The notes under the pieces: generated by a model
What the model saw: only the letters and a program-made list of their open reading frames with translations
What the model was told of the DNA's origin: nothing
Databases searched by the model: none
Origin: Moniliella sp. 'wahieum'
Lineage: Eukaryota; Basidiomycota; Moniliellomycetes; Moniliellales; Moniliellaceae
Length of the DNA: 64,000 nucleotides
Assembly: GCA_003971905.1 (NCBI GenBank)
Contig: RSEE01000050.1
Span: forward strand, 430,143-494,142
Direction of reading: 5' to 3'
Program-made: the position numbers and the translations under genes
Shown here: piece by piece, positions 1 through 64,000 of the stretch
Position numbering within the stretch: the first letter of the stretch is position 1
Layout: each line of letters starts with the position of its first letter

Positions 1-335
1 CAGGCAACCCATGTCCCATTTCATGCTGAGGGCTGGACTGAAATTGCTGGGCGTAAGCCGAAGGAGACACCACCCCAGCCCGTCCAACGGCAGCCGACGG
101 CATAGCCACCCCCCCGGGCACGCGTCCTCCTGCCCCACTAAACCCGGCTGGGCTGGGTGGTTGCACTCCGGGCGGCCTGGAGCGCAGGGTGACTCGCCTG
201 GCGTGCCACAGCAAAGGCATAGGTTCCACGAATGCGTCTTTAGAAGTGATGGAAGACTCGGAGCTGGAAGAGTAAAGATTGAGGTTTTCCAGCAGCTCCC
301 CTGGCGGTCGCGGTGGTGCGCATGGGCGCAGACAT
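1..335 (-). CDS. N-terminal part of an unrecognised protein, running off the left edge
   Basis: On the minus strand a candidate start (MSAPMRTT...) lies at 335-333, with a second in-frame ATG at 323-321. A long stop-free frame then reads to the window edge and includes ENLNLYSSSSESSITSKDAF and a Pro/Gly/Ala-rich stretch. The start codon and the long frame differ by one frame step near a G run at about 290-300, the same kind of break seen in the conserved genes here. I do not recognise the family. A plus-strand ORF over the same bases (11-340) is less protein-like and is treated as a shadow. Existence is inferred from open frame and composition only. Confidence 0.4.
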
Positions 336-647
336 GGTAAAGAGCGTGGTGGGTGTGGAAAGAGAGGGGAAGGGGGGGGGGCTGGGAGAAGAAAGAAAGA
401 AAACAAGAAAGAAAGGAAAGGTGGTGGTGAAGCTTGAAGGAGAAGAAGGTGTTCTCGAAGCTGAAGTGATCTGCAGACGGTAGTTGAAGCTGCCCTGTAC
501 GCGGGCTCACACTGCCGCCCTCGACGCAACTGAGGACCACGCATACAGGCGAACGGCCAGTACAGGGCCTGCGCTTCTCTCCAGTGTACTGCAATTCCCT
601 CAGCGTATTACAATTCCCTCGACATGTGATCGAGGGGGGGGTAGATG

Positions 648-660
648 ATCGATGATCGAT
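648..660. repeat. Heptamer array, ATCGATG
   Basis: Two ATCGAT palindromes separated by one G (648-653 and 655-660) are followed by a decayed ATG copy. This is the TGA+TCGA version of the TNA+palindrome unit. Confidence 0.6.
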
Positions 661-1143
661 GATGCAGATGATGGACAATCTGCGATCTTCAGGTCCAGCG
701 CCCAGCCTTGAGCCAGCATCCGCGACAGACCAGCACCAGGCCACAGACTGACAACCGGCGACTGAGCTCAGCAGCATCGCACAGGGCGAGTGACCCCGGC
801 CCACAGCAGCCTTCCGCCAAGACGGTCCTCTCTGCCGCCGTGCGGATTGCAACCGCACACGGCCAAACGCTAGCCGCATGCGGCAAATTAGGCGCGGGGA
901 CAGTGTTGGCTGGAACACAGATCGACGTAGCAGGCTTTCATGCTTGCAGCTCCCGGCGGCAGTCATGCACTCAGCAAGGATGTCGACGGCACCATCATCG
1001 ATCGCTGATCATCGAACGGTCATCGAGGTCATCGCCCGCACTACCACGCAGTGCCGGGCCGTGCCTTCAGAGCTTCAGCGCTCCAACGCAACGGAATTTA
1101 ATGTTCACTTTCAATCACCCACTCCATCACCTTACCAGTCCTT

Positions 1144-1164
1144 AGGCCTTAGGCCTTGGGCCTT
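1144..1164. repeat. Heptamer array, AGGCCTT
   Basis: AGGCCTT at 1144-1150 and 1151-1157 is followed in phase by GGGCCTT at 1158-1164. This is the TTA+GGCC version of the unit. Confidence 0.65.
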
Positions 1165-1807
1165 ATAACCGGTCGTGTGCACCACCGGCCGTTCAATCAA
1201 TGATTCGGGATTCAATTTGAATTTACTTGCTGGCAGTCACTAGCTAGTCACTAGCCATGTAGACAGCTTCTTTCGGCAAGTGGGGTCGGCATGTCGCTAG
1301 TCACTACTAGTCAACCCAGTCAACACCACACGCCTTCATCGACTTCATCAGCGATGATCGATCGATGACCGATGTTACTGCTCTAGTATAGTTAGTAGTT
1401 GCTTTGTCATTATATGCATAACCCCTCTCAGATCTCACACCTTCCACTCGTTCAGCACCACTACACATACCACAACTTATGTGTGAGAGCGCTTACCAAT
1501 AATCTATAGTCGATCCAATGGTGAAGTCCCCGTTCGCTCGTGCGGTAGGTGAGGAAAGCGGAGACGGAGGATGCTGCCATTTAAGTGCCGGCGCGTTGGT
1601 TCTCGATGACGAATGTAACAGCTGTATTTGGTAGGCATGCGCTTTTGACGGATCAAGAAAAATGATCGGGCTAGCAAGTACTACATTACCCTCTTCATGC
1701 TGTGTACGCTGATGATGACCTCCGTCACAATGGGACCGTGATAGATATTGTGGGCATGAGAGACTACCCGACCAGGCGCTCAAGTACTGGCCAATGATGC
1801 GGCCTAA

Positions 1808-2507
<700 letters not shown>

Positions 2508-2898
2508 GGCGAAGATGCTGGCAATGGTGATGGTGATGGTGGTATGTGGTGAGACGCAACATGAAAAGCTGGCGCAAGGCCGGCAACTTGGACACCCACT
2601 CAAAGACAAAGGATGGAGACGTAGTACATTTCCAGTTGCGCCACATGGGCTGTCCCACACTGCCCCCACGCTGGCCACCGTCCCCGCGCAACGGCCTGAG
2701 GCGCTTCGGCTGAATTGGCCCATGGAGCTAGGAGGGGCAAATTGCAATGTTCAAATGCGCGCGCGCATGGACTGGATTAGGTCATCCGCCAAAAATCGAA
2801 AATCAAAATCAAATCAAATTCAACCTCAACCACGCCCGCCCATTCTCGACGCGTCCATTAACTCCACCTGCACCACCACTGCCCCCCGCCAGCACGTG
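2508..2898. promoter_or_regulatory. Divergent intergenic/promoter region between YPT6 and the plus-strand unknown gene
   Basis: 391 bp between two divergent starts. It is presumed to hold both promoters. It has no clear TATA box. An A/T-richer tract of repeated AAATC-like words lies at 2790-2825. Confidence 0.4.
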
Positions 2899-3670
2899 AT
2901 GCCCGACACGCAATCGCCTGGCCTGCGCGCCGCGCGTCGCCGCACCCGCCGCACCCAACAGCCGCGCCGCCAAGAGGCGCCCGTGCAGCCCCCCGAGCAG
3001 GCCGAGGCACACATGGGCCTCGGCCTTGCCATGGACGACAGCCACACCGAGCTGTCGCTCGACGAGCTGGATCGCCACACGCCGCGCGAGGTGGCCGGCA
3101 TGCGGTTCCGGCGCACGCATGACCTGTTGGCGCTCGTGCTTGATGCACGCCGGGTCGGTGATCTCCGGCCGCGCCCCAGCCCCTACGCCCTCTTCAACCG
3201 CAAAGCCATCCAGGCCCATGCCCACGGCATGCGCCACAAGACCCAGCAGGAAGCCGAAGCCCATCGTGTGCGCATGCAGCGCTTGGAGAAGGCGTTTGCT
3301 CCCTTCGCACCGCAGCCTGCGCACACCTCCCCCAGCTCCAGTGCGCCCGCATTCCTGGGCACCAACATTATTCGTGCCCCTACGCCCGAGTGGGCCCGTC
3401 CGGCCCCCGTGCCCCAGCCCAGTGTCCCCGACCCCCCCGTCATGGGGTCGGACCCGCCCCCGCCCGTGCCACAACCAAGTGCAGAGCCCGTGCCGAATGG
3501 GACAGTGGACACTCCCAGGAGGCAGCCCCGCTTCCCCTGCCCAAGAACAACCGCAAGAGGGTGTGCAGGAGCCGCCTACGTCTGAGCCCCAGCCCCCGCC
3601 GCGGCTGCTGCTGCTGCCGCCGCAGCTCCCCCTGCCGATGACCAAGAAGCACAATCCACTACAGACGTAG
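2899..3670 (+). CDS. Unrecognised Arg/Pro-rich protein
   Basis: A long frame from ATG 2899 (MPDTQSPGLRAARRRTRRTQ) has a basic start, then a more ordered central block around 3050-3220 containing ELSLDELDRHTPREVAGMRF and DARRVGDLRPRPSPYALF. A helical, charged stretch (EAEAHRVRMQRLEKAFAPF) and a Pro/Ser-rich tail follow. In the first frame the stop is at 3585. A better tail (EQPQEGVQEPPTSEPQPPP, stop at 3670) lies in another frame, so one frame break near 3500-3540 is likely. The basic start and linker-like tail would fit a nuclear protein, but that is only inference. A 295-codon minus-strand ORF over the same bases is judged a shadow. Confidence 0.55.
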
Positions 3671-4491
3671 CAACTAGTAATTAGGATATGATTCAAGGCG
3701 TGGTTCGGGTCGAGCCATGATAGCCGACTGAGGATGTGGGGGCTAAGTGGGTTTTATGCGTTTTACCGGCCAACGGCAGCTCTGACGAGTTGCTGGTGTG
3801 TATAAGACTCTCCTCGGTTCTGAGGCGATGGAGGCGCACAGACCCCGCCGCGGGAAGACAAGCGTGTTTCCATCCCATATGGACACTTGATGAGATCTGG
3901 AGTGCTGATGGTCCTCGAGGGTGATGCAATCGCACTGGCAGTGGTGGTGGTCTAAGCCAACCAGCAACGCCTACAGCAAGCAGCGAGTCGCCACCAGGGG
4001 CTAAGCTGCGGAACAAGGAAAAACAGGAGAGAGAAAACAACGGAACTCCCAGGCCTGAGAAGGAACTGAAGGGACATTGGCCAAAGCACGAGCCACCCGA
4101 TGGCTCAACAACACTGCCTTAGATTGCCAGGCACGACCATGACCTTCTACAGCAAAGCTAGTGGCAAGGAATAGCAATGGGAAACCCACTCAGAAATCAC
4201 GGTGATGGCTAATGAGTTCTTCGACCGTGATGGGCGTAGCTAACTGTACTGGCTGGAGGTGCAAAGCGGGAATGACAACCCTCCCAGAACGGTGGCCAGC
4301 ATCAACCTGAGGATGCCTCCGTGCTTTATTGCCAGTGGAGCCAGCTTATCTTTATCTGTGTTTACAAAGGGTTTGGACCCACGTTAGGCCGGATGTGGTA
4401 GAACGTGCGTATTCATCATTCAGAAAGAAAATGTCGGAGGGATGTTGGCCATAGTGGCCATGATCCTTTATCAAAGGGGAAAAGGGTATCA
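3671..4491. other. Convergent intergenic region
   Basis: About 0.8 kb between converging genes. I see no gene, RNA or clear repeat. A GTGAGT donor at the permease end could carry that gene a little further into this interval. Confidence 0.4.
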
Positions 4492-6416
4492 TCAAAACCA
4501 GATCCAACTCACGAGACGAATCCAACCCGTGGGCGGTGACTCGACAGGTTCAGGGTTCTGGCGGTACTGAGTGATCCAAGGCTGGATGGGGACCTCACTG
4601 AGTGGGATCCACAGAGGTGTTTTTGTGACGAATTTGTATCCCAACAAGAGAAGCACATTAACAATCGGGCAGCAATAGGCCGAGATGAACGTCTGGGCCT
4701 CCTGGTTGCCTGTAACAAAAAACTCGAACCCCCCTGTCAAAAGACAGAAAGAAGAACCAAGCAATCCGATCCAGGCCAGGTACGGCTGGAACCAGCTCTG
4801 CCACGGCAGCGAGGACCGCGGGATGCCCTGTTTCCGCATAGCGTAGTACACACGCAGAAAAATCAGGCATGTGACAGCCCATTGGTACAAGGCCAGCGAA
4901 GAGACCACACTCTGCAAGTATCCAAATACCTGCGTCGCACTCGAACTCACCACAGTGTATCCCAGTGGGAACCCAGAGGTGACAACGAGCACGGCAACCC
5001 AAGGAACACCCCATCTGTGGGTCTTGAGAAACGCCTTGGGAGCAAACCCCATGTTTGCTAGGGCCATTGCTGAGCGGGACGCAGCGAGCGTACCTGCCGC
5101 ACCAGAGCTGTACGCAGATGTGATACAAACTGCGTTGATGATCGAGGGTAACACTTTGACGCCTGCATTGGAGGCGGCAACAACGTAGGGTGATGCGGAG
5201 GCGGTACCGGACGAGTTCAAGAGACGAGTATCATTGTAGGGCACAACAAGCCCGACACAAAAGACGAGCAGAACGTAAATCCCGCCCACCCGGATAAACA
5301 CACGCTTGGCTGCGCGAGGCAACGCCTGGCGTGGGTTGCGCGTTTCAGCAGCTGCGGCGCAGATCGTCTCAATTCCTTGGTAGCTGTACGCAGCGTTTGT
5401 GAGTGTGTACCAGAAGCCGAACCAGCGACCCTGGCACCCTTCAGCAGATACTCTGCCATTGGGCCAGGATTGCGCCAATACTGAAACCCTGTCATGTGGC
5501 CGTGGGGGCCGGCTCCAAGGTCAATACAGATGCAAAAGATGACGAGTCCAATTGCTGTTGTGAGCTTGAGGATGGAAAACCCGTACTCTGTCTCGCTGTA
5601 CAAACGAGTAAATGTCAAGTTGGTTGCAAGGAGAACAACGCCAAAGATGGTAATAAACACAGCAGGGGAGATGCTGTCGTTCCAGTATTGAACCAGAGTC
5701 GCTGCTGCCGTAAACTCAGCCGGAAGACTGACAAAATTGCCGTACAACATGGCCCAGCCACTTGCAAACGCCAATCCCTGAGAGACAAACATACCACTGT
5801 GGCGGACGTAGTAGCGCTCACTGGTGCCAAAGTGGAAAGCTGACCAGTGTCAGCAGGGGTTTTGTATAGTATAACAAGACAGGAGACGAAAACTTACTTC
5901 GGCTTGACAGAAGAGCATCGAACAAGCAAACACTCCCACGATCAAGTATCCCAGGAAAAGTGACAGAGGTCCAGCATTGGCCAAGGCCTTTCCAACACCA
6001 AGGAAGACACCGGTACCGATGGAGCCTGTCAAAGTCCGTCAGCATCCTTTTGGTCGATGATACATCTACAGGACTTCGAGTGAAGACATACCGGCCAATG
6101 CGATCATGGCAAGCTGGCGGGAGGTAAATGCTTCGCGGACCTGATCCTGGTCAAAGAGCTTACTGGCCAATTCGGGATCCACCCCGGAAACATCGCCGTA
6201 GGTCCGAACTTTGCCTGCAAATCGGTCCAACGTGCTCACCTTGACATCCACCTTCTCTCCGTATCCTTTGTCATCCAATTCGGCCTTTTCGTCCGTCGCA
6301 GTTGTGTCATGGGCGGCGCGAGGATCGTAGAAGGTGGTGGGGACGTATCCATCTTCGGGCAACGAGGGTTCTGACGTCGGTGTGGAAGCCTTAGCACGGT
6401 GGAAGAACCTCGACAT
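4492..6416 (-). CDS. Amino-acid permease, YAT/AAP family (APC superfamily)
   Basis: Plasma-membrane proton/amino-acid symporter of the fungal YAT family. The cytosolic N-tail starts at 6416 (MSRFFHRAKAS...). The first membrane segment, SIGTGVFLGVGKALANAGPL, follows an intron at 6026-6091 (66 nt, GTATGT...CAG). A second GTAAGT intron lies near 5840-5895. Later family signatures are GIETICAAAAETRNPRQALP and RVFIRVGGIYVLLVFCVGLV, then about seven further hydrophobic segments and a short cytosolic tail. Frame breaks are visible near 5800 (before YYVRHSGMFV) and near 5431 (between EYLLKG and the next helix). The stop at 4492 is in frame, but a GTGAGT just before it leaves open one more small exon. 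Substrate cannot be read from sequence. Confidence 0.9.
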
Positions 6417-7121
6417 GGTGGCGATGATGGTTGGAAGGAAGAACAGGAGGCAGGTGTGGCGTCAAGGACATACTATCGCACCTTGGTTTCCGCAGTTTTC
6501 AAGGCAAGGGGGAGGGTAGCAAGAAGATAATGCGAAGAACCAGGTACCGGCGGGCAGATATCCGACTGATAGACATGTCGCATGGTCTTGCGGTCTGTCG
6601 TCCACAGAGTGGGCTGCTACCTCTCTCGCGCCTCACGCATCACGCGTGCGGCTGCACGCCTCCGTGCGACTATGTACGGGGATATAACCGGCTATCTGGA
6701 GAGAATGCAATGATGTCAGATATGCGAGCATTACGCCATGGGTTAGGCCAGGGTCCTCGCAAGCAGCCCGGCGACGTTAGGCAGAGGGGAACTGTCCACA
6801 ACGCTGCCGCTGATGCACCCTGCGAGCACACGGGGCCAGAGCAGCCTCCAAGGGCTTATCTTATCTGCGCCACAATCTTATGGTCACCACAGTGCTGTCC
6901 ATTACCGGTTACCCATTACCCGTGAGCCAGTGTGCGGCTGTGGCGCTTGCTCTCTATGTCTCAGATACGAGTAATAGCAAACCACTGCTTTTCCATATTC
7001 AACGCAGGGAGGGAACCTATGTTGCAATCCCCATATCGATATGCGCACGGTTCGCACTTGCCTTCACATTGAAGGGATACGCCATGGTCCCCTATGGCCC
7101 TATAGGCCATTGGGCCATTTA

Positions 7122-7212
7122 AGGCTTAGGCCTTAGGAAGGGCTTAGGCCCCTGTGGATTGGACGAAGACCTTCAAGCTTCACCCATCATGCACATCATG
7201 CATCATGCATCA
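7122..7212. repeat. Heptamer arrays, AGGCCTT (decayed) and ATGCATC
   Basis: AGGCTT/AGGCCTT words lie at 7122-7151. ATGCATC is found twice in phase at 7199-7212, preceded by a near copy with a 2-bp offset. Confidence 0.55.
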
Positions 7213-7930
7213 CTATCAGTAAGTCACTAATAGTCCTAGTCACTCGGTACAAGCGGCTCGTGCGAGTGCCTTGAGATACCATAGTACTGCGATTTAGGAC
7301 TCTGAGAGCATGACAGCCAGACTACGGGTTCCCGCCGCTTCACCCAGAGTAGATTTAGCGCCCACAAGCGGAGTCCGTGGCACCTGAAGCGTGAAGTGAA
7401 GCACCTCTCCTAATAGGACTGAGCCTCGGCTGTGAAATGACTCGTCACGCGTCATCATATTCTTCTGACATGTGACACTGCCTCCGACTCTCTTCGCTAA
7501 TACCTTCTTCTTTCGCTCACCACAGCAATGAATCCCTATCAAGATCATATGGATTTTGCCTCATCTCCTTTTCGCTTGGTACGGGATCCGATCGTATCAC
7601 TAATAGCACCAACGTGAGCTGGTGGATAGATAACAAGACCACCAGCAAAAAAAGTAAGTTGAAATCTCTTCTTCTCTTTTGCTCTCTTCCACGCCTCGCT
7701 CGCCTAGGTGGCCCGCTGCCTTTTTGGACCCGAAGCACGTTGCACTTTCTCTTGCAACTGTGTGGGTGGCTCAAACCATCTCATCTCTATACACCCGCGA
7801 TAGGGCGGTGTGCAGCACCGGCAAACAGATATGATGGCCCCGAATGACCATTGTGTGCGAGATGAAGCCTGAAGGATGGGACCGATTAGGGTTAAGACAT
7901 CTGTATTCATCAGACGTAACTATCATTAGT

Positions 7931-8222
7931 AGTTGAGCTGATCTTGCTCCCATTTCCAATTTCTTCGTCCCAACCGTCTCGCTCTTTCCCTGTTCTTCCA
8001 CTTCTCGCCATACCCGCTGCTTCTGCTTCTCTTCCCCACGAATGATAATGTCACAATCGGGGCTAAGGCGAGGGAGACCAGAGTCGGGACTAGGCCATGG
8101 GATGAAGCAATCGTTCGTGGGGAGGAAGCCAAAGGAAGGACATGGTGCAAAGTGGAAGAAACAGAGAAAAGGGGAGACGCACGGGAGAGAGAAATTGGAA
8201 ATGGGAGCGAGATCAGCAAAAC
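7931..8222. mobile_element. Foldback (MITE-like) element
   Basis: The left end (7931-8045) and the reverse complement of the right end (8105-8222) align over about 115 bp, by eye roughly three-quarters identical. The best block is the outer ~36 bp containing CTCCCATTTCCAATTTC. A loop of about 60 bp separates the arms. It has no coding capacity. Two further single arms of the same family lie at 8235-8403 and 25735-25895, so this is a dispersed non-autonomous repeat. No target-site duplication is obvious. Confidence 0.6.
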
Positions 8223-8234
8223 TATGAAAGCAAC

Positions 8235-8403
8235 AGTCGGAGATAGTCGAGGGAGACCAAAAGGTCCTGTCGGAGACGGTGGAATTGGCAAGATCATTCG
8301 TGGAAGGAAACGAGAGGCATCGGACAGATAACAGAAGCGCAAGGGAGAGGAAAGAGCGAGATACACGGGATGTAGAATTGGGAAGTGGAGCGAGAGCTGT
8401 CAA
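8235..8403 (+). repeat. Second arm copy of the foldback family
   Basis: It starts with a word like GTCGAGGGAGACCAAAAGG, contains ATCATTCGTGG and ends in GAATTGGGAAGTGGAGCGAG. These landmarks occur in the same order in the 7931-8222 element and at 25735-25895. Confidence 0.6.
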
Positions 8404-8815
8404 TCACGGTTACAATAACAGAGGTCCCATTGGCCACTGAGAAAAGAGGGGGAAATGTCATATTGGGGGGTCCGCTTCCGCTTTCCGGTGGAGATGAGGT
8501 GAGTTCCTCTTGGAGGTATGGAGAGAATAAGGCGGAGAATGAAGCAAGGGCCGTCAGTACCATTGTCTTGCAGAGAGTAATTGTTGAACGGATCAACAGT
8601 TGATGATATTGACGGGCAAAAAACGATGCCGGCATATTTTCAGTTACTATAGAAGCTGAAGAGAGACGGGATCCCTGCCTTCAGTCGATCTCGGCCTCGT
8701 CTCAGTGACCTAATGAGGATCTGAAAGCTTTACCTTGCATTACCATCTCAATTGCCAACAAAAAAGATGTGATCGTATCGACATGCCTCTTCTGTCTCTC
8801 CTTCTCTCTCACTAC

Positions 8816-9058
8816 TTATCGAAATGCCACATGTAGCGGCGTTCCCTGTCCTGCTTGTGGCCGAAAAGCTAGACCTCTCCCACTGGATACCAAAAGTTCC
8901 CTAAACCCAGCTAGCGGGCGACTCAATAATGGACTACCACTGGGTATCTCGTCCGGTTTGGGCGACACTTCTTCCAGCAACCCAACGATATACTGGAAGG
9001 TATCAGGGTCAAAATGTCTTAGTATAGTAGCAACAAAGAGAGCCGCCCAACAGTGCAC
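8816..9058 (-). CDS. Small unrecognised ORF
   Basis: A stop-free frame of about 80 codons includes CWAALFVATILRHFDPDTFQ and a later VSPKPDEIPSGSPLL. It reads like protein but begins at a GTG, has no family I recognise and has a weaker G/C third-position bias than its neighbours. It could be an exon of a larger decayed gene or of a mobile element, or chance. Confidence 0.2.
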   Translation of the reverse strand: MHCWAALFVATILRHFDPDTFQYIVGLLEEVSPKPDEIPSGSPLLSRPLAGFRELLVSSGRGLAFRPQAGQGTPLHVAFR

Positions 9059-9340
9059 ATATTCCGAATCGCCTTGCCACTAGAGCATCTCTTTTCTCAT
9101 CATCAAGCAAGCATCAAATGCGTAGTTACTATACGGTTTCTTTCAAAGTATCGTACTGGAACGCTTCGCGGCATCCATTGCAAAACAGGTCGAACAGGGG
9201 GAACGAAACCAGGAGAGAGAAAACTGGTCAAAAAGTACTCTCGCAGCCCCCAAATGTCGCACGCCTATGCAGTGGCGAACATAGTTCCGTATATATATAT
9301 CGGGCACAGAACGTCTAACAGTTGGCAACAGGCTCGCTCC

Positions 9341-11044
9341 CTACACAAGGGGAGAAAACTGTGCCCGGTATTGGTTCTTGATGGGCAAAGTGAGCGATTC
9401 GGCAAAGTCCGGTGGAGAAGCGGCCAATTCGTCGTCAGAGAGGCGTACCTCAAACTTGCCAAGCAAGCCTGCCAGGACCGAGCACCCCTCGTAGGTGGCC
9501 AGCGTCTGTCCCAAAACAGAGACGAGGACCCGCATTGAATGCGTGGAAGACAAAGGGACTGAAGGTGCGCAGTGATCCATCCTCTTTAAGGAAGCGCTCT
9601 GGCTTGAACTCGGCACAGTCTGGACCCCAAATTTCCGGCATCCGTCCCATAACCCAATCGGACCAAAGGACGGTGGTGCCCTTTTGGACGTGCACTTTAG
9701 GAAGCTGTCCCGGTTGCACGGGCTCGGCCCCTGTTCCGTACCCCTCTTGGAAGGAAGAGGAAGGAATGATGACGTCGTCCTCCACAACAAACTTGACATT
9801 CTTCGGTACCGATGGCCACAAGCGCAAGGTTTCGTTAAACACCGCTTGCGTATAAGGCTACTCTTGAGATCATCATAGTCCATCGGGCGCTGCGCTTCGG
9901 GAGGACCAAGCACATCAGCCACTCCTCTCGCAACTTGGCCACCACCCGCGGGTTCTGATGCAACATATAGAACGCCCATCCGAGCGCTTGCGCCGTGGTG
10001 TCGCGTCCAGCAATGATAAAGTTGAGACAAACGTTCACGAGCATTTCCCGATCACAGCCTGGTCGATAAAGAGCTGGAGCAAGTCCTTGCCTGTCCCTTG
10101 CTTTTACTTAGATTCGCACTGCCTGAACGAATGGCTTCAAAGCGCTGGTCAATGATTTGGTAGCACGTCCCATGCATCAGCTTGACGCCTCGCATCTTCT
10201 CCCGTCGTGGAGAAGCGCTCCGTAAACTTCCACATTGGATGGTGAACCGCTTCATCACCATCACTTGGGCCCAGTCAAAGGCAGTGGCAAAGGGAATTCT
10301 TTGTTTAGTCCCGTGTGCTCCGAAGGAAGAAAGCCTTGGGGGGCAGCAAAAGCCATCTCGAGGAACGAGTCGAGGTGAAGCGGAACATGAGATCGGAGAA
10401 TACCGTGGTCAGTCTCGATACAATCGGCTGCCAAGCTTGCAGCGTCCAACCGACTGTTGGTACTGTGGTCTGCACGTGCTCGCGAAAATTGTTGACGCTA
10501 AAGATGCGGCTGGCGAGCTTACGTTGCGTGAGAAGTGGGGTCAGTTTCTGCTTGTTGTTTCATAAGGGAGAACAAAGAAAAAGAGGTAAAACCTGTCTCC
10601 AAACATTGCCATCGGCAACAAAGATCCTTCTTCAGACAAAAGGTCGGTCATTGTTGAGCCTAGGATTTTCCCCTTGGGATAGTTTTCGAAGTGGGTCTTC
10701 TGAATGTGCTCGATGTACTCAGGCCGGTTGAGCACGAGGGTGCGGCCGCCAAGGGTGAGGGGGATGGAGAAACTGAAGGGCATTCCGCCGGGCCCAAGGG
10801 TGCGCTGATAATCGAGAAGGTAGCGGATGATGCCGTCAAGTTTGCCGGCCAATCCAGGACTGACGAGCGACCATGTACCGACAAGAGGGTAGGTGCCTTG
10901 GGCTACTGGAATTCCTGGTTGGGCAGCCCGTACCCCAAGCGGACGGTCGGGGTGCATGGCCAAGAGCACAACCAGCACAAGGACTGCGCTGCCGATGGCA
11001 AGCGTTAGGGGACTCGAAGTCACCAGTGTTGATACAATGGCCAT
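9341..11044 (-). CDS. Cytochrome P450 monooxygenase, fatty-acid hydroxylase-like
   Basis: Membrane-anchored heme monooxygenase. Start at 11044, with an N-terminal anchor (TLAIGSAVLVLVVLLAMHP). Motifs in order are FENYPKGKILGS, then RKLASRIFSVNNFREHV after an intron starting near 10600 (GTTTTACC donor, exact acceptor unclear). Next come the I-helix AGRDTTAQ, the K-helix ETLRLWPSVP, PERF, and the heme loop around FNAGPRLC with the Cys ligand. The tail ends PIKNQYRAQFSPLV-stop at 9341. At least five frame breaks separate these blocks, including one inside the heme loop, where FNAGPRLC continues as LGQTLA in another frame. The overall pattern resembles fungal CYP52/CYP86-type omega-hydroxylases, but the subfamily is inferred. 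Reductase partner and substrate are not evident locally. Confidence 0.9.
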
Positions 11045-11950
11045 GGTCCAAATGCAGGAACTTGGAATGTGGGAGGAGAGGTGCTCTAGGGGGTTGGTGG
11101 TAAACCGTCAGAGCAAGGGGGGGCGCTCTTCCTTAAGTTATACAAAGGTCTCATTTTCTGCTTAAGATAGGCTGTTTTACTAGTACATATTATTGTGCTG
11201 AGTAATAACAGGGTTTGGGGAAAATAAGGTGGGATTCAGCTGTGTGGGGGCCGAGCCTGTGTGGGGGTTCTATCGGACTGGCGCGTGAACGTGATCGTGC
11301 GACCGTGCATATGTCCAATCGGCAGCAGTATCAGCGCAAGCGCCTGTCCGATTTTGCGGGGAGCAATCCTCTTCGATGGGCTCAGCGCCGAGTCATTATA
11401 TGAACGGTTGGAGGAGAGAAAATGTGCACGAGTGCAAGAGGGCAAGAGGGAAAGAGTACGAGGGGTGCAAGTGCAACGGCCGACGGACGGGTCTACGTGA
11501 AAGAGACGGTGTCACATGTCATTAAATTGCTGACTATTCCCCCACCAAAAGCGGCTTGCCTCTCTGTGTAATAGGAATCGATCTCAGCATTATATCATGC
11601 CAATCACATTTGCCCTCCGGCCTCTCCCTTTTGGGTTGGGAGGGCCAGGGCGAGCGCTGGCGAGCCTCAAAAAACGTCAACACATCTAAGACAGTAAGAC
11701 AATACAACTTTGTGGTGGCCGATGACCGGTGACCGGTGACTAGTGACTTTCGAATGAACGTTCATTGAACGTTGAACGTGTTAAACGCGAATATATAGGA
11801 AAGGCAGCTTCTTGGTCCGACTTGGGGCATGCTGCGATTTCTCTCTCTTCAGTCGATGAGGCCAGTAAGGCCCAAGGCTTAAGGCCTTTAAGGCCCGGCC
11901 GAGCTCGGCGATCAGGTTGATCTCTAATATCCCGCGCATGGGGCGCGCGC
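11045..11950. other. Intergenic region with heptamer arrays
   Basis: About 0.9 kb with no gene supported. It holds the three-unit mixed array at 11725-11745, an AACGTTG pair at 11768-11781 and AAGGCC/TTAAGG words at 11870-11900. Confidence 0.5.
11725..11781. repeat. Heptamer arrays, mixed ACCGGTG/ACTAGTG, then AACGTTG
   Basis: ACCGGTG occurs at 11725-11731 and 11732-11738, then ACTAGTG at 11739-11745 with no loss of 7-bp phase. A second array, AACGTTG then AACGTGT, lies at 11768-11781. Confidence 0.75.
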
Positions 11951-12785
11951 ATGCAGTGCTGCACGTATTATATGGCGTTCCCAAATGCCCAGCTTTCACA
12001 GTCCAACAGCAAAGCCGACTTGAACACCACCGTTTTTCTTTTGGGGCTCTGTGGACTCTTATTTTTGTTGTTGGGTCCCCAGAGAGCCCTATTGTCGTGG
12101 TCCAGAGGCCTTGTGAGATTCAGGAACCCCCAACCACTGCCGCCCGAGATGACAATCTTCACCCGCTCAGGCCGGGTGGAAGGCCGGCAGAGACGACGTG
12201 CCTCTCTCCCATTGTGTGGGGTATTATGACAAGAAAAGCTGCTCCAGAAGCTGGACGATGCCGATGGTCGCCATGTGGTTGAGCACAGCAACCCGCTGAG
12301 CCACACTTGGCTCTCCTCCATTCCATCCGCTCCGTGCCTCCGGCTCTCTGACAAGCAGGTTGAGGTCGGCTTCCAGCTCCACAAGCTGTGCCGCGCTTGC
12401 ACTCCACCCAGGCCAAGTTTGGTGCGTTGCATGAGGCAGTCCGGGAGCCCATTCTCCAGCTCGTGCGCTCTATCCCCGACACCCACGTCCACAAGGAACC
12501 TACTGTGGAGGAAGAGGATGGAACGAGGCGCGAGCGGAGGGCACTGTGCGCACTGACTTCCGCGTGATAGGGCCTGGAGCAATCGGGGGATCAGGAATGG
12601 AGATGGACCACACGCTGCGCGACACGGGATCGCAGGAGGCGCAGAGCGCGTACCGGAGGGTGGTGCATGCGAGCACCGCGACGCCTTTGGAACGCCGGGA
12701 GAAGAAGCTGCTTCGCCCGCTGACAAGAACGCCAAGGACCAAGGACCAGGGACGCACTCAAGAGACGTTTCCCCCCTGGTTTTGA
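11951..12785 (+). CDS. Unrecognised protein with an N-terminal hydrophobic segment (frame-broken)
   Basis: Reading from ATG 11951 gives a hydrophobic segment (VFLLGLCGLLFLLLG) at about residues 29-43, then a basic stretch. After one TGA the same frame continues as QEKLLQKLDDADGRHVVEHS. Further protein-like blocks follow in neighbouring frames: FGALHEAVREPILQLVRSIP, then SGMEMDHTLRDTGSQEAQSA, ending at 12785. Codon use in these blocks resembles the conserved genes. A minus-strand reading of 12230-12380 (LNHMATIGIVQLLEQLF) is also plausible, so strand is not certain. No family recognised. Confidence 0.35.
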
Positions 12786-13573
12786 CGGTGCAATGATACT
12801 ACGGCACCAAGACGCGGGCAAGATGCTCGCGCTGTGGAATGATTCGACTACTGACTCTCAATGGAATGGTTCCTCTCTCAGATGTCTATCACGTTCATCC
12901 GTGTCCACACGCGCTACCGTGGGTATGGGAACGGATGCGGGGAGGGTCATGATATCATGGCGATTCCCCTGGCTCCTTAACAGGGGTAGCGCTACCAGGC
13001 AACACACGCAAGATGAACAGGTCTTCGGTTTAGGTGTAGTGTTTCCCTGTCCCAGCCTTTTTAAGCTCTGTCAATGATATGGATAAGATACCTTTCTGAT
13101 GTCCTACCGTTGCTGGAGGGTAATGCTAGGATCCCCCCCTGCACAGCTCTCAGTTGTGCCAATTGGCGACGCTCGCCTAACTAACCGCGGCGGAAGAGTT
13201 CCGCTTCCAGGCTGCACACCCAATGCTCGTTCCATCACCCTCCTCTTTCTCTTCTGTCTCCTCCCCTTCGGACGTTGCTTGAAGACGTGTGGCCCCAATT
13301 TTTTGCTTTCACGACTTGTCTCTGCTTTGCAGTTGATTCATGGGATCGTCGAGTGCTCCCAAGTCGCACTCTAGCAAAAAAAGTGTCTCTGGTTTTCATC
13401 AACCAGTATAGTTGCAAAGGTGAGATGGACAGGTGAGAATACAAAAGGCACCGAATAAAGGTGCGATACAGGGAGAAAACAGGCAAAGATCGATGAGCAT
13501 AATATAGAGTGCTGTGACTTTTGAGCAGAAAATGGCCCACGTCCCTACCAGTCAACCTCCAATCAAAGCCTGT
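12786..13573. other. Intergenic region with one copy of the ~120-bp dispersed repeat
   Basis: About 0.8 kb between an unknown gene and the 3' end of the APSES factor gene. Apart from the dispersed repeat at 12958-13082 nothing is recognised. Confidence 0.5.
12958..13082 (+). repeat. Dispersed repeat R1, copy 1
   Basis: Shares ordered landmarks with 24433-24552 and 38770-38893: TGGCGATTCCCCTGG, a variable middle, GCAAGATGAAC, CCCAGCCTTTTTAAG and CTGTCAATGATATG. All three copies lie on the plus strand. There is no coding potential or terminal inverted repeat that I can see. Confidence 0.6.
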
Positions 13574-16301
13574 TCAAGATCCGACAGGCGAGGTGGTCTG
13601 ACTGGGGATGGGGTTAGCGGGGTCGGGGAAGGGTTTGGCCAAGTTCATAAACCCAGCCACCCGGCCCAAGTCAACCGAAGGACCATCGGACTCGACCGCA
13701 ACAACCAAATCGTCCAGCATATCCTCCACCCGCGCTTCATCCACGTTACAGCACCGCGCCATGCGCGACGACATTGTTCCACATGGGCGGCCGCCTGGGA
13801 GGCGATGGATTCCGACTTAGCGTTCCACTGGGAAGCTTGTTGTTGCAGCGCAGTAGCAAGCCAGCGCAAGCGGACCAAGTCCGCCTCCGCATCCGTCTCC
13901 ATCGGACTGGAAGATAGGTGAGGCTGGAGAAACAAGTCCCAAGGTTGATTGGCTTTGGTACGATCCGCCTCGAGCGCGTCGAGCTCACCTTGCTCATCGG
14001 GCGGCAACGAAGAGCCAGGGTCCGGCGCCGAAAGAGAAGAAATAATTTGATCCACATGGGCTACGGTATGCTTGGCTTGGTCAATCTCACTAGCGGCTTG
14101 TTGTGCTTCGGCCAGTTGTTGTCGTCGAGTGGAAAGAGCACGGGTAGAGACTTGGAGCGCTGCCTGCGCCTTAGCCAATGCCGCGTGTTTGTTGTTCATC
14201 TCTTCGGCATGGAGTGTCCTGAGGTCCTGGAGTACTGCATGGATGCCTGGATCACGTCGCAGTTAGCCTCAGGCCCCAAACACAGAAGGAAAAAAGAGAA
14301 AACAGACCGTTCATCGCATCTTGGTCCTTGACCAGTGGGCTGGAAGAAGCACTCGCCTCCTGACGCGACTGCCACGTTGGGGACATCTAAGCCAGCTCCT
14401 ACTCCCCAGTCTGCTGGACGAATACCGAGGTGATTGGGAATATCCTGGCGAGCTCCACACTCGACCAACATTCGGATCATACCTGCGTTCCCAATTCGAG
14501 AAACAATGCCCAGTGCCGTTTCGCCATCCTCATCCTGCGCGTTCAGCAGTTCATGCGCCTTGGCCGGGGAAAACACGGGCTCGAATTGGCTGTCGGGGTC
14601 GGTCGCGCCAGGGCGTTGGGGGAAGAGAACGTCAAGCACCGAGGCGAGATAATATCGTGCCGAAGCTGTCCGTCCCCGTAAGGCAGCCACCATGGCAATG
14701 TGATGAAGAATGGAGCGGCGTTATAGTCACGTGTCGCCATTGACTCGCCCAGCAAGCTCATAATGACAGGAAACACGTTCGCCTCAAACCCATTCGTTAC
14801 TAGGACAGCACGGTGAAGTGCTGTTTCTCCCGCAAAATTGCCCGCTTGCACGTTTGCGCCTCCTTGATGGGGGGCAGAGCCACTAGCATCTTGACCAAGC
14901 CAACTTGGCCCAATGCTGCCGCCCAATGGAGCGGAGCGTGGCCATGGTCGTCAATCATAATGTTCACGCTTACCGCTGGTACGGAGACGGAGGGCCCCGC
15001 GGCCTGAGCCAGTACAGCTGACATGCGAGCTAAGTGGGCTTGCAATTGGGTTGTATATGCAGCCAATTGGCTGTTCGGGTCAGTTTCGGCATTGGAATCG
15101 AGAAAGACATTTGTCAAGGCATCCTTCAAAGCCCGTTCCTGCGCCTCGTCTGCCCCCGCCGAGAGGAATGCCTGAGGGCGGTCGGCAAAGCGAGCAGTGG
15201 GGTCATGCGCCAAGGCTTCGGGGGGACCGAGAATCATCCTGGCACTCTTGCCCATCCGGAGTGCAGCAGCCCCGGCGCTGTCCGAGGGCGCGAAGGCGGC
15301 AGTGCGAAGCAGACCCCTTCGGGGCCAAGCGTATTGAGATCCCGTACCGGCTCAAGCCCAGCCAATATGTCCGAAGCCCCGCCCTCCCCGCTGCTTCCAA
15401 GAGATCCCGCACGAGCACTCAACGGGGCAGGACCCGGCGGCGAAGTCGATGGTTCGAATCGTGGCCGCTTGTGCTGGATGGTTTGAAGGCGGGCACAGAG
15501 GAGGAAACGAGGAACCTGGGTTGGTGCAGTGGAAGCAGTGCTGGTTTCGGGAGGGGCAAAGGCTGGGGGAGGGGGAGGATAGCCCGGTTGCTGGTGCGGC
15601 AGAGTGAAAACTCTATGAGGGCGGCTGCCGCCGCCGCTGCGGCAACGGCGGCAGCGGTGACTGCCGGTGCCGATCCGTTGCTGAGAGGAGGTGGAGGGGC
15701 GTTGGCAGGCAAGCGGTTCACGCTCTGTTGCGAGGGCGCATTCGGATTGGGTCGCTTGCCCTTGGGGGCGACAGTGAGTGTGCCGTCCGAGGCAGGGTCG
15801 AATTCCAAGAGCGTTTTGAGTAGGTGAGCGACATTGAACTGGGCTGCCAACTGGATGCCGCGAGGAAGCGGGACCCATGTACCCTGGTACTTTCCGTACC
15901 CACCCTGCACCTTCTCGTGTTCGCCGGTGAGGATGACCTTGTCGAGCACCTTTGTCCGCCGCGTCTTGCTCACCCCAGCGACCTTGAGGATCTGGGTCGC
16001 ATTCAGGTAGCCATCCTCTCTCCTCCGCATGCACGCAATGCCGCGGACGGTGAGCTCGTACACGGGCACACCAGAGTAGGTCGCCAGATAGATGCGTGCG
16101 GGCGCGGCGATGGGGGTGGCGCGCCGCGGGCCCCAGGCGGCAGCATGGAGATGGCGGTGTGGAGGTGGCAGCGGCAGTGGGTGGGGCAACTGCCAGGCCA
16201 GGCATCGAGGGCGGCGGGAGGGGGCTGGGCGGCACAGGCGACGGCGTGGGCGCACTGCCGGCCGAGGGCGTCGGAGCAGACGCGGGCGATGCAGCGTCCA
16301 T
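13574..16301 (-). CDS. MBP1: APSES-domain transcription factor with ankyrin repeats (Mbp1/Swi4/Res type)
   Basis: DNA-binding subunit of an MBF/SBF-like G1/S regulator acting in the nucleus. An ATG at 16301 (MDAASPASAP...) opens a Pro/Ala-rich leader. The APSES/KilA-N domain follows at about 16085-15800 (YSGVPVYELTVRGIACMRR, DGYLNATQILKVAGVSKTRR, GTWVPLPRGIQLAAQF). A linker with a poly-Ala run precedes ankyrin-type repeats (APLHWAAALGQVGLVKMLVA, GETALHRAVLV, GETALGIVSRIGNAGMIRML). Next come a Gln/Ala-rich coiled coil (about 14200-13850) and the typical C-end VEDMLDDLVVAVESDGPSVD and RVAGFMNL, stop at 13574. At least five frame breaks. The start is uncertain because the leader and the APSES domain are in different frames. 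The upstream ACGCGT boxes match the motif this family binds. Confidence 0.9.
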
Positions 16302-16474
16302 GGGGATCACGCCCGGGGCACGGCACGGCAGGCGCACAGCAGACGGAGCAGCAGCTGCGGTCGTGGCCGGGGGAGCAGGAGCCTTACCGGTTAGCCGGTT
16401 AGGCTGCAGCGCCTGCCCGCCCTGTGGAGCTGCGCTGCCAGGGGCTGCGATGCAGGAACGCGCTGCACAAGACG

Positions 16475-16577
16475 ACGCGTCACGCGTCACAGCCCCGCCC
16501 CGCCAGCGCCAGTGTCGCCGCCCCGCCCCCTCCTTACCTCAGCCGCAGCGCCCGGTCCGGCTCACGCGTCACGCGTC
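16475..16577. repeat. Two tandem ACGCGTC pairs (MCB-like)
   Basis: In-phase ACGCGTC heptamers lie at 16475-16481/16482-16488 and 16564-16570/16571-16577. They fit both the general heptamer rule (TCA+CGCG) and the MCB consensus. Confidence 0.7.
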
Positions 16578-16666
16578 CCGCAACTTAAATAACGTGGTGT
16601 ACTTAGAGTGCCGGGCCATTTCAAATTTGCCTTTCAAATTTCACGTGTGGGGTATCCTGCAAATGG

Positions 16667-16687
16667 AACATTGAACATTGAACACGG
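16667..16687. repeat. Heptamer array, AACATTG (decayed AACGTTG)
   Basis: Three 7-bp units in phase: AACATTG at 16667-16673 and 16674-16680, AACACGG at 16681-16687. The palindromic core AACGTT would be restored by one A-to-G change, compatible with a CpG transition. Confidence 0.45.
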
Positions 16688-16885
16688 AGTTTTTGTTATC
16701 CGGCGTGGCTTCGCCGTGCTGGCCGCCGTTGGCTGCTCAACAATAGTGCACGAAGAATGGCGTGCTAAGAGTAAAAATAACTGCACTCGCCCAATGGGCG
16801 CCTCAACCCCTCACCACTGCCGGCTTGGGTGGCTCTTCTTCTCCCCCCACCCCCACCCCCTTCGGAGCTCCTTAGGGCCCTCGCC

Positions 16886-19800
16886 ATGACGTCCGAGCGT
16901 TCCGCCTTTTCGCCCAGACGGCCGCTATTTTTGCTGGCGGCCTGGCCGCTGGCGTCGGCTCGGTTATCCTGGCCCAGAAGACGCTCACCAAGCACGCCCC
17001 CATCCCTCCCTCGGGCCCGTCGAGTTTTTGAGCGTGCTGCGCCCCGCTCCCTTGCCCCTGCACGCCCCCCGCGGTGGCCAAAGCACAGGATGCTCGCGCC
17101 CAGCTCACTGCCCCCGCCCCCAGCGCAGTCGCCTCGCTCGGGTCGACCGACCTGGACAATGCTACCGTTTGGGTGCCACGGGAGTTGAGCAGCCCCACCC
17201 GGCTCCCGAGGCGCCCCCGAAACACACGGCTACCCACGCTCACTCCTCGCCGAACAAGTTGATGGCCGCGGAGCCCTGGTCCCATGCTCCTCTCTGGGCG
17301 TCTCGCCCTTGAACGGCAGCACTAGCATTGGCCTGATCGAGCGCCAATCCTACTACGGTTCCGACGCTGTCTTCGTGATTCGGACGCAACCGCTTTTGGC
17401 CGTTGGGTCGAAGCCGCCCATGAGAAGGGCCTCGAGTCCTCCAAGTCCCCAAGGTCTACTCCCTCCAGACCCGTGCCGGTGCGGCTACAACCGTGTTGGG
17501 CTACCTTTCGGGTGCCTCTACCTCGGCGTCGTCGGCCAGCCATGGCCTTACTGCATCTATCCTGACCAACGCAAAAGGATTGGTCGCCATGGCCCCAGCT
17601 CTGGCCTTTGCCCAAACCACCGGGCGCATTGTGGCTCAGGTATCGAGCGCTGGCCAGGCCGCCTCAGGCACGGGCGAAGACGACGTCCAATGATTGATAA
17701 CGCCTCCTCTACGTTGCTTGCTGCCTCCCTATTGGCGGAGGGTGACGGCCAGTGGACTGTGATTTACAACCTCGGACCAGAACGAAGCGGCGGACGTGTC
17801 GGCAGCTGCGTACAAGTCTACCGAGGGTAATGTGGCCCATATCTTTGATGGTGCCTTTGCTGGCCGCGAGATCGACCAGGCTTTGGCTCCGTCGGCCAAG
17901 GTAGAGGGCGCCGAAGGCAAAACTGTCTTGGATGTGCTTGCCGCGCCAAATTTGGATCGTTTTCCTACACTGGCCCGGCCAGCCCGGAAGTGGTGTTGGT
18001 TGTCCCCAACACTTCTGTTTGCTGCCGCAGCTAAGTTGGCTTATACACGTCTTGGTGCCGAGGCCAAAGCCAAGACGGCTATTTTGGCTGTGCGAGTTTT
18101 GCGTCCCTGGGACGAGGCTGCCCTCCTAGCTGCCATCCCCACCAGCACCAAGCGAGTCGCCATTTTGGACATTGGCGATGGTGTTGCTCGGACGTAGAAG
18201 CCGCCTTATTTGACACCAAGACCGACGTTTCTACCCTGCCAGCTCCGGCTGACGCTGGCGCAGCTCACATCTCGGCCGCGCTTGAGCTCCTGGTTGCAGG
18301 CCCCACTTCTTGGTCTGCGGTCGTGGCCAATCTGCTCAGGTCCCGCGGGCCCCTTACGGCCATGGGAAGCTGCTCACCGTTCTTGACACTGAAGCGAGCG
18401 CTACATCCTACACTGGCAGCTGATTGCTCGCATCTTTGCCGACGCCGCTGCTCAGGGGTTGGTGCGGCCAAGGCGCTCTCTTGCCGGGCGCTCCAGCGGT
18501 TTGACAACTTCCACGGCCCTCAGGCGTCCGGAATTATCCGTTCCGACCTCCTCTTTGGTCTGCGCACCCTTCCTGTTGCTGCTGTGGCGCAGAATGGCCA
18601 AGCGCAGACGTGGTCTTGGCCCAGGCTGGTTCGCTCACCTCGGCACTCAATGCCCTTGCCTTGGTTGCCCCGGGTGGTACGGTTTGCTCGACACGTCAGG
18701 CTGGGACGCTCCTGCTGCGGAGGTGCTTTCGGAGCGCCTGCTACCCATTGTACAACGCTCGATTGCATCCTTGTCTCTCAAGCTGGTAGCCATTGACGCT
18801 GCCTCGGTGGTGTCCCAGATCGAGGCGGCCGCGGCCAAGAACAATGCCAAGGCCAAGCAAGTCTCCCTGGACGCGGAACTGGCTTCGGCCGTCCTGGCTG
18901 TTGCGGCTTTGCAGATGCACCTTAATGCGACGCCAACCACGTTGGCTACGCTGGCCCAGCCTGCTCTCGCTGAGCTGCCTGACGTCAAGGTGGAGGAGCT
19001 CGTTTCCTTTGTTGGCAATGCGCTGACTCCCGTCTCGTACGACGCGGCTGGTCTGGCCGCAGCCCAGGAGGAAGAGGGCAAGTCGTTCCCGTCTTGCCGG
19101 ACTGGGAATACACTGGCTTTGCTCGTTTGGCTGACCGTGCTGCGGCAGTGGCCGAGCCTGTCGCCCGGACTGCGTCTTGGGCCTCGGCCGCATGGCAAAG
19201 GCTGTACCCGGAAGCGTACGACCTCAAGGCCGATTCCCTCCGCGCCGACCTGGCTTCTGAGAAGCTGTGGGAGATCGAGGTGACGGAGAACCGTCGCCTG
19301 ACGCCGTTGGACTATGATCGTAATGTCTTCCATCTGGAGATGTCGACCAAGGGTACAGACCTTACCTACGAAGTCGGTGAAGCTCTCGGTGTGCACGGCT
19401 GGAACGACGAGGAAGAGGTGCGCGAGTTCATTCGCTGGACCGGCTTCCAGCCCGACGAGGTCATCAGCATCCCGACCGAGGGGGGGAAGCCGAGTCGCTT
19501 ACAGTGTTCCAGCTGCTGCTCCAACGCAAAGACATCTTTGGTCGCCCGGGCAAAAACTTTTACGCTGTCTTGGCCGACAAGGCGGCCAACGTCAACGAGG
19601 CCAAGTGGCTGCGCTTTGTGGCGTCTGCTGAAGGCAACAGCACGTTTAAGAAGTATGCAGAGGTGGAGACGGTGACGTACGCGGAGGTCTTGCGCATGTT
19701 CCCCTCGGTGCTGGTCAACTTTACCGTCAATGATTTGCTCACTCACATTGAGGACATCCAGCCGCGCCACTACTCCATTGCCTCGGCCCAGGCTGCGGTG

Positions 19801-20563
19801 GGCGAGTCGGTGCACCTGCTGATTGTCACGGTGGATTGGAAGACACCGAGCGGAGCGCCGCGCTATGGCCAATGCACCGTTACCTTTCCAAACTTCGTCC
19901 GGGGGACAAGGTCACCGTTTCGGTACGTCCTTCGGTCATGAAGCTCCCCCCCAGTCCGAGCAAACCGATCATCATGGCCGGATTGGGTACCGGTGCCGCG
20001 CCTTTCCGCGCCTTCCTCCAAGCCCGTGCGGTGCAGAAAGCCCAGGGTCTGCCTATTGGTCCGCTGGTGTACTACTTTGGCTCGCGCTACCGCAGCAAAG
20101 AGTACCTCTACGGAGAAGAACTGGAGGCGTTCCAAGCAGATGGTATCCTTACCCGCCTGGGACTTGCCTTCTCCCGCGACCAGAAGCACAAGATCTACAT
20201 TCAGACAAGATTTCCGAGGATGCCCAGATCGTCTTCTTACCTCGCCCCCGAGATTGCTGCTTCGGGAGCAACGATCAAGGAGCCCCCTGGTCGACGCTTT
20301 GATCAAGGCCGAGGAGAAGGACAAAGGTTACTTCTACCTCTGTGGACCGTACGTCGCCCCCGCCTCCTATCCCTCCCTCTTTTCCTTGTTTGAATTGTCC
20401 TACTAACCACCCTTGTACCGTGCCCAGGACCTGGCCCGTGCCTGACATTACCGAAGCGGTGCTCACCAGTTTGGAGCAACTCAAGGGCCTAACCCGTGCC
20501 CAGGCTGAAGAGCACCTGGAGAAGCTCAAGGAAGAAGAGCGCTGGGTGCTGGAAGTCTACTAA
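16886..20563 (+). CDS. MET10: Assimilatory sulfite reductase (NADPH), flavoprotein alpha subunit
   Basis: Cytosolic flavoprotein that passes NADPH electrons to the hemoprotein subunit to reduce sulfite to sulfide for cysteine/methionine synthesis. The N-terminal half matches the pyruvate-ferredoxin-oxidoreductase-like part (SLQTRAGAATTVLGYLSGA, GFDNFHGPQASGIIRSDLLF, SLSLKLVAIDAASVVSQIEA). The C-terminal half has the FAD module (LWEIEVTENRRLTPLDYDRN, RHYSIASAQ), the NADPH motif GLGTGAAPFRAFLQ, YYFGSRYRSKEYLYGEEL and GYFYLCGP. The last exon follows an intron at 20349-20427 (79 nt, GTACGT, perfect TACTAAC branch site at 20401-20407, CAG) and ends WVLEVY-stop. No flavodoxin/FMN domain is visible, as in yeast Met10. 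The 5' end is unclear: ATG 16886 leads into a hydrophobic stretch (AAIFAGGLAAGVGSVILAQ) atypical of Met10, so the true start may lie nearer 17160-17330. Many frame breaks. Confidence 0.9.
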
Positions 20564-21369
20564 GTTCCGCCGCCTATGTTGTTTCTCCCCCGGAATACGA
20601 TGGGCCAATAGATGGTTTGTGCTCGGAGACCCGCATTCCCAAAGTCCAATGTATTAGGAATGAAGGTGTGCCGCTATTGACTTCGCAGAGCAGTTGTAGT
20701 AGAAGTGCATATTCAGGTCATCATGACAATTGATAAAATCATACTGAAAAGTGCACGCTTGAACCTACCTCCTATGGGCCCGTTCCATCTGCATTTCCTT
20801 TCCTTGTGCTATCGCTATGCTTCCCGCGGCCCGGGTTCCCACAAAGGACGTCTTCTGTCCGGTATCACTTGTACCAGCGCGCCACCCAACGATACCAGAC
20901 TCATCTTCCAATTACTGAGTCCACCATTGTTAGCTCCACCGTCAAGACGATGGTCAAAGAGATTATTGCTGGTCGCCACGGACCCTAGCTCCACTCTTCA
21001 CTCTTACTCACTTGCTTGCCGTCATGCAACTCACCTATGCCCCCTTGGTAACAACGGCTTCATTTACACAGTGTGCTTCCTCTTTGGTCTATAATGGGCC
21101 GCGCCTTGTCTAGCCCTTGGCGGGCCAATGGAACTGGGTCAGGCTGCGCCGCTGCAGCGGCCAAACGCAAGAACCTTCCAAATTTGTCTCCTTGGCCCCA
21201 CCTGTAGCAATCCGCCTTTGACACATTCCCTCATGAATCAGTGATCTCTCTCAGCTGTCTCTCCCAGTCTTCCCTGCCCTTCTGACTTGGCTGGATGGGT
21301 GCAATGCATCTCATGTAGGGGAAAGGTTTGGGAGCGGAGGAAATGGGGAGCAGAGGGGAGGGAAGGGCG
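20564..21369. other. Convergent intergenic region
   Basis: About 0.8 kb between the sulfite reductase 3' end and the stop of the small minus-strand gene. No gene, repeat or RNA recognised. Confidence 0.4.
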
Positions 21370-21720
21370 TTAGAGCGAGCCCGCGGCCAGCGTGGCACGG
21401 CGGGCAAGCACTTCTTGCCTCTGCCTGTTGATCTCCTCTGTGGTCCAGACAGTGAAATCAAAGACCTTCCAGCCAGGCCAGCGCCTACGCGGTGAAGCCA
21501 ACAAGGGCGCCAATGCCTGTGTCGGGCCAGGTCAGAACGCGCACGCGAGGGCAGCAGGAGAGGGGGGGTGGGGGGGGGGGTGGCAGCGAAAAGTACTGTT
21601 GAAGGGTGTTGGCGCTTGATGAACTGCTGCATGACGCGCACGGTAAGCCCGGCGACGCCCAGCCGACAACATGTTCGGTGCGACCCATCGTAGCCACCAG
21701 TCCAGTCGCAAGTCGCAGAG
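21370..21720 (-). CDS. Small putative membrane protein (probably two exons, frame-broken)
   Basis: Three overlapping minus-strand frames give one coherent C-terminus: GIGALVGFTA, then VGAGLAG, then WKVFDFTVWTTEEINRQRQE, ending LARRATLAAGSL-stop at 21370. This is a single hydrophobic, Gly/Ala-rich helix followed by a charged tail, the layout of many small mitochondrial inner-membrane proteins. Upstream, VAGLTVRVMQQFIKRQHPST is followed by GTACTT and, about 85 bp on, a CTGAC...CACAG acceptor, suggesting a short intron containing the C-run at 21550-21583. The start is not resolved; an ATG about 130 bp upstream (MGRTEHVVGW) is a candidate. Family unknown. Confidence 0.4.
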
Positions 21721-21961
21721 AAGGCGATGGAGGCGCAGAACAGGCCGCCTCCGTCCGCGCTCGATTGGTAATCCTCAACCCTAGGCCACACGTGACCGCG
21801 GCTGCCACAGGCAACTCTGCCCAGTGATTCCGCCTTGGCGGGTCTGGTTCCGCCCGTGTGGCACAGGCAGCGCACGGCCTGCTGCTGCGCCGCAGCGGCC
21901 AAGGACTAATTAGTGTGGCGAGTGGCCGTGCGGCGCGCGTCATATGTACAGCGTGCAGGTT

Positions 21962-22730
21962 ATGCTGCCCACTATCCAGGAGGCCAGGGCCAGATCCCAA
22001 GCCCTCCCTTGCCTCCTCCAGCCTGTCTTGCCACTAACCGCCCCAACCCATGTTTTGTCCCCGCCTTCTTGGTGTTCTGGCCCTTCGCCCTCCTGCTCTA
22101 TCTTCGCGCGGCCCCTCGCGCGAGTGGGGCGCGAGGGCTGGCCACGCATGCCTCATCGGCGCAGCTGCCACCGCAGGATGCACCTGCGCACCACAAGCGT
22201 CGACGCTCGAAGACGCAGCCAGGTGCACAAGACTTGGCTATTGACCCCACTGCCGTCGTGACGCCCAATGCTGGGGGCACCTTGTCCTTGCGCGAAACCT
22301 AAGTCGATGCCCTGACCCACGCCTCGCCACCCTGGGGAGAACCCACCGGGGTTCCTCCCCAGGCGCTCAAGATCGCCCCGGAAACGTTTAACGTTCAGAT
22401 CCCCTTCCCCTCCCGCGGGACCACACTTTCGTCCCCCCAAATCCCCTGTTGCACACTCCGGAGCCCACCGCGGCCGAGGAAACGATCCCAACTCCTGCCC
22501 CTCTTTTTACCATCGACGAGGCCAGGCGTGTGCACAGTCCTCTGAGCCCAGAAAGCAGCAGTGAGGCTGAGGTTGAGTTAGAAGGACTTTGCTCAACCAA
22601 GGGTGGCCCGTCTGCGCAAGCTGGCGTACCTCACGAGTGGGCACACCAAGCGGTTGTACTGTACGACCAGGCCCATCACCACTTTTATTCCATCCTTCCC
22701 AATGGCTTGTTTGCTCCCGTCGACCGGTAG
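21962..22730 (+). CDS. Unrecognised protein with one N-terminal hydrophobic segment
   Basis: A candidate start MLPTIQEARARSQ at 21962 is followed, after a probable frame break, by a hydrophobic segment (PAFLVFWPFALLLYLRAAP) and a basic cluster (HHKRRRSKTQ). Later blocks read LAIDPTAVVTPNAGGTLSL, PQALKIAPETFNVQIPFPS, SPLSPESSSEAEVELEGL and QAVVLYDQAHHHFYSILPNG, with the stop at 22728-22730. Codon use matches conserved genes. The pattern is a membrane-anchored protein with a disordered acidic stretch and an aromatic C-end. It diverges from the small minus-strand gene by about 240 bp. Family unknown. Confidence 0.45.
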
Positions 22731-23279
22731 CAAGTGCCAAGTCCTCCGATAGCCTCCCCGTCTTCCAATTCTCTCCGGGAGTTGCCCCGTCCGATGACTC
22801 AAGCGGAGCGTCAGGTCTCACGATGCTCTTTGGCTTCCTCATGTCTGCCTTGCTTTAAGCGTCGTGCTGGACACTCTATTCATCACTCAAGAGGCAAAAA
22901 CCTTGCGTACCTATCAGCTTGCCCAGCTTGAGGGGCATCACCCTACCGAACCAAAACTCACATAAGTTCCCGTTAATGCATGACCTTCGTGTGCCTGTCC
23001 CTGTCCCAGCAAAACAAAACTACCCATTTATAGATGGCCACGTGGTTAGCCAAATTTTCCTCCATTCACCTCACCTACGAACCAGACACACACAAGGCTT
23101 CGGAAGCAATCGCATGAGTAGTAGGGGAGGGAGAGTCATAAAGGGCTAATCACAGCAGCTACGCTAGCTGCAGCCAGAACGATGCCACGGTAGAGAAAAG
23201 GGATTCGTAACCCCCAATGCATCTACGCTGACGTGAAGTCATGTGGGCGGGGGTAAGGTGCCAAGGTGCCGGGGCAACC
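22731..23279. other. Intergenic region
   Basis: About 0.55 kb containing the 3' flanks of two convergent genes. Nothing else recognised. Confidence 0.4.
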
Positions 23280-23835
23280 TCATGCCACAGGCTGGGCCAA
23301 CAGCTTCTGGACGTCGCCCTTGATCGAGTCTGGGGAGGTGGTGGGTGCATACCGGGCGTAGACCTTGCCTTGACGGTCGACGAGGAACTTGGTAAAGTTC
23401 CACACGATCCTTCACCCAGCACACCCTTCTTCTCCGCTTCAACACCTTGAACACAGGATTCGTGTCGTTGCCATTGACATCGCTAGTAGAGGAAGAGGTC
23501 AGTGTCTACAGCAGATTGGGTTGAGTGGGAAGGAAGGGGGGGTTGGGCATACCTTTGTTAACCATGGGGAATTGGACGCCGTAGTTGAGCTGGCAGAATG
23601 ACCCAGTGTCCTCGTCCCCCTCTGGGTTCTGGGACCCGAATTGGTTGCTGGGGAACCCAATCACCTCCAGGCCTTGGTCTTTGAACTCCTCATACAGTTT
23701 TCCGAGCCCATCGAGCTGCGGTGTGAAACCGCACTTGGTCGCCGAGTTGAAGATCAACACAACCTTGCCCTGGGTCTGAGCGAAGTCGTACGTGCTCTTC
23801 TTCCAAGGCACAGAAAGGGAGTAGAGCTCGGACAT
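23280..23835 (-). CDS. GPX3: Thioredoxin-type glutathione peroxidase (Gpx3/Hyr1 family)
   Basis: Reduces hydroperoxides, in fungi normally with thioredoxin, and can act as a peroxide sensor. Start [20 protein letters not shown] at 23835. The peroxidatic Cys lies in [10 protein letters not shown], the catalytic Gln in FPSNQFGSQ, and the resolving Cys in [14 protein letters not shown]. An intron at 23483-23552 (70 nt, GTATGC...CTAG) leads to exon 2 with [15 protein letters not shown], then [20 protein letters not shown] (catalytic Trp-Asn) and KLLAQPVA-stop at 23280. Exons sum to 486 nt, about 161 residues, normal for the family. Exon 2 is broken where G runs are one base short at 23434-23435 and 23409-23410. 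The usual FPCNQF Cys is Ser here, leaving the standard two-Cys pair. Confidence 0.93.
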
Positions 23836-24432
23836 GGCGATATGAGCAAAAGGAGTACGATGACGGGGTCGAAGGGAAGGCGAGAGAGAACGAGAGCAGG
23901 GGGATGCGTGCGAGATGTGCTGATGGGAAGTGCCCTTGGACAGGGTCGAGCCGGAGTGTTATATATATTCTCCACATCCGGCGCGCGGCCTCCGGATCGC
24001 CGGGGCTACTTGGGCGCACCTGTGACACCAGGTCACATGACCGGGCTCTTCTCGGCCTTTCGGTGCCCGCGCTCCGCCGTTGGCACCTCGACGGAGAGCC
24101 ACGGCGGTCAGGCCTAAGGAGCGGCAAATGCAACCCCGCTCACCGTTCAAATTTCAAAGCGCATGCGCGTGTGCGCTCATGGCTCATGCTCATGCCCTCG
24201 CGGACGATGCCTGGCGACTCGGTCTGAGATCTGAGTAGCCTAGCCATTATTCCCCCGGACGCGTAGCCTTGCTGCCGGCGACCCTCTGACACATCTCGAG
24301 CGGCCGCGCCATGACCTGCATGACCGGTAAATGTGCCCTGCCGGTGTTGAGTGAGTAGCTGGTGAATCTGCACGCGGATTTCACTATTCGACGACCCCTC
24401 TCTGCATCCATATCGTTTACAGAGCTTATATC

Positions 24433-24552
24433 CTGGCGACCCCCCTGGTTCCTTGACCTTAGTGGCGCTTCCAAGTAACCCCCGCAAGATGAACGGTTCG
24501 GTTTAGACGTAGCGTTCCCCCTATCCCAGCCTTAAGCTCTGTCAATGATATG
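24433..24552 (+). repeat. Dispersed repeat R1, copy 2
   Basis: Same ordered landmarks as 12958-13082: CTGGCGACCCCCCTGG, CGCAAGATGAAC, CCCAGCCTTAAG, CTCTGTCAATGATATG. Confidence 0.6.
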
Positions 24553-24726
24553 AATTCAAAAAGCAGTGGGACAAAAAGAGGCGCTGTTTTGTCTATAATA
24601 ACCACCAGCTCTCGCTCTCAATACAGTGTGTCCGGCGTTTGGACTGCTTTTGTTCGTGCCAAACCAATAGGGATAGAGCCTCAGCCTGAGGCCTGAGAGG
24701 AGATATGGCCAAGAGAAGAAGGGTTT

Positions 24727-24743
24727 AGGCCTTAGGCCTTAGG
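24727..24743. repeat. Heptamer array, AGGCCTT
   Basis: AGGCCTT twice in phase plus a partial third. A related AGGCCTG/CTGAGG cluster lies just upstream (24679-24700). Confidence 0.65.
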
Positions 24744-25122
24744 GGGCAGACAAGCGTGAGCGCTTATTGTGGCAGTGATAATGCTGTGTGTGGTCGTCAA
24801 CGCGTCAACAGACGCAAAGAACACAGGCTTTCAGAAAATATGGCAAAAGCTTATAGGCACTAGGAAGCGAGTTGCCACCATGCCACCATGCAGTACCCAT
24901 CAGAGGATGTACCAGCGGAGTTCTGGTGTGAAAAGTAAGATGCTTGATGGGATCCGAGATATCTGATCGAGATCCATGAGACACACAAGAGAATATTTGA
25001 CGGTCACTCGGTTCCTATATTGGTGCGATCAATGCAGCGATCAGCGCGATCAGCGCCCCCGGCCTGGACCTTTCTTCTCGGCGCCACTCGTCGAGCCTGG
25101 TACGCGATTATAGAACCCCTTC

Positions 25123-25416
25123 AAGCTTCGAGCTTCGCTTTAAGCTTTACTAGTTTTTTACTACGCATTAACACTTCAGTTTGGGTGTGTCAAGTATCTC
25201 GATTGGATCCAAGTCTTCTCGTCCGAGACACTACTGTTGGAGGGAAACTGGGAAACTTCTATGGCAGACACAAGCGAAACAAAACAAGCTCGCTGTTACG
25301 CTTTACTATATCTCAGTTGGCTGCAGTGTCAAAAATGCGAGTATAAGAGGAAATGAATGCATCCACCAACACGGATCCCCCTCTGCAATACACAGAGGGT
25401 TTACTAGTCGCTAGTC
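25123..25416. repeat. Heptamer pairs, AAGCTTC/GAGCTTC and ACTAGTC/GCTAGTC
   Basis: AAGCTTC then GAGCTTC at 25123-25136; ACTAGTC then GCTAGTC at 25403-25416. Each pair is in 7-bp phase with one diverged unit. Confidence 0.5.
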
Positions 25417-25734
25417 ACTGTTCATTACGTTCACTAGTCAAGTCACTGCTCTCTGTGATAACACAGTGAATTCACATCTGACTTCGATCTGACTGGTCAC
25501 ACCAAAATCACTACTTCACTCTTCTATCTTTGCTAACCTCCGACATATCTGGAAATGGAATCACACACGTGGCGTGACGCACATTTTGCCCTCACGAATG
25601 TCCGCCATTTCACATGAAGCGTGAAGCTCCAAGTCTTGGTAGTATATAAGGCAAAGGAGGGGGCTACGGGATGGCAACGGCCGGCATAACTGTGGAGTGA
25701 TTAGTAACACAAAGTGTATGATCATGTGGGTGTA

Positions 25735-25895
25735 ACAATCGGGGCTGAACGAGGGAGACCAAGGTCCTGTCAGAGGCGGGGGGAAAGAACAAGGTCGTTC
25801 GTGGGAGGAAAAAGAAGGCAACGGGAAGAGAACAGAAGCAAAAGGAAAGGAAAGAGCGAGAGACACATGACGCAGAATTGGAAATTGGAGCGAGC
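25735..25895 (+). repeat. Foldback-family arm
   Basis: Contains AATCGGGGCTGAACGAGGG, GTTCGTGGGAGGA, GGAAAGAGCGAGA and GAATTGGAAATTGGAGCGAG in the same order as 8057-8218 and 8235-8403. The opposite arm is not evident here. Confidence 0.55.
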
Positions 25896-25948
25896 TTATC
25901 AGCAGCCCTCAGCCTTCTCAGACTTCAAGTTCAAGGTTCAAGACGTTC

Positions 25949-25969
25949 AAGGTTCAAGCTTCAAGGTTC
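25949..25969. repeat. Heptamer array, AAGGTTC/AAGCTTC/AAGGTTC
   Basis: Three 7-bp units in phase. The middle one has the palindromic AAGCTT core; the outer two differ by one base. Confidence 0.6.
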
Positions 25970-26142
25970 ACAGAGATGTTGGAACTCTCCTATATCCCCG
26001 ACCTCTAACCTCACTTCATTCTCTTCCCTCCTGTATAATTGAGTTGTTGTGACGTACCCCGCATATTGCGCTTGAAGCTCTTGAAGCTTTTGATGCATAC
26101 CATCCCACACTATCTTCGTATCGCCGACATCCGCGCCATCAC

Positions 26143-26191
26143 ACTAGTCACTAGTTACTAGAGTTGCTATTAGCTTCAAGCTTTAAGCTTC
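26143..26191. repeat. Heptamer arrays, ACTAGTC/ACTAGTT/ACTAGAG and TAGCTTC/AAGCTTT/AAGCTTC
   Basis: Three in-phase units at 26143-26163 and three at 26171-26191. The spacer base varies between C and T while the palindromic core is kept. Confidence 0.7.
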
Positions 26192-26343
26192 ACTGCCATC
26201 AGCACGGCCAACTTCAAGCTTCGCCTCCATCTTCTCATTAAATTAGCCATTCTAAGCTCCAGTCCACTTCCCGTCGCCCGCACAGTCCCTACAGCAGTCA
26301 CATGTCACACAGACACCAGATGCAACGCGTAACTCCGCTCACA

Positions 26344-26371
26344 ACGCGTAACGCGTAACTAGTCACGCGAG
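26344..26371. repeat. Mixed heptamer array, ACGCGTA x2, ACTAGTC, ACGCGAG
   Basis: Four units at 26344-26350, 26351-26357, 26358-26364 and 26365-26371. The core changes from ACGCGT to ACTAGT and back without a phase slip. Confidence 0.75.
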
Positions 26372-27269
26372 TCACGAGAAACTCCGCCCGGTGATCAACT
26401 CGATTAACATAGTAACATTCGATTGGGTCACACGCGCGTATGCCCCCAACTCCCCGACGTGTGTTCCCACGATGCTCGGAAGTGGCGTGTATAATGGCAT
26501 CGTGACAAAACGTGACATGTGAGTGACATGAAACAAAATGTCACATTCGCCATCACATGCAAGCCACCTTGCGTGTGCGTCCCCCAGCACATCACAGCGA
26601 TCAGTCACTATAGTCATCTCACCGTCACCAGGCCACACCCGGTTTACGGAGACCATGAATATTGAATGCGGGAGAGCAGATGAGATCGGACGGGCGGAGT
26701 AAAGAGTGATTAGTTACGAGTATAGCCATTAGTAGCCGGTATGTAACGGGTATAACCGATCATTATTGCGGCAACTATAGCTTCTACTCATCGGTCCTCG
26801 ATCTACACGCAGCGTTCCTTTGTCCCTACTGTTTGGAGTGCTGCAAATTATATGTGTTCCTGTGGTATGTAGCTCTGTCCGAATGTCTCCGTGACTCTTG
26901 CAATCCTGTTGCCTTCAAGCACCATGCGCCGCGTGCCTCTCCATGCGTTGCAGCATCTCGATCCGATCTGCTTGAACCTTTGGGATGTGTGTGCTTTGGT
27001 GTGAGGCGGGTTATCGATTTCTTCAGGTGGTCAGGCTGAGCGCCTGAGCCATGAGCACATGACTTGAGGCTAACGCGCTAATCAAAGCGTTAGCGGTGGA
27101 CAGAAACGGATGAAGTTCTGGTGGGTGGTCGGAGGGTAGAGGTAGAGGCATGCAACACGTACATGCATCATGTATCACAGCTTTCTTCCTGCCTATATTC
27201 CTGCGCGTCAAGCTATTAATAGCGAAACCTGGTCAACTTGCTATCATAGCCACCTAGTCGACCCTATTC

Positions 27270-27334
27270 ACCGGTCACCGGCCGGCTGTCGCTCTCAGAT
27301 TTCATATCTCAGATCTCATATCTCACATCTCATT
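27270..27334. repeat. Heptamer arrays, ACCGGTC pair and a six-unit TCTCANA series
   Basis: ACCGGTC then ACCGGCC at 27270-27283. At 27293-27334 six consecutive 7-mers keep TCTCA or TTTCA at fixed phase (TCTCAGA, TTTCATA, TCTCAGA, TCTCATA, TCTCACA, TCTCATT). Confidence 0.75.
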
Positions 27335-27476
27335 AACTTCTTTGAACACGCCGTTTCACAGCAGGAAGCCGCAAGGCCCTAGATCGATAGATCCCACATG
27401 ATTAATGCATGATCAATGATGTTAATGATGCCTCTGTTCCATTCCCACCACCAGACCTTTTCTTAAAAGCCTTTTT

Positions 27477-27624
27477 AGATCTTAGATCTTAGATCCTTAG
27501 ACCATCAACGCCATGGCGCCTTTTAAATGTTTAACGTTTAACGTTTAATCCGTGTGGTATATCACACATCATTCATCACACATTGGTCGTCACATATCAC
27601 ATGTCACATGTCGCACGTCACACT
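27477..27624. repeat. Heptamer arrays, AGATCTT, AACGTTT and TCACATG
   Basis: AGATCTT twice at 27477-27490; AACGTTT twice at 27533-27546. A five-unit series at 27590-27624 reads TCACATA, TCACATG twice, TCGCACG, TCACACT. Confidence 0.75.
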
Positions 27625-28560
27625 TTGCGGCACCCTGGTCACCCGTCACCGATGAGAGCTTAGTTAGCGCTGAGGCGCTGAGGCTCGCACATGGATCACA
27701 CATTCTTTGTCACCCGTTGCCCGTAGACGTGGGCACCAACACCGTCCGAGCGACGGTCAAGCCCTCGGGCCTCAGATCCTGAGACCCCGCCCGGACATGG
27801 CGACACGTTCCGATGAACGAACGCTGAACATGTTGAACTTGCTCAACGTGCGGGCAAAAGCGTCATCGATCGTCTGAGGCTCAGGCCCGAGGCACCCTAC
27901 CGATCTCGATCAGACTAGGCACCAGCCCCAGAAGCTTCCAAAAGTTGCTGCCAGCCGATAATCCACCACACAGCCACCAGCTGCACACGTCCTCTCGGCG
28001 CGGCAAAACCCAACAACCAATCCTCATCCCAACCAACGTCAACATCCAACCCCGAAGTTCCCCTCCCCCCCCTGGATCTGTCAATTTTGCTTCCCACCCC
28101 GTCCTGAGCTTCTCACTTCATTTCCTCCTCTCTCCCCGGCCTCTGTCATCAATAGGCGCCTCTCACAATTTGGACCCCTCTCATCATCCCAAGCCCGTCG
28201 GACACCATTGACCTCTTTCCTCTCACCCCTTCTGGCTTTGATCCCTACTGCCTCACCCCCCCTCTCCGACACTACTGGGAGCTGGGGTCAGCTTCAAAAG
28301 CCATCGCCCATCCTTTTTGTTCTCTGGTCAAGCTCTCAATCCTCCTTCGCGGAACGTCGCTCTTCAATCACCTGGTCCTTGGGAGCGTCCCTGCTCCTGT
28401 ACTTTGGTACCATTCGAGTTCCCAACCCCTCGTTACCTATCTAGCGTTACCACATTCTTCCTACTCTTGGCGACCACTCTGCTAGTCACGATCCGCACCT
28501 CATCATCCTTCCCCTCAACCACTTCATCTCCGACTTCCCTCACCATCACCTTCCAAGACC

Positions 28561-30789
28561 ATGCATTCGCACCCCGGAACTCCGGACGATGTCCGACGCA
28601 GCAGCCCCCTTTATTCGCCTCGCCTCATCGGATCTGCTCCTATCACGACGATTTCCTGCCCAACGTTGTCACCCACCCCCCGGCCTCTGGCCCCTCGCCT
28701 CGTCAAGGGCCCAGTTTCCCCCCGCCTCCTCTACCCCGAGCGGAGTCCCGCTCGGAACCTTCCGCCCTACGCGCAAAGGCAAGGCGACCACGACCTCCGC
28801 TTCCACTCGCTCAGGGAGAGGGCAAAGCGTAGCGAAAGCATGCACGAATTGCAAGCGTAGTCATTTAGCCTGCGATCTGGCCGTACGTGATCCCTCTGTT
28901 TGCTTTTATTGTTCACAGTGGTGGGGACTAACATGATGCATGATGCCTCTTTAGCGTCCGTGCCGACGATGTTGATGCTCGACAAGGCAGAGACTTGTGT
29001 GGATGTGCAACATAAAAAGCGCGGGCGGCCCCAAAGTAAGTATACGCTAACGAGCCATATGATGGATCCCGCCTCATTATTGGCTTCTGAGGGTCAGTCC
29101 GATGGGCGTCCTTCGCAGGCCCTCGGTGGGACGGCAGGTGGGCGTGGCACTATCAGCGGTCATGGGGGTGGCGGCGACAGCGGCAGTAGTTTCCCCCCGA
29201 CCACGTCCACCGGCCTCACCTACGGCGTGCCGCATGACGCGCTTCAGCCACGTAGTAGGCCTGCACCGTTGCCATTTCCGCCGGCCATCCCTCCCCTCCC
29301 CCAGTTGGGATGCCGACGTCGAGTCCAACCACCCTCCCTACCAACCTACTCCGCCGCGCTTTTCCAGCCGCTGCCCGAACCCCAGTGGGATCGTCCTGCT
29401 CCTTTCCCTGCTGGCGATCCACCGTATTTCCCCATGGGCGAGAGTCCCTCGCGCCACTTCTTGGCCCATCGTCCTTCGGAACCGACGTTGCGTCGGTCTT
29501 GGACAGCGGCAAGCCGCGGTACAAGCCGTGGTTCCTGGACACGAGACGTACCCTCTCCCTATGCCCGGCACTTGGGCCACGCTCGCACCCCGAGTACCGA
29601 CCCGCCTCCTCTTCGTTCGGTACCCCCACCGGCCCAGGGACGTTCCCTTGTTCCCCTTGACCATCTCGTATCGGTACGCCACCGCAGTGTGCCCAATCCG
29701 TGGCACAGCGAGTCTCGGCCTCCTTCGGCCGCCTCGCCCCTTGCACGGCCACGATTAGGTTCGGACGTTTCACCTCCCGTACGGCCGGGCATGGAGCCAC
29801 GCACGTACCTGCCCCCGGGGGCGTTTCGACCGTTAGACTGCCCCCCCGGCACCTGCCCCCGCGCGGCGCGAGGAACGTGGTGGGCGACGAGCCAGTGCCG
29901 ATCGTCTTTCCGATCCAACCAGGCCGAAGTCGCCGAGGTCGCCTCTCGACTGGGCACTGTCTTGCCTTCTTACCGTGCTCCTGGACGGGGCCTTAGCCCA
30001 CCACCTTCTTACTACCCGGGCACCTCGACCTCCCATCCCGTGTTTGGTGCTGGGCCCCATGTCTCGCAGGACCGTGTAGCGGGGTCCGCGACGGATGTGC
30101 CCAGTCCACCGTCTCGGTCCATCTCCCAAGCTGGCCTTAGCGCGGGGGCGGGGGGGCAGGGGTACGATGACCGTTGGGAGCCCGGCGGCGTGCCCGCTGC
30201 GGTATCGTATCCAGCCTTATCCCAACCTTCTGCCGCTCCTTGTCCCGCGCACTTGGTCGGTCAGCGTAGCGCCCGGTCACCGTTGGACTGGCCGAGCGGC
30301 CGGGGGCGACGGGCGTGTCAATTGGTCTGTACCACGGAGTACGAGGTGATCCGCGTCTCGCCCCAGGCGTCGGAGCTGCTGGGCCAGGCGGAAGAAGAGC
30401 TGGTACAACGTACCCTCTGGGACTTGGTCCATGACGATGACCGCGCCGCCTTGGACCAGCTCTGTGCCCGTGTGGCCCAAGACACCTGCGGGCCACCCCA
30501 CCTTGTTGTCCTCTGATTTTTCCATCCGTCAACTTCGGGCTGCATTGGACGCTCCTTTGCCCACCTTACTGAGCCCGCAGTGGGCACGCGCGTTTGCTCG
30601 GGCCACCTCCGCATCCTCCCCGCTTCGCCACGCTCACGTGCCCCCCCACCTGCGGGGGCTTGGGCGGGGACCTGAGGTGAGCTGGAGGTGCAAGTCTACC
30701 TCGGCTGCTTCTTTGGCTTGTCCTTAGCCCAACCCCCCACGTTTTCCAAGACCTGCCTAGTTGCTACCTTGGCACGTCTTGATGCCTAA
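28561..30789 (+). CDS. Zn2Cys6 transcription factor with PAS domain (ERT1/AcuK-like)
   Basis: Nuclear DNA-binding regulator; family relatives control gluconeogenesis and mitochondrial/nonfermentable carbon use. Start MHSHPGTPDDVRRSS at 28561. The zinc cluster begins KACTNCKRSHLACDLA and is split by an intron at 28883-28954 (72 nt, GTACGT, branch CTAAC near 28930, TAG). It continues RPCRRC and, after one missing base near 28972, LDKAETCVDVQHKKRGRPQ, giving the six Cys and the basic tail. A long Pro/Ser-rich middle follows. The PAS domain is at about 30320-30500 (CTTEYEVIRVSPQASELLGQ, WDLVHDDDRAALDQLCARV). The tail ends EVQVYLGCFFGLSLAQPP...ATLARLDA-stop at 30787-30789. Several frame breaks lie at both ends. 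ERT1 assignment is from the domain pair, not a database search. Confidence 0.85.
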
Positions 30790-32122
30790 TATGTTGTTTG
30801 TTCCCGCACCCACCTTCCCTTATAATCGTTGAGGTTGCTGCCTCTTTGCCCATTTTCCTTACGCCTTTTTGCCCCCATTCTGCTCTCCATATCACGACCC
30901 GCATGCCCATTGTCACCTAAGACGTCCTCCTTCATACATGCAGCACCGCCGATGGCGATCAGCCTGTTGGCTGCGAACCGGTACAAGTAGAAAACAGGTA
31001 CACGGGCTGGACGGGACCACATGATAGAATCTCTCCTTGCCAGTGGTCCAGACCAGAGTGTTGACCACCAGTGGTTCAGAATCCATCCTTCAGTGACACG
31101 TCGTGTGTATCGGGACAGTGCGTCCCGGACCTTCCACGGGCTGAAGTCCACTGGCTTCCGGGCCCGGAACCTTTCACGGCCCACTTAGAGGTCTAGCTCT
31201 CCTTAGATCTGGAAGACCATATCTCCATTTCCCAACTCCTGCATCACTAGCTACATAGGCCCGTGACCCATCAGAGATGCACAATAGACCCCCAGTGGAC
31301 TCATAAGCTCGAGTACTGACCTCCAAGAGGCAGCCACATCCCACCTCTTATGCAGACTATGATGGCGCAAAACATACACGCGCGAGACTGCCTTAATCCT
31401 ATCAGGCCTCCTAAAAAACTGGTAGTACAGCAGTATGATTGAAGACCTACGTCCTATTCTAGTACTCTGTCCATCCAGTTCCAGGTCCACTAAAGGAGTC
31501 CGGGAGAAGCGTTTCGCCAGGGCACCATCGCGGCGATACGCATAACACATGGTGGGGAGGGACAAGTATTACACTGCAAGCCGAGTCCGTCGCAGCAGGT
31601 CCAAAAAGTCCTCACCAACACTAAAACTAAGCCCAAACCACTGCCACCACAAAGACAGAACAGACAAGAGCCAATAAGTCAACAGCTAAAACCACAATAA
31701 CCTGGGGGTGGGGAAGAAAAGTTCATAACGTTCATCCTGGCAAAAAACCCGAAACCACGCATGAACAGGAAATAGGAAACAGGGAACAGGGAACAGGGAC
31801 CAGAAGACTTGACATAGGAGAAGCATGGCCCTAGAGCCAATCGAACGAGCTAGGATCCCAACGGGATCAAGAAGCACTGCAGAACGTCGACGAACGAGGA
31901 CGGAGCGTGGACCGAATTGCGTAGGATACAAAGAGTGTGGTTAAGGCGGGACGGGCGCGAGGGACTCAAGGGCGAGCGAGGCGCAAAGGAGCATGCGCCA
32001 GCACATGCGCGGAAAGCAGAGCCAAGAACCGAGGCACAGCCAAGGCAAGAAAGGCGTGCAAGGGGACCAAGAAGGTGGTACTTGGTGCAGTGGGAGGTCA
32101 CATGTCACAGGCTACTGACCGG
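30790..32122. other. Intergenic region
   Basis: About 1.3 kb between convergent genes. It holds the non-palindromic heptamer array at 31764-31798. No gene or RNA recognised. Confidence 0.45.
31764..31798. repeat. Five-unit heptamer array, AACAGGG type
   Basis: AACAGGA, AATAGGA, then AACAGGG three times, in exact 7-bp phase. The unit has no palindromic core, so 7-bp tandem growth is not limited to palindromes. Confidence 0.65.
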
Positions 32123-35100
32123 TCACATACATCTCACAAGCTCGGATCCAAGGTCCACTTTGTCGCAAGGCGAGATGAAGGGATTAAAGGTGGCATGCGA
32201 GCCACGTTCATGGAAGAGGTTGATGCGCACTTGGCTGCCCATTGGTGGCCCTTGCCTTTCCTCGCCACGCCCGGCAAGCGGAAGCGGAAGAGAAGAGGAA
32301 GCGAAGCGGACACAGCTCCGCACGGAACTTGACTGTCTTTTTGGCACTGGTCCCGTACCACGTAACCATACCGAGCCAGGCGGGCAAGAACGAGGAACAG
32401 GTGTATCCGCCATCGCCACCGAAACCACTTGGGAAAGCAGCGCCGACAACGTCTTCGCGTTGCGCCACATCCTCCGACGAGTAGAAGGTGTAGGACGTGG
32501 GCTTGCGGTTTGAAAATGCTGCCAAACCACGAAGCTTGGCGAGGACTCTGGATGCCACCCGGCGTTTCAGGACCTGGGTAAGAGGCGGATCATCCTTGTG
32601 CCCCGTAATACGAATGGCCAGGCCCGGGTTGCGTTGCTGCAGACGGGTCAAACTCGGCTTTCTCCGGGGCTTTGTCGGAGGCACGTTCGCCGAGCCCCCC
32701 ATAGCGTGCGTAGCGTCCGCACTTACAGCCCGTGCCGAAGACGCAATGGGAGGGACGAGGTCGAGCCAGCAGCGGAGGCGGGACGCGAGTAGATGCGCGA
32801 TGACGGGCGGGAACCGGGCCCATTCGGATGAGGCTCCAAACCCAAAGCATTGGTCAGAGCACCCATACCCGTCGCACGGCCAAGAGAACCACCGGGAAAA
32901 GGATTGGGCGAGGAAAGGCCGTGCGGCCCGGGATCATTACCCCTGAGCCACTCCTGAACAAGGGATTGGGATCCGTCGCTGCAGACCCTATCGCGGGGCT
33001 TCCGCATCCATTGGATGACCCAGTGACGCGGCGAGAGGAAGACGAGAGCTGTTGCCGGATCCGGTGGGTAAGCCGGACGTGCCCATCGGGGGTGTATGGC
33101 TCATTCTTAGCCCGAGGGATAGATCCGGAAGGGAGCTCTTTGCCCCCCAGTGGGCTCAGCCGAAGAAGCCGCGGTGCTCGGCTCTTTGCCGAGGCGCGTG
33201 AAGGCAAGGCTAAAGTCGCCTTCGTTGGTGGGGTTGAAGGTAGAGAGGAAGGCAGTGAGGCCGGGGGAAATGGGAAGAGTATGGACTGCTGGTGCCGCTT
33301 CTGTTGGCGTTCAGAAAGAAGTCCCGCCGAGTTGGTCGTTGAAGTGCTGGACAGGGCTGCCGAACCACTTAACCGCCGGCTGAGTTCCCGTCCCGCTCCA
33401 CCACTTTCTTCCCATCGCCTGCCGGGTTAGATTGGCTCGGCAACCCCAAACTTAAGACTGATGCAGGCTTTGGGGAAAGGCAGGCGCAGGAGAATGACCT
33501 GCGGCAGTAGACTCGTAGCCTGACAAGACCGAAGTACGGCGACTAAAGAGGTAAGAGCCCGTCTCGGCTTGTGCATCGCCCAGTTCGGGCTCTCCCTCGT
33601 CCTCATCCGCATCCTGGAACCGATCGCTGCGGGGGGGTAGTACCATCTGACCGTCCACGACTCATTGCACTGCTGGTAGATCCCCGCCGACTTGAACCGC
33701 CCAAACGTGCTGCCTCATATGCTGGGCTTGGGGGGACAGAAAGTTTTGCGCCTGCAGGTGAAGCGGTCCCAACCTGTTTGACCTCTCGCCTCCATGTTGA
33801 CGGCAGCGCTGCTGGAGAGAGAGCAGGGGAAACTGGTGCCGACGCCAAGTGGATGGAAGCCCGCCGGCCAGATGTGGGATTCGAAGCTGTATTGGTCCGC
33901 CACAATCCTGCTTGGGCTTGGTCAATCTTGGCCTGAAGCCGGTTGCTACGCTCAGAGTTCCCTCCCTCTGCACGAAGAATGGCAAGTTCCGTTGCCACTT
34001 CGTGGAAGAAGCGCTGGGCTGCTGCGTCATCTCCGACATGTGGCAAGGCCGGGAGGGATGGCGGTGCCCCCGCCTGGGCTGAATCACTGAGCGTGGCCCC
34101 ACGCGCAAAGTGCACAGCGGGTTGGGGGGAAGAAGGGTCGATCGAAAGACGGCGAGCGCTCGATGGCCTTTCACTCGGAATAGCTGAAGCAGAAGATGTA
34201 GGGCAATGCGTTGTGTTGGGAGCCAAAGGAGTGTATGCGCCAAATCCAGGGCTGGTGGGGGTGGTAGGGACATGACGTTGTGCTTCGATCGCTGCGGCTG
34301 CTGATGGGGCAACGGGTGGGGCAGACGACAGAGACGGGCGACGAGCAGGCCCATCTCGCAGATTGTAAGCATGCAGGGAAGCTAGTGCCTCCGCTGCGAC
34401 CCCCGCAGCCTGGGGCGTCACACCATTGGGGTGCGCCGCAAGTCGGGTTTGACCGCCGATCTGGGGACTGCCAGTTGAGGTCAAGGGGGAGTGGGGGGCA
34501 ACCACCTTGGTCGAGGTAGTGTGCAGCTCTTGTGGGAGTGGAGCCGGGCTCGAGCTGGGTGAGGAGGCAGCCGGGAATGCAGGGTTGGACGCGATGGAGG
34601 AAGCGTCAGGGTGAGGGCGAGAGTTCGGCGGTGCGGACGAGTTACCCAAATATGAATGCTCGGCGGCATACGTGCCTGTCGAACCGTTGGAAGAACCTGT
34701 GACCAAGTCCCATCCTCTTCCTCTTCCTCCTCCTCCTCTTCGGCAGCGAGCTGGTTTTCAGCAACAAACGGTGTAAAATCGTTTGGGCAAAGTATCCATC
34801 GGAGAAAAGCTCTGCCTGCAACTTTTCCTTGCTGTACCCTTGGAAGAGGAAGGTGAGACCACGGAAAATGTCGTCCTCCTCCAGAGCAAGGGGAGTTCAA
34901 TCGGGCCCGAATCGGTCACCACCGGCACAGGGTTGATTGATGACAAGCGGCCATAGTCGTTGAACCAAGGGTGGTGGAAGATTTCTGCCATCGTATAGCG
35001 TTTCCGTGGTCAACGACTAGCATGCGGCGGATTAGGTCCTTGGCCGCCTCGTCGCGTAGATGGCGTGGCATTTCAAAGCGGCCATCCTTTACCTTTTGCA

Positions 35101-36025
35101 GAAGGGTGCTCATGTTGGGGTCATCAAACGGCAAACGACCGCAGAGAAGGGCGAAGAGGATAATGCCGCATGACCAAATGTCGGTTGCGACCCACGTACG
35201 ACTTGCCGCTTACAATCTCGGGAGAAGCGTAATGCGGACTGCCGCACGAGGTCTCCAACATGCGGCCCGAATGCTGAAGTGCTGCCATGCCAAAGTCGGC
35301 AATCTTGACTTGGCGCTTGTCTTTGGACAGGAGTAGATTCTCGGGTTTGAGGTCGCGATGGCAAATGTTGAAAGAGTGACAGTGGTCTACACCAAACATG
35401 ATTTGGCGAAAGTAGTCGCGGGCAGTGTTAACCTCGAGGCGGCCGCAAGCGACGAGGTGATCAAACAACTCGCCTCCCTCGACATACTCCATAATAAGGT
35501 AGAGAACCTTCTTGGTCTCATACACATCAATGAGTGAGAGCAGGTTGTCGTGCTTGATCAACTTCATCACAATGATTTCACGCTCAATACCGATTTCCAT
35601 TTGGAGACGCTTCTGGACCTCAGGGCCCGAGCCCGTGGCGGCCAGCTTGGCCTCGAGCTGATAGCGGGGAATGATCTTGACGGCGACTTTGACACCCGTC
35701 TTGGCATGATGGGCGAGGCGCACTCGGCCTGGGAGACGGTCAGCACGAGCATGGTTATAGAGGGGTGATAAGGGACAAACGTACCAGAAGCGCCGGTGCC
35801 AATCAGGGCGCCGATCTGCCATGGGCCGATGACGGCTGGGTCATTGAACTCGCGCTTTTTTTTCTTTCCAGGCGGGTGGGAGGACGGGGCCGGTCGGGAC
35901 GGGGAAGAAGAGGCATGATGGTTGATGAGGGGGGCGGGCGCGGGTGGGGGGCGGCGACTGGCGTGGACTGAGCCGGGGGGCGGAGGGGCAGGGGCAGGGG
36001 CAGGGGCATGGGCACGGATGGCCAT
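32123..36025 (-). CDS. GIN4: Gin4/Hsl1/Nim1-family protein kinase with C-terminal KA1-like region
   Basis: Serine/threonine kinase of the family that links septin/bud-neck status to Wee1-Cdk1 control. Start MAIRAHAPAP at 36025, then a Pro-rich leader and a basic patch (KKKKREF). The Gly loop GALIGTGASG is split by an intron at 35729-35784 (56 nt, GTACGT, CTGAC, CAG). It continues RVRLAHHAKTGVKVAVKIIP, with VMEYVEGGELFDHL-type hinge residues, HRDLKPENLLL, KIADFGMAAL, CGSPHYASPEIV and LCGRLPFDDPNMSTLLQKVK in a shifted frame. A long Ser/Pro-rich tail holds an acidic EEEEEEEEED run (about 34720-34745) and a short coiled coil (FFHEVATELAILRAEGGNSE). Near the C-end, QVRINLFHERGSHATFNPFI resembles a KA1 membrane-binding fold. 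Many frame breaks. The stop at 32123 is the best of several. Confidence 0.85.
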
Positions 36026-36813
36026 GGCGGGGGCAGGTGCGGGGCTAGCCGAGGGGTGGGCGGGAGGGGACTGAGGCTGGGTGGAGCGCGGGGCGATGGG
36101 CAGGACGGCCGAGAAGCGAGGCACGGCGTGAGGTGGCGGCGTGGGTGGGCGAGGGGGCGCGGCGGGCGGATTGGAGCTGGGTGATGGCCATGGCGCAGGG
36201 GGGGGAGGAGGGGGGCGAGGGAGGGCGCGGAGAGGCGAGTGGTGAGGGGCGAGGCAACTGGGCCTGAGGGCAGACACGCAGGTGTTGGCGTTTAGCCGGG
36301 AGCGGCTAAGCTGATGGCTGGCCTCGGCTGGCGCGTGGAGGAGGCAGGTGGTGCTGCGGGCGGAGCCAAGAGCAGCTGTGTGCACACAATCGGCCGCGGT
36401 GCGCGCCAAGTTGAACGTTCAAGCAAAGGTGAACGCCGAGCCTCGGCGCCAGCGGAGCAGCCAACGTCCAACGCCGATTGACGGTTTGGTGGATGGGCTT
36501 GCAGCTGGCGGCTGGGCGAGCTTGCGCTTAGTGCCTGGGTCCTCGGCCCTCTTGGCTAGGCACGAGGCACTCCCGAATTGCCCGGCACTTGCTCCCCGCC
36601 ACGCGCACCCGCCCCGTAGTGCACCAGTGACTAGGGTCTCCGCCCACCACCCTGCTCTCTCAGATCTCAACCTCCCCGCGCTCCTCCCAATTGTGCCTTG
36701 ATCCAGTCCCTGCCAGTCCCTGCCCACGCCCTCCAGTGGCCATCGGCCGGCGGCCATCTACGCGCCACGCCCTGCCACGCCGCCCCCATCACCATCACCC
36801 CATGCCCCATGTC

Positions 36814-36867
36814 ACATGTCACATGCCACGGTCGCCCTCACGCGTCACGCGTCACGCGTCACGTGCC
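36814..36867. repeat. Heptamer arrays, ACATGTC/ACATGCC and ACGCGTC x3/ACGTGCC
   Basis: ACATGTC then ACATGCC at 36814-36827. At 36840-36867 ACGCGTC occurs three times then ACGTGCC, all in phase. Lies about 800 bp upstream of the kinase start. Confidence 0.75.
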
Positions 36868-37690
36868 ATCCCATCACCCTCTGCGCCGCCCTTTACTCTC
36901 CGATTCAGACTGAGCTACCGGCATGCTACCCACTCCTGGTTGCAGGCTACGTGGTACCGGCTGCTGCTTGCTGGCTACCGGTTCCCCCGGTTACCAGCTA
37001 CCCTCCCGCAGCACACACCCTGTGCCGATTGCACCAATATCCACCACCTTCTCCTATCCACGATCCCGCCTTTGTGGCGCCGTCTCATCGATCAACAAGT
37101 CCATGCCAGGCCGCGACAGGCAGACAGAGGCCGCCCTAGGCCGTCACGCTGTTCATTCCAGCTGCGTCCCACACACAACTGCCCACCGGATGTCCCACAC
37201 CAGCGGGCACCAGCACACACCAGCCCACACCCAGCCCCCCGCCGCAAAATTCCTGCCGTCGATCTTGGCCGCAGACGGCCCTGCCAGTACAGTCCCCGTG
37301 TTGGCCCGTTCCAATTTCAAAGGCTAGCAGTTGCGATGTCAAACGTTCAAAGTTAGCGTGCCCACGCTGAGCGATCGCTGATCGATGAGATGCAACAGGT
37401 AAAAGAAGAAGCGAGGATCTAGCCACAGGGCCAGTATAGGTTGGTCGTGTTGGTCTTCAGCTGCCCGCTCCGTCCTTCGGCCATGTCCGCAAAAGTCAGC
37501 ATAATCGCCACCATCCCTCCGCCCCCATCTTCCACCACCACCCACCCACTTTGCCCTCAAGACTCAGGGACCTAACTCAGTACTCACTCCTCCTTGGCCA
37601 CTACCCAAGACCACCGGCCAACGAGCCTAGACCCACTACCCATATACCACTTGACCATTTCTCTTTGGCTGATGCCTCCAGTCGGGCCTC

Positions 37691-37871
37691 AGTACTCAGT
37701 CTGAGTACTGAGACTCAGTATGCATCTGTTTTCTCCCCATTCTGTCTGCGCTGCATCCGCACAAGCCTGCAGGCCCGATTTGAGACTTCTCCACGTTCAA
37801 CACATTCAACACGCAATGCGCGTACATTGAACATACTGAGCATTACACTGAGTACTGAGTACTGAGTCGTG
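37691..37871. repeat. Heptamer arrays, AGTACTG/AGTACTC
   Basis: AGTACTC and AGTACTG units mixed with 6-bp spacers at 37691-37723. AGTACTG twice then AGTCGTG in phase at 37851-37871. Confidence 0.65.
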
Positions 37872-38769
37872 AGTTCTTATTAGTGGTCCAACAGAGGATG
37901 TTGGAAGGCAGGTATTGATCTCGTTAAGGTACACCTTTTCCCCCAAATATGAGCTAAGCCGCTGGTAATGGTGGTACGCGCGAGCTCCTAGAGAGCAGCT
38001 TCGACGCCCCACTGAGCACTGAAGGCTGGAGCCGGTGGGAATCGAGTGGGTCTGCAAGATGGATTGAGCCAACTCACAGTCTGAGCGCTCAGGAAAAGGT
38101 TTATCAGCGAAGAATCCACCCTTGCAGTCAGGAATCCGGGAGGCCTCTCATGATCTCATCGTCGATGTCATCAGCTGCATCAACCAGAGAGGGAGAATGC
38201 GGGAGACTATGCGTTTTCGCCCTTCTGCTACAGCTTCTGCCCAACGTGCGTGCTGAGACTTATTGCCGCGTCGCGCGTCAAGCGGCAAGCTTCAAGTGAG
38301 ACGCCTCCGCTGCTTTCCTAATGTAGCCTCTGTTCTTGCTCTGGTTGCGAGGGTTGTGTCTCACTTCTGCTTCTACTCCTCTCGCTTCTCGCCGCTGTGT
38401 TTTTGTCCCTCTTTTCTGCTCTGGGCATGCTCCGCTAATATGCCCATTTCCTAGTCAGTTGCGGACACCGGAGCGGCCATGCAGGTTCCACGTTGCACAC
38501 GAAGACATATACTACCTCAGGCTTCAGCCGCTCACTGTTAACATGTAACACACTAGCTCGGACGCCGGCCCCTTTTATCACTCAGGAAAGCGTCGCGGCA
38601 ATTCGGCACTGGCTTGGATTGTTTATACCGCCTTTTATGCCGAGTGGATCTGTTGGGACTTTGAGGGGTGTAGCTCCGTTCCTGAAACACTGTGTGGTAT
38701 ACAAGTTGGTATACCTTAACATGCATAATCTCCCTCAAGCAGGTGGCGCGCAAGACGGTCACAGGTTTG

Positions 38770-38893
38770 TTGGCGATTCCTCTGGTTTCCTAAATAACGA
38801 GCTTGGCGCCAACCACAACTCACACGCCGGATCATGAGCAAGTCGATTTCGGTGCAGCGTTTCTTTCACCCAGCCTTAAGTCCTGTCAATATG
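38770..38893 (+). repeat. Dispersed repeat R1, copy 3
   Basis: Landmarks TTGGCGATTCCTCTGG, CACGCCGGATCATGAGC, TTTCACCCAGCCTTAAG and CCTGTCAATATG occur in the order found at 12958 and 24433. This is the most diverged copy. Confidence 0.55.
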
Positions 38894-39177
38894 TCAATGT
38901 TCTGGGCCACAGTGTAGAAGGATGCATCCAGAAAGGCAATGCTCTTGTGGATACCGACAGCTTTTTGGACAAAAAATATGATATTGATTGATAATAACGT
39001 GTGACGAGTAGGTCAAGGAGATGTGTAGCACAAAGAAGGTTGGGCACTCTTAAAAACAAAGACGAGGAGGAATCTACAGGCATAGGGGGCACAAAGTAGG
39101 ATGGGCACGGGGGCGCGGGCGTAGGGGGGGGACAAACGCCAAATCAAACCCAGTTGGAAGGACAGGATAGAGGGGAT

Positions 39178-40791
39178 TCAGATCCCATTGTTAACCACGA
39201 TCTGGGGACCCGACAAAGGGATCACCGACTCGGCTCGCTTCAAGGACGGAGAAGCAACATCCAACACGAGGTCTAAGCTATTGGTCGCAGCGCCCTTGGG
39301 AGAAGGGCCGCCGAGGCCCAAGCCAACCACGTCGAGATCAATGTCACCCTGATCCACCGGCAACTCCCCATTTGCCGAGGGTAGGGGCGACATGAAGGTA
39401 CACGGTGTGAGGGGGCCCTCATCATCGTCGTCGGAATTGAGTGTCGACATGGAGCGGGGTGTGAGCCACAAACTTGGCGTCGGCGACATGACTCCTGCTT
39501 CCATGCCGGGAAGACCCACGGTGCCTCCGTAAGGTGGCGTACAGACCGACGGCGTCTGCACAGTCTTGCTCTTCGGGGAAGGCGTGAGAAGCATCTGACC
39601 ACTGGAGCGCGTGCGTTGAAACGCGGCGCGGACAAGAGCGTAAGCATCCGAGTGTTTACGGTACAGGATGCCCGACATGGAGTCCGTGGCAAGGTGTGGT
39701 GTAGCGAGGTAGCTGCCTGCGCCGTCTCGGGGTCGAGCACGCGCTTGGCGTGTGCCACCGTCGCAGATAGAGGTTCAGATGATGAGTGAATGAGCTGAGC
39801 GAGCCACAGACTTGCCCGCGCCACTGCACTGGGCGCGATGGGGATGAGATCACGATGGTACAAGCTCAGTTCCATGAGCAACCGTGCCACTGCTGCCACA
39901 TTCACGGTGGATGACGAGTCGGACGGCGAACTGTGACGGGAGAGGTAGATGCGTAGCCAGGTCTCGTGCGAGGGCCCCCCACAGGAATAGTTCAGGGTTG
40001 ACAAGATGTGGGACTCCATTTGATGGAATGCCGACTCCTCCAGCGAGTTGCAGCACATGACGGCCAACTCGCTCGCGGAAGGCACGGTGTCCTTTGCGTC
40101 TTCGTACTTGGATGCAATCCACATAGCCGCCGCACCTGCAAGCTGGTAATGCTTTTTGAGCACCACCCTCCTGCTGAGGTAGCGATCCAGTAGCCCACGC
40201 TCACATAGAGTGTTTCTGGCTCAAACTGGAACGTGGCGTGCATCTCGATGAGGAAGTCGATCAAAAAGGTTCTCATCGCCCAAGACACCTCAGGCTGAGA
40301 GTCCATCATGGCCAAATCGGGTTTGTTTTTCTGCTGTAGAACGGGTACTGTCAGTTAATATGAAAGCTCTTCCTTGTACACAGCAAAGAGCCACTTACTT
40401 CAAGGCGGAGCATGTGAGCCACAATTTCGTCCGCATACTCATCATCAAAGATATCCATCTTTGACGATGCAGAGCGCCGCAGGCGTTCTCGCCTGGTAAG
40501 CGCGGGCGGCAGGGCTGGGGGAAAGGGAGTTTGGGTCAAATCGGCAAGCACAGCAGGCTTGGACGACATTGACGTAGAAGATGAGATGGAATGGGCCTCC
40601 AGGGCCTGGGGCAGGGGTGTACTCTTGGGCACATCGTGGGATGCAAGCGGAAGGGCGGCTGCAGAAATGCTGTGTGAGACAGGGTGATTGTGGTTGCTGG
40701 AAGAATTGCGACGCATGGCAGTCGACGCGGCTGCCGATGCGGCTGCGGCTGGAGGGTGGAGACGCATGGAGTGGCGCTTGGTGACTGCCAT
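39178..40791 (-). CDS. CLN1: G1 cyclin, CLN type
   Basis: Cdk1 partner that promotes Start/G1-S and polarized growth. Start MAVTKRHSMRLHPPAAA at 40791 (the frame is open further upstream). A Ser/Ala-rich leader, then MDIFDDEYADEIVAHMLRLE, is followed by an intron at 40334-40398 (65 nt, GTAAGT...CAG). The cyclin box reads MRTFLIDFLIEMHATFQFEP and, after a frame break near 40180, RRVVLKKHYQLAGAAAMWIA, SKYEDAKDTVPSASELAVMC and MESHILSTLNYSCGGPSHET. These signatures are CLN-like rather than B-type (RPYLIDFLIE, KHYQLVG, SKYEDKK, SMCCN in yeast Clns, from established family knowledge). A second frame break lies near 39700. The Ser/Thr/Pro-rich tail (LTPSPKSKTVQTPSVCTPP) is a plausible phospho-degron (PEST) region. 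Stop at 39178. Confidence 0.9.
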
Positions 40792-41351
40792 CAGGCTGCC
40801 ACGGCGTGCCGAGTGGGTGGCACTCGATACAGAGTGGGCACTGTGGGAGCGGACAAGGCGAGTGTCGTGGGGGCAGCAATCATGTTTGCTTGCTGGCGAG
40901 TGCGAGCAGATCTGGCAACGGGAGGGGGACGACAGAGGGCAGTACACAGTACTGCTGTGCGTTGGCGGGGGGAAGGGGAAAGGGGAAGGAGGAAGGGGAT
41001 AGGCAAAAGAATGTGTCTCGCAGCGGAGAGGCTGCAGGGGCGGGGCCGTGTAACGGGCGCGGGAAAGGGAAGTGGAAGGGGAAGGGGAAGGAGAGGAGGA
41101 GGTGGGGTGGTGGAGAGGATCAAGTGGGGAGATGGACAAACGGAAGGGATTGGTTGCGGCCGCTTTGTATGGTTGGGCCACACACGCCGTCTGCGAGCGC
41201 ACGCAAGTGTGGGTCAGAATTCGATGCGCACTGGGGCCTTCTAACCTTACAACGAGGCAAAAGCGCTAAACGCACTGAAGGCCTTAAGCGAGCTGATCGG
41301 TGGTGGGTGATGTCCACCGATGATTGTGGGCTAGCGACTAAGTGAAGTGTG

Positions 41352-41374
41352 ACATGTGACACATGTGACATGAG
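41352..41374. repeat. Heptamer array, ACATGTG
   Basis: ACATGTG at 41352-41358; after a 2-bp slip ACATGTG and ACATGAG at 41361-41374. Confidence 0.5.
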
Positions 41375-41457
41375 ACAGGCACCAAGTGACTGTCGGATAC
41401 CGCGTACCAGCCATCCGCCGTGGCGCGTGGCAATATGTAGCTGATCGGCCCTCGGCA

Positions 41458-41493
41458 CTCCAGGCTCCAGGCTCCAGGCTCCAGGCCTCCAGG
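41458..41493. repeat. Heptamer array, CTCCAGG x4-5
   Basis: CTCCAGG four times in phase at 41458-41485 and once more after a 1-bp slip. The core is not a perfect palindrome. Confidence 0.7.
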
Positions 41494-41834
41494 TACTCCC
41501 ATCGGCTAGCGACCCTATCACCTATCGACAACGCCAGGCTCAGGTATTACTCAGTACCCCATGTGGCATGCTCACGCGCTGATGCCTTTGGTACGTTTCG
41601 CGTTATGCGCTACACGGAACGCGTAACCGCTTTGCCCTGTCTCCTGGTCACCTGGTCACCGACCGTCGATCACCGATCATCGCCGTTGCGGGAGTACGTG
41701 CCGGCACGGGCGAGATCTGCAACGACGGGGCAGAGGATGGGGAAGTTGCACTGCTTCCCTTTGGGTGGCATGCACCTGATATTCATATTCACCGCTCAGG
41801 GCGAGAGCGAGTCGAGTACTCCTCAACGTCTCTC

Positions 41835-41860
41835 AACGTTCAGTACGTTCAACGTTCAAC
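41835..41860. repeat. AACGTTC units
   Basis: AACGTTC at 41835-41841, and AACGTTC plus a truncated copy at 41851-41860, separated by a 9-bp AGTACGTTC-like unit. Confidence 0.5.
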
Positions 41861-42272
41861 GAGTACTGCGTACGTTGTGTACAGAGTATATATCAGAGAA
41901 CATTTTTGCTACAGCGGCTACTGGGTAGTGACGTCCTGGTCCACCCGGCTATGAAGACCGCAATGCAATGGCTCTCAAGCGTAGGAGAGTAGGCGATCGA
42001 TTGCGGGCGGGATATAGGCGTTGGTTCGTGGGAAGCAGGACGAGGGCTACAGGAGAAGGCCACTACTGGTCGTTGGCTTGCTTACGCGCTTACGCGGGTA
42101 CGCGCGCATCATGCATCTGCATCAGCAGTCTTCGCAGCCCGCGGTGCCACGGTGCTAGTGAGCTAGTGAGGCTTGAGGCCGGCAGTGCGCCGCGATCGGT
42201 GAAGCCAGTCACCGTCGCAACAACGGGCTTGCTTCTCTGATGTTGTGCACCCAGTCTTGGATACGAGTAGTA

Positions 42273-42293
42273 ACTAGTAACTAGTAACTAGGA
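42273..42293. repeat. Heptamer array, ACTAGTA
   Basis: ACTAGTA at 42273-42279 and 42280-42286, then ACTAGGA at 42287-42293. Confidence 0.7.
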
Positions 42294-42518
42294 AAAGGGG
42301 AAACACTGTTGTGAGCCTGAGGCCTGAGGCTCAGGGCCTGTAACCCTGAGGGTGACCGGTGACCATCCTGCTTCCGTGGCCTCAGGCAGGGGCTCCTCAG
42401 GCCTCACATGCCTCTTCCAGCCTGGGCAATCCTACTCTTCATATCTCAGAAGGCAAAAAGAAGCCCCAAGCAAACTGCCTGTGATGATCTCTATCTAGAT
42501 CATGCAATGTTCGATAAT

Positions 42519-42545
42519 TAAGCTTGAAGCTTTAAGCTTAAGCTT
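42519..42545. repeat. Heptamer array, AAGCTTG/AAGCTTT/AAGCTT/AAGCTTT
   Basis: Four AAGCTT cores in a row. The spacer base varies (G, T) and is absent once, giving a single 6-bp unit. Confidence 0.65.
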
Positions 42546-42931
42546 TAAGGTCAGTATCAATGAGGCTGCAAAGTCACGGAACGGGCATGGGGCAGTGTAC
42601 ACGTTGAAAAGCATCGAGCACATGTGGGTGCAATCATAAGGCCGATCTGTCACGCGTCACGGTCCTCTTGTAGTTTAATCGCGTTATAATTAGGTAAACC
42701 TCCTCAGATCTCTCAGATCTCACAGCTCTCCGCCGAACTTGTTTCCTTCTCTCTACTAGTTGTTACCGGTTACCAGCGCATCCTTTGCTTCCCTTGGTAC
42801 TTGGCTGGCCGTAGCAGCGAAATAGCAACGCGCAACGTGCACGCAGCTTCGAGCTTCCAGCGTCAAGCGTGACTTAGCGTTTAACCCTAGGGCCTCGCCC
42901 TCCATATCTCACGATCTCACATTTCGTGTAA

Positions 42932-42959
42932 ACATGTCACATGTCACGTGTCACCCTGC
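42932..42959. repeat. Heptamer array, ACATGTC x2, ACGTGTC, ACCCTGC
   Basis: Four in-phase units with progressive loss of the palindrome toward the right. Confidence 0.7.
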
Positions 42960-43418
42960 GGGCGCCGTCGTTCCGATCCTCAAATTGGCTCGAACGAGAT
43001 CACATGAGTGCATCGGTCTTGTGCGAGCCCAAGCCATCAGATGTATCGACCGACAGCATGTCGGAGCGCTCGGAAGACAGCCACAAACCTTATTGTGCGA
43101 ACAGGATATGCGTGCCGGCGTTGTTAATTGTTGGGGGTCCCTTTGGCACTTCCGGGTACTGCGGGGTACTGCCTCTTCTTCCTCTTCAGCGAAGGGTGTG
43201 GCATGTGATGCATGTGATTGGATAGCACAACACAAGCGCCAAGCCTCTCTATTAGTCTCTACCACACAAAACGCCTTCGAGAGCGCCCGCGGGTACACAA
43301 TAAAAAGGGTTACAAACATTGGATACCTGCCACTCCGGCTATTTAACTGATTGCCTCTGTCATGCATGTCCCTGTCCCCATATCCCCTTCTTCAGATCTT
43401 TCTTCAGACTTCACGTTG

Positions 43419-43521
43419 AAGCTTCAAACTTCAAGCTTCCCTTATTTCTTCTCTCGCTTTGCCTCACATGCTCACACCACTTCGACCCATCTCGATCGTC
43501 ATCGATCATCGATCATCTTCC
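43419..43521. repeat. Heptamer arrays, AAGCTTC/AAACTTC/AAGCTTC and ATCGATC x2/ATCTTCC
   Basis: Three in-phase units at 43419-43439 and three at 43501-43521, just downstream of the Mtr4 stop. Confidence 0.7.
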
Positions 43522-43661
43522 TGAATCGTGATACACCGTGTGAACGGCACTTAGCACTTAGTGCCCAGTACTCGGCACGATCATTTGTATCCACTTCGCA
43601 TCGGTTGTAGACAAGCAATTAACGTCTCTGGGAAAAATGAATTGCCACGATGGGGAGGAGC

Positions 43662-46600
43662 TCAGAGATACAGCGATGGGGAGAAGATGATGCTGTTGGG
43701 GCGCTCGAGCAATTCCAAGGCGGCCTTGAACCGGTGTTCCAACTCCTCGTTCCCGATGGCTTTCGCGGCATCGACAAGTTGGCGCAAAAGTTCTTGTAGA
43801 CGGCGGAATGTGCGGATGATGGTGCCTTCAAAAACATCAGTGAGCTTGATGAGCTCGGCAAAGTTCTTACCACTGCACCATAACAACACAGGCTGGATGA
43901 GTTCCACCTTGAAGGAACGCACATAGTCGTCCTCCTTGATGTCCAATCGGCTCTCCCGCGCCACACGTGCGATTCTCCGTGCCGTGTCCTGCAGCGCCTG
44001 GAGAGGCTGCACTAGCGCCTCTGGGATCTGCGCGGGTGTCTCGCTCTTCTCTTGGAAGACAAGGTGGAGGCAAGAGCCGCGCATGAGGCTGGATCCAGCG
44101 TGTTGAAAACGCCCGAGAAAATGAGTTCCGTAAGCAACAGCTCGTCTCCCGTAGAGATCTCGCATGCAACTCGTCCCTTTTGCAGTACGACGTCTGCCTC
44201 CGACACAAAGCCCAAACGACGGAGAACACGCTTACGCGACTTGAGCTCGTCCAGCTGAAGGACATTGCGCGCCGCAGCCAATTTGGCCGCCAACGCCTCG
44301 GCGCGCGCAAATGCATCAAGCTTGGCAGCGTATTCAGCCTCGAGAGCCGCAACCTGTTTGTGCGTGCTACTCTTGTCGGTGGAAACAACCTTCTTCCCTT
44401 CTTGCCTTCTTTCTTCACCACCAGGTCTTTGGAAACTGCTTCTTCGAGCGAAGTAGTCAGCTCTTTACTGCGCTTGCGCAGCAATTCCATCTTTTTGAGC
44501 AACGTCTTGAATGCATCGTCCTTGATCTTCATGTCCTTGACAGGGTCCAGACGGGGTGGGTTTCCCTTGACGCGCCGCTGGACTTCGGCCAAATTCTTGC
44601 GCATCTGCGCCCGCTTTTCCTGCGAACGCACATCCAGCATCACGATTCGAACCCCCGTCAAGTCCCGGATACAAGACAAGAGCACGGGCACGACGATCAT
44701 CTCCCCTTCCCCGCCCTTGCCGACTGGGTGCATGGGTGGTGCAGCGTTGGGCCGGGAGGGCCAGGCGGAGGGGGTAGCCCAAGGATGGAACGCGCCTTGC
44801 CATGACGGACAGCGTCCGAACCAGGCTCGAGAGGCGCCACCACCAAAAGCACGTCGACAATGTATCCCTCAGCCGCATGTAGAGGATCTTGTTGGGCACG
44901 CTCGAACTCCGCAGCTGCTTCCTTACTACGCGGAGGCTGGCGTTTTTGGAACTCAACGACTGCCCCAGCCAAAGTCCTCTTCGCCATGTTGAACCCGTAC
45001 AAGGCGTCCAGATTGAATAAAAGGAAGCGCATAAGATGGGTGGGTAGTGACAGCAAAGTAATCACTCTCCAACAGCTGCAGCTGTTTGCGCACGGCTTCC
45101 AAATCGGCCAGAATGGGTTCGTGCTTAACAATAATGGCCTTGGCCGTGGTCTCGGCCGCATCGCGCTCCCGTTCAAGACCAGGGATGGAGGCGGCTTGTT
45201 GGAACTGGTAGAAACATCGCTCCAACATGTATTCGGGACTGATTCCCTCGACGCGCATCAGATTAAGGACCATGTTGTACCCCAAGTGGAACGCCGAGTC
45301 GAGCCGGTCTGCCTGCCCCCGAATCATTTGCTTGGCATCGTCCGGTTCCAATTGCTCATCAAACATCATAATCACAATACCACGGTCATCCAGTCCACGA
45401 CGGCCGGCCCGACCAGACATTTGATAAACTCGCCGGACGAAAGGTTGCGGAACGTAGTCCCATCCCACTTGCGCACACTAGTGAATACCACCGTCTTGGC
45501 CGGCATATTCAGGCCAATGGAGAAAGTCTCGGTGGCGAAAAGAACCTTGAGCAAACCCTCTTGGAACAAAATCTCAATGACTTCCTTAAGAATAGGGAGA
45601 AGCCCGCCGTGATGGATACCAATGCCGCGCTGAAGAAGGGGGAGAATGTGTTTGATCTGGGGCAATTCCTGGTCCTCAGGAGCCAGGACACTGATCGCAT
45701 TGTTGAAAACGGTGCTCACCGTGTCGCGCTCCTCGTCCGTGTTGAATTCAAGCTTGCTCATCTGCATGGCCAGCGCTTCGCACTCACGCTTGCTAAACGC
45801 AAAAACAATCACCGGGTTGTAGTTCTTGACCATGATCATCTTGACGATTTTGTAAATGTCCGACTGGCCATCCTCGTTCTCGTTCTTGCCCTTCTTGGTT
45901 TGGCCCTTGCGCTTGCCCGCACCCGAGGTCACGGCGCTCGGGTCTTCGCCGCCGCTGGCCTTGAGGGCACCCATGGCTTTTTGAAAGTTCTCATCGCGGA
46001 AGGTGCCCTTTTCATCGACGACAAGGTAAATTCCCTCGGCGGACTGCGGGTAGAGGTAGTGCTGAAGGGGGTGGGACGGAAATTGGTGTAGACGACATGA
46101 CACGACTGCTGGTGGGTTTGCGCAATCCACTCGGCAAATTGCATCGCGTTGGGAATCGTTGCCGAGAGAAAGACGTAACGGACTTGCCTTGGCAGGAGAA
46201 TAATCGTCTCTTCCCAGACCACGCCACGGTCCTTGTCGCGCATATAATGAATCTCGTCAAAGATAACCCAAGCTACCTCGCGCATGATCTCTGAACCACG
46301 GTAAAGCATTGAACGCAGAATCTGTAAGAGAGAGTCAGCAGCTGGTTGGGGCACGTAAGGGGAACGGGGGGAGACGGGGGGGACGTACCTCGGTCGTCAT
46401 TACGAGACAACTTGCACTTGGGTTGATCGTGACATCTCCCGTCATGAGGCCCACATCTCCGAACTCTGCAGTGAGTTCACGGTACTTTTGGTTGGATAGG
46501 GCCTTGATGGGCGAAGTGTAGACTACACGCTGCTTGGCTTTGAGGCAGTGGGCAATGGCGTACTCAGCCACCACCGTCTTACCAGCCGACGTATGGGCAG

Positions 46601-47244
46601 ATACGAGAACCGACTCGTTCCTCTGGATACAGTACACGGAAGTTTGTTGGAATGGGTCAAGCGTGAAGGGGTACACCTTGGCTGGCTCCTTGGGGGGCAC
46701 ATGGGCGGCAAGAGGGGTGTAGGCTACCCCGGCTGGGACCGCGACTTGGTGCCGTACCGAGTGGCGCAGCTGCACTTTGCCGGCAGCCTTTCCCTCTCCA
46801 GTAGTAAGTGTGGTAGCCTCGGTACTATCGGGGGTGGAAAGAGGGGGGGCGGTGGATCCAGCTGCTGCGCCCGAAGCGGCCGAAGCAGCAGCAATGTTTT
46901 GGATCGATTCGGCAGTGAAGTCGTCGGTCACCGTGATTGCTGCGTTTTCGGGTGCCTCAGCTTCCATCCCTTGGGCGCCATCGTCGACATTGCGTTTGTT
47001 CTCGGCAATGACAGCATCGTCGACCTTTTTTTCGGCTTCTAATGCCGCTTGGACGGGGGGGGAGAGCGCCATCGTCGCCCTCGTCAGACTGACCATCGTC
47101 AGAGCTGTCGCGACGGGCTGATTTGGAGGGAAGGCTGTCGTCCGGCTCCTGGGATGCGGGACGTTTTCCCTTCGCGCTGGACGAGGGCGGTACCTCGGCC
47201 GGTTTAGGCGGCGCGGAGAAGTCGAAGAGCTCGTCGGGATCCAT
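43662..47244 (-). CDS. MTR4: Mtr4/Dob1 exosome-associated RNA helicase (Ski2-like)
   Basis: Nuclear DExH helicase of the TRAMP complex that feeds RNAs to the exosome. Start [17 protein letters not shown] at 47244, an acidic disordered N-region, then the helicase core: [20 protein letters not shown], motif [23 protein letters not shown], and [20 protein letters not shown]. An intron at 46322-46388 (67 nt, GTACGT...CAG) precedes [37 protein letters not shown], the RecA2 block ([40 protein letters not shown]) and motif [17 protein letters not shown]. The arch/KOW region and the helical C-end ([20 protein letters not shown]) follow, stop at 43662. At least six frame breaks, e.g. one C missing at about 45423 just before motif VI. 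Length fits Mtr4 (about 1,100-1,180 residues). Confidence 0.95.
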
Positions 47245-48130
47245 GCCGGAGATGGTGAAGGGAAAAAAAGGCCACGGCGTTGTACTTGAGAGCAATGTGT
47301 TCGGTCAAGCTCAAATTTGTCTGTCATTCCGCGCCGGCTTGCATTCCGCTCGCCCTCTCCGCACTGCAGCTGACATAAGTATTGAAGGAGTGCCGCATCA
47401 GGTGCATCACGTGATGAGGCTCACATGTCCCGTCCAAGGACATGGAAAGGCGGCAATTGGCTTGGTCCTCTTCTTCTACGCAAGTTCCAGCTAGGCAGAA
47501 ACACCCCGTTCCATTCCCCACCATCTCTGTAGCCGATTGCTTGGAATCATCTTTAACTCTCAACATCCTGTTAGTAAGTTGTGGTCGGCCATGCGGCCGA
47601 ACGGAGTGTTAAGCAAATTTGACTTGTGTCCAGCTTGAGACGCTATATGGATGAAGGGTGGGTGCCCTCGCGAGGACAGAGAGTTGACGATTGCGCTGAG
47701 AGACGCAATCGCAAAATTTGCTTTTGCCAATGCGGTTCTTGGTATCACACCCGATACATAGCCTATCTCGTCTATAGATGTACCAATCGCATGAAGTAGC
47801 ATGCACTCGGCGATCCGCTCAGCGTTTGAGTACATATACCGATCAAGATGGGCTTTATGTGCATGTTGCACGTGTCCAAAAATGAGCTTCAAACAGACGC
47901 GATACGAGCAGAGCTACCAAACTAGTACATTATCAAAAGACAGAGAAGAAAGGCAGCCTGGCAAGCACGCCCAAACAAATGAGACCAGGTCGGACCGATA
48001 GCGATAAGGTGGAAACGAAGGGGTCAGCCTTCCTGGCCGAAAAAGGAGGCTTGATAATGATGTCCGTGAGGTGGATTCGCCCTCTGATGAAAAAGATATA
48101 GCGGCGAAAGGAAATAAGAACCAAGGGTCT
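47245..48130. other. Intergenic region
   Basis: About 0.9 kb upstream of MTR4 and downstream of the membrane-protein gene. No gene, RNA or array recognised. Confidence 0.4.
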
Positions 48131-49445
48131 TCAGGTATGGGCGATGACTGATGGCTCAGCTCGTCTCTGGAGTGTCCCCGGTGGATTCTGCCCTGCCATT
48201 TGGCGATTGATTGGGGCCAACTCGTCCTCTTCCCACAATGGCAGCTCGGGGTAGGCACGCTTGACGTTGTACTCGGCGCCCATGGCCATGAGACAAATAA
48301 AAGGGTTGGTGACAAGTGCAAGAATGCCACCGTAGGTGCACTTGATCGCTGGGCCGACCCAGGTGTGGGCCATTTGGTGGCCAGTCCAGATGGGCGCGAC
48401 AATGCATAGGGAAATGCCCCAGAAAGGGGCCCAGACCACCAGCGCCGAAATGCCAAGGCCCTGAACAATGGTCCAAAGGAAACGCTGACAGCGCTGACCA
48501 AAGCTGACGGAAGGTGCAAGGATATCGTTGCGCTCGGTACCACAGAAGATGAAGCGAACGAACCAAAGGCAAAATGCTTTGAACCAGCCCGTTTCGGAGG
48601 TGACAAGTGGGCCCATGGGAGGGTCTGTCCCGCCGGCACCTGGGAGGGCAAGCGGGTGCCCAGGAACTTGGTGCCTTGGGGCTGGGAGTGGAAGGAAGAT
48701 GCAACAAATAGGCCAAGGCCGGCTCAGAGGAGCCACCACACCCTTATACACGTCACGATGGACCATGGTGGAGGTAGATGACATAGGTGACAGTGCCCTG
48801 AATGAGGATGGTAACTGCCATGTCACCGGCAATTGTGTTGTCTTTGAGTTTCCACATAGTGATGTTGTTATCTGAGTTTTTACGATACATGGCGCAGGCG
48901 ATCCCTCCAAAGTTGGCACCGGCCGAGATGAAGACGGCACCAATGATGTGAAAGATAAGCAAGTACCAACCTTGGGGTGTGGAGGCTCAGCGGTCCAGGG
49001 ATGCGCCACATCTGCCACCAGGAGGGCTTGACTGGGTTAATGGTGCCACTGTCGGGGAAGGGCGCGCCAAAGGCAAGCTTCTTGCCTTTGAGGCCATACT
49101 CTTCAGGTCGCTTGGGCACACCACGGCGGGGAACACCCTCGTCAAAGACGGGATGTGGGGGCTGCTGCTGTTTCTCTACATCTGAGGCGGCAGCACTGGG
49201 AGAGGTTGGCGCCGAGGGCAGAGGGGCGGCCAAGGTAGGCTGGGGCGTGTTGTTGGAGGCGCTATTTGGAGGTGGGACCTGCAACGTTGGCTTGGGCGGG
49301 GTGGGATCAACGAGGGTGGCGGCGCCCTCGGAGGCGCGCGGTGGGGGGGCGTGGGCGTCGGGGCGCCGGAGCGGGCGTCGACAAAGACGTCGTTGGCGGA
49401 TGACGAGCGGGACGACGGGCGGGTGTCCATGTCAGGCGCCGTCAT
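48131..49445 (-). CDS. Multi-pass membrane protein of unknown function
   Basis: Start MTAPDMDTRPSSRSSSANDV at 49445, then a long Pro/Ser-rich cytosolic region ending KRPEEYGLKGKKLAFGAPFP and INPVKPSWWQMWRIPG. Membrane segments follow: LLIFHIIGAVFISAGANFGG, a loop with YRKNSDNNITMWKLKDNTIA, DMAVTILIQGTVTYVIYL, later WFKAFCLWFVRFIFC, GISALVVWAPFWGISLCIVA and YGGILALVTNPFICLMAMG. The tail is acidic (LPLWEEDELAP), with a stop at 48131. At least three frame breaks. The arrangement recalls a fungal-specific membrane family listed as DUF2456, but I recall that from memory and could not check it. No catalytic motif visible. Confidence 0.75.
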
Positions 49446-49924
49446 GGCAGCGCAGGGAGGGGGTGGTGGTGGTGAAGCGCAGGAAAAATCAGACGCTTGT
49501 CGCTTGGAGCTTGCTGTCGCACCAGGTGACCACAGTAGCCTGGTGCGGCTCAGCGTAATGAACGTGGTCGTCTGGTACGTGCCCACAGTGCGTAGCGTAG
49601 CCACAACCTGAACGAACCTACGCTGTGATGTGCAGGATGCATGATGCATGATGTTTGTCTGAGCGATCTGAGCAGCAAAAGCCCTCCGCCCGTCGATGAT
49701 CGCAATGACCAATCGATCGTCCCATGATGTATGATGCATGATGCATGATGCATGAATCAACAATTAATCAGCTTTCATTATTTGTGCCTGGCCGATCCGT
49801 CGGGGTGCTTGACGCGTCACGTGTCCGTGACATTTGAAAGGGCCAGCTGTCGACGGCGTACGTAAGTCCGCGTGGCGCACTCCGCTCGCTCTGGTCGGTA
49901 CACTCAGGCGGCCTGCACGTCCCT
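49446..49924. other. Divergent intergenic region with ATGCATG heptamers
   Basis: Promoter region between the membrane-protein gene and the dynactin-like gene. It carries ATGCATG twice plus ATGTTTG at 49637-49657, and a longer ATGCATG series at 49727-49761. Confidence 0.5.
49637..49761. repeat. Heptamer arrays, ATGCATG
   Basis: First array 49637-49657 (three units). Second array 49727-49761 (ATGTATG, ATGCATG three times, AATCAAC), five 7-bp units in phase. Confidence 0.75.
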
Positions 49925-50874
49925 TTGGCAACCGCACTGGCCGAGGCCACCCGATTGGCCCTCCGCCTCGCCATGGACACCGCCGCCTCTGCCGCGCTCC
50001 CGCAGCCCATCGACCCGCTCCACGCGCTGCTCCTCCGCCAGCGCGCTCTCCACGCATTTGTCCACGGCCCCCCCTCCGCCCCCTCCGCCCCTCCTCCGCC
50101 TCCCACCGCGCCCACCGACACCGACACCGCCACCGCTACCCCCACCCTCGCTGCCCGCACCGCCCAAGCCAGCGCGCTACTGTGGGAGCGGGCCCAGCAG
50201 GACCCTGTCCTCAGTGCCTTTCTGGCCAACTGTACGTCTGCCCCTCACTCCTCCACCTCTTCTCACGCACTGCCAGGGCGCAGGCTCTGACGCACCTCCG
50301 GCCCATGCTCCAGACGCACGCGACCAAGCCTACCTCTCTCCCGAGTTTGTCTTGTCGGGCCATGTGCCCGACGAGGACACGCGCCCGCGCCGCCCACAGA
50401 GCCCAACTGAGTCTGCTGGTGGAAATGTTGCCGCAATGGAAGGAAGTGGCGCGCCAGCTGGAAGAGTGCAGTTTGTTGGACAAGCGCGACGTACTTACCC
50501 TCCGCGTACCCGCTCCGGCTCTGGAGCCTACCTCCTCCCGGCCGCCCGGGCCGCGGCGCCCTGCCAGCCGAGCAAGGCATGCCTTCCTCCGACTCGCTGG
50601 ATGGCGTCGATGCCCGGCCGCACACGACAGAGCAAGTGCTGGAGGACCTGGCACGCCGGCTCGCGCAGTTGGACACGGACGTCCTGGCGGGCCTCCGGGC
50701 CGACTCGGTCGAGTTGGAACAAGAGATGAACTCCCTCTTGGCATCGTATGGCCAGTATGTGGATACGGTGAGCGAGTTGTGTGTCCAGTGGGACCAAGCG
50801 CTGTACGCGATGGAACGGCAGGTCACCCAGCTCGAGGCGCAGCAGCGACGAGTCGAGGAGGCCGAGACGTTATG
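49925..50874 (+). CDS. Probable dynactin p24/DCTN3-like coiled-coil subunit
   Basis: Start MATALAEATRLALRLAMDTA at 49925, then PQPIDPLHALLLRQRALHAF, a Pro/Thr-rich insert and SALLWERAQQDPVLSAFLAN. An intron at 50232-50276 (short, about 45 nt, GTACGT...CCAG) follows, then ALTHLRPMLQTHATKPTS, RAQLSLLVEMLPQWKEVARQ and LEECSLLDKRDVL. The C-terminal coiled coil is VLEDLARRLAQLDTDVLAGL then LCVQWDQALYAMERQVTQLE, stop at 50872-50874. A terminal VQWD...LE helix is a DCTN3/p24 feature known from metazoan proteins. If right, it is part of the dynactin shoulder that supports dynein. Frame breaks at the exon junction (one G short near 50277) and near 50540. Assignment is tentative: another small coiled-coil protein could look alike. 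Confidence 0.5.
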
Positions 50875-51105
50875 ACGTTATGTAGGTCTCTTTTCTACTG
50901 AGATACCCTAGCCTATGCAACGCGAATCGAATAGGTTGCCCGCCCTATGGTTTAGTGAACATCTCAGGTGTATATCGAGCCTGACTCATCCAGAGCCAGG
51001 AGAAAAAGAGAAACAGGGATCAAACACACAACAGAAGCGCCCAAATTTTGGTCAAGGAGAGGGAGCACTTGGAAACCACAGCCACAAAACAGAGAGAGAG
51101 AAGAG

Positions 51106-54100
51106 CTAGGCATAACTCTCCAAATTGAGCGTCAAGGTCGCCGACGAGTTGACGGCCTGGTCGCGGTAAATGCCGACAAGTGCCTGAGAACGTTCGTACA
51201 ACGACGCCTTGAGCGAAATGACGATGAACTGGAAAGCATCATTGGCGTGCTGCCGAATATAATCGCTAACCTTGGCCCATTTTGCGAATCCAGCGCCGCA
51301 TCCACCTCGTCCAACACAAAGAACGGCGCGGGTTGGTAAGAGTGGATGGCAAACAAGAGAGCAAGGGCGGCCATCGTCTTCTCGCCGCCACTCAACTGGT
51401 CCATGTCCCGGAAACGCTTCATGGGCGGCATGGCATGGTACTTGATCCCGCTAAGGTAGGGTTCCTCCGTATCTTCCAATGACAGGTAAGCAATCCCACC
51501 CATGGGGGCGGCCCGTCCCTTGGTGAGCTCCTTGTAGATCGGATCGATTCGTTCCGAAATGTGACGGTAGGCGCGATTGAACAGTCGCATCTCCTCCGTT
51601 TGATCCGCGCAAACTCGTCCCTAGCCTTCTGGCCTCTCGGCGCGAGCGCTCAAACTCTTGCTCGGTTTGAGCCAATTTGGTCTCCGTGTCTCCCAGACGC
51701 TCGTTGGCCTTCATGTTGGGCACCATACGGTCAATTTCCGAGGTTGCCTCCTCGATCCGTTCGGAAAAGGTCTGCTCCATCTGCTCAGAGCCATCACGCT
51801 TTTCTTCGTCGGTCAAATCGTCATATACGACTCGAATACCATAATCGCGAATGTGGACCGGCGCGGTCGAGTCTTGGTCCACGTCCATTGCATCGTCCTC
51901 GTCTGCTGCGTTCATCAGGGGCACGCTGGCCAAGTCGCCCCGGCTCAAGGGCAAGTCCACACCTCAAGGCGGCAGCGGCGGTAGACCTCAAGGCGTTCCG
52001 AGCCCAGACGCACGATCGTGTCGTTGCACGCGGCGATTTGACGATGGGCGCTATCAAGTGCCCGGATTGCCTGAGAAGCGCTTCGCTTCGCCGCTGACAG
52101 GGCTTGTTTGGCCTCGTCGTGTTCCGCCTGGAGCTGTGTGAGGCGGTTGGCCGCAGCCTGGCTCTGGTTTCGCAGGTCATCTACCTCGGACAGGGTCGCG
52201 TCCCGCTGGACTTGAGCAGCTTCCATCTTAGTACGTTCCTTCTCGATCGATCGTGCCAACGTCCGCAACCGTTCCTCCACGCCCGTCACCGTCTGCAGTT
52301 CAAAGTTGAGCTGGTGCGTGATGCGCTTGACGTGAGTCTCGGACTGAAGACGAGCAGCCGCCTGGGCTTCGAGCAGGCGAACTTGACGTTCTTCGTAGGC
52401 ACGGATGTGAGGAACCCCAATGCGCTCGCAGAATTCCAAACACATCGTCCTCAGCTGCGGCAATCGTCGCCCGCAGCCCGCTCGTCCGAGCTTCCTCGGC
52501 AGCCACGGCTGCCCGCGCTTCCTCCAGTTGAGGGGAAACCTTAATCTGGGCTGCAGCCATTGATTCCTCCTCCGCCAGGTCAGACAACTTGCTTTCCAAG
52601 GCGCGTAGTTCGTCTCGCACACCGGCCATGTCAGCCTCGATCGTGTTAATTTGCCCTGTGACGGTGCTGTCATCTCCGAGAGCAACCTTGCGCTTTTGCA
52701 GCTCCTTGAGCTCTGCGTGCGCCGCGTCTTTTTGTCGCTGAAGCGCCATCAGTTCCTTCTCGTCCCATCGCCGGGTAGGGGCCTGGCGGTCTTGCCCACC
52801 CGTGATGAGACCACTTTTGTGAATGATGCCCTCGAGGGTGACCGCCTTGCCCTCTTGGCGATGCTCGTACGCCACTTTCCGGGCAATTGCCATCGTATCA
52901 CATACGAGAGCATTCCCACATGCATGCTGGACAGCACGCAGAACAGCACCGGGGAACCGCATCACATCGATGGCTAGGCGAGCACCTTTGACCAAGCTGC
53001 GCAAACGGTCATTGATGGGCTTGACTTGGATCGTATCCAGCGGGATAAAGGTGGCTTGTCCCACACGCTGGTTGCGCATGTACTCAATACAGTCGATAGC
53101 TGTTTTCTCGTGATCCACCACGATCGCGTCGGCGTTGCGTCCCAGCACAGTCGAGATGGCCGTTCCATACTTGGCTTGTGTCGGCTCGCACAAGTCAATG
53201 ATGCGCCCCCGCACGCCAGGGAAAAGACGTGTAAGCGTCGAGATGGTCTCCCGCATCCGTACCGCCCGATCCGATTCACGCTGGTCCGCTGAGCCTGAAG
53301 GAGGCGGTTGAGCGTCTCCTGAAGAGATTGCTGCAACACGCGTTCCCTTGAACGAATCTCCTCGCGCGCTGTGCGAAGCTGCTCAGCCTCGGCCCGGGTG
53401 CGGGCCAGGTTAGCATCCAATTGGGAAAGCCGCGCCTCGGCATCGGACCGAAGGGGACGTAGACGATCTTGTTCCTCTTGGAGACGCTCCCGCTGGCTTG
53501 TGAGCAAAGCGGCTTTGTCTTCCAAGCTACGAATCGCTTCTGTTGCGGCACGAAGCGAGCGCTCCATGGTAGCAAACTGTTGCCGCTCAGGCATGGCCCG
53601 GCCTTCGGCAATGGCCTTGAGCTCGAGGTACTCGGCATGATCTTGCTCGTTGAGCGCCAGACCGGCAGCCTCCGCGGCAGCCTGACGGCGGGCCTCTGCA
53701 GTGGCAGCAGCGGCCTGAGCCGTCGCGCGATCCGCCTGTAGTTTGGTAACCTTGTCCTTATGCTTGACCAGATCAGCTTCAACGCGGTCACGCACGTGCT
53801 CGGAATTCTCAATGGGCGCGGCGCGAATATTCAATCCTCGTTTCGACCGCTTCCAGCGCGGTGGTTGCGCTTCGCTCAGCTCCGCCTGGGTCCGCTTGAT
53901 GGCAGTCTCTTGCGCCAGAATGTCGCGCTGAACACGACCTGCGGCTGTTCGAGCGGCCGTAACACTCTGTTCTTTCGCCGGCCCGGTCTTGGAGTTCAGC
54001 AAGTTGCGCGCTCAAATTCTCAATCGTCTCCGTTTGGCGGTTGACGTCCCGGTCGATATGAAAGAGCTTCCACAACAAGTGCTGGCGGACAAGGTCGTCT

Positions 54101-54850
54101 TTGGCATCAAGAAGTGCTTCGTAGCGCTCCGCTTCGCTCTTCTGCTCACGGAATTGCTTGTCCGAATTGATGCCGCGACGCTTGTTGAAGGCAAAGGTGG
54201 AGTTTTCGGTCGCCTTGTCCATGGCAACCTTGGCTTGTTCGTACTCCCTCGTAGCAGATCGAGGAGCCACTGATCTGGTCCACCAACTTGCTGAGGTCTT
54301 TAGCGCTTTGAGAGGCAACCGCTTCCACGTCGCCTTGGAACACGAGGAAATTCTTGGCCTTGACGAGGATGTTAAACTGCATGAGCTTGGCGTTGTACTG
54401 GGCGTAGGAAGTGACGCGCCCGTTCAGACGGTATTCGCTGCCCCCACTGAGGTAAATACTAGGTAGCCAACAGAGGGTCAGCCATGAAAGAGATGGGGGA
54501 AGGGGGATACGTACGTGCGCATGAACTCATGCTCGGCGCCGCGTCCATCGCGGTAAATGGCCTTGACCGAGGCGCGCTGGCCAGATCCTGGCCGCGCGGA
54601 GCGTCAGCCTGGTCGTCGTCGGACCCATCGTCGTCCTCGTCGCGGCGACCGCGATAAATGAGGTCGCGGAGCTGGCTGGAGCGCAGCTGTTGGCTCTTGA
54701 CGCCCAAGACGAAGGAGATGGCGTCCATGAGGTTGGACTTGCCGCTGCCATTGGGGCCAATGACACAGCTGAAGGAGTAGAAGGGGCCGATGACCTGCTT
54801 GCCACGGTAGCTCTTGAAGTTCTCCGTCTCGAGACGGACGAGAGAGGCAT
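51106..54850 (-). CDS. SMC1: Cohesin subunit SMC1
   Basis: ATPase of the cohesin ring that holds sister chromatids and forms loops. ATG at 54850 (frame slips one base at codon 3), then [20 protein letters not shown], Walker [20 protein letters not shown], and [13 protein letters not shown]. After an acidic insert, an intron at 54459-54514 (56 nt, GTACGT, CTGAC, CTAG) joins to [20 protein letters not shown] and [20 protein letters not shown]. Long coiled coils flank the hinge ([60 protein letters not shown]). The C-lobe has [20 protein letters not shown], signature LSGGEK and Walker [13 protein letters not shown]. The final [20 protein letters not shown] and LNLESYA-stop (51106) are in a shifted frame. 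About eight frame breaks over 3.7 kb. Length fits SMC1 (about 1,230 residues). Confidence 0.95.
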
Positions 54851-55863
54851 GGCGGGCAGGCGGCTTGGTGGGGGCGGTGCGGAAGGCAGCGCAGGTGGTT
54901 AGACGCGGCAGAGGCGCTCTGGCCGCCGGGCGGGCGACGTCGTCTACGCGCCCGACGCGAGCCGAAGGAACGCGTCCCCAACACTGCGCCCGTGCCGCTA
55001 GGGTTCGGCCATCGCGTGTGGGTGGCTGGCCCAAGTTGAACGTTCATATTACCCAGGCTGGGAGGGATTAGTGATTCGTGGCCCACCAGTCTACGCCCGC
55101 TCCGGCCCACACCTTCGACCTTTGTTTGACACGGCCGTGGTGAGGTTAGCCGCGCATTGGCCAGCTCTGGCTCTTTTTCGCGGCTTCCAACTTGGTCAAT
55201 GCGGCCGGCTGCTTTCGGGATGCATTCGGTATGTTCGCTGGCTTCTCTTCTCGTCGGCCATCACATGTCATGCATGTCACAGCCGAACCATTCTTCACTC
55301 TCTGCTATCGTCGGCAACTCCGACAGGATCACAGCAGGGCGGTACTTGTCCCCTAAGAAACTCATAGCATTCCAACGCATACAGACCTCACACGTGGACC
55401 TGGCAACAAAGGGGCCCCACTTCCCCTGCAAGCCATACAGACTCAGCACGAGAAACGGGCTGGATCTAGGACTCTGCCTTTGCGAATGCACGGGGGCCAC
55501 AAGGTCCCCACGCACCGGGCACCTGCACTACCAAAGGGACTCGCCCACCACCAGGGCAGGCGGCAGGCTAAGCCTCCCGGGAGCCAGGCCCTGAGAGAGA
55601 TAAGTGCTCTCCTCGCCCTTAAGAGCCCAACCTCAAAACGAAACACAGCCATCAGTACCAACAGACAAGGGACACTAAACACAAAAAAACAAGACCAAGC
55701 AAATCGGCCGGGGAAGTAGATGCATAGATGGGGTGGATTGGATCACCACCGTTTTGAGCCACTCTCGGTCTCGGTCATAGTGCCCCGTCTCGGGATCCGC
55801 TCAACAGCATGTGGGGCACAAGAGCCCGACAAGGGAAAGAACCACAGGCAAATTCGAGCCAAG
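54851..55863. other. Intergenic region upstream of SMC1 and downstream of uS19
   Basis: About 1.0 kb. ORFs on both strands have no recognisable content. A single AACGTTC word lies near the SMC1 promoter (about 55040) and an ACATGTC/ATGCATGTC cluster at 55264-55280. Confidence 0.4.
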
Positions 55864-56468
55864 TTACTTGAGCGGAATGAAACGGCCCGCCTGGGCGCCC
55901 AGACCGGACGTCCATGTGCCGAGGGGAGGTAGGTCATAGCAAACTCGCCAAGGTAGTGGGCCACCATCTCAGGCTTGATCTCCACCGTGGCAAAGACCTT
56001 GCCGGTGTAGATGCCAATCACCGAGCCAATCATTTCGGGCACGACAATCATGTTGCGCAGGTGCGTCTTGACAAGCGCAGGCTTCTCGTTGGGAGGCGCC
56101 TCCTGCTTGGCCTTGCGAAGCTTCTTGATAAGACCCATAGGCTTGCGCTTAAGACCGCTGGAAGCGACGGCGCGCACGGGCGTGGACAATGCCCATGAAC
56201 TCCTCGTTGCTCAGGTCGAGCAGCTTCGAGAGCTCAATCCCGCGGTAGTAGGACTTCTTGAACGTCCGGCGGGCCTTGAGGGCGGCCGCCCAGCAGCATC
56301 GTACGAGTCCCTGGAATAACGGTCAGCACGGGCTCAACGCAACCCGTCAGGGCGAGAAACGGGGCAGATGTAGCCTAGTCCAAGGGCCTTGCCACAACAC
56401 TCACATATTGAGCTTGCTTGGTGGGCTGGGGCACGTCGATGGTGCGCTGGAGGTCAGCTTCGTTCAGG
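55864..56468 (-). CDS. RPS15: Ribosomal protein uS19 (eukaryotic S15)
   Basis: Head protein of the 40S subunit near the decoding center. The 5' exon holds [20 protein letters not shown] up to a GTGAGT donor; the intron is 56311-56404 (94 nt, CTGAC branch, CCAG). Then [100 protein letters not shown] and GRP. The family C-end [12 protein letters not shown]-stop lies one frame over because a G is missing at 55904-55905. A second break lies at 56155-56156 (QR/GLKRK). An alternative acceptor after LK is also in frame. The initiator ATG was not found: the 5' exon is preceded by an in-frame stop and a TAG acceptor, so a tiny first exon lies further upstream. Confidence 0.93.
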
Positions 56469-56955
56469 CTAGGCGCACAACGGTAGGGTTACTCTCTGCT
56501 GCGGCGCATAAGCAGGCATTTCGGCACAGGAGGACTGTAGATCTCGTGGGGAAAATGGCTCGGTTGAGATTCGTAGTAGGGTTGTACGCGCCTATTTGTA
56601 CACTCGCCCGCTTGGAATGGGCAAGGGGGGAATCTGGGGAATTGCAGCAGCGCACCAATTGGGGACAGCAACCCGCAACAATGTTTCTGTTCGGTCTTCG
56701 CCCTGGCCAACACCGTGGTAACCATGTCTCTTTACAGCTGCTCTACGATGTTGGTCTACGAAGGCCGTCACGCACGTCAAGTACCACATTAGAAGTCAGA
56801 TGTTTTGCATAACAGCCTCGAGCGAACGAGGGACGGAGACGACGAAAATAGGCTAGGAAAGCGACGTGGGCGGTCCGTCATCGACGGTGACCATTCCAGC
56901 GCACCGACACCAACGATTAAGTAGGGGAGCGAGGGGGAGGCTTCGGTAGTCAAAA
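56469..56955. other. 5' region of uS19 and 3' flank of clathrin heavy chain
   Basis: About 0.5 kb. It should contain the uS19 first exon and promoter, not resolved. Confidence 0.35.
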
Positions 56956-59900
56956 TCAGAACATGCCGCCGTACATGCCCGTGGGCTGTGGCCCAAACCC
57001 AGTTGGGGCAGCAGTGATCATACGAGGACCCATCGCACCCGGGCCCAGGATTGGCGTGTTGTCTTCCTCCTCCTCCTTCTGGACAGACTTGGTCTGCAGG
57101 TCGCCAGTTGCTTGGCCAAGTGCTTGAGCGCCGCATTGCGCGTTGCCGTCTGCTGGATCATGTAGGGCTGTACAAAGTCCGAGGGGATTCCCTTGCGCCA
57201 GCGCAGCTCCTGAACATAGTCCTCCTCCAGTAGCCATTCGCACGCGTACAGCATTGCCGCCGTTGCTTCCCAGTTCCCGAGCGAGACAATGTACTCGAAC
57301 AACGACTTAGCAACCTTGACATTGTTCGATTCGCTCGCGGTGGCAATGGCGTCCTTCAGCAGACGATCCCGTTGGGACAGCGCAATCGATTCATCCCACA
57401 GCTTGAGACGGTTGTACAGGTAGACGGCAATCCGGCGGAACTCGAGCAGCTCCGAGCTCTCCAGGCGGCGGGCGAGCTCAAGCATGCCAAACGACTCGAC
57501 GGTGCCGAGCAGCGAGCGCAACTGTGCGTGGTCCTCCTCTTCGATCAACAGGTCAAACACTGCATCGTTCACCTCCGGAAGGTCGAGCTTGAGCCCGAGA
57601 GAAGGAAGCCCGAGGCAAGAGGGAACTGATCTGCCTTCAGCATGCGCACCACACGCCCCTGGTCCAACGCTTGGTCGCGCCGAGGGTAACAAGAAGGTCG
57701 TGAGAAGCAGGGGATGCTGCTGGATATAGAAGTTGATCGCACGGTAGAAGATCTCAACGTTGGATACGCGTGCAATCAAGTCTTTGAACCCATCGTGCGT
57801 CAAGTCATCCCAAACCACCACCCGTCCATCGCCATCATCGCCGCCTCATCATTCTCCGAGTCCTTGGTCAAGCAGAAGGCCGCCTCTGGGTACATGCGTA
57901 CTGTTCGCACATCCGCGCAACGGGAAGGTTGATGCGCGACCAGTGGAGCTTGAGGTGCTCCATGAGCTTCGCTGGCTGGTACTTGGCCAGACTCTGGGCA
58001 CACAGAGTGAAGAGGGCCTTGCTGGCACTCTCCAGTCCAAGCCCAGCCTGGAGAAGCTCGAGCAGCTCGTCAAAAGACCCAAGCGCTCGTACGCCCGGGT
58101 CAGGCCCCCGAGCTCCTCTGCATGACCCACCACCGCCAGACCAGCAATCTGGGCCAGTTTGTACTCGCCCTTCTTGAGGCAGGCCGCATGAACTTGCTTC
58201 CACACCGCCGTGTTGCCAGCCTTCCGAGCCGCCTCGACCGCGCCCTGGTAGTCGCCAAGGAACACCAGCGTGGTAGCCAAACGGGCATAGTTGGACACGC
58301 TGGTGAACAGCATCTTGGCTGCCTCGTACAACTCATCGTTGAAGCACTTCTCTCCCACAGCGAGAAGGTCCGCCACATTGGTCATGCTCAGGAACTCCTC
58401 CATATCCGACAGACGGTTCGCCTTGGCCAAGCAGTAGGCATATTCGGTATCGATCAGCGGTTCCGGGCCTTTTTGCGCGCCATCTGGAGGAACCGAATCA
58501 ACTCCCTCCCCCGCCCAGCACGCTCAGCGATCTCGATCACCTCGCTGAAGTTGGATGGATCCTCGGCACGGATGTAAGAGTCGATCGCGTCCTTCACCCG
58601 CAGACCGTCCAGCTGAGCCTTGGCCAGGCGCGACCAAAGCTCGGGCTGATCCAGCTTGTTGGCAAGAGAGCCGCACGATCAATGGAAACAATGTGCTCCA
58701 CCAACACGTTCATCGCGTCTAGCGGGCGCTCGGCCTTTTGGTAAATCTTGAGCGCCTCTTCATACAGCCCGTTGTCGATCGTAATCTTCGCAATCTCGTC
58801 CTCGTCATACCCTTGCAGTCGCTCAATCAAGCCCATCACCTTACCCTTGTCCGTCCGCACCGCCGTGAGGAGGAGGAGGTTCTGCAACGAGCGGTTGTCA
58901 CTGAAGGCAGAGGGCTCAAGGATGATCTTCTCCAACAGCTCAATCAACTCGTGGGCAAGTCGGCCATAAACGCCTTCACCGTCACCGAAACGTCTCCGGG
59001 TTGGTCGACTCGGGCACAGCCGTGGCCACGACTTGGTCGATCAGCTGGCGACGATGCACATTCTCCGACGACAACCACGTCCCAGAGCGCCAAGTCCCGA
59101 CGCAGCACAAGGTAGCGAGCCTGGTGCTTGAACATGCCGTTCTCATTCGTCACGCGGATCAGGTCCTCATCGCAGAAACCTTTGGCGTACGCAATGTAGG
59201 CCAGGTACGGGTCCCGCGTCTCGGAGTAGGTGCCGATGGCCTTGGGGTCATACAGAGTGTTCTCCTTCAGGAACTGCTCAGGGTTGTTGTTGGTGTCGAT
59301 GTAAATCTTCGCCAACGCATTGTAAAGCGCTTGGTCCGTCTCCCCCGCAGCGACGCGGCTTTCAATCCAGGGCAGGATGAGCTTCAGCCGGTTACGCTTC
59401 TCCACCTCCGCCACCAAGTCTTCGATGGAAAAGGGGCCAGTGACAGACGCGAGCAAGTTCTTGATCACGCCCGTCGCAATCCACGTCCAGCAGCGCGCCA
59501 ATCACTTCGGGGGTGCGCTCGAGTTGACCCGTTGAACGTACGTCTCAAAACTGAGGCATCATCTTCTGGTACAAGTACAGCACCAGGTCGTGCACAAAGT
59601 TAAACCGGTCGCACACGATAATGAGCGGCAGTGGTCCTGCAGCTTGGCCTCCTTCAGGAAGTTCTTCACCTTTCGGGGTTGTAGTAGTTGGACTCGCGCG
59701 CAATCCGCTCCACTTCGCGATTTGACCGGTCCGAGTGGCGGCCTGGATGTACTTGAAGTGCACTTCCGGGTCCGTCGATAGGTTCACAACCGATCCAAGG
59801 TAGTAGTACAACCCTTCAAAGCTCTTGAAGCTCTCAAACATCTCAATAAGCTTCACTGGCCCCAGTAGGTCCGAGTATTTGGTCGCAATCTGCACCACCA

Positions 59901-61983
59901 CAGCCAGTTCTGGCGGATGTTGACCTTCAGCATCTCTTTCATGCACTCGAAGCTCTGCTCGACAGTGAGTCGCCCAAAGTACTCCACGAGCCACTCCGTG
60001 TTGATCTGGACGTGTGCACCACGACCCGCTTAATATCACGAATGTCATCATAGTGTTCAAGCGCACGCTGTAGTAGCCCGGCCTTCTCAGCCAAGTTGGC
60101 GATGCGAGGACGGTCGTAGTGGGTAAACATATTGTTGCCCAAATAGCGTCCGCGACCTGGGGTGCATTGACCAGGTTCATCTCCAACAGACGCGTCTGAA
60201 GATGGCCTTGCTCAGGCTTGTTGTCCTTGAGCGCGTCCAGAAGGAACGATGTGGCCTGCTGGATCATGTTTTGGCTCATAAAGATGTCCATCAACCCGCT
60301 CACATCCACCAGCGGGCCCGATTCGTCCTGCACGAGCGTCGATGCGAATTCAGCACCCTTCTCGGGGTCCCGACGGACGATATGCTGCAGAAGCGTCGCA
60401 TAGTCCGGAGTGTAGCCCACCTTGCGTGCACAGTACAATCTTGTCAACTTGACCCAGCTCAGCCATCGAAGCAACAACCTTATTGGGCACGTTGGCTCGA
60501 AGGTAGATGCTAAGCGCCAGGCTCATGTCGCTAAGGCGGACGATATCACCCAGCTCCTCAGAGCATTCAATCTTGTCCTCAGTCAGCCACTTCTCCAAAA
60601 GGTGCTTGCGGCCCTGCTGCAGCACCGGGCGGGCAAGTTCCAGCGACTCGTATTTGTTAAGGCTTCCACGTCGAGGAGAATGCCAAAGTACTGAAGGATG
60701 GGGCTGAGGGTGCCCTGCTTGCCGGGACCTGCTTGAACTTCTCAATTGTCTCGGTGTTCGAAGAATGCCACGAGGACTGTTCGCTGCAGTTTTGGCTGCC
60801 TCGCCAAACTGGCCAGAAGCGAACAGTTTGTTGAATTGCTGAAGATACAGGTCATCCGCCCCTGGCAGGTTGCCCCCGACGCCAACTTAAATGCGAGTTG
60901 AGTGTTGTTGAGCGTGTTGAGCGTGTAGGGCACCAACGTGTTTTCGTCGGCCGCCACTGACAAGACCTGGCCCTTACGGTTAATGGCGATGATACCGCTC
61001 ATTGACTCGTATGGCGCCGAGGTGAATACTGTCTCGCCAGATATGCGGTTCATGTAGATGCACGTCCCGACTCCAGGTCGTAAAGATGTACAAAACCGTA
61101 CTTCGTAATCAGGTAGATGATCCCGAAACGCTTGCTGATCTGCATGGCGACGGGGAAGTCATTAGCCGCCTCGGGGGGGAAACACGTCGACAGCCTTCTT
61201 GGCAAACGCAGGCTGGCCTTGCTGGTGGTCAATTTCGACAATGTGCAGGCGGGCGCCCGTGGCAGTGCGGACCGAGAAAGTGAAGAGTTTTAGGGGTCGG
61301 AGCATCATCCGTCTTCAGTTCGGCAAAAGCTGCGGCGTGACCCTCGATGGCTGGGACACATTGAGGCGCTTATTGTAGAGCTGGATGTTGCCCTTGATCT
61401 TGAAACCCCCAGGGGTGTTGCCCGAAATACCCACCAGGACCATCCATTCCGCATCGGCGGTGGTGCGGTAGTTATGATTTGGGAGCCGACGAGAGATGCA
61501 TGACGGTCAAAGACCTTGGTCGGGTCTCCCTCGACCTCCATTGGCCAATGGTACACGGCGTGGGCGGTGACGATCCGAGGGTGACTCACTGATCCAGGTC
61601 CAGTAGACAACATCCTCGTTCATCACATGACTCTTGACTTTAGTCTTGGCTTCTATGCTGAATATCTGCAGCTGACGGCCCGCCTTGAGGGCAAGGATGC
61701 GCTGAGTGGGGTGCATGATGGCCGAGTCGGCGGTGATGGGCCGGCGGAGGCTGCAGAGAGGAAGAGAGCAACGAGGGTTAGCTTGCTTATGGATGGGAAG
61801 GAAGATCATCACGCACACATTGCTCACGTCATTGAGGTCGACGATGACCACGGAGCCATCTTCACGAACGCAGACAAAGTTCTCAGACTCAAGGGTGACC
61901 GTAGCGAAGGAGATGGCCTCTGGAGCGACGCCCAGACTGGTGAGCTGGACGTGCTCGGAGAAGACGATGGGCTTGTCGGCCAT
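56956..61983 (-). CDS. CHC1: Clathrin heavy chain
   Basis: Leg of the clathrin triskelion for endocytic and Golgi coated vesicles. Start [20 protein letters not shown] at 61983. An intron at 61751-61827 (77 nt, GTGAGC...CTGCAG) lies in the first propeller blade. N-terminal propeller blocks include [40 protein letters not shown] and [14 protein letters not shown] leg repeats include [80 protein letters not shown] and [20 protein letters not shown]. The trimerization end is [15 protein letters not shown] with tail [12 protein letters not shown]-stop at 56956. Length after splicing is about 4,950 nt (about 1,650 residues), normal. At least ten frame breaks. This gene is the best ruler of the local indel rate. 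Confidence 0.97.
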
Positions 61984-63045
61984 GGCGGGCGCCGTGGCTG
62001 ACGTAGAAGGAGGGGATGGGGCGAGGGAGCGGCGGCGCCGGGCAGAGGGAAGGAGACTCGGGCGCGCTGGCCGAGAGGTGGTGGAGGGCAGAAGAAGCGA
62101 CGCCGGGCTGCTGTGGCATGTCGACGGCCACGCCACACAACCAGCGCGTCACACACTGGCCGCTTGCCGCTTGCCGTCTGCGCTCCCTTGCGTACCGTGC
62201 TCCACGTCGAGGGTCACCCTTACCCGCGCGTGATGGTCAGGTGACCCAGCGCAGCTGAGGCGCTGGGGCTCAGCACGCGTTCCGCCGGGCACAGCGGAAC
62301 CAACGTTGAACGTTCAAGTTGAATCTCTTTATTCCATGTTCGAGCAGGCAAAAGAAATGTGCAACCCTACTGCCCGCCGACCACGTGACGGGTGGGTGGG
62401 GCTCGCCAATGATCGGGCATATGACAGAGTCGCGTCGACGCGTCCCTCCACTACCTTAAAAGGGGAGCGGTTGTGCAAGATAACCGAGTAACCGTGGCAC
62501 AAGGCGGAGTGGTGGGGAGCCAGGAGGAGATGTGAAGAGCAATTGGGGGTATTTGCCACAACGATACGGGGGGGGACAAGAAGAGGAGGGGGGGGGCAAA
62601 GGGGATCAGCGGAACAAGGGAGGGGATGGCGCGGACATGCCTTTGGGCTTGAAGCCGAGGTGGCCGCACGCTTGCAGGGCTGCGTATGCGCCGGCTTGGG
62701 GTAGTAACGTAAGGAACCCACGCCATGTGCTGTGGTAGGGGGAATCGACGCCGCTGAAGGAAGGCTCGCGCGCGACTGGGCAGATGGAAAGCTGCAGGAC
62801 GAGGTTGGATGATGAAGATGATGCAGCTAAGTGGAGACGAGAGGTTGCCTGTATTACTGAATCATTGGCTGGAAACGTTCAGGAGTTGGACAGGAAGGCG
62901 GGAAGGGACGAGAACGAAGGTGGGATAAAGGATTCCCACTGATCGATGATGCTGACTATTGGTTGACCCCTTTTGGTAACCCCCTCCTCATCTCTAAGCC
63001 CCATCACACTGGCAATAGTTTGACAGAGCGAAGCAGATGAAGCTG
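61984..63045. other. Intergenic region
   Basis: About 1.1 kb, no gene supported. It contains the clathrin promoter, an AACGTTG/AACGTTC pair at 62302-62315 and a G-rich tract at 62567-62600. Confidence 0.4.
62302..62315. repeat. Heptamer pair, AACGTTG/AACGTTC
   Basis: Two in-phase units, 62302-62308 and 62309-62315, followed by a 6-bp AAGTTG remnant. About 320 bp upstream of the clathrin start. Confidence 0.55.
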
Positions 63046-63600
63046 CTAGAGTGCGACTTGGGCCCTACGGATCAGCTGCAAATCCGCCTTCAGACAGGCG
63101 TGAAGGCAAAGAGGTGAGCACAAGTCTTCAGGCAACATCGAGTTGAAGGGACGGAAGGAGACAGGAGAGAGAAGGGAAATGAAGCGAGCAGGGCGCGCGC
63201 CCTGCGAGCGGAACTCTTCCGCGATCCACCGAGGGCCGTGCAAGGGAACCCCAGCACTACCCTCCAACAGAAGCAGCGGAGGCTGCGAAGGCACTAAGAA
63301 TTCATCCGATAGCACTTCCTCGTGTTGAATGTTGAAGGTGCCATCACGGACGGCGTGCGAAATGTTCACCGGCCCACTTGGTTACATGTGCAGCAGCTAC
63401 ATCCGACCAGCCCAAGTCTGCTGCCACCACCACCACCGCCCTCGCGTCTGCTCCAAATCAGCGGGCCAGTGCATCAGAAATCAGTCGTCCATGGCAATAA
63501 TGAGGGGTAGAACCTTGATGGCAGTGCCGCTGATTAGCGCAGCGGTTTGTTGTTGGATCAACGATCAGATCGGCCATGATAAAGTGAAGAGGGCCAGGCC
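63046..63600 (-). CDS. Unrecognised minus-strand gene fragment (frame-broken)
   Basis: Protein-like blocks appear in successive minus-strand frames: QQQTAALISGTAIKVLPLII, then ARAVVVVAADLGWSDVAAAH followed by VTKWAGEHF, then VRDGTFNIQHEEVLSDEFLV and GSAGVPLHGPRWIAEEFRSQ, with a stop at 63046. The blocks have conserved-gene-like codon use, but no family is recognised and no start was fixed. Could be one small gene with two frame breaks. Confidence 0.3.
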
Positions 63601-63639
63601 TTGAAGGGACACTGGGTATAGTACCGAGCCCCCGCAGTC

Positions 63640-64000
63640 ATCCTCCTTGAATCCGGGTCCGCTTCAGCACACACCCGGTAGTGGTTCAGCCTCCAGCACG
63701 CCAATGCCGTCGGTTCAGCTTGCGCGCTCCCCTCAACACCCGTACCGCTCGTGCGAGCCTGGCCGTTGCCGTTGGCGCCGTCGCGTTCGTCAGCTGTACA
63801 CAACTGAACTGCAACCGACTGACTCGACACCACCCCGGCCAACTGGGTCCTCCAGTTCCTTGCCGAATCCACCGGCAGCCCTCCTCTGACCTCCCGTCTT
63901 CCGCTCCCGCGGCCGACGATCGGGCTGCCCTCGTCAGTGACGATGGGGGACGCCAAGAGCACACGACCCCAGCCACAACCAGCTCGTTCGCTGGGACCTG
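63640..64000 (+). CDS. Possible partial gene at the right edge
   Basis: A plus-strand frame with a hydrophobic segment (ASLAVAVGAVAFVSCTQLN) followed by a Ser/Pro/Asp-rich stretch runs to the window edge. It could be a secreted or anchored protein. The start is unclear and there is no family match. A minus-strand ORF overlaps it, so strand is uncertain. Confidence 0.2.

Follow-up and report, generated by a model that had tools for sequence, protein, structure and literature searches.

Intergenic DNA of Moniliella appears to gain exactly 7 bp at TNA trinucleotides, with two adjacent bases mirror-copied

The intergenic DNA of Moniliella sp. 'wahieum' appears to gain exactly 7 bp at TNA trinucleotides, the two bases adjacent to the TNA being copied as their mirror image. 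The rule, TNAZW -> TNAZW·W'Z'·TNAZW or the mirror image of this change, is readable from the sequence: where the insertion occurs (TNA), how much is inserted (7 bp) and what is inserted (the inverted flank). These 7-bp insertions point to an undescribed and very regular route by which DNA is broken and rejoined, and exact modules put palindromes into non-coding DNA.

In order to describe the pattern, a module was defined as TNA-P-TNA, where P is a 4-bp palindrome matching a flank. The window, i.e. the whole stretch of 64,000 nt under analysis (assembly GCA_003971905.1, contig RSEE01000050.1, positions 430,143-494,142), was scanned for exact arrays of at least two copies. Modules were counted in 264 kb (264,000 bases) of the assembly and compared with shuffled sequences. 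Alleles were compared at two loci for which both alleles are present in the assembly (two allelic pairs on four contigs; 45,740 aligned columns).

Modules in the window and in the assembly

In the window, 45 exact arrays with a period of 7 were found, and in 28 of them the unit was a palindrome ANNNNT plus one base, a form for which 2.7% of random 7-mers qualify. A preliminary description of this DNA had reported more than 25 such palindromic heptamer arrays in the gaps between genes, over positions 11725-49761. Of the 28, 25 lie in this range; the range itself was too narrow, as the pattern also occurs outside it (e.g. at 646-662 and 7196-7212) and on other contigs. The observation is real and broader than first noted.

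Exact arrays of at least two copies numbered 260 at lag 4, 94 at lag 5, 56 at lag 6, 45 at lag 7, 10 at lag 8, 9 at lag 9 and 0-1 at lags 10-15. With at least three copies, seven arrays were counted at lag 7, three at lag 6, two at lag 4 and none at other lags. The overall identity was 0.2765 at lag 7 vs 0.2606 at lag 8 and 0.2604 at lag 10, and was exceeded at the codon lags (0.2895 at lag 6, 0.2869 at lag 9). A single module is the basic unit of the pattern: of 230 arrays counted with whatever spacer base and flank, 179 contain just one.

In the 264-kb sample, 207 TNA-P-TNA modules were found vs 1.5 in shuffles. The other 60 trinucleotides together gave 165 modules vs 48; 56 of these were other registers of TNA arrays and 109 were thinly spread. 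The geometry of the module is rigid (ends T..A, spacer of 1, half-palindrome of 2): C..G and G..C ends are not used, and half-palindromes of three are rare (3 vs 0.2). Furthermore, the two TNA copies share the same spacer base in 207 of the 237 flank-matched modules. Simple doubling of TNA does not stand out (TNATNA 206 vs 160, as for other trinucleotides), and exact 7-bp duplications centred on TNA were palindromic in 61 cases vs 17 non-palindromic ones.

All 16 palindromic tetramers were found as P in the same sample, where only 11 had been reported before. The five then listed as absent all occur as modules (AATT 5, ATAT 2, GCGC 7, TATA 3 and TTAA 4, against 0.3-1.3 in shuffles), and even in the window, modules with an equal spacer base include AATT (2) and ATAT (1). 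Genome-wide, two tandem units of GCGC were matched 89 times, and so were two of TTAA, vs 0 for the reversed pattern, overlapping matches being counted. Only TNA is common to the modules, which have no common terminal sequence beyond it. The earlier statement that the arrays share a rule and not a sequence was upheld.

The modules lie mostly outside long ORFs. Among the 142 rule-obeying arrays in the 264 kb, 21 are wholly within stop-to-stop ORFs of at least 200 codons, ORF length being a mere proxy for coding; such ORFs cover 146,482 of the 264,000 bases.

Flank rule

When five-base TNA repeats were examined (left and right counts added), the gap was the predicted inverted flank dinucleotide in 268 of 381 cases (chance 6%). 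Seven of the 15 other end pairs were submitted to the same test and gave 4/130 (ANT), 7/165 (CNG), 4/236 (GNC), 2/86 (TNT), 4/165 (ANA), 19/224 (GNA) and 14/177 (TNC). As P is an inverted copy of the two bases beside TNA, all 16 tetramers occur. Flank dinucleotides are used at 0.15-1.65 times the local composition, the lowest being AT, TA, TT, GC, GT and AA (AT 0.15, TA 0.16, TT 0.43, AA 0.55, GC 0.50). Equal-spacer modules matching neither flank numbered 36 vs 7.4 in shuffles; 30 of them were one base off on a side, about 64% being expected by chance.

Twelve arrays were mixed, i.e. contained different P's. The left/right order was the predicted one in nine of them, and in each of the remaining three, one flank was one base off. 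Of 40 two-module arrays, eight were mixed, and 25% would be expected, by our own reckoning, if the second event were random. Second hits were about 8 times commoner than predicted by uniform targeting of all TNA sites (34 vs 4), an excess that is smaller if coding sites are left out.

Comparison of alleles

At the two loci, 132 allelic indels of at least 4 bp were observed in the 45,740 aligned columns; those of 7 bp stood out, with 34 cases as compared with 16 for 6 bp and 8 for 8 bp. Exact modules made up 19 of the 34 seven-bp indels (19 of the 132), and the other 15 were partly near misses and partly unrelated. In 13 of the 19 exact events, the short allele had no unit beside the site and showed plain TNA (11 events) or a one-base variant (2 events). 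In all 13, P was an inverted copy of a flank. The probability of this by chance is about 1e-12, or about 8e-11 for the 11 plain-TNA events (same per-event chance, our own arithmetic). The direct repeat at these sites was at least 5 bp long in 12 events and 3 bp in one, in which the spacer differed. The six other exact events were located in or beside existing units, where the unit number varies between alleles. Features of the window are collected in Table 1.

Because the 13 events away from existing units all copy the flank and nine of the 12 mixed arrays follow the predicted order, the palindromes are made, not selected. A growth mechanism selecting self-complementary cores had been proposed at the outset. 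Self-complementarity is indeed central, but selection of cores is needless, P being copied in inverted form from the flank.

Table 1. Features of the window (window coordinates) and the corresponding sequence in the other allele.
Position	Sequence in the window	Other allele	Remarks
11723-11746	TGA(CCGG TGA)2 CTAG TGA		Mixed array; right P matches right flank CT, left P's one base off left flank GA
24108-24117	TCA-GGCC-TAA	Plain TCA-GG, 7-bp difference	Right flank copied; spacer base differs
24725-24741	TTA(GGCC TTA)2		
26016-26020	Plain TCATT	TCA-TTAA-TCA-TT	Right flank copied
26168-26172	Plain TA-TTA	TA-TTA-TATA-TTA	Left flank copied
26349-26365	TAA-CGCG-TAA-CTAG-TCA	One CGCG unit fewer	Mixed; one base off predicted order
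27421-27425	Plain GT-TAA	GT-TAA-ACGT-TAA	Left flank copied
27475-27491	TTA(GATC TTA)2	One unit fewer	
28934-28943	TGA-TGCA-TGA	Without the 7 bp; reads CAGGATG	Other allele one base from CATGATG
36793-36797	Plain CA-TCA	CA-TCA-TGCA-TCA	Left flank copied
36838-36861	TCA(CGCG TCA)3		
37151-37157	Plain GT-TCA-TT	+21 bp: TCA-ACGT-TCA-TTAA-TCA-TTAG-TCA	Left P from left flank, right P's from right flank, the last one base off
37849-37865	TGA(GTAC TGA)2		
38322-38326	TGTAG, one base from TGAAG	TGA-AGCT-TGA-AG	Right flank copied
42271-42287	TAA(CTAG TAA)2		
42483-42489	Plain GA-TGA-TC	GA-TGA-TCGA-TGA-TC	
43499-43515	TCA(TCGA TCA)2	One more TCGA unit, spacer T	
49732-49755	TGA(TGCA TGA)3		

With ctaac on one side and ttag on the other, the surroundings of the module at 28934-28943 resemble, by eye, the end of an intron.

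Search for an agent

Two features of hairpin-type transposon footprints are present in the modules: a direct target duplication (TNA and two flank bases are repeated) and inverted bases at the junction (the 268 gaps mentioned above). For unexcised elements with a matching duplication, about 0.3 Mb of the 69.5-Mb assembly was searched for inverted ends and a 7-bp duplication, and no convincing element with inverted ends and an NNTNANN duplication was found there. Five hits had a 7-bp duplication, one of them of NNTNANN form, and all were chance-like. Elements without inverted ends would escape such a search, and Kyakuja, which lacks them, would therefore be missed. In the whole assembly, the transposase models for KDZ, hAT (hAT dimer) and Plavaka gave 0 matches, with none in the control genomes either; those for PIF/Harbinger (DDE_4), MULE and Tc1/mariner (DDE_3) also gave 0, and the reverse transcriptase model RVT_1 matched at 71 places.

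Three other candidates were rejected. A miniature inverted-repeat element (MITE) would have a common terminal sequence, but only TNA is common and P follows the local flank. A single repeat family was set aside, a rule and not a sequence being common to the arrays. An idea in which many transposon families insert at TNA with 3-bp duplications, and P represents their terminal bases, was also given up, since it is the local flank that P follows.

Proposed mechanism and alternatives

The explanation that we consider the best, and to which we give about an even chance, is that breaks centred on TNA receive hairpin ends and that, as at hAT or V(D)J junctions, each hairpin is opened two bases beyond its tip before the ends are joined again. 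The event would be a site-specific micro-insertion on TNA trinucleotides, mostly outside long ORFs, in which the longer of the two alleles compared would be the new one. If the two strands were cut 7 nt apart around a central TNA, both ends would carry XYTNAZW, in the manner of a 7-bp target-site duplication. If the ends were capped by hairpins and these were opened 3' of the tip, at a distance of two bases, 4-nt palindromic 3' overhangs ZWW'Z' and Y'X'XY would result, of which one would be kept and the other trimmed before ligation. The staggered break, the hairpin opening and the trimming of one overhang would therefore give exactly +7 bp and exactly these two products. Several rounds of the process at one site would give XY-TNA-(Y'X'XY-TNA)a-(ZWW'Z'-TNA)b-ZW, and most mixed arrays look like this.

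The agent could be a hairpin-forming cut-and-paste transposon, present in few copies and leaving one footprint per jump, or else a domesticated or host nuclease. Transposon footprints are usually less uniform than the +7 product at TNA. It is possible, though we hold it only tentatively, that TNA is recognised by a host-encoded and transposon-independent activity, which breaks the DNA with fixed geometry, inserts a mirror-copied dinucleotide on rejoining and so slowly rebuilds non-coding DNA. Such a mutational process would have a grammar of its own and would differ from slippage, from transposition and from known template switching. KDZ and hAT transposases form their hairpins on the flank. 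One part of the hairpin explanation, unlikely when taken by itself, is that a known family of hairpin-forming elements with 7-bp duplications, Kyakuja or hAT7, left the modules as footprints and is rare or extinct here. One active copy jumping repeatedly would leave many footprints and no extra copies, and both families are described as making 7-bp duplications (PMC12730594); the KDZ and hAT models found nothing where RVT_1 had 71 matches, although these models matched no control genome.

The identical product could also arise from a single nick, with neither a double-strand break nor a transposon. After a nick 5' of TNA, five bases would be displaced (flap TNAZW), a polymerase would switch strands and copy two bases of the flap (W'Z'), and the end would be ligated to the 5' T of the flap via a small hairpin, W'Z'(TNA)ZW. 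This route would account for the equal spacer base and for the little use of AT-only flanks, whose 2-bp stem would be the weakest. GC flanks are low too, however, and neither the requirement for T..A ends nor the rarity of stems of three is explained. We regard this route as improbable. Loop stability calculated with DNA parameters is equal for TNA and the other triloops shown, and is therefore uninformative. Some units of existing arrays may still stem from ordinary slippage or from the hairpin-primed expansion of short tandem repeats, as six of the 19 exact events lie in or beside existing units. As the origin of the modules, such slippage or expansion is very hard to reconcile with the 13 events lacking an adjacent unit in the short allele, with mixed arrays (12 holding different units) about as frequent as independent events predict, and with all 16 tetramers arising, yet only with TNA. 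The hairpin-primed slippage first suggested thus loses its place as the origin; the original view that the pattern is neither an ordinary microsatellite nor a single repeat family was right. The other cause then suggested, selection for the sites of a palindrome-binding factor, fits modules placed mostly outside long ORFs, but deserves almost no credence: the factor would have to recognise all 16 cores with no common sequence beyond TNA, P follows the flank, and the alleles differ in modules at many sites. An assembly or sequencing artefact is just as hard to believe, the pattern being present in two allelic pairs on four contigs. Moreover, of the 36 rule-obeying arrays that the window has in the aligned part, 17 recur unchanged in the other allele and 19 differ somehow; many are therefore shared by descent.

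If the breaks are hairpin-capped, Moniliella would be a natural system in which the repair of hairpin ends outside V(D)J recombination can be assayed genome-wide; if no transposon is behind the modules, they would represent a new source of genome growth.

Relation to known systems

In the literature searched (titles and beginnings of abstracts), no description of a TNA flank rule was present among the matches listed. Excision footprints of the hAT type carry a short direct repeat. V(D)J coding joints resemble the modules in their palindromic dinucleotide copied from an end: in human T-cell receptor joints, P nucleotides are described as mainly of two bases, and opening 2 nt 3' of the tip as dominant (PMC3528771). 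In contrast to both, Moniliella shows one rigid +7 product at TNA, with 142 rule-obeying arrays in 264 kb and no element seen.

We know of no genome-wide 7-bp insertions for Kat1 of Kluyveromyces lactis. This domesticated hAT transposase is reported to make hairpin-capped breaks (PMC4763223) and serves mating-type switching. Among basidiomycete elements, Kyakuja (KDZ; Agaricomycotina), which has no inverted ends, and hAT7 (Pucciniales) are described with target-site duplications of 7 bp, the length of the Moniliella insertion (PMC12730594); in Moniliella, their transposase models have 0 matches (none in controls either) and no insertion was seen. Galileo, a member of the P superfamily in Drosophila, is reported with mostly 7-bp duplications and a palindromic target motif, but its consensus GTANTAC has ANT and not TNA at the centre (PMC4168063). 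The (A)n-(T)n repeats of Fusarium mitochondria are, like the modules, optional palindromic repeats between genes with nearby indels; they are presented as mononucleotide runs, with neither TNA nor a 7-bp rule in that account (PMC7218506).

Finally, when bacterial and archaeal genomes were scanned for the pattern, at least 119 stretches were obtained, and the 80 loci examined do not follow the rule: with TGCA left out, it is not enriched among them (TNA 14 vs 9 expected). The heptamer arrays of Bacteroidales and other bacteria (TAATGCA / TAATTCA type) are tandem 7-mers as in Moniliella, but constitute a word family (by eye, in 30 of the 80 loci), whereas Moniliella has all 16 P's.

Allelic 7-bp differences at TNA sites

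With window 26000-28000 as query, a second copy was found on the minus strand of contig C2 (89% identity), and C2:835000-874999 aligned with window 14160-52340 in five blocks of 81-96%. Together with a second allelic pair, C1:200001-206963 and C25:597000-604136, 45,740 aligned columns containing 1,504 substitutions were obtained. In the two pairs, allelic indel sizes fell smoothly except at 7 bp (5 bp, n = 16; 6 bp, n = 16; 7 bp, n = 34; 8 bp, n = 8).

In 19 of the 34 seven-bp indels, the long allele was an exact TNA-P-TNA module, P being a 4-bp palindrome. Six of these events occurred within or next to existing units; the other 13 did not. In 11 of the 13, the short allele had a plain TNA and an identical flank (the two bases beside TNA); in two (window 28940 and 38322) it carried a one-base variant of TNA. 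P was an inverted copy of a flank in all 13 (right 7, left 4, both 2). Among the other 15 indels were near misses, which carry AAGT, GGCT, TACA or TCGG where a palindrome is expected, as well as unrelated events and units that belong to other repeats. The rule can be written TNAZW -> TNAZW·W'Z'·TNAZW, on either strand, W'Z' being the inverted copy of ZW; the alleles establish this product and show that it depends on TNA and on the flank. At a single TCA, a 21-bp difference consisted of three modules: the first P (ACGT) copies the left flank GT, and the next two (TTAA, and TTAG with one base off) copy the right flank TT.

Features distinguished in the allelic comparison
Feature	Position	Description
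Allelic example		short CT-TCA-TT, long CT-TCA-TTAA-TCA-TT
Allelic example		short GC-TCA-CT, long GC-TCA-GCGC-TCA-CT
Allelic example		short GT-TAA-TG, long GT-TAA-ACGT-TAA-TG
Longer other allele	window 42327-42344	~1 kb longer (stretch L037, about 866-1889); two LTR-like pieces, by eye
Insertion-like stretch	L009 8731-10000 (C1:208731 onward)	begins TGTCACAG
Two large allelic differences	window 24428 and 42893	have sequence in common with a dispersed repeat (by eye)
Further large allelic differences	window 20835-21006	listed with two others, of 41 bp and 48 bp

Abundance and geometry of the modules

The palindromic period-7 arrays of the preliminary description hold: the window has 45 exact two-copy arrays, of which 28 consist of an ANNNNT palindrome plus one base, for which 2.7% of random 7-mers qualify, and 25 of the 28 fall inside the range it had given. 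In a 264-kb sample (the window and 20 stretches of 10 kb, each from a different contig), each of the 64 trinucleotides was scored for cases in which two copies of it enclose a palindromic tetramer and the flank dinucleotide matches. TNA gave 207 modules, versus 1.5 in block shuffles. The other 60 trinucleotides summed to 165 versus 48; 56 of the 165 overlapped TNA modules, including the next-ranking ATG, CAT and GAT, and the remaining 109 were scattered over many trinucleotides, with at most 7 for any one. Of the combinations of end pair, spacer and palindrome length examined, spacer 1 with half-length 2 and T..A had by far the largest excess. Excesses were weaker elsewhere, as for half-length 1 with spacer 3, where the same arrays may have been read in another register.

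All 16 palindromic tetramers were present as P in the sample (the preliminary description had 11 in tandem arrays), and two-unit patterns of GCGC and TTAA, of which it had seen no arrays, each gave 89 matches genome-wide. The three-unit GATC pattern gave 67 per strand (overlapping matches counted in each case), and the reversed GATC, GCGC and TTAA patterns gave none genome-wide. Flank dinucleotide use ranged from 0.15 to 1.65 of local composition, AT and TA being lowest. The spacer base was equal in both TNA copies of 207 of 237 flank-matched modules, so the second TNA is a direct copy of the first, not an inverted one. Equal-spacer modules matching neither flank numbered 36 (7.4 in shuffles); 30 were one base off on one side, as decay would give, though ~64% would be so by chance. 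Module counts cover the 264-kb sample and the allelic data two pairs, from one genome; coding status of the modules was estimated by ORF length alone.

Growth of the arrays and possible mechanisms

From the flank rule, the array at one site should contain no more than two kinds of P, with copies of the left flank on the left, then copies of the right flank on the right. Among 12 arrays with different P's, nine fit this order exactly and three had one flank one base off. Two-module arrays were mixed in 8 of 40 cases, near the 25% that we reckon for a second event random over two TNA copies and two sides. Array growth is therefore explicable by repeats of the same event, without slippage, although slippage may have added some units. 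A second module occurred at 34 of 142 once-hit sites, versus 4 predicted by uniform targeting over all 10,187 TNA sites; this ~8x surplus calls for a further contribution, be it from slippage, local exposure or site preference.

We infer that the direction of change is a gain of 7 bp. A break staggered by 7 nt over XYTNAZW would have hairpin-capped ends, each opened two bases 3' of the tip to give the overhangs ZWW'Z' (left) and Y'X'XY (right), with recessed 5' ends at the T of TNA. Retention of the left overhang would yield XYTNA-ZWW'Z'-TNAZW and that of the right XYTNA-Y'X'XY-TNAZW, both +7; these two products are the two observed. In human receptor joints, P nucleotides are mostly two bases long and hairpins open predominantly 2 nt 3' of the tip (PMC3528771). 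Alternatively, the module may arise from one nick and copying of the flap, which would yield the same product as the hairpin break. If the modules are transposon footprints, very many of them could come from one active copy. Basidiomycetes are known to have transposons that make 7-bp duplications, Kyakuja and hAT7 (PMC12730594). In about 0.3 Mb of the fungal sequence, no convincing element was found that has inverted ends and a 7-bp duplication of the form NNTNANN. Six transposase models gave 0 matches in the assembly (for the KDZ, hAT and Plavaka models, control genomes were also without match) and a reverse transcriptase model matched 71 places; DNA transposons may thus be scarce in this assembly.

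Other features of the sequences

The two L037 pieces have, by eye, TG..CA ends and 5-bp direct repeats; the first (~145 bp) contains a tRNA-Trp-like gene (L037 1776-1848, ARAGORN) and the second (~850 bp) is solo-LTR-like. The insertion-like stretch of L009 looks like a recent LTR retrotransposon. Sequences 87-99% identical to it occur at 25 other places, C1:211234-211683 carries a reverse transcriptase domain, and the C25 allele (L042) breaks off where the stretch starts.

At both loci (C50/C2 and C1/C25), two haplotypes were left unmerged in the source assembly (69.5 Mb, 223 contigs; window, C50:430143-494142), so both the size of the assembly and the number of genes may come out at close to twice their true values. 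Matches to SMC1, a Rab6/Ypt6-like GTPase, cyclin and DEAD helicase were obtained among the window reading frames, and SLA1-type and fungal-type tRNA ligase domains elsewhere in the sample. For ribosomal protein L5 in the sample, the top scores were two entries named uL18B and L5-A, which we take to be fission yeast proteins, then a Kluyveromyces protein. The source is a fungus, perhaps a basidiomycete.

Among the matches listed for 80 bacterial loci, TAATGCA/TAATTCA-type heptamer arrays were carried by MAGs of many Bacteroidales, Prevotella and Ruminococcus, and also of Nitrospirae and others; in these matches the pattern is word-based, whereas the fungal modules follow the TNA flank rule.
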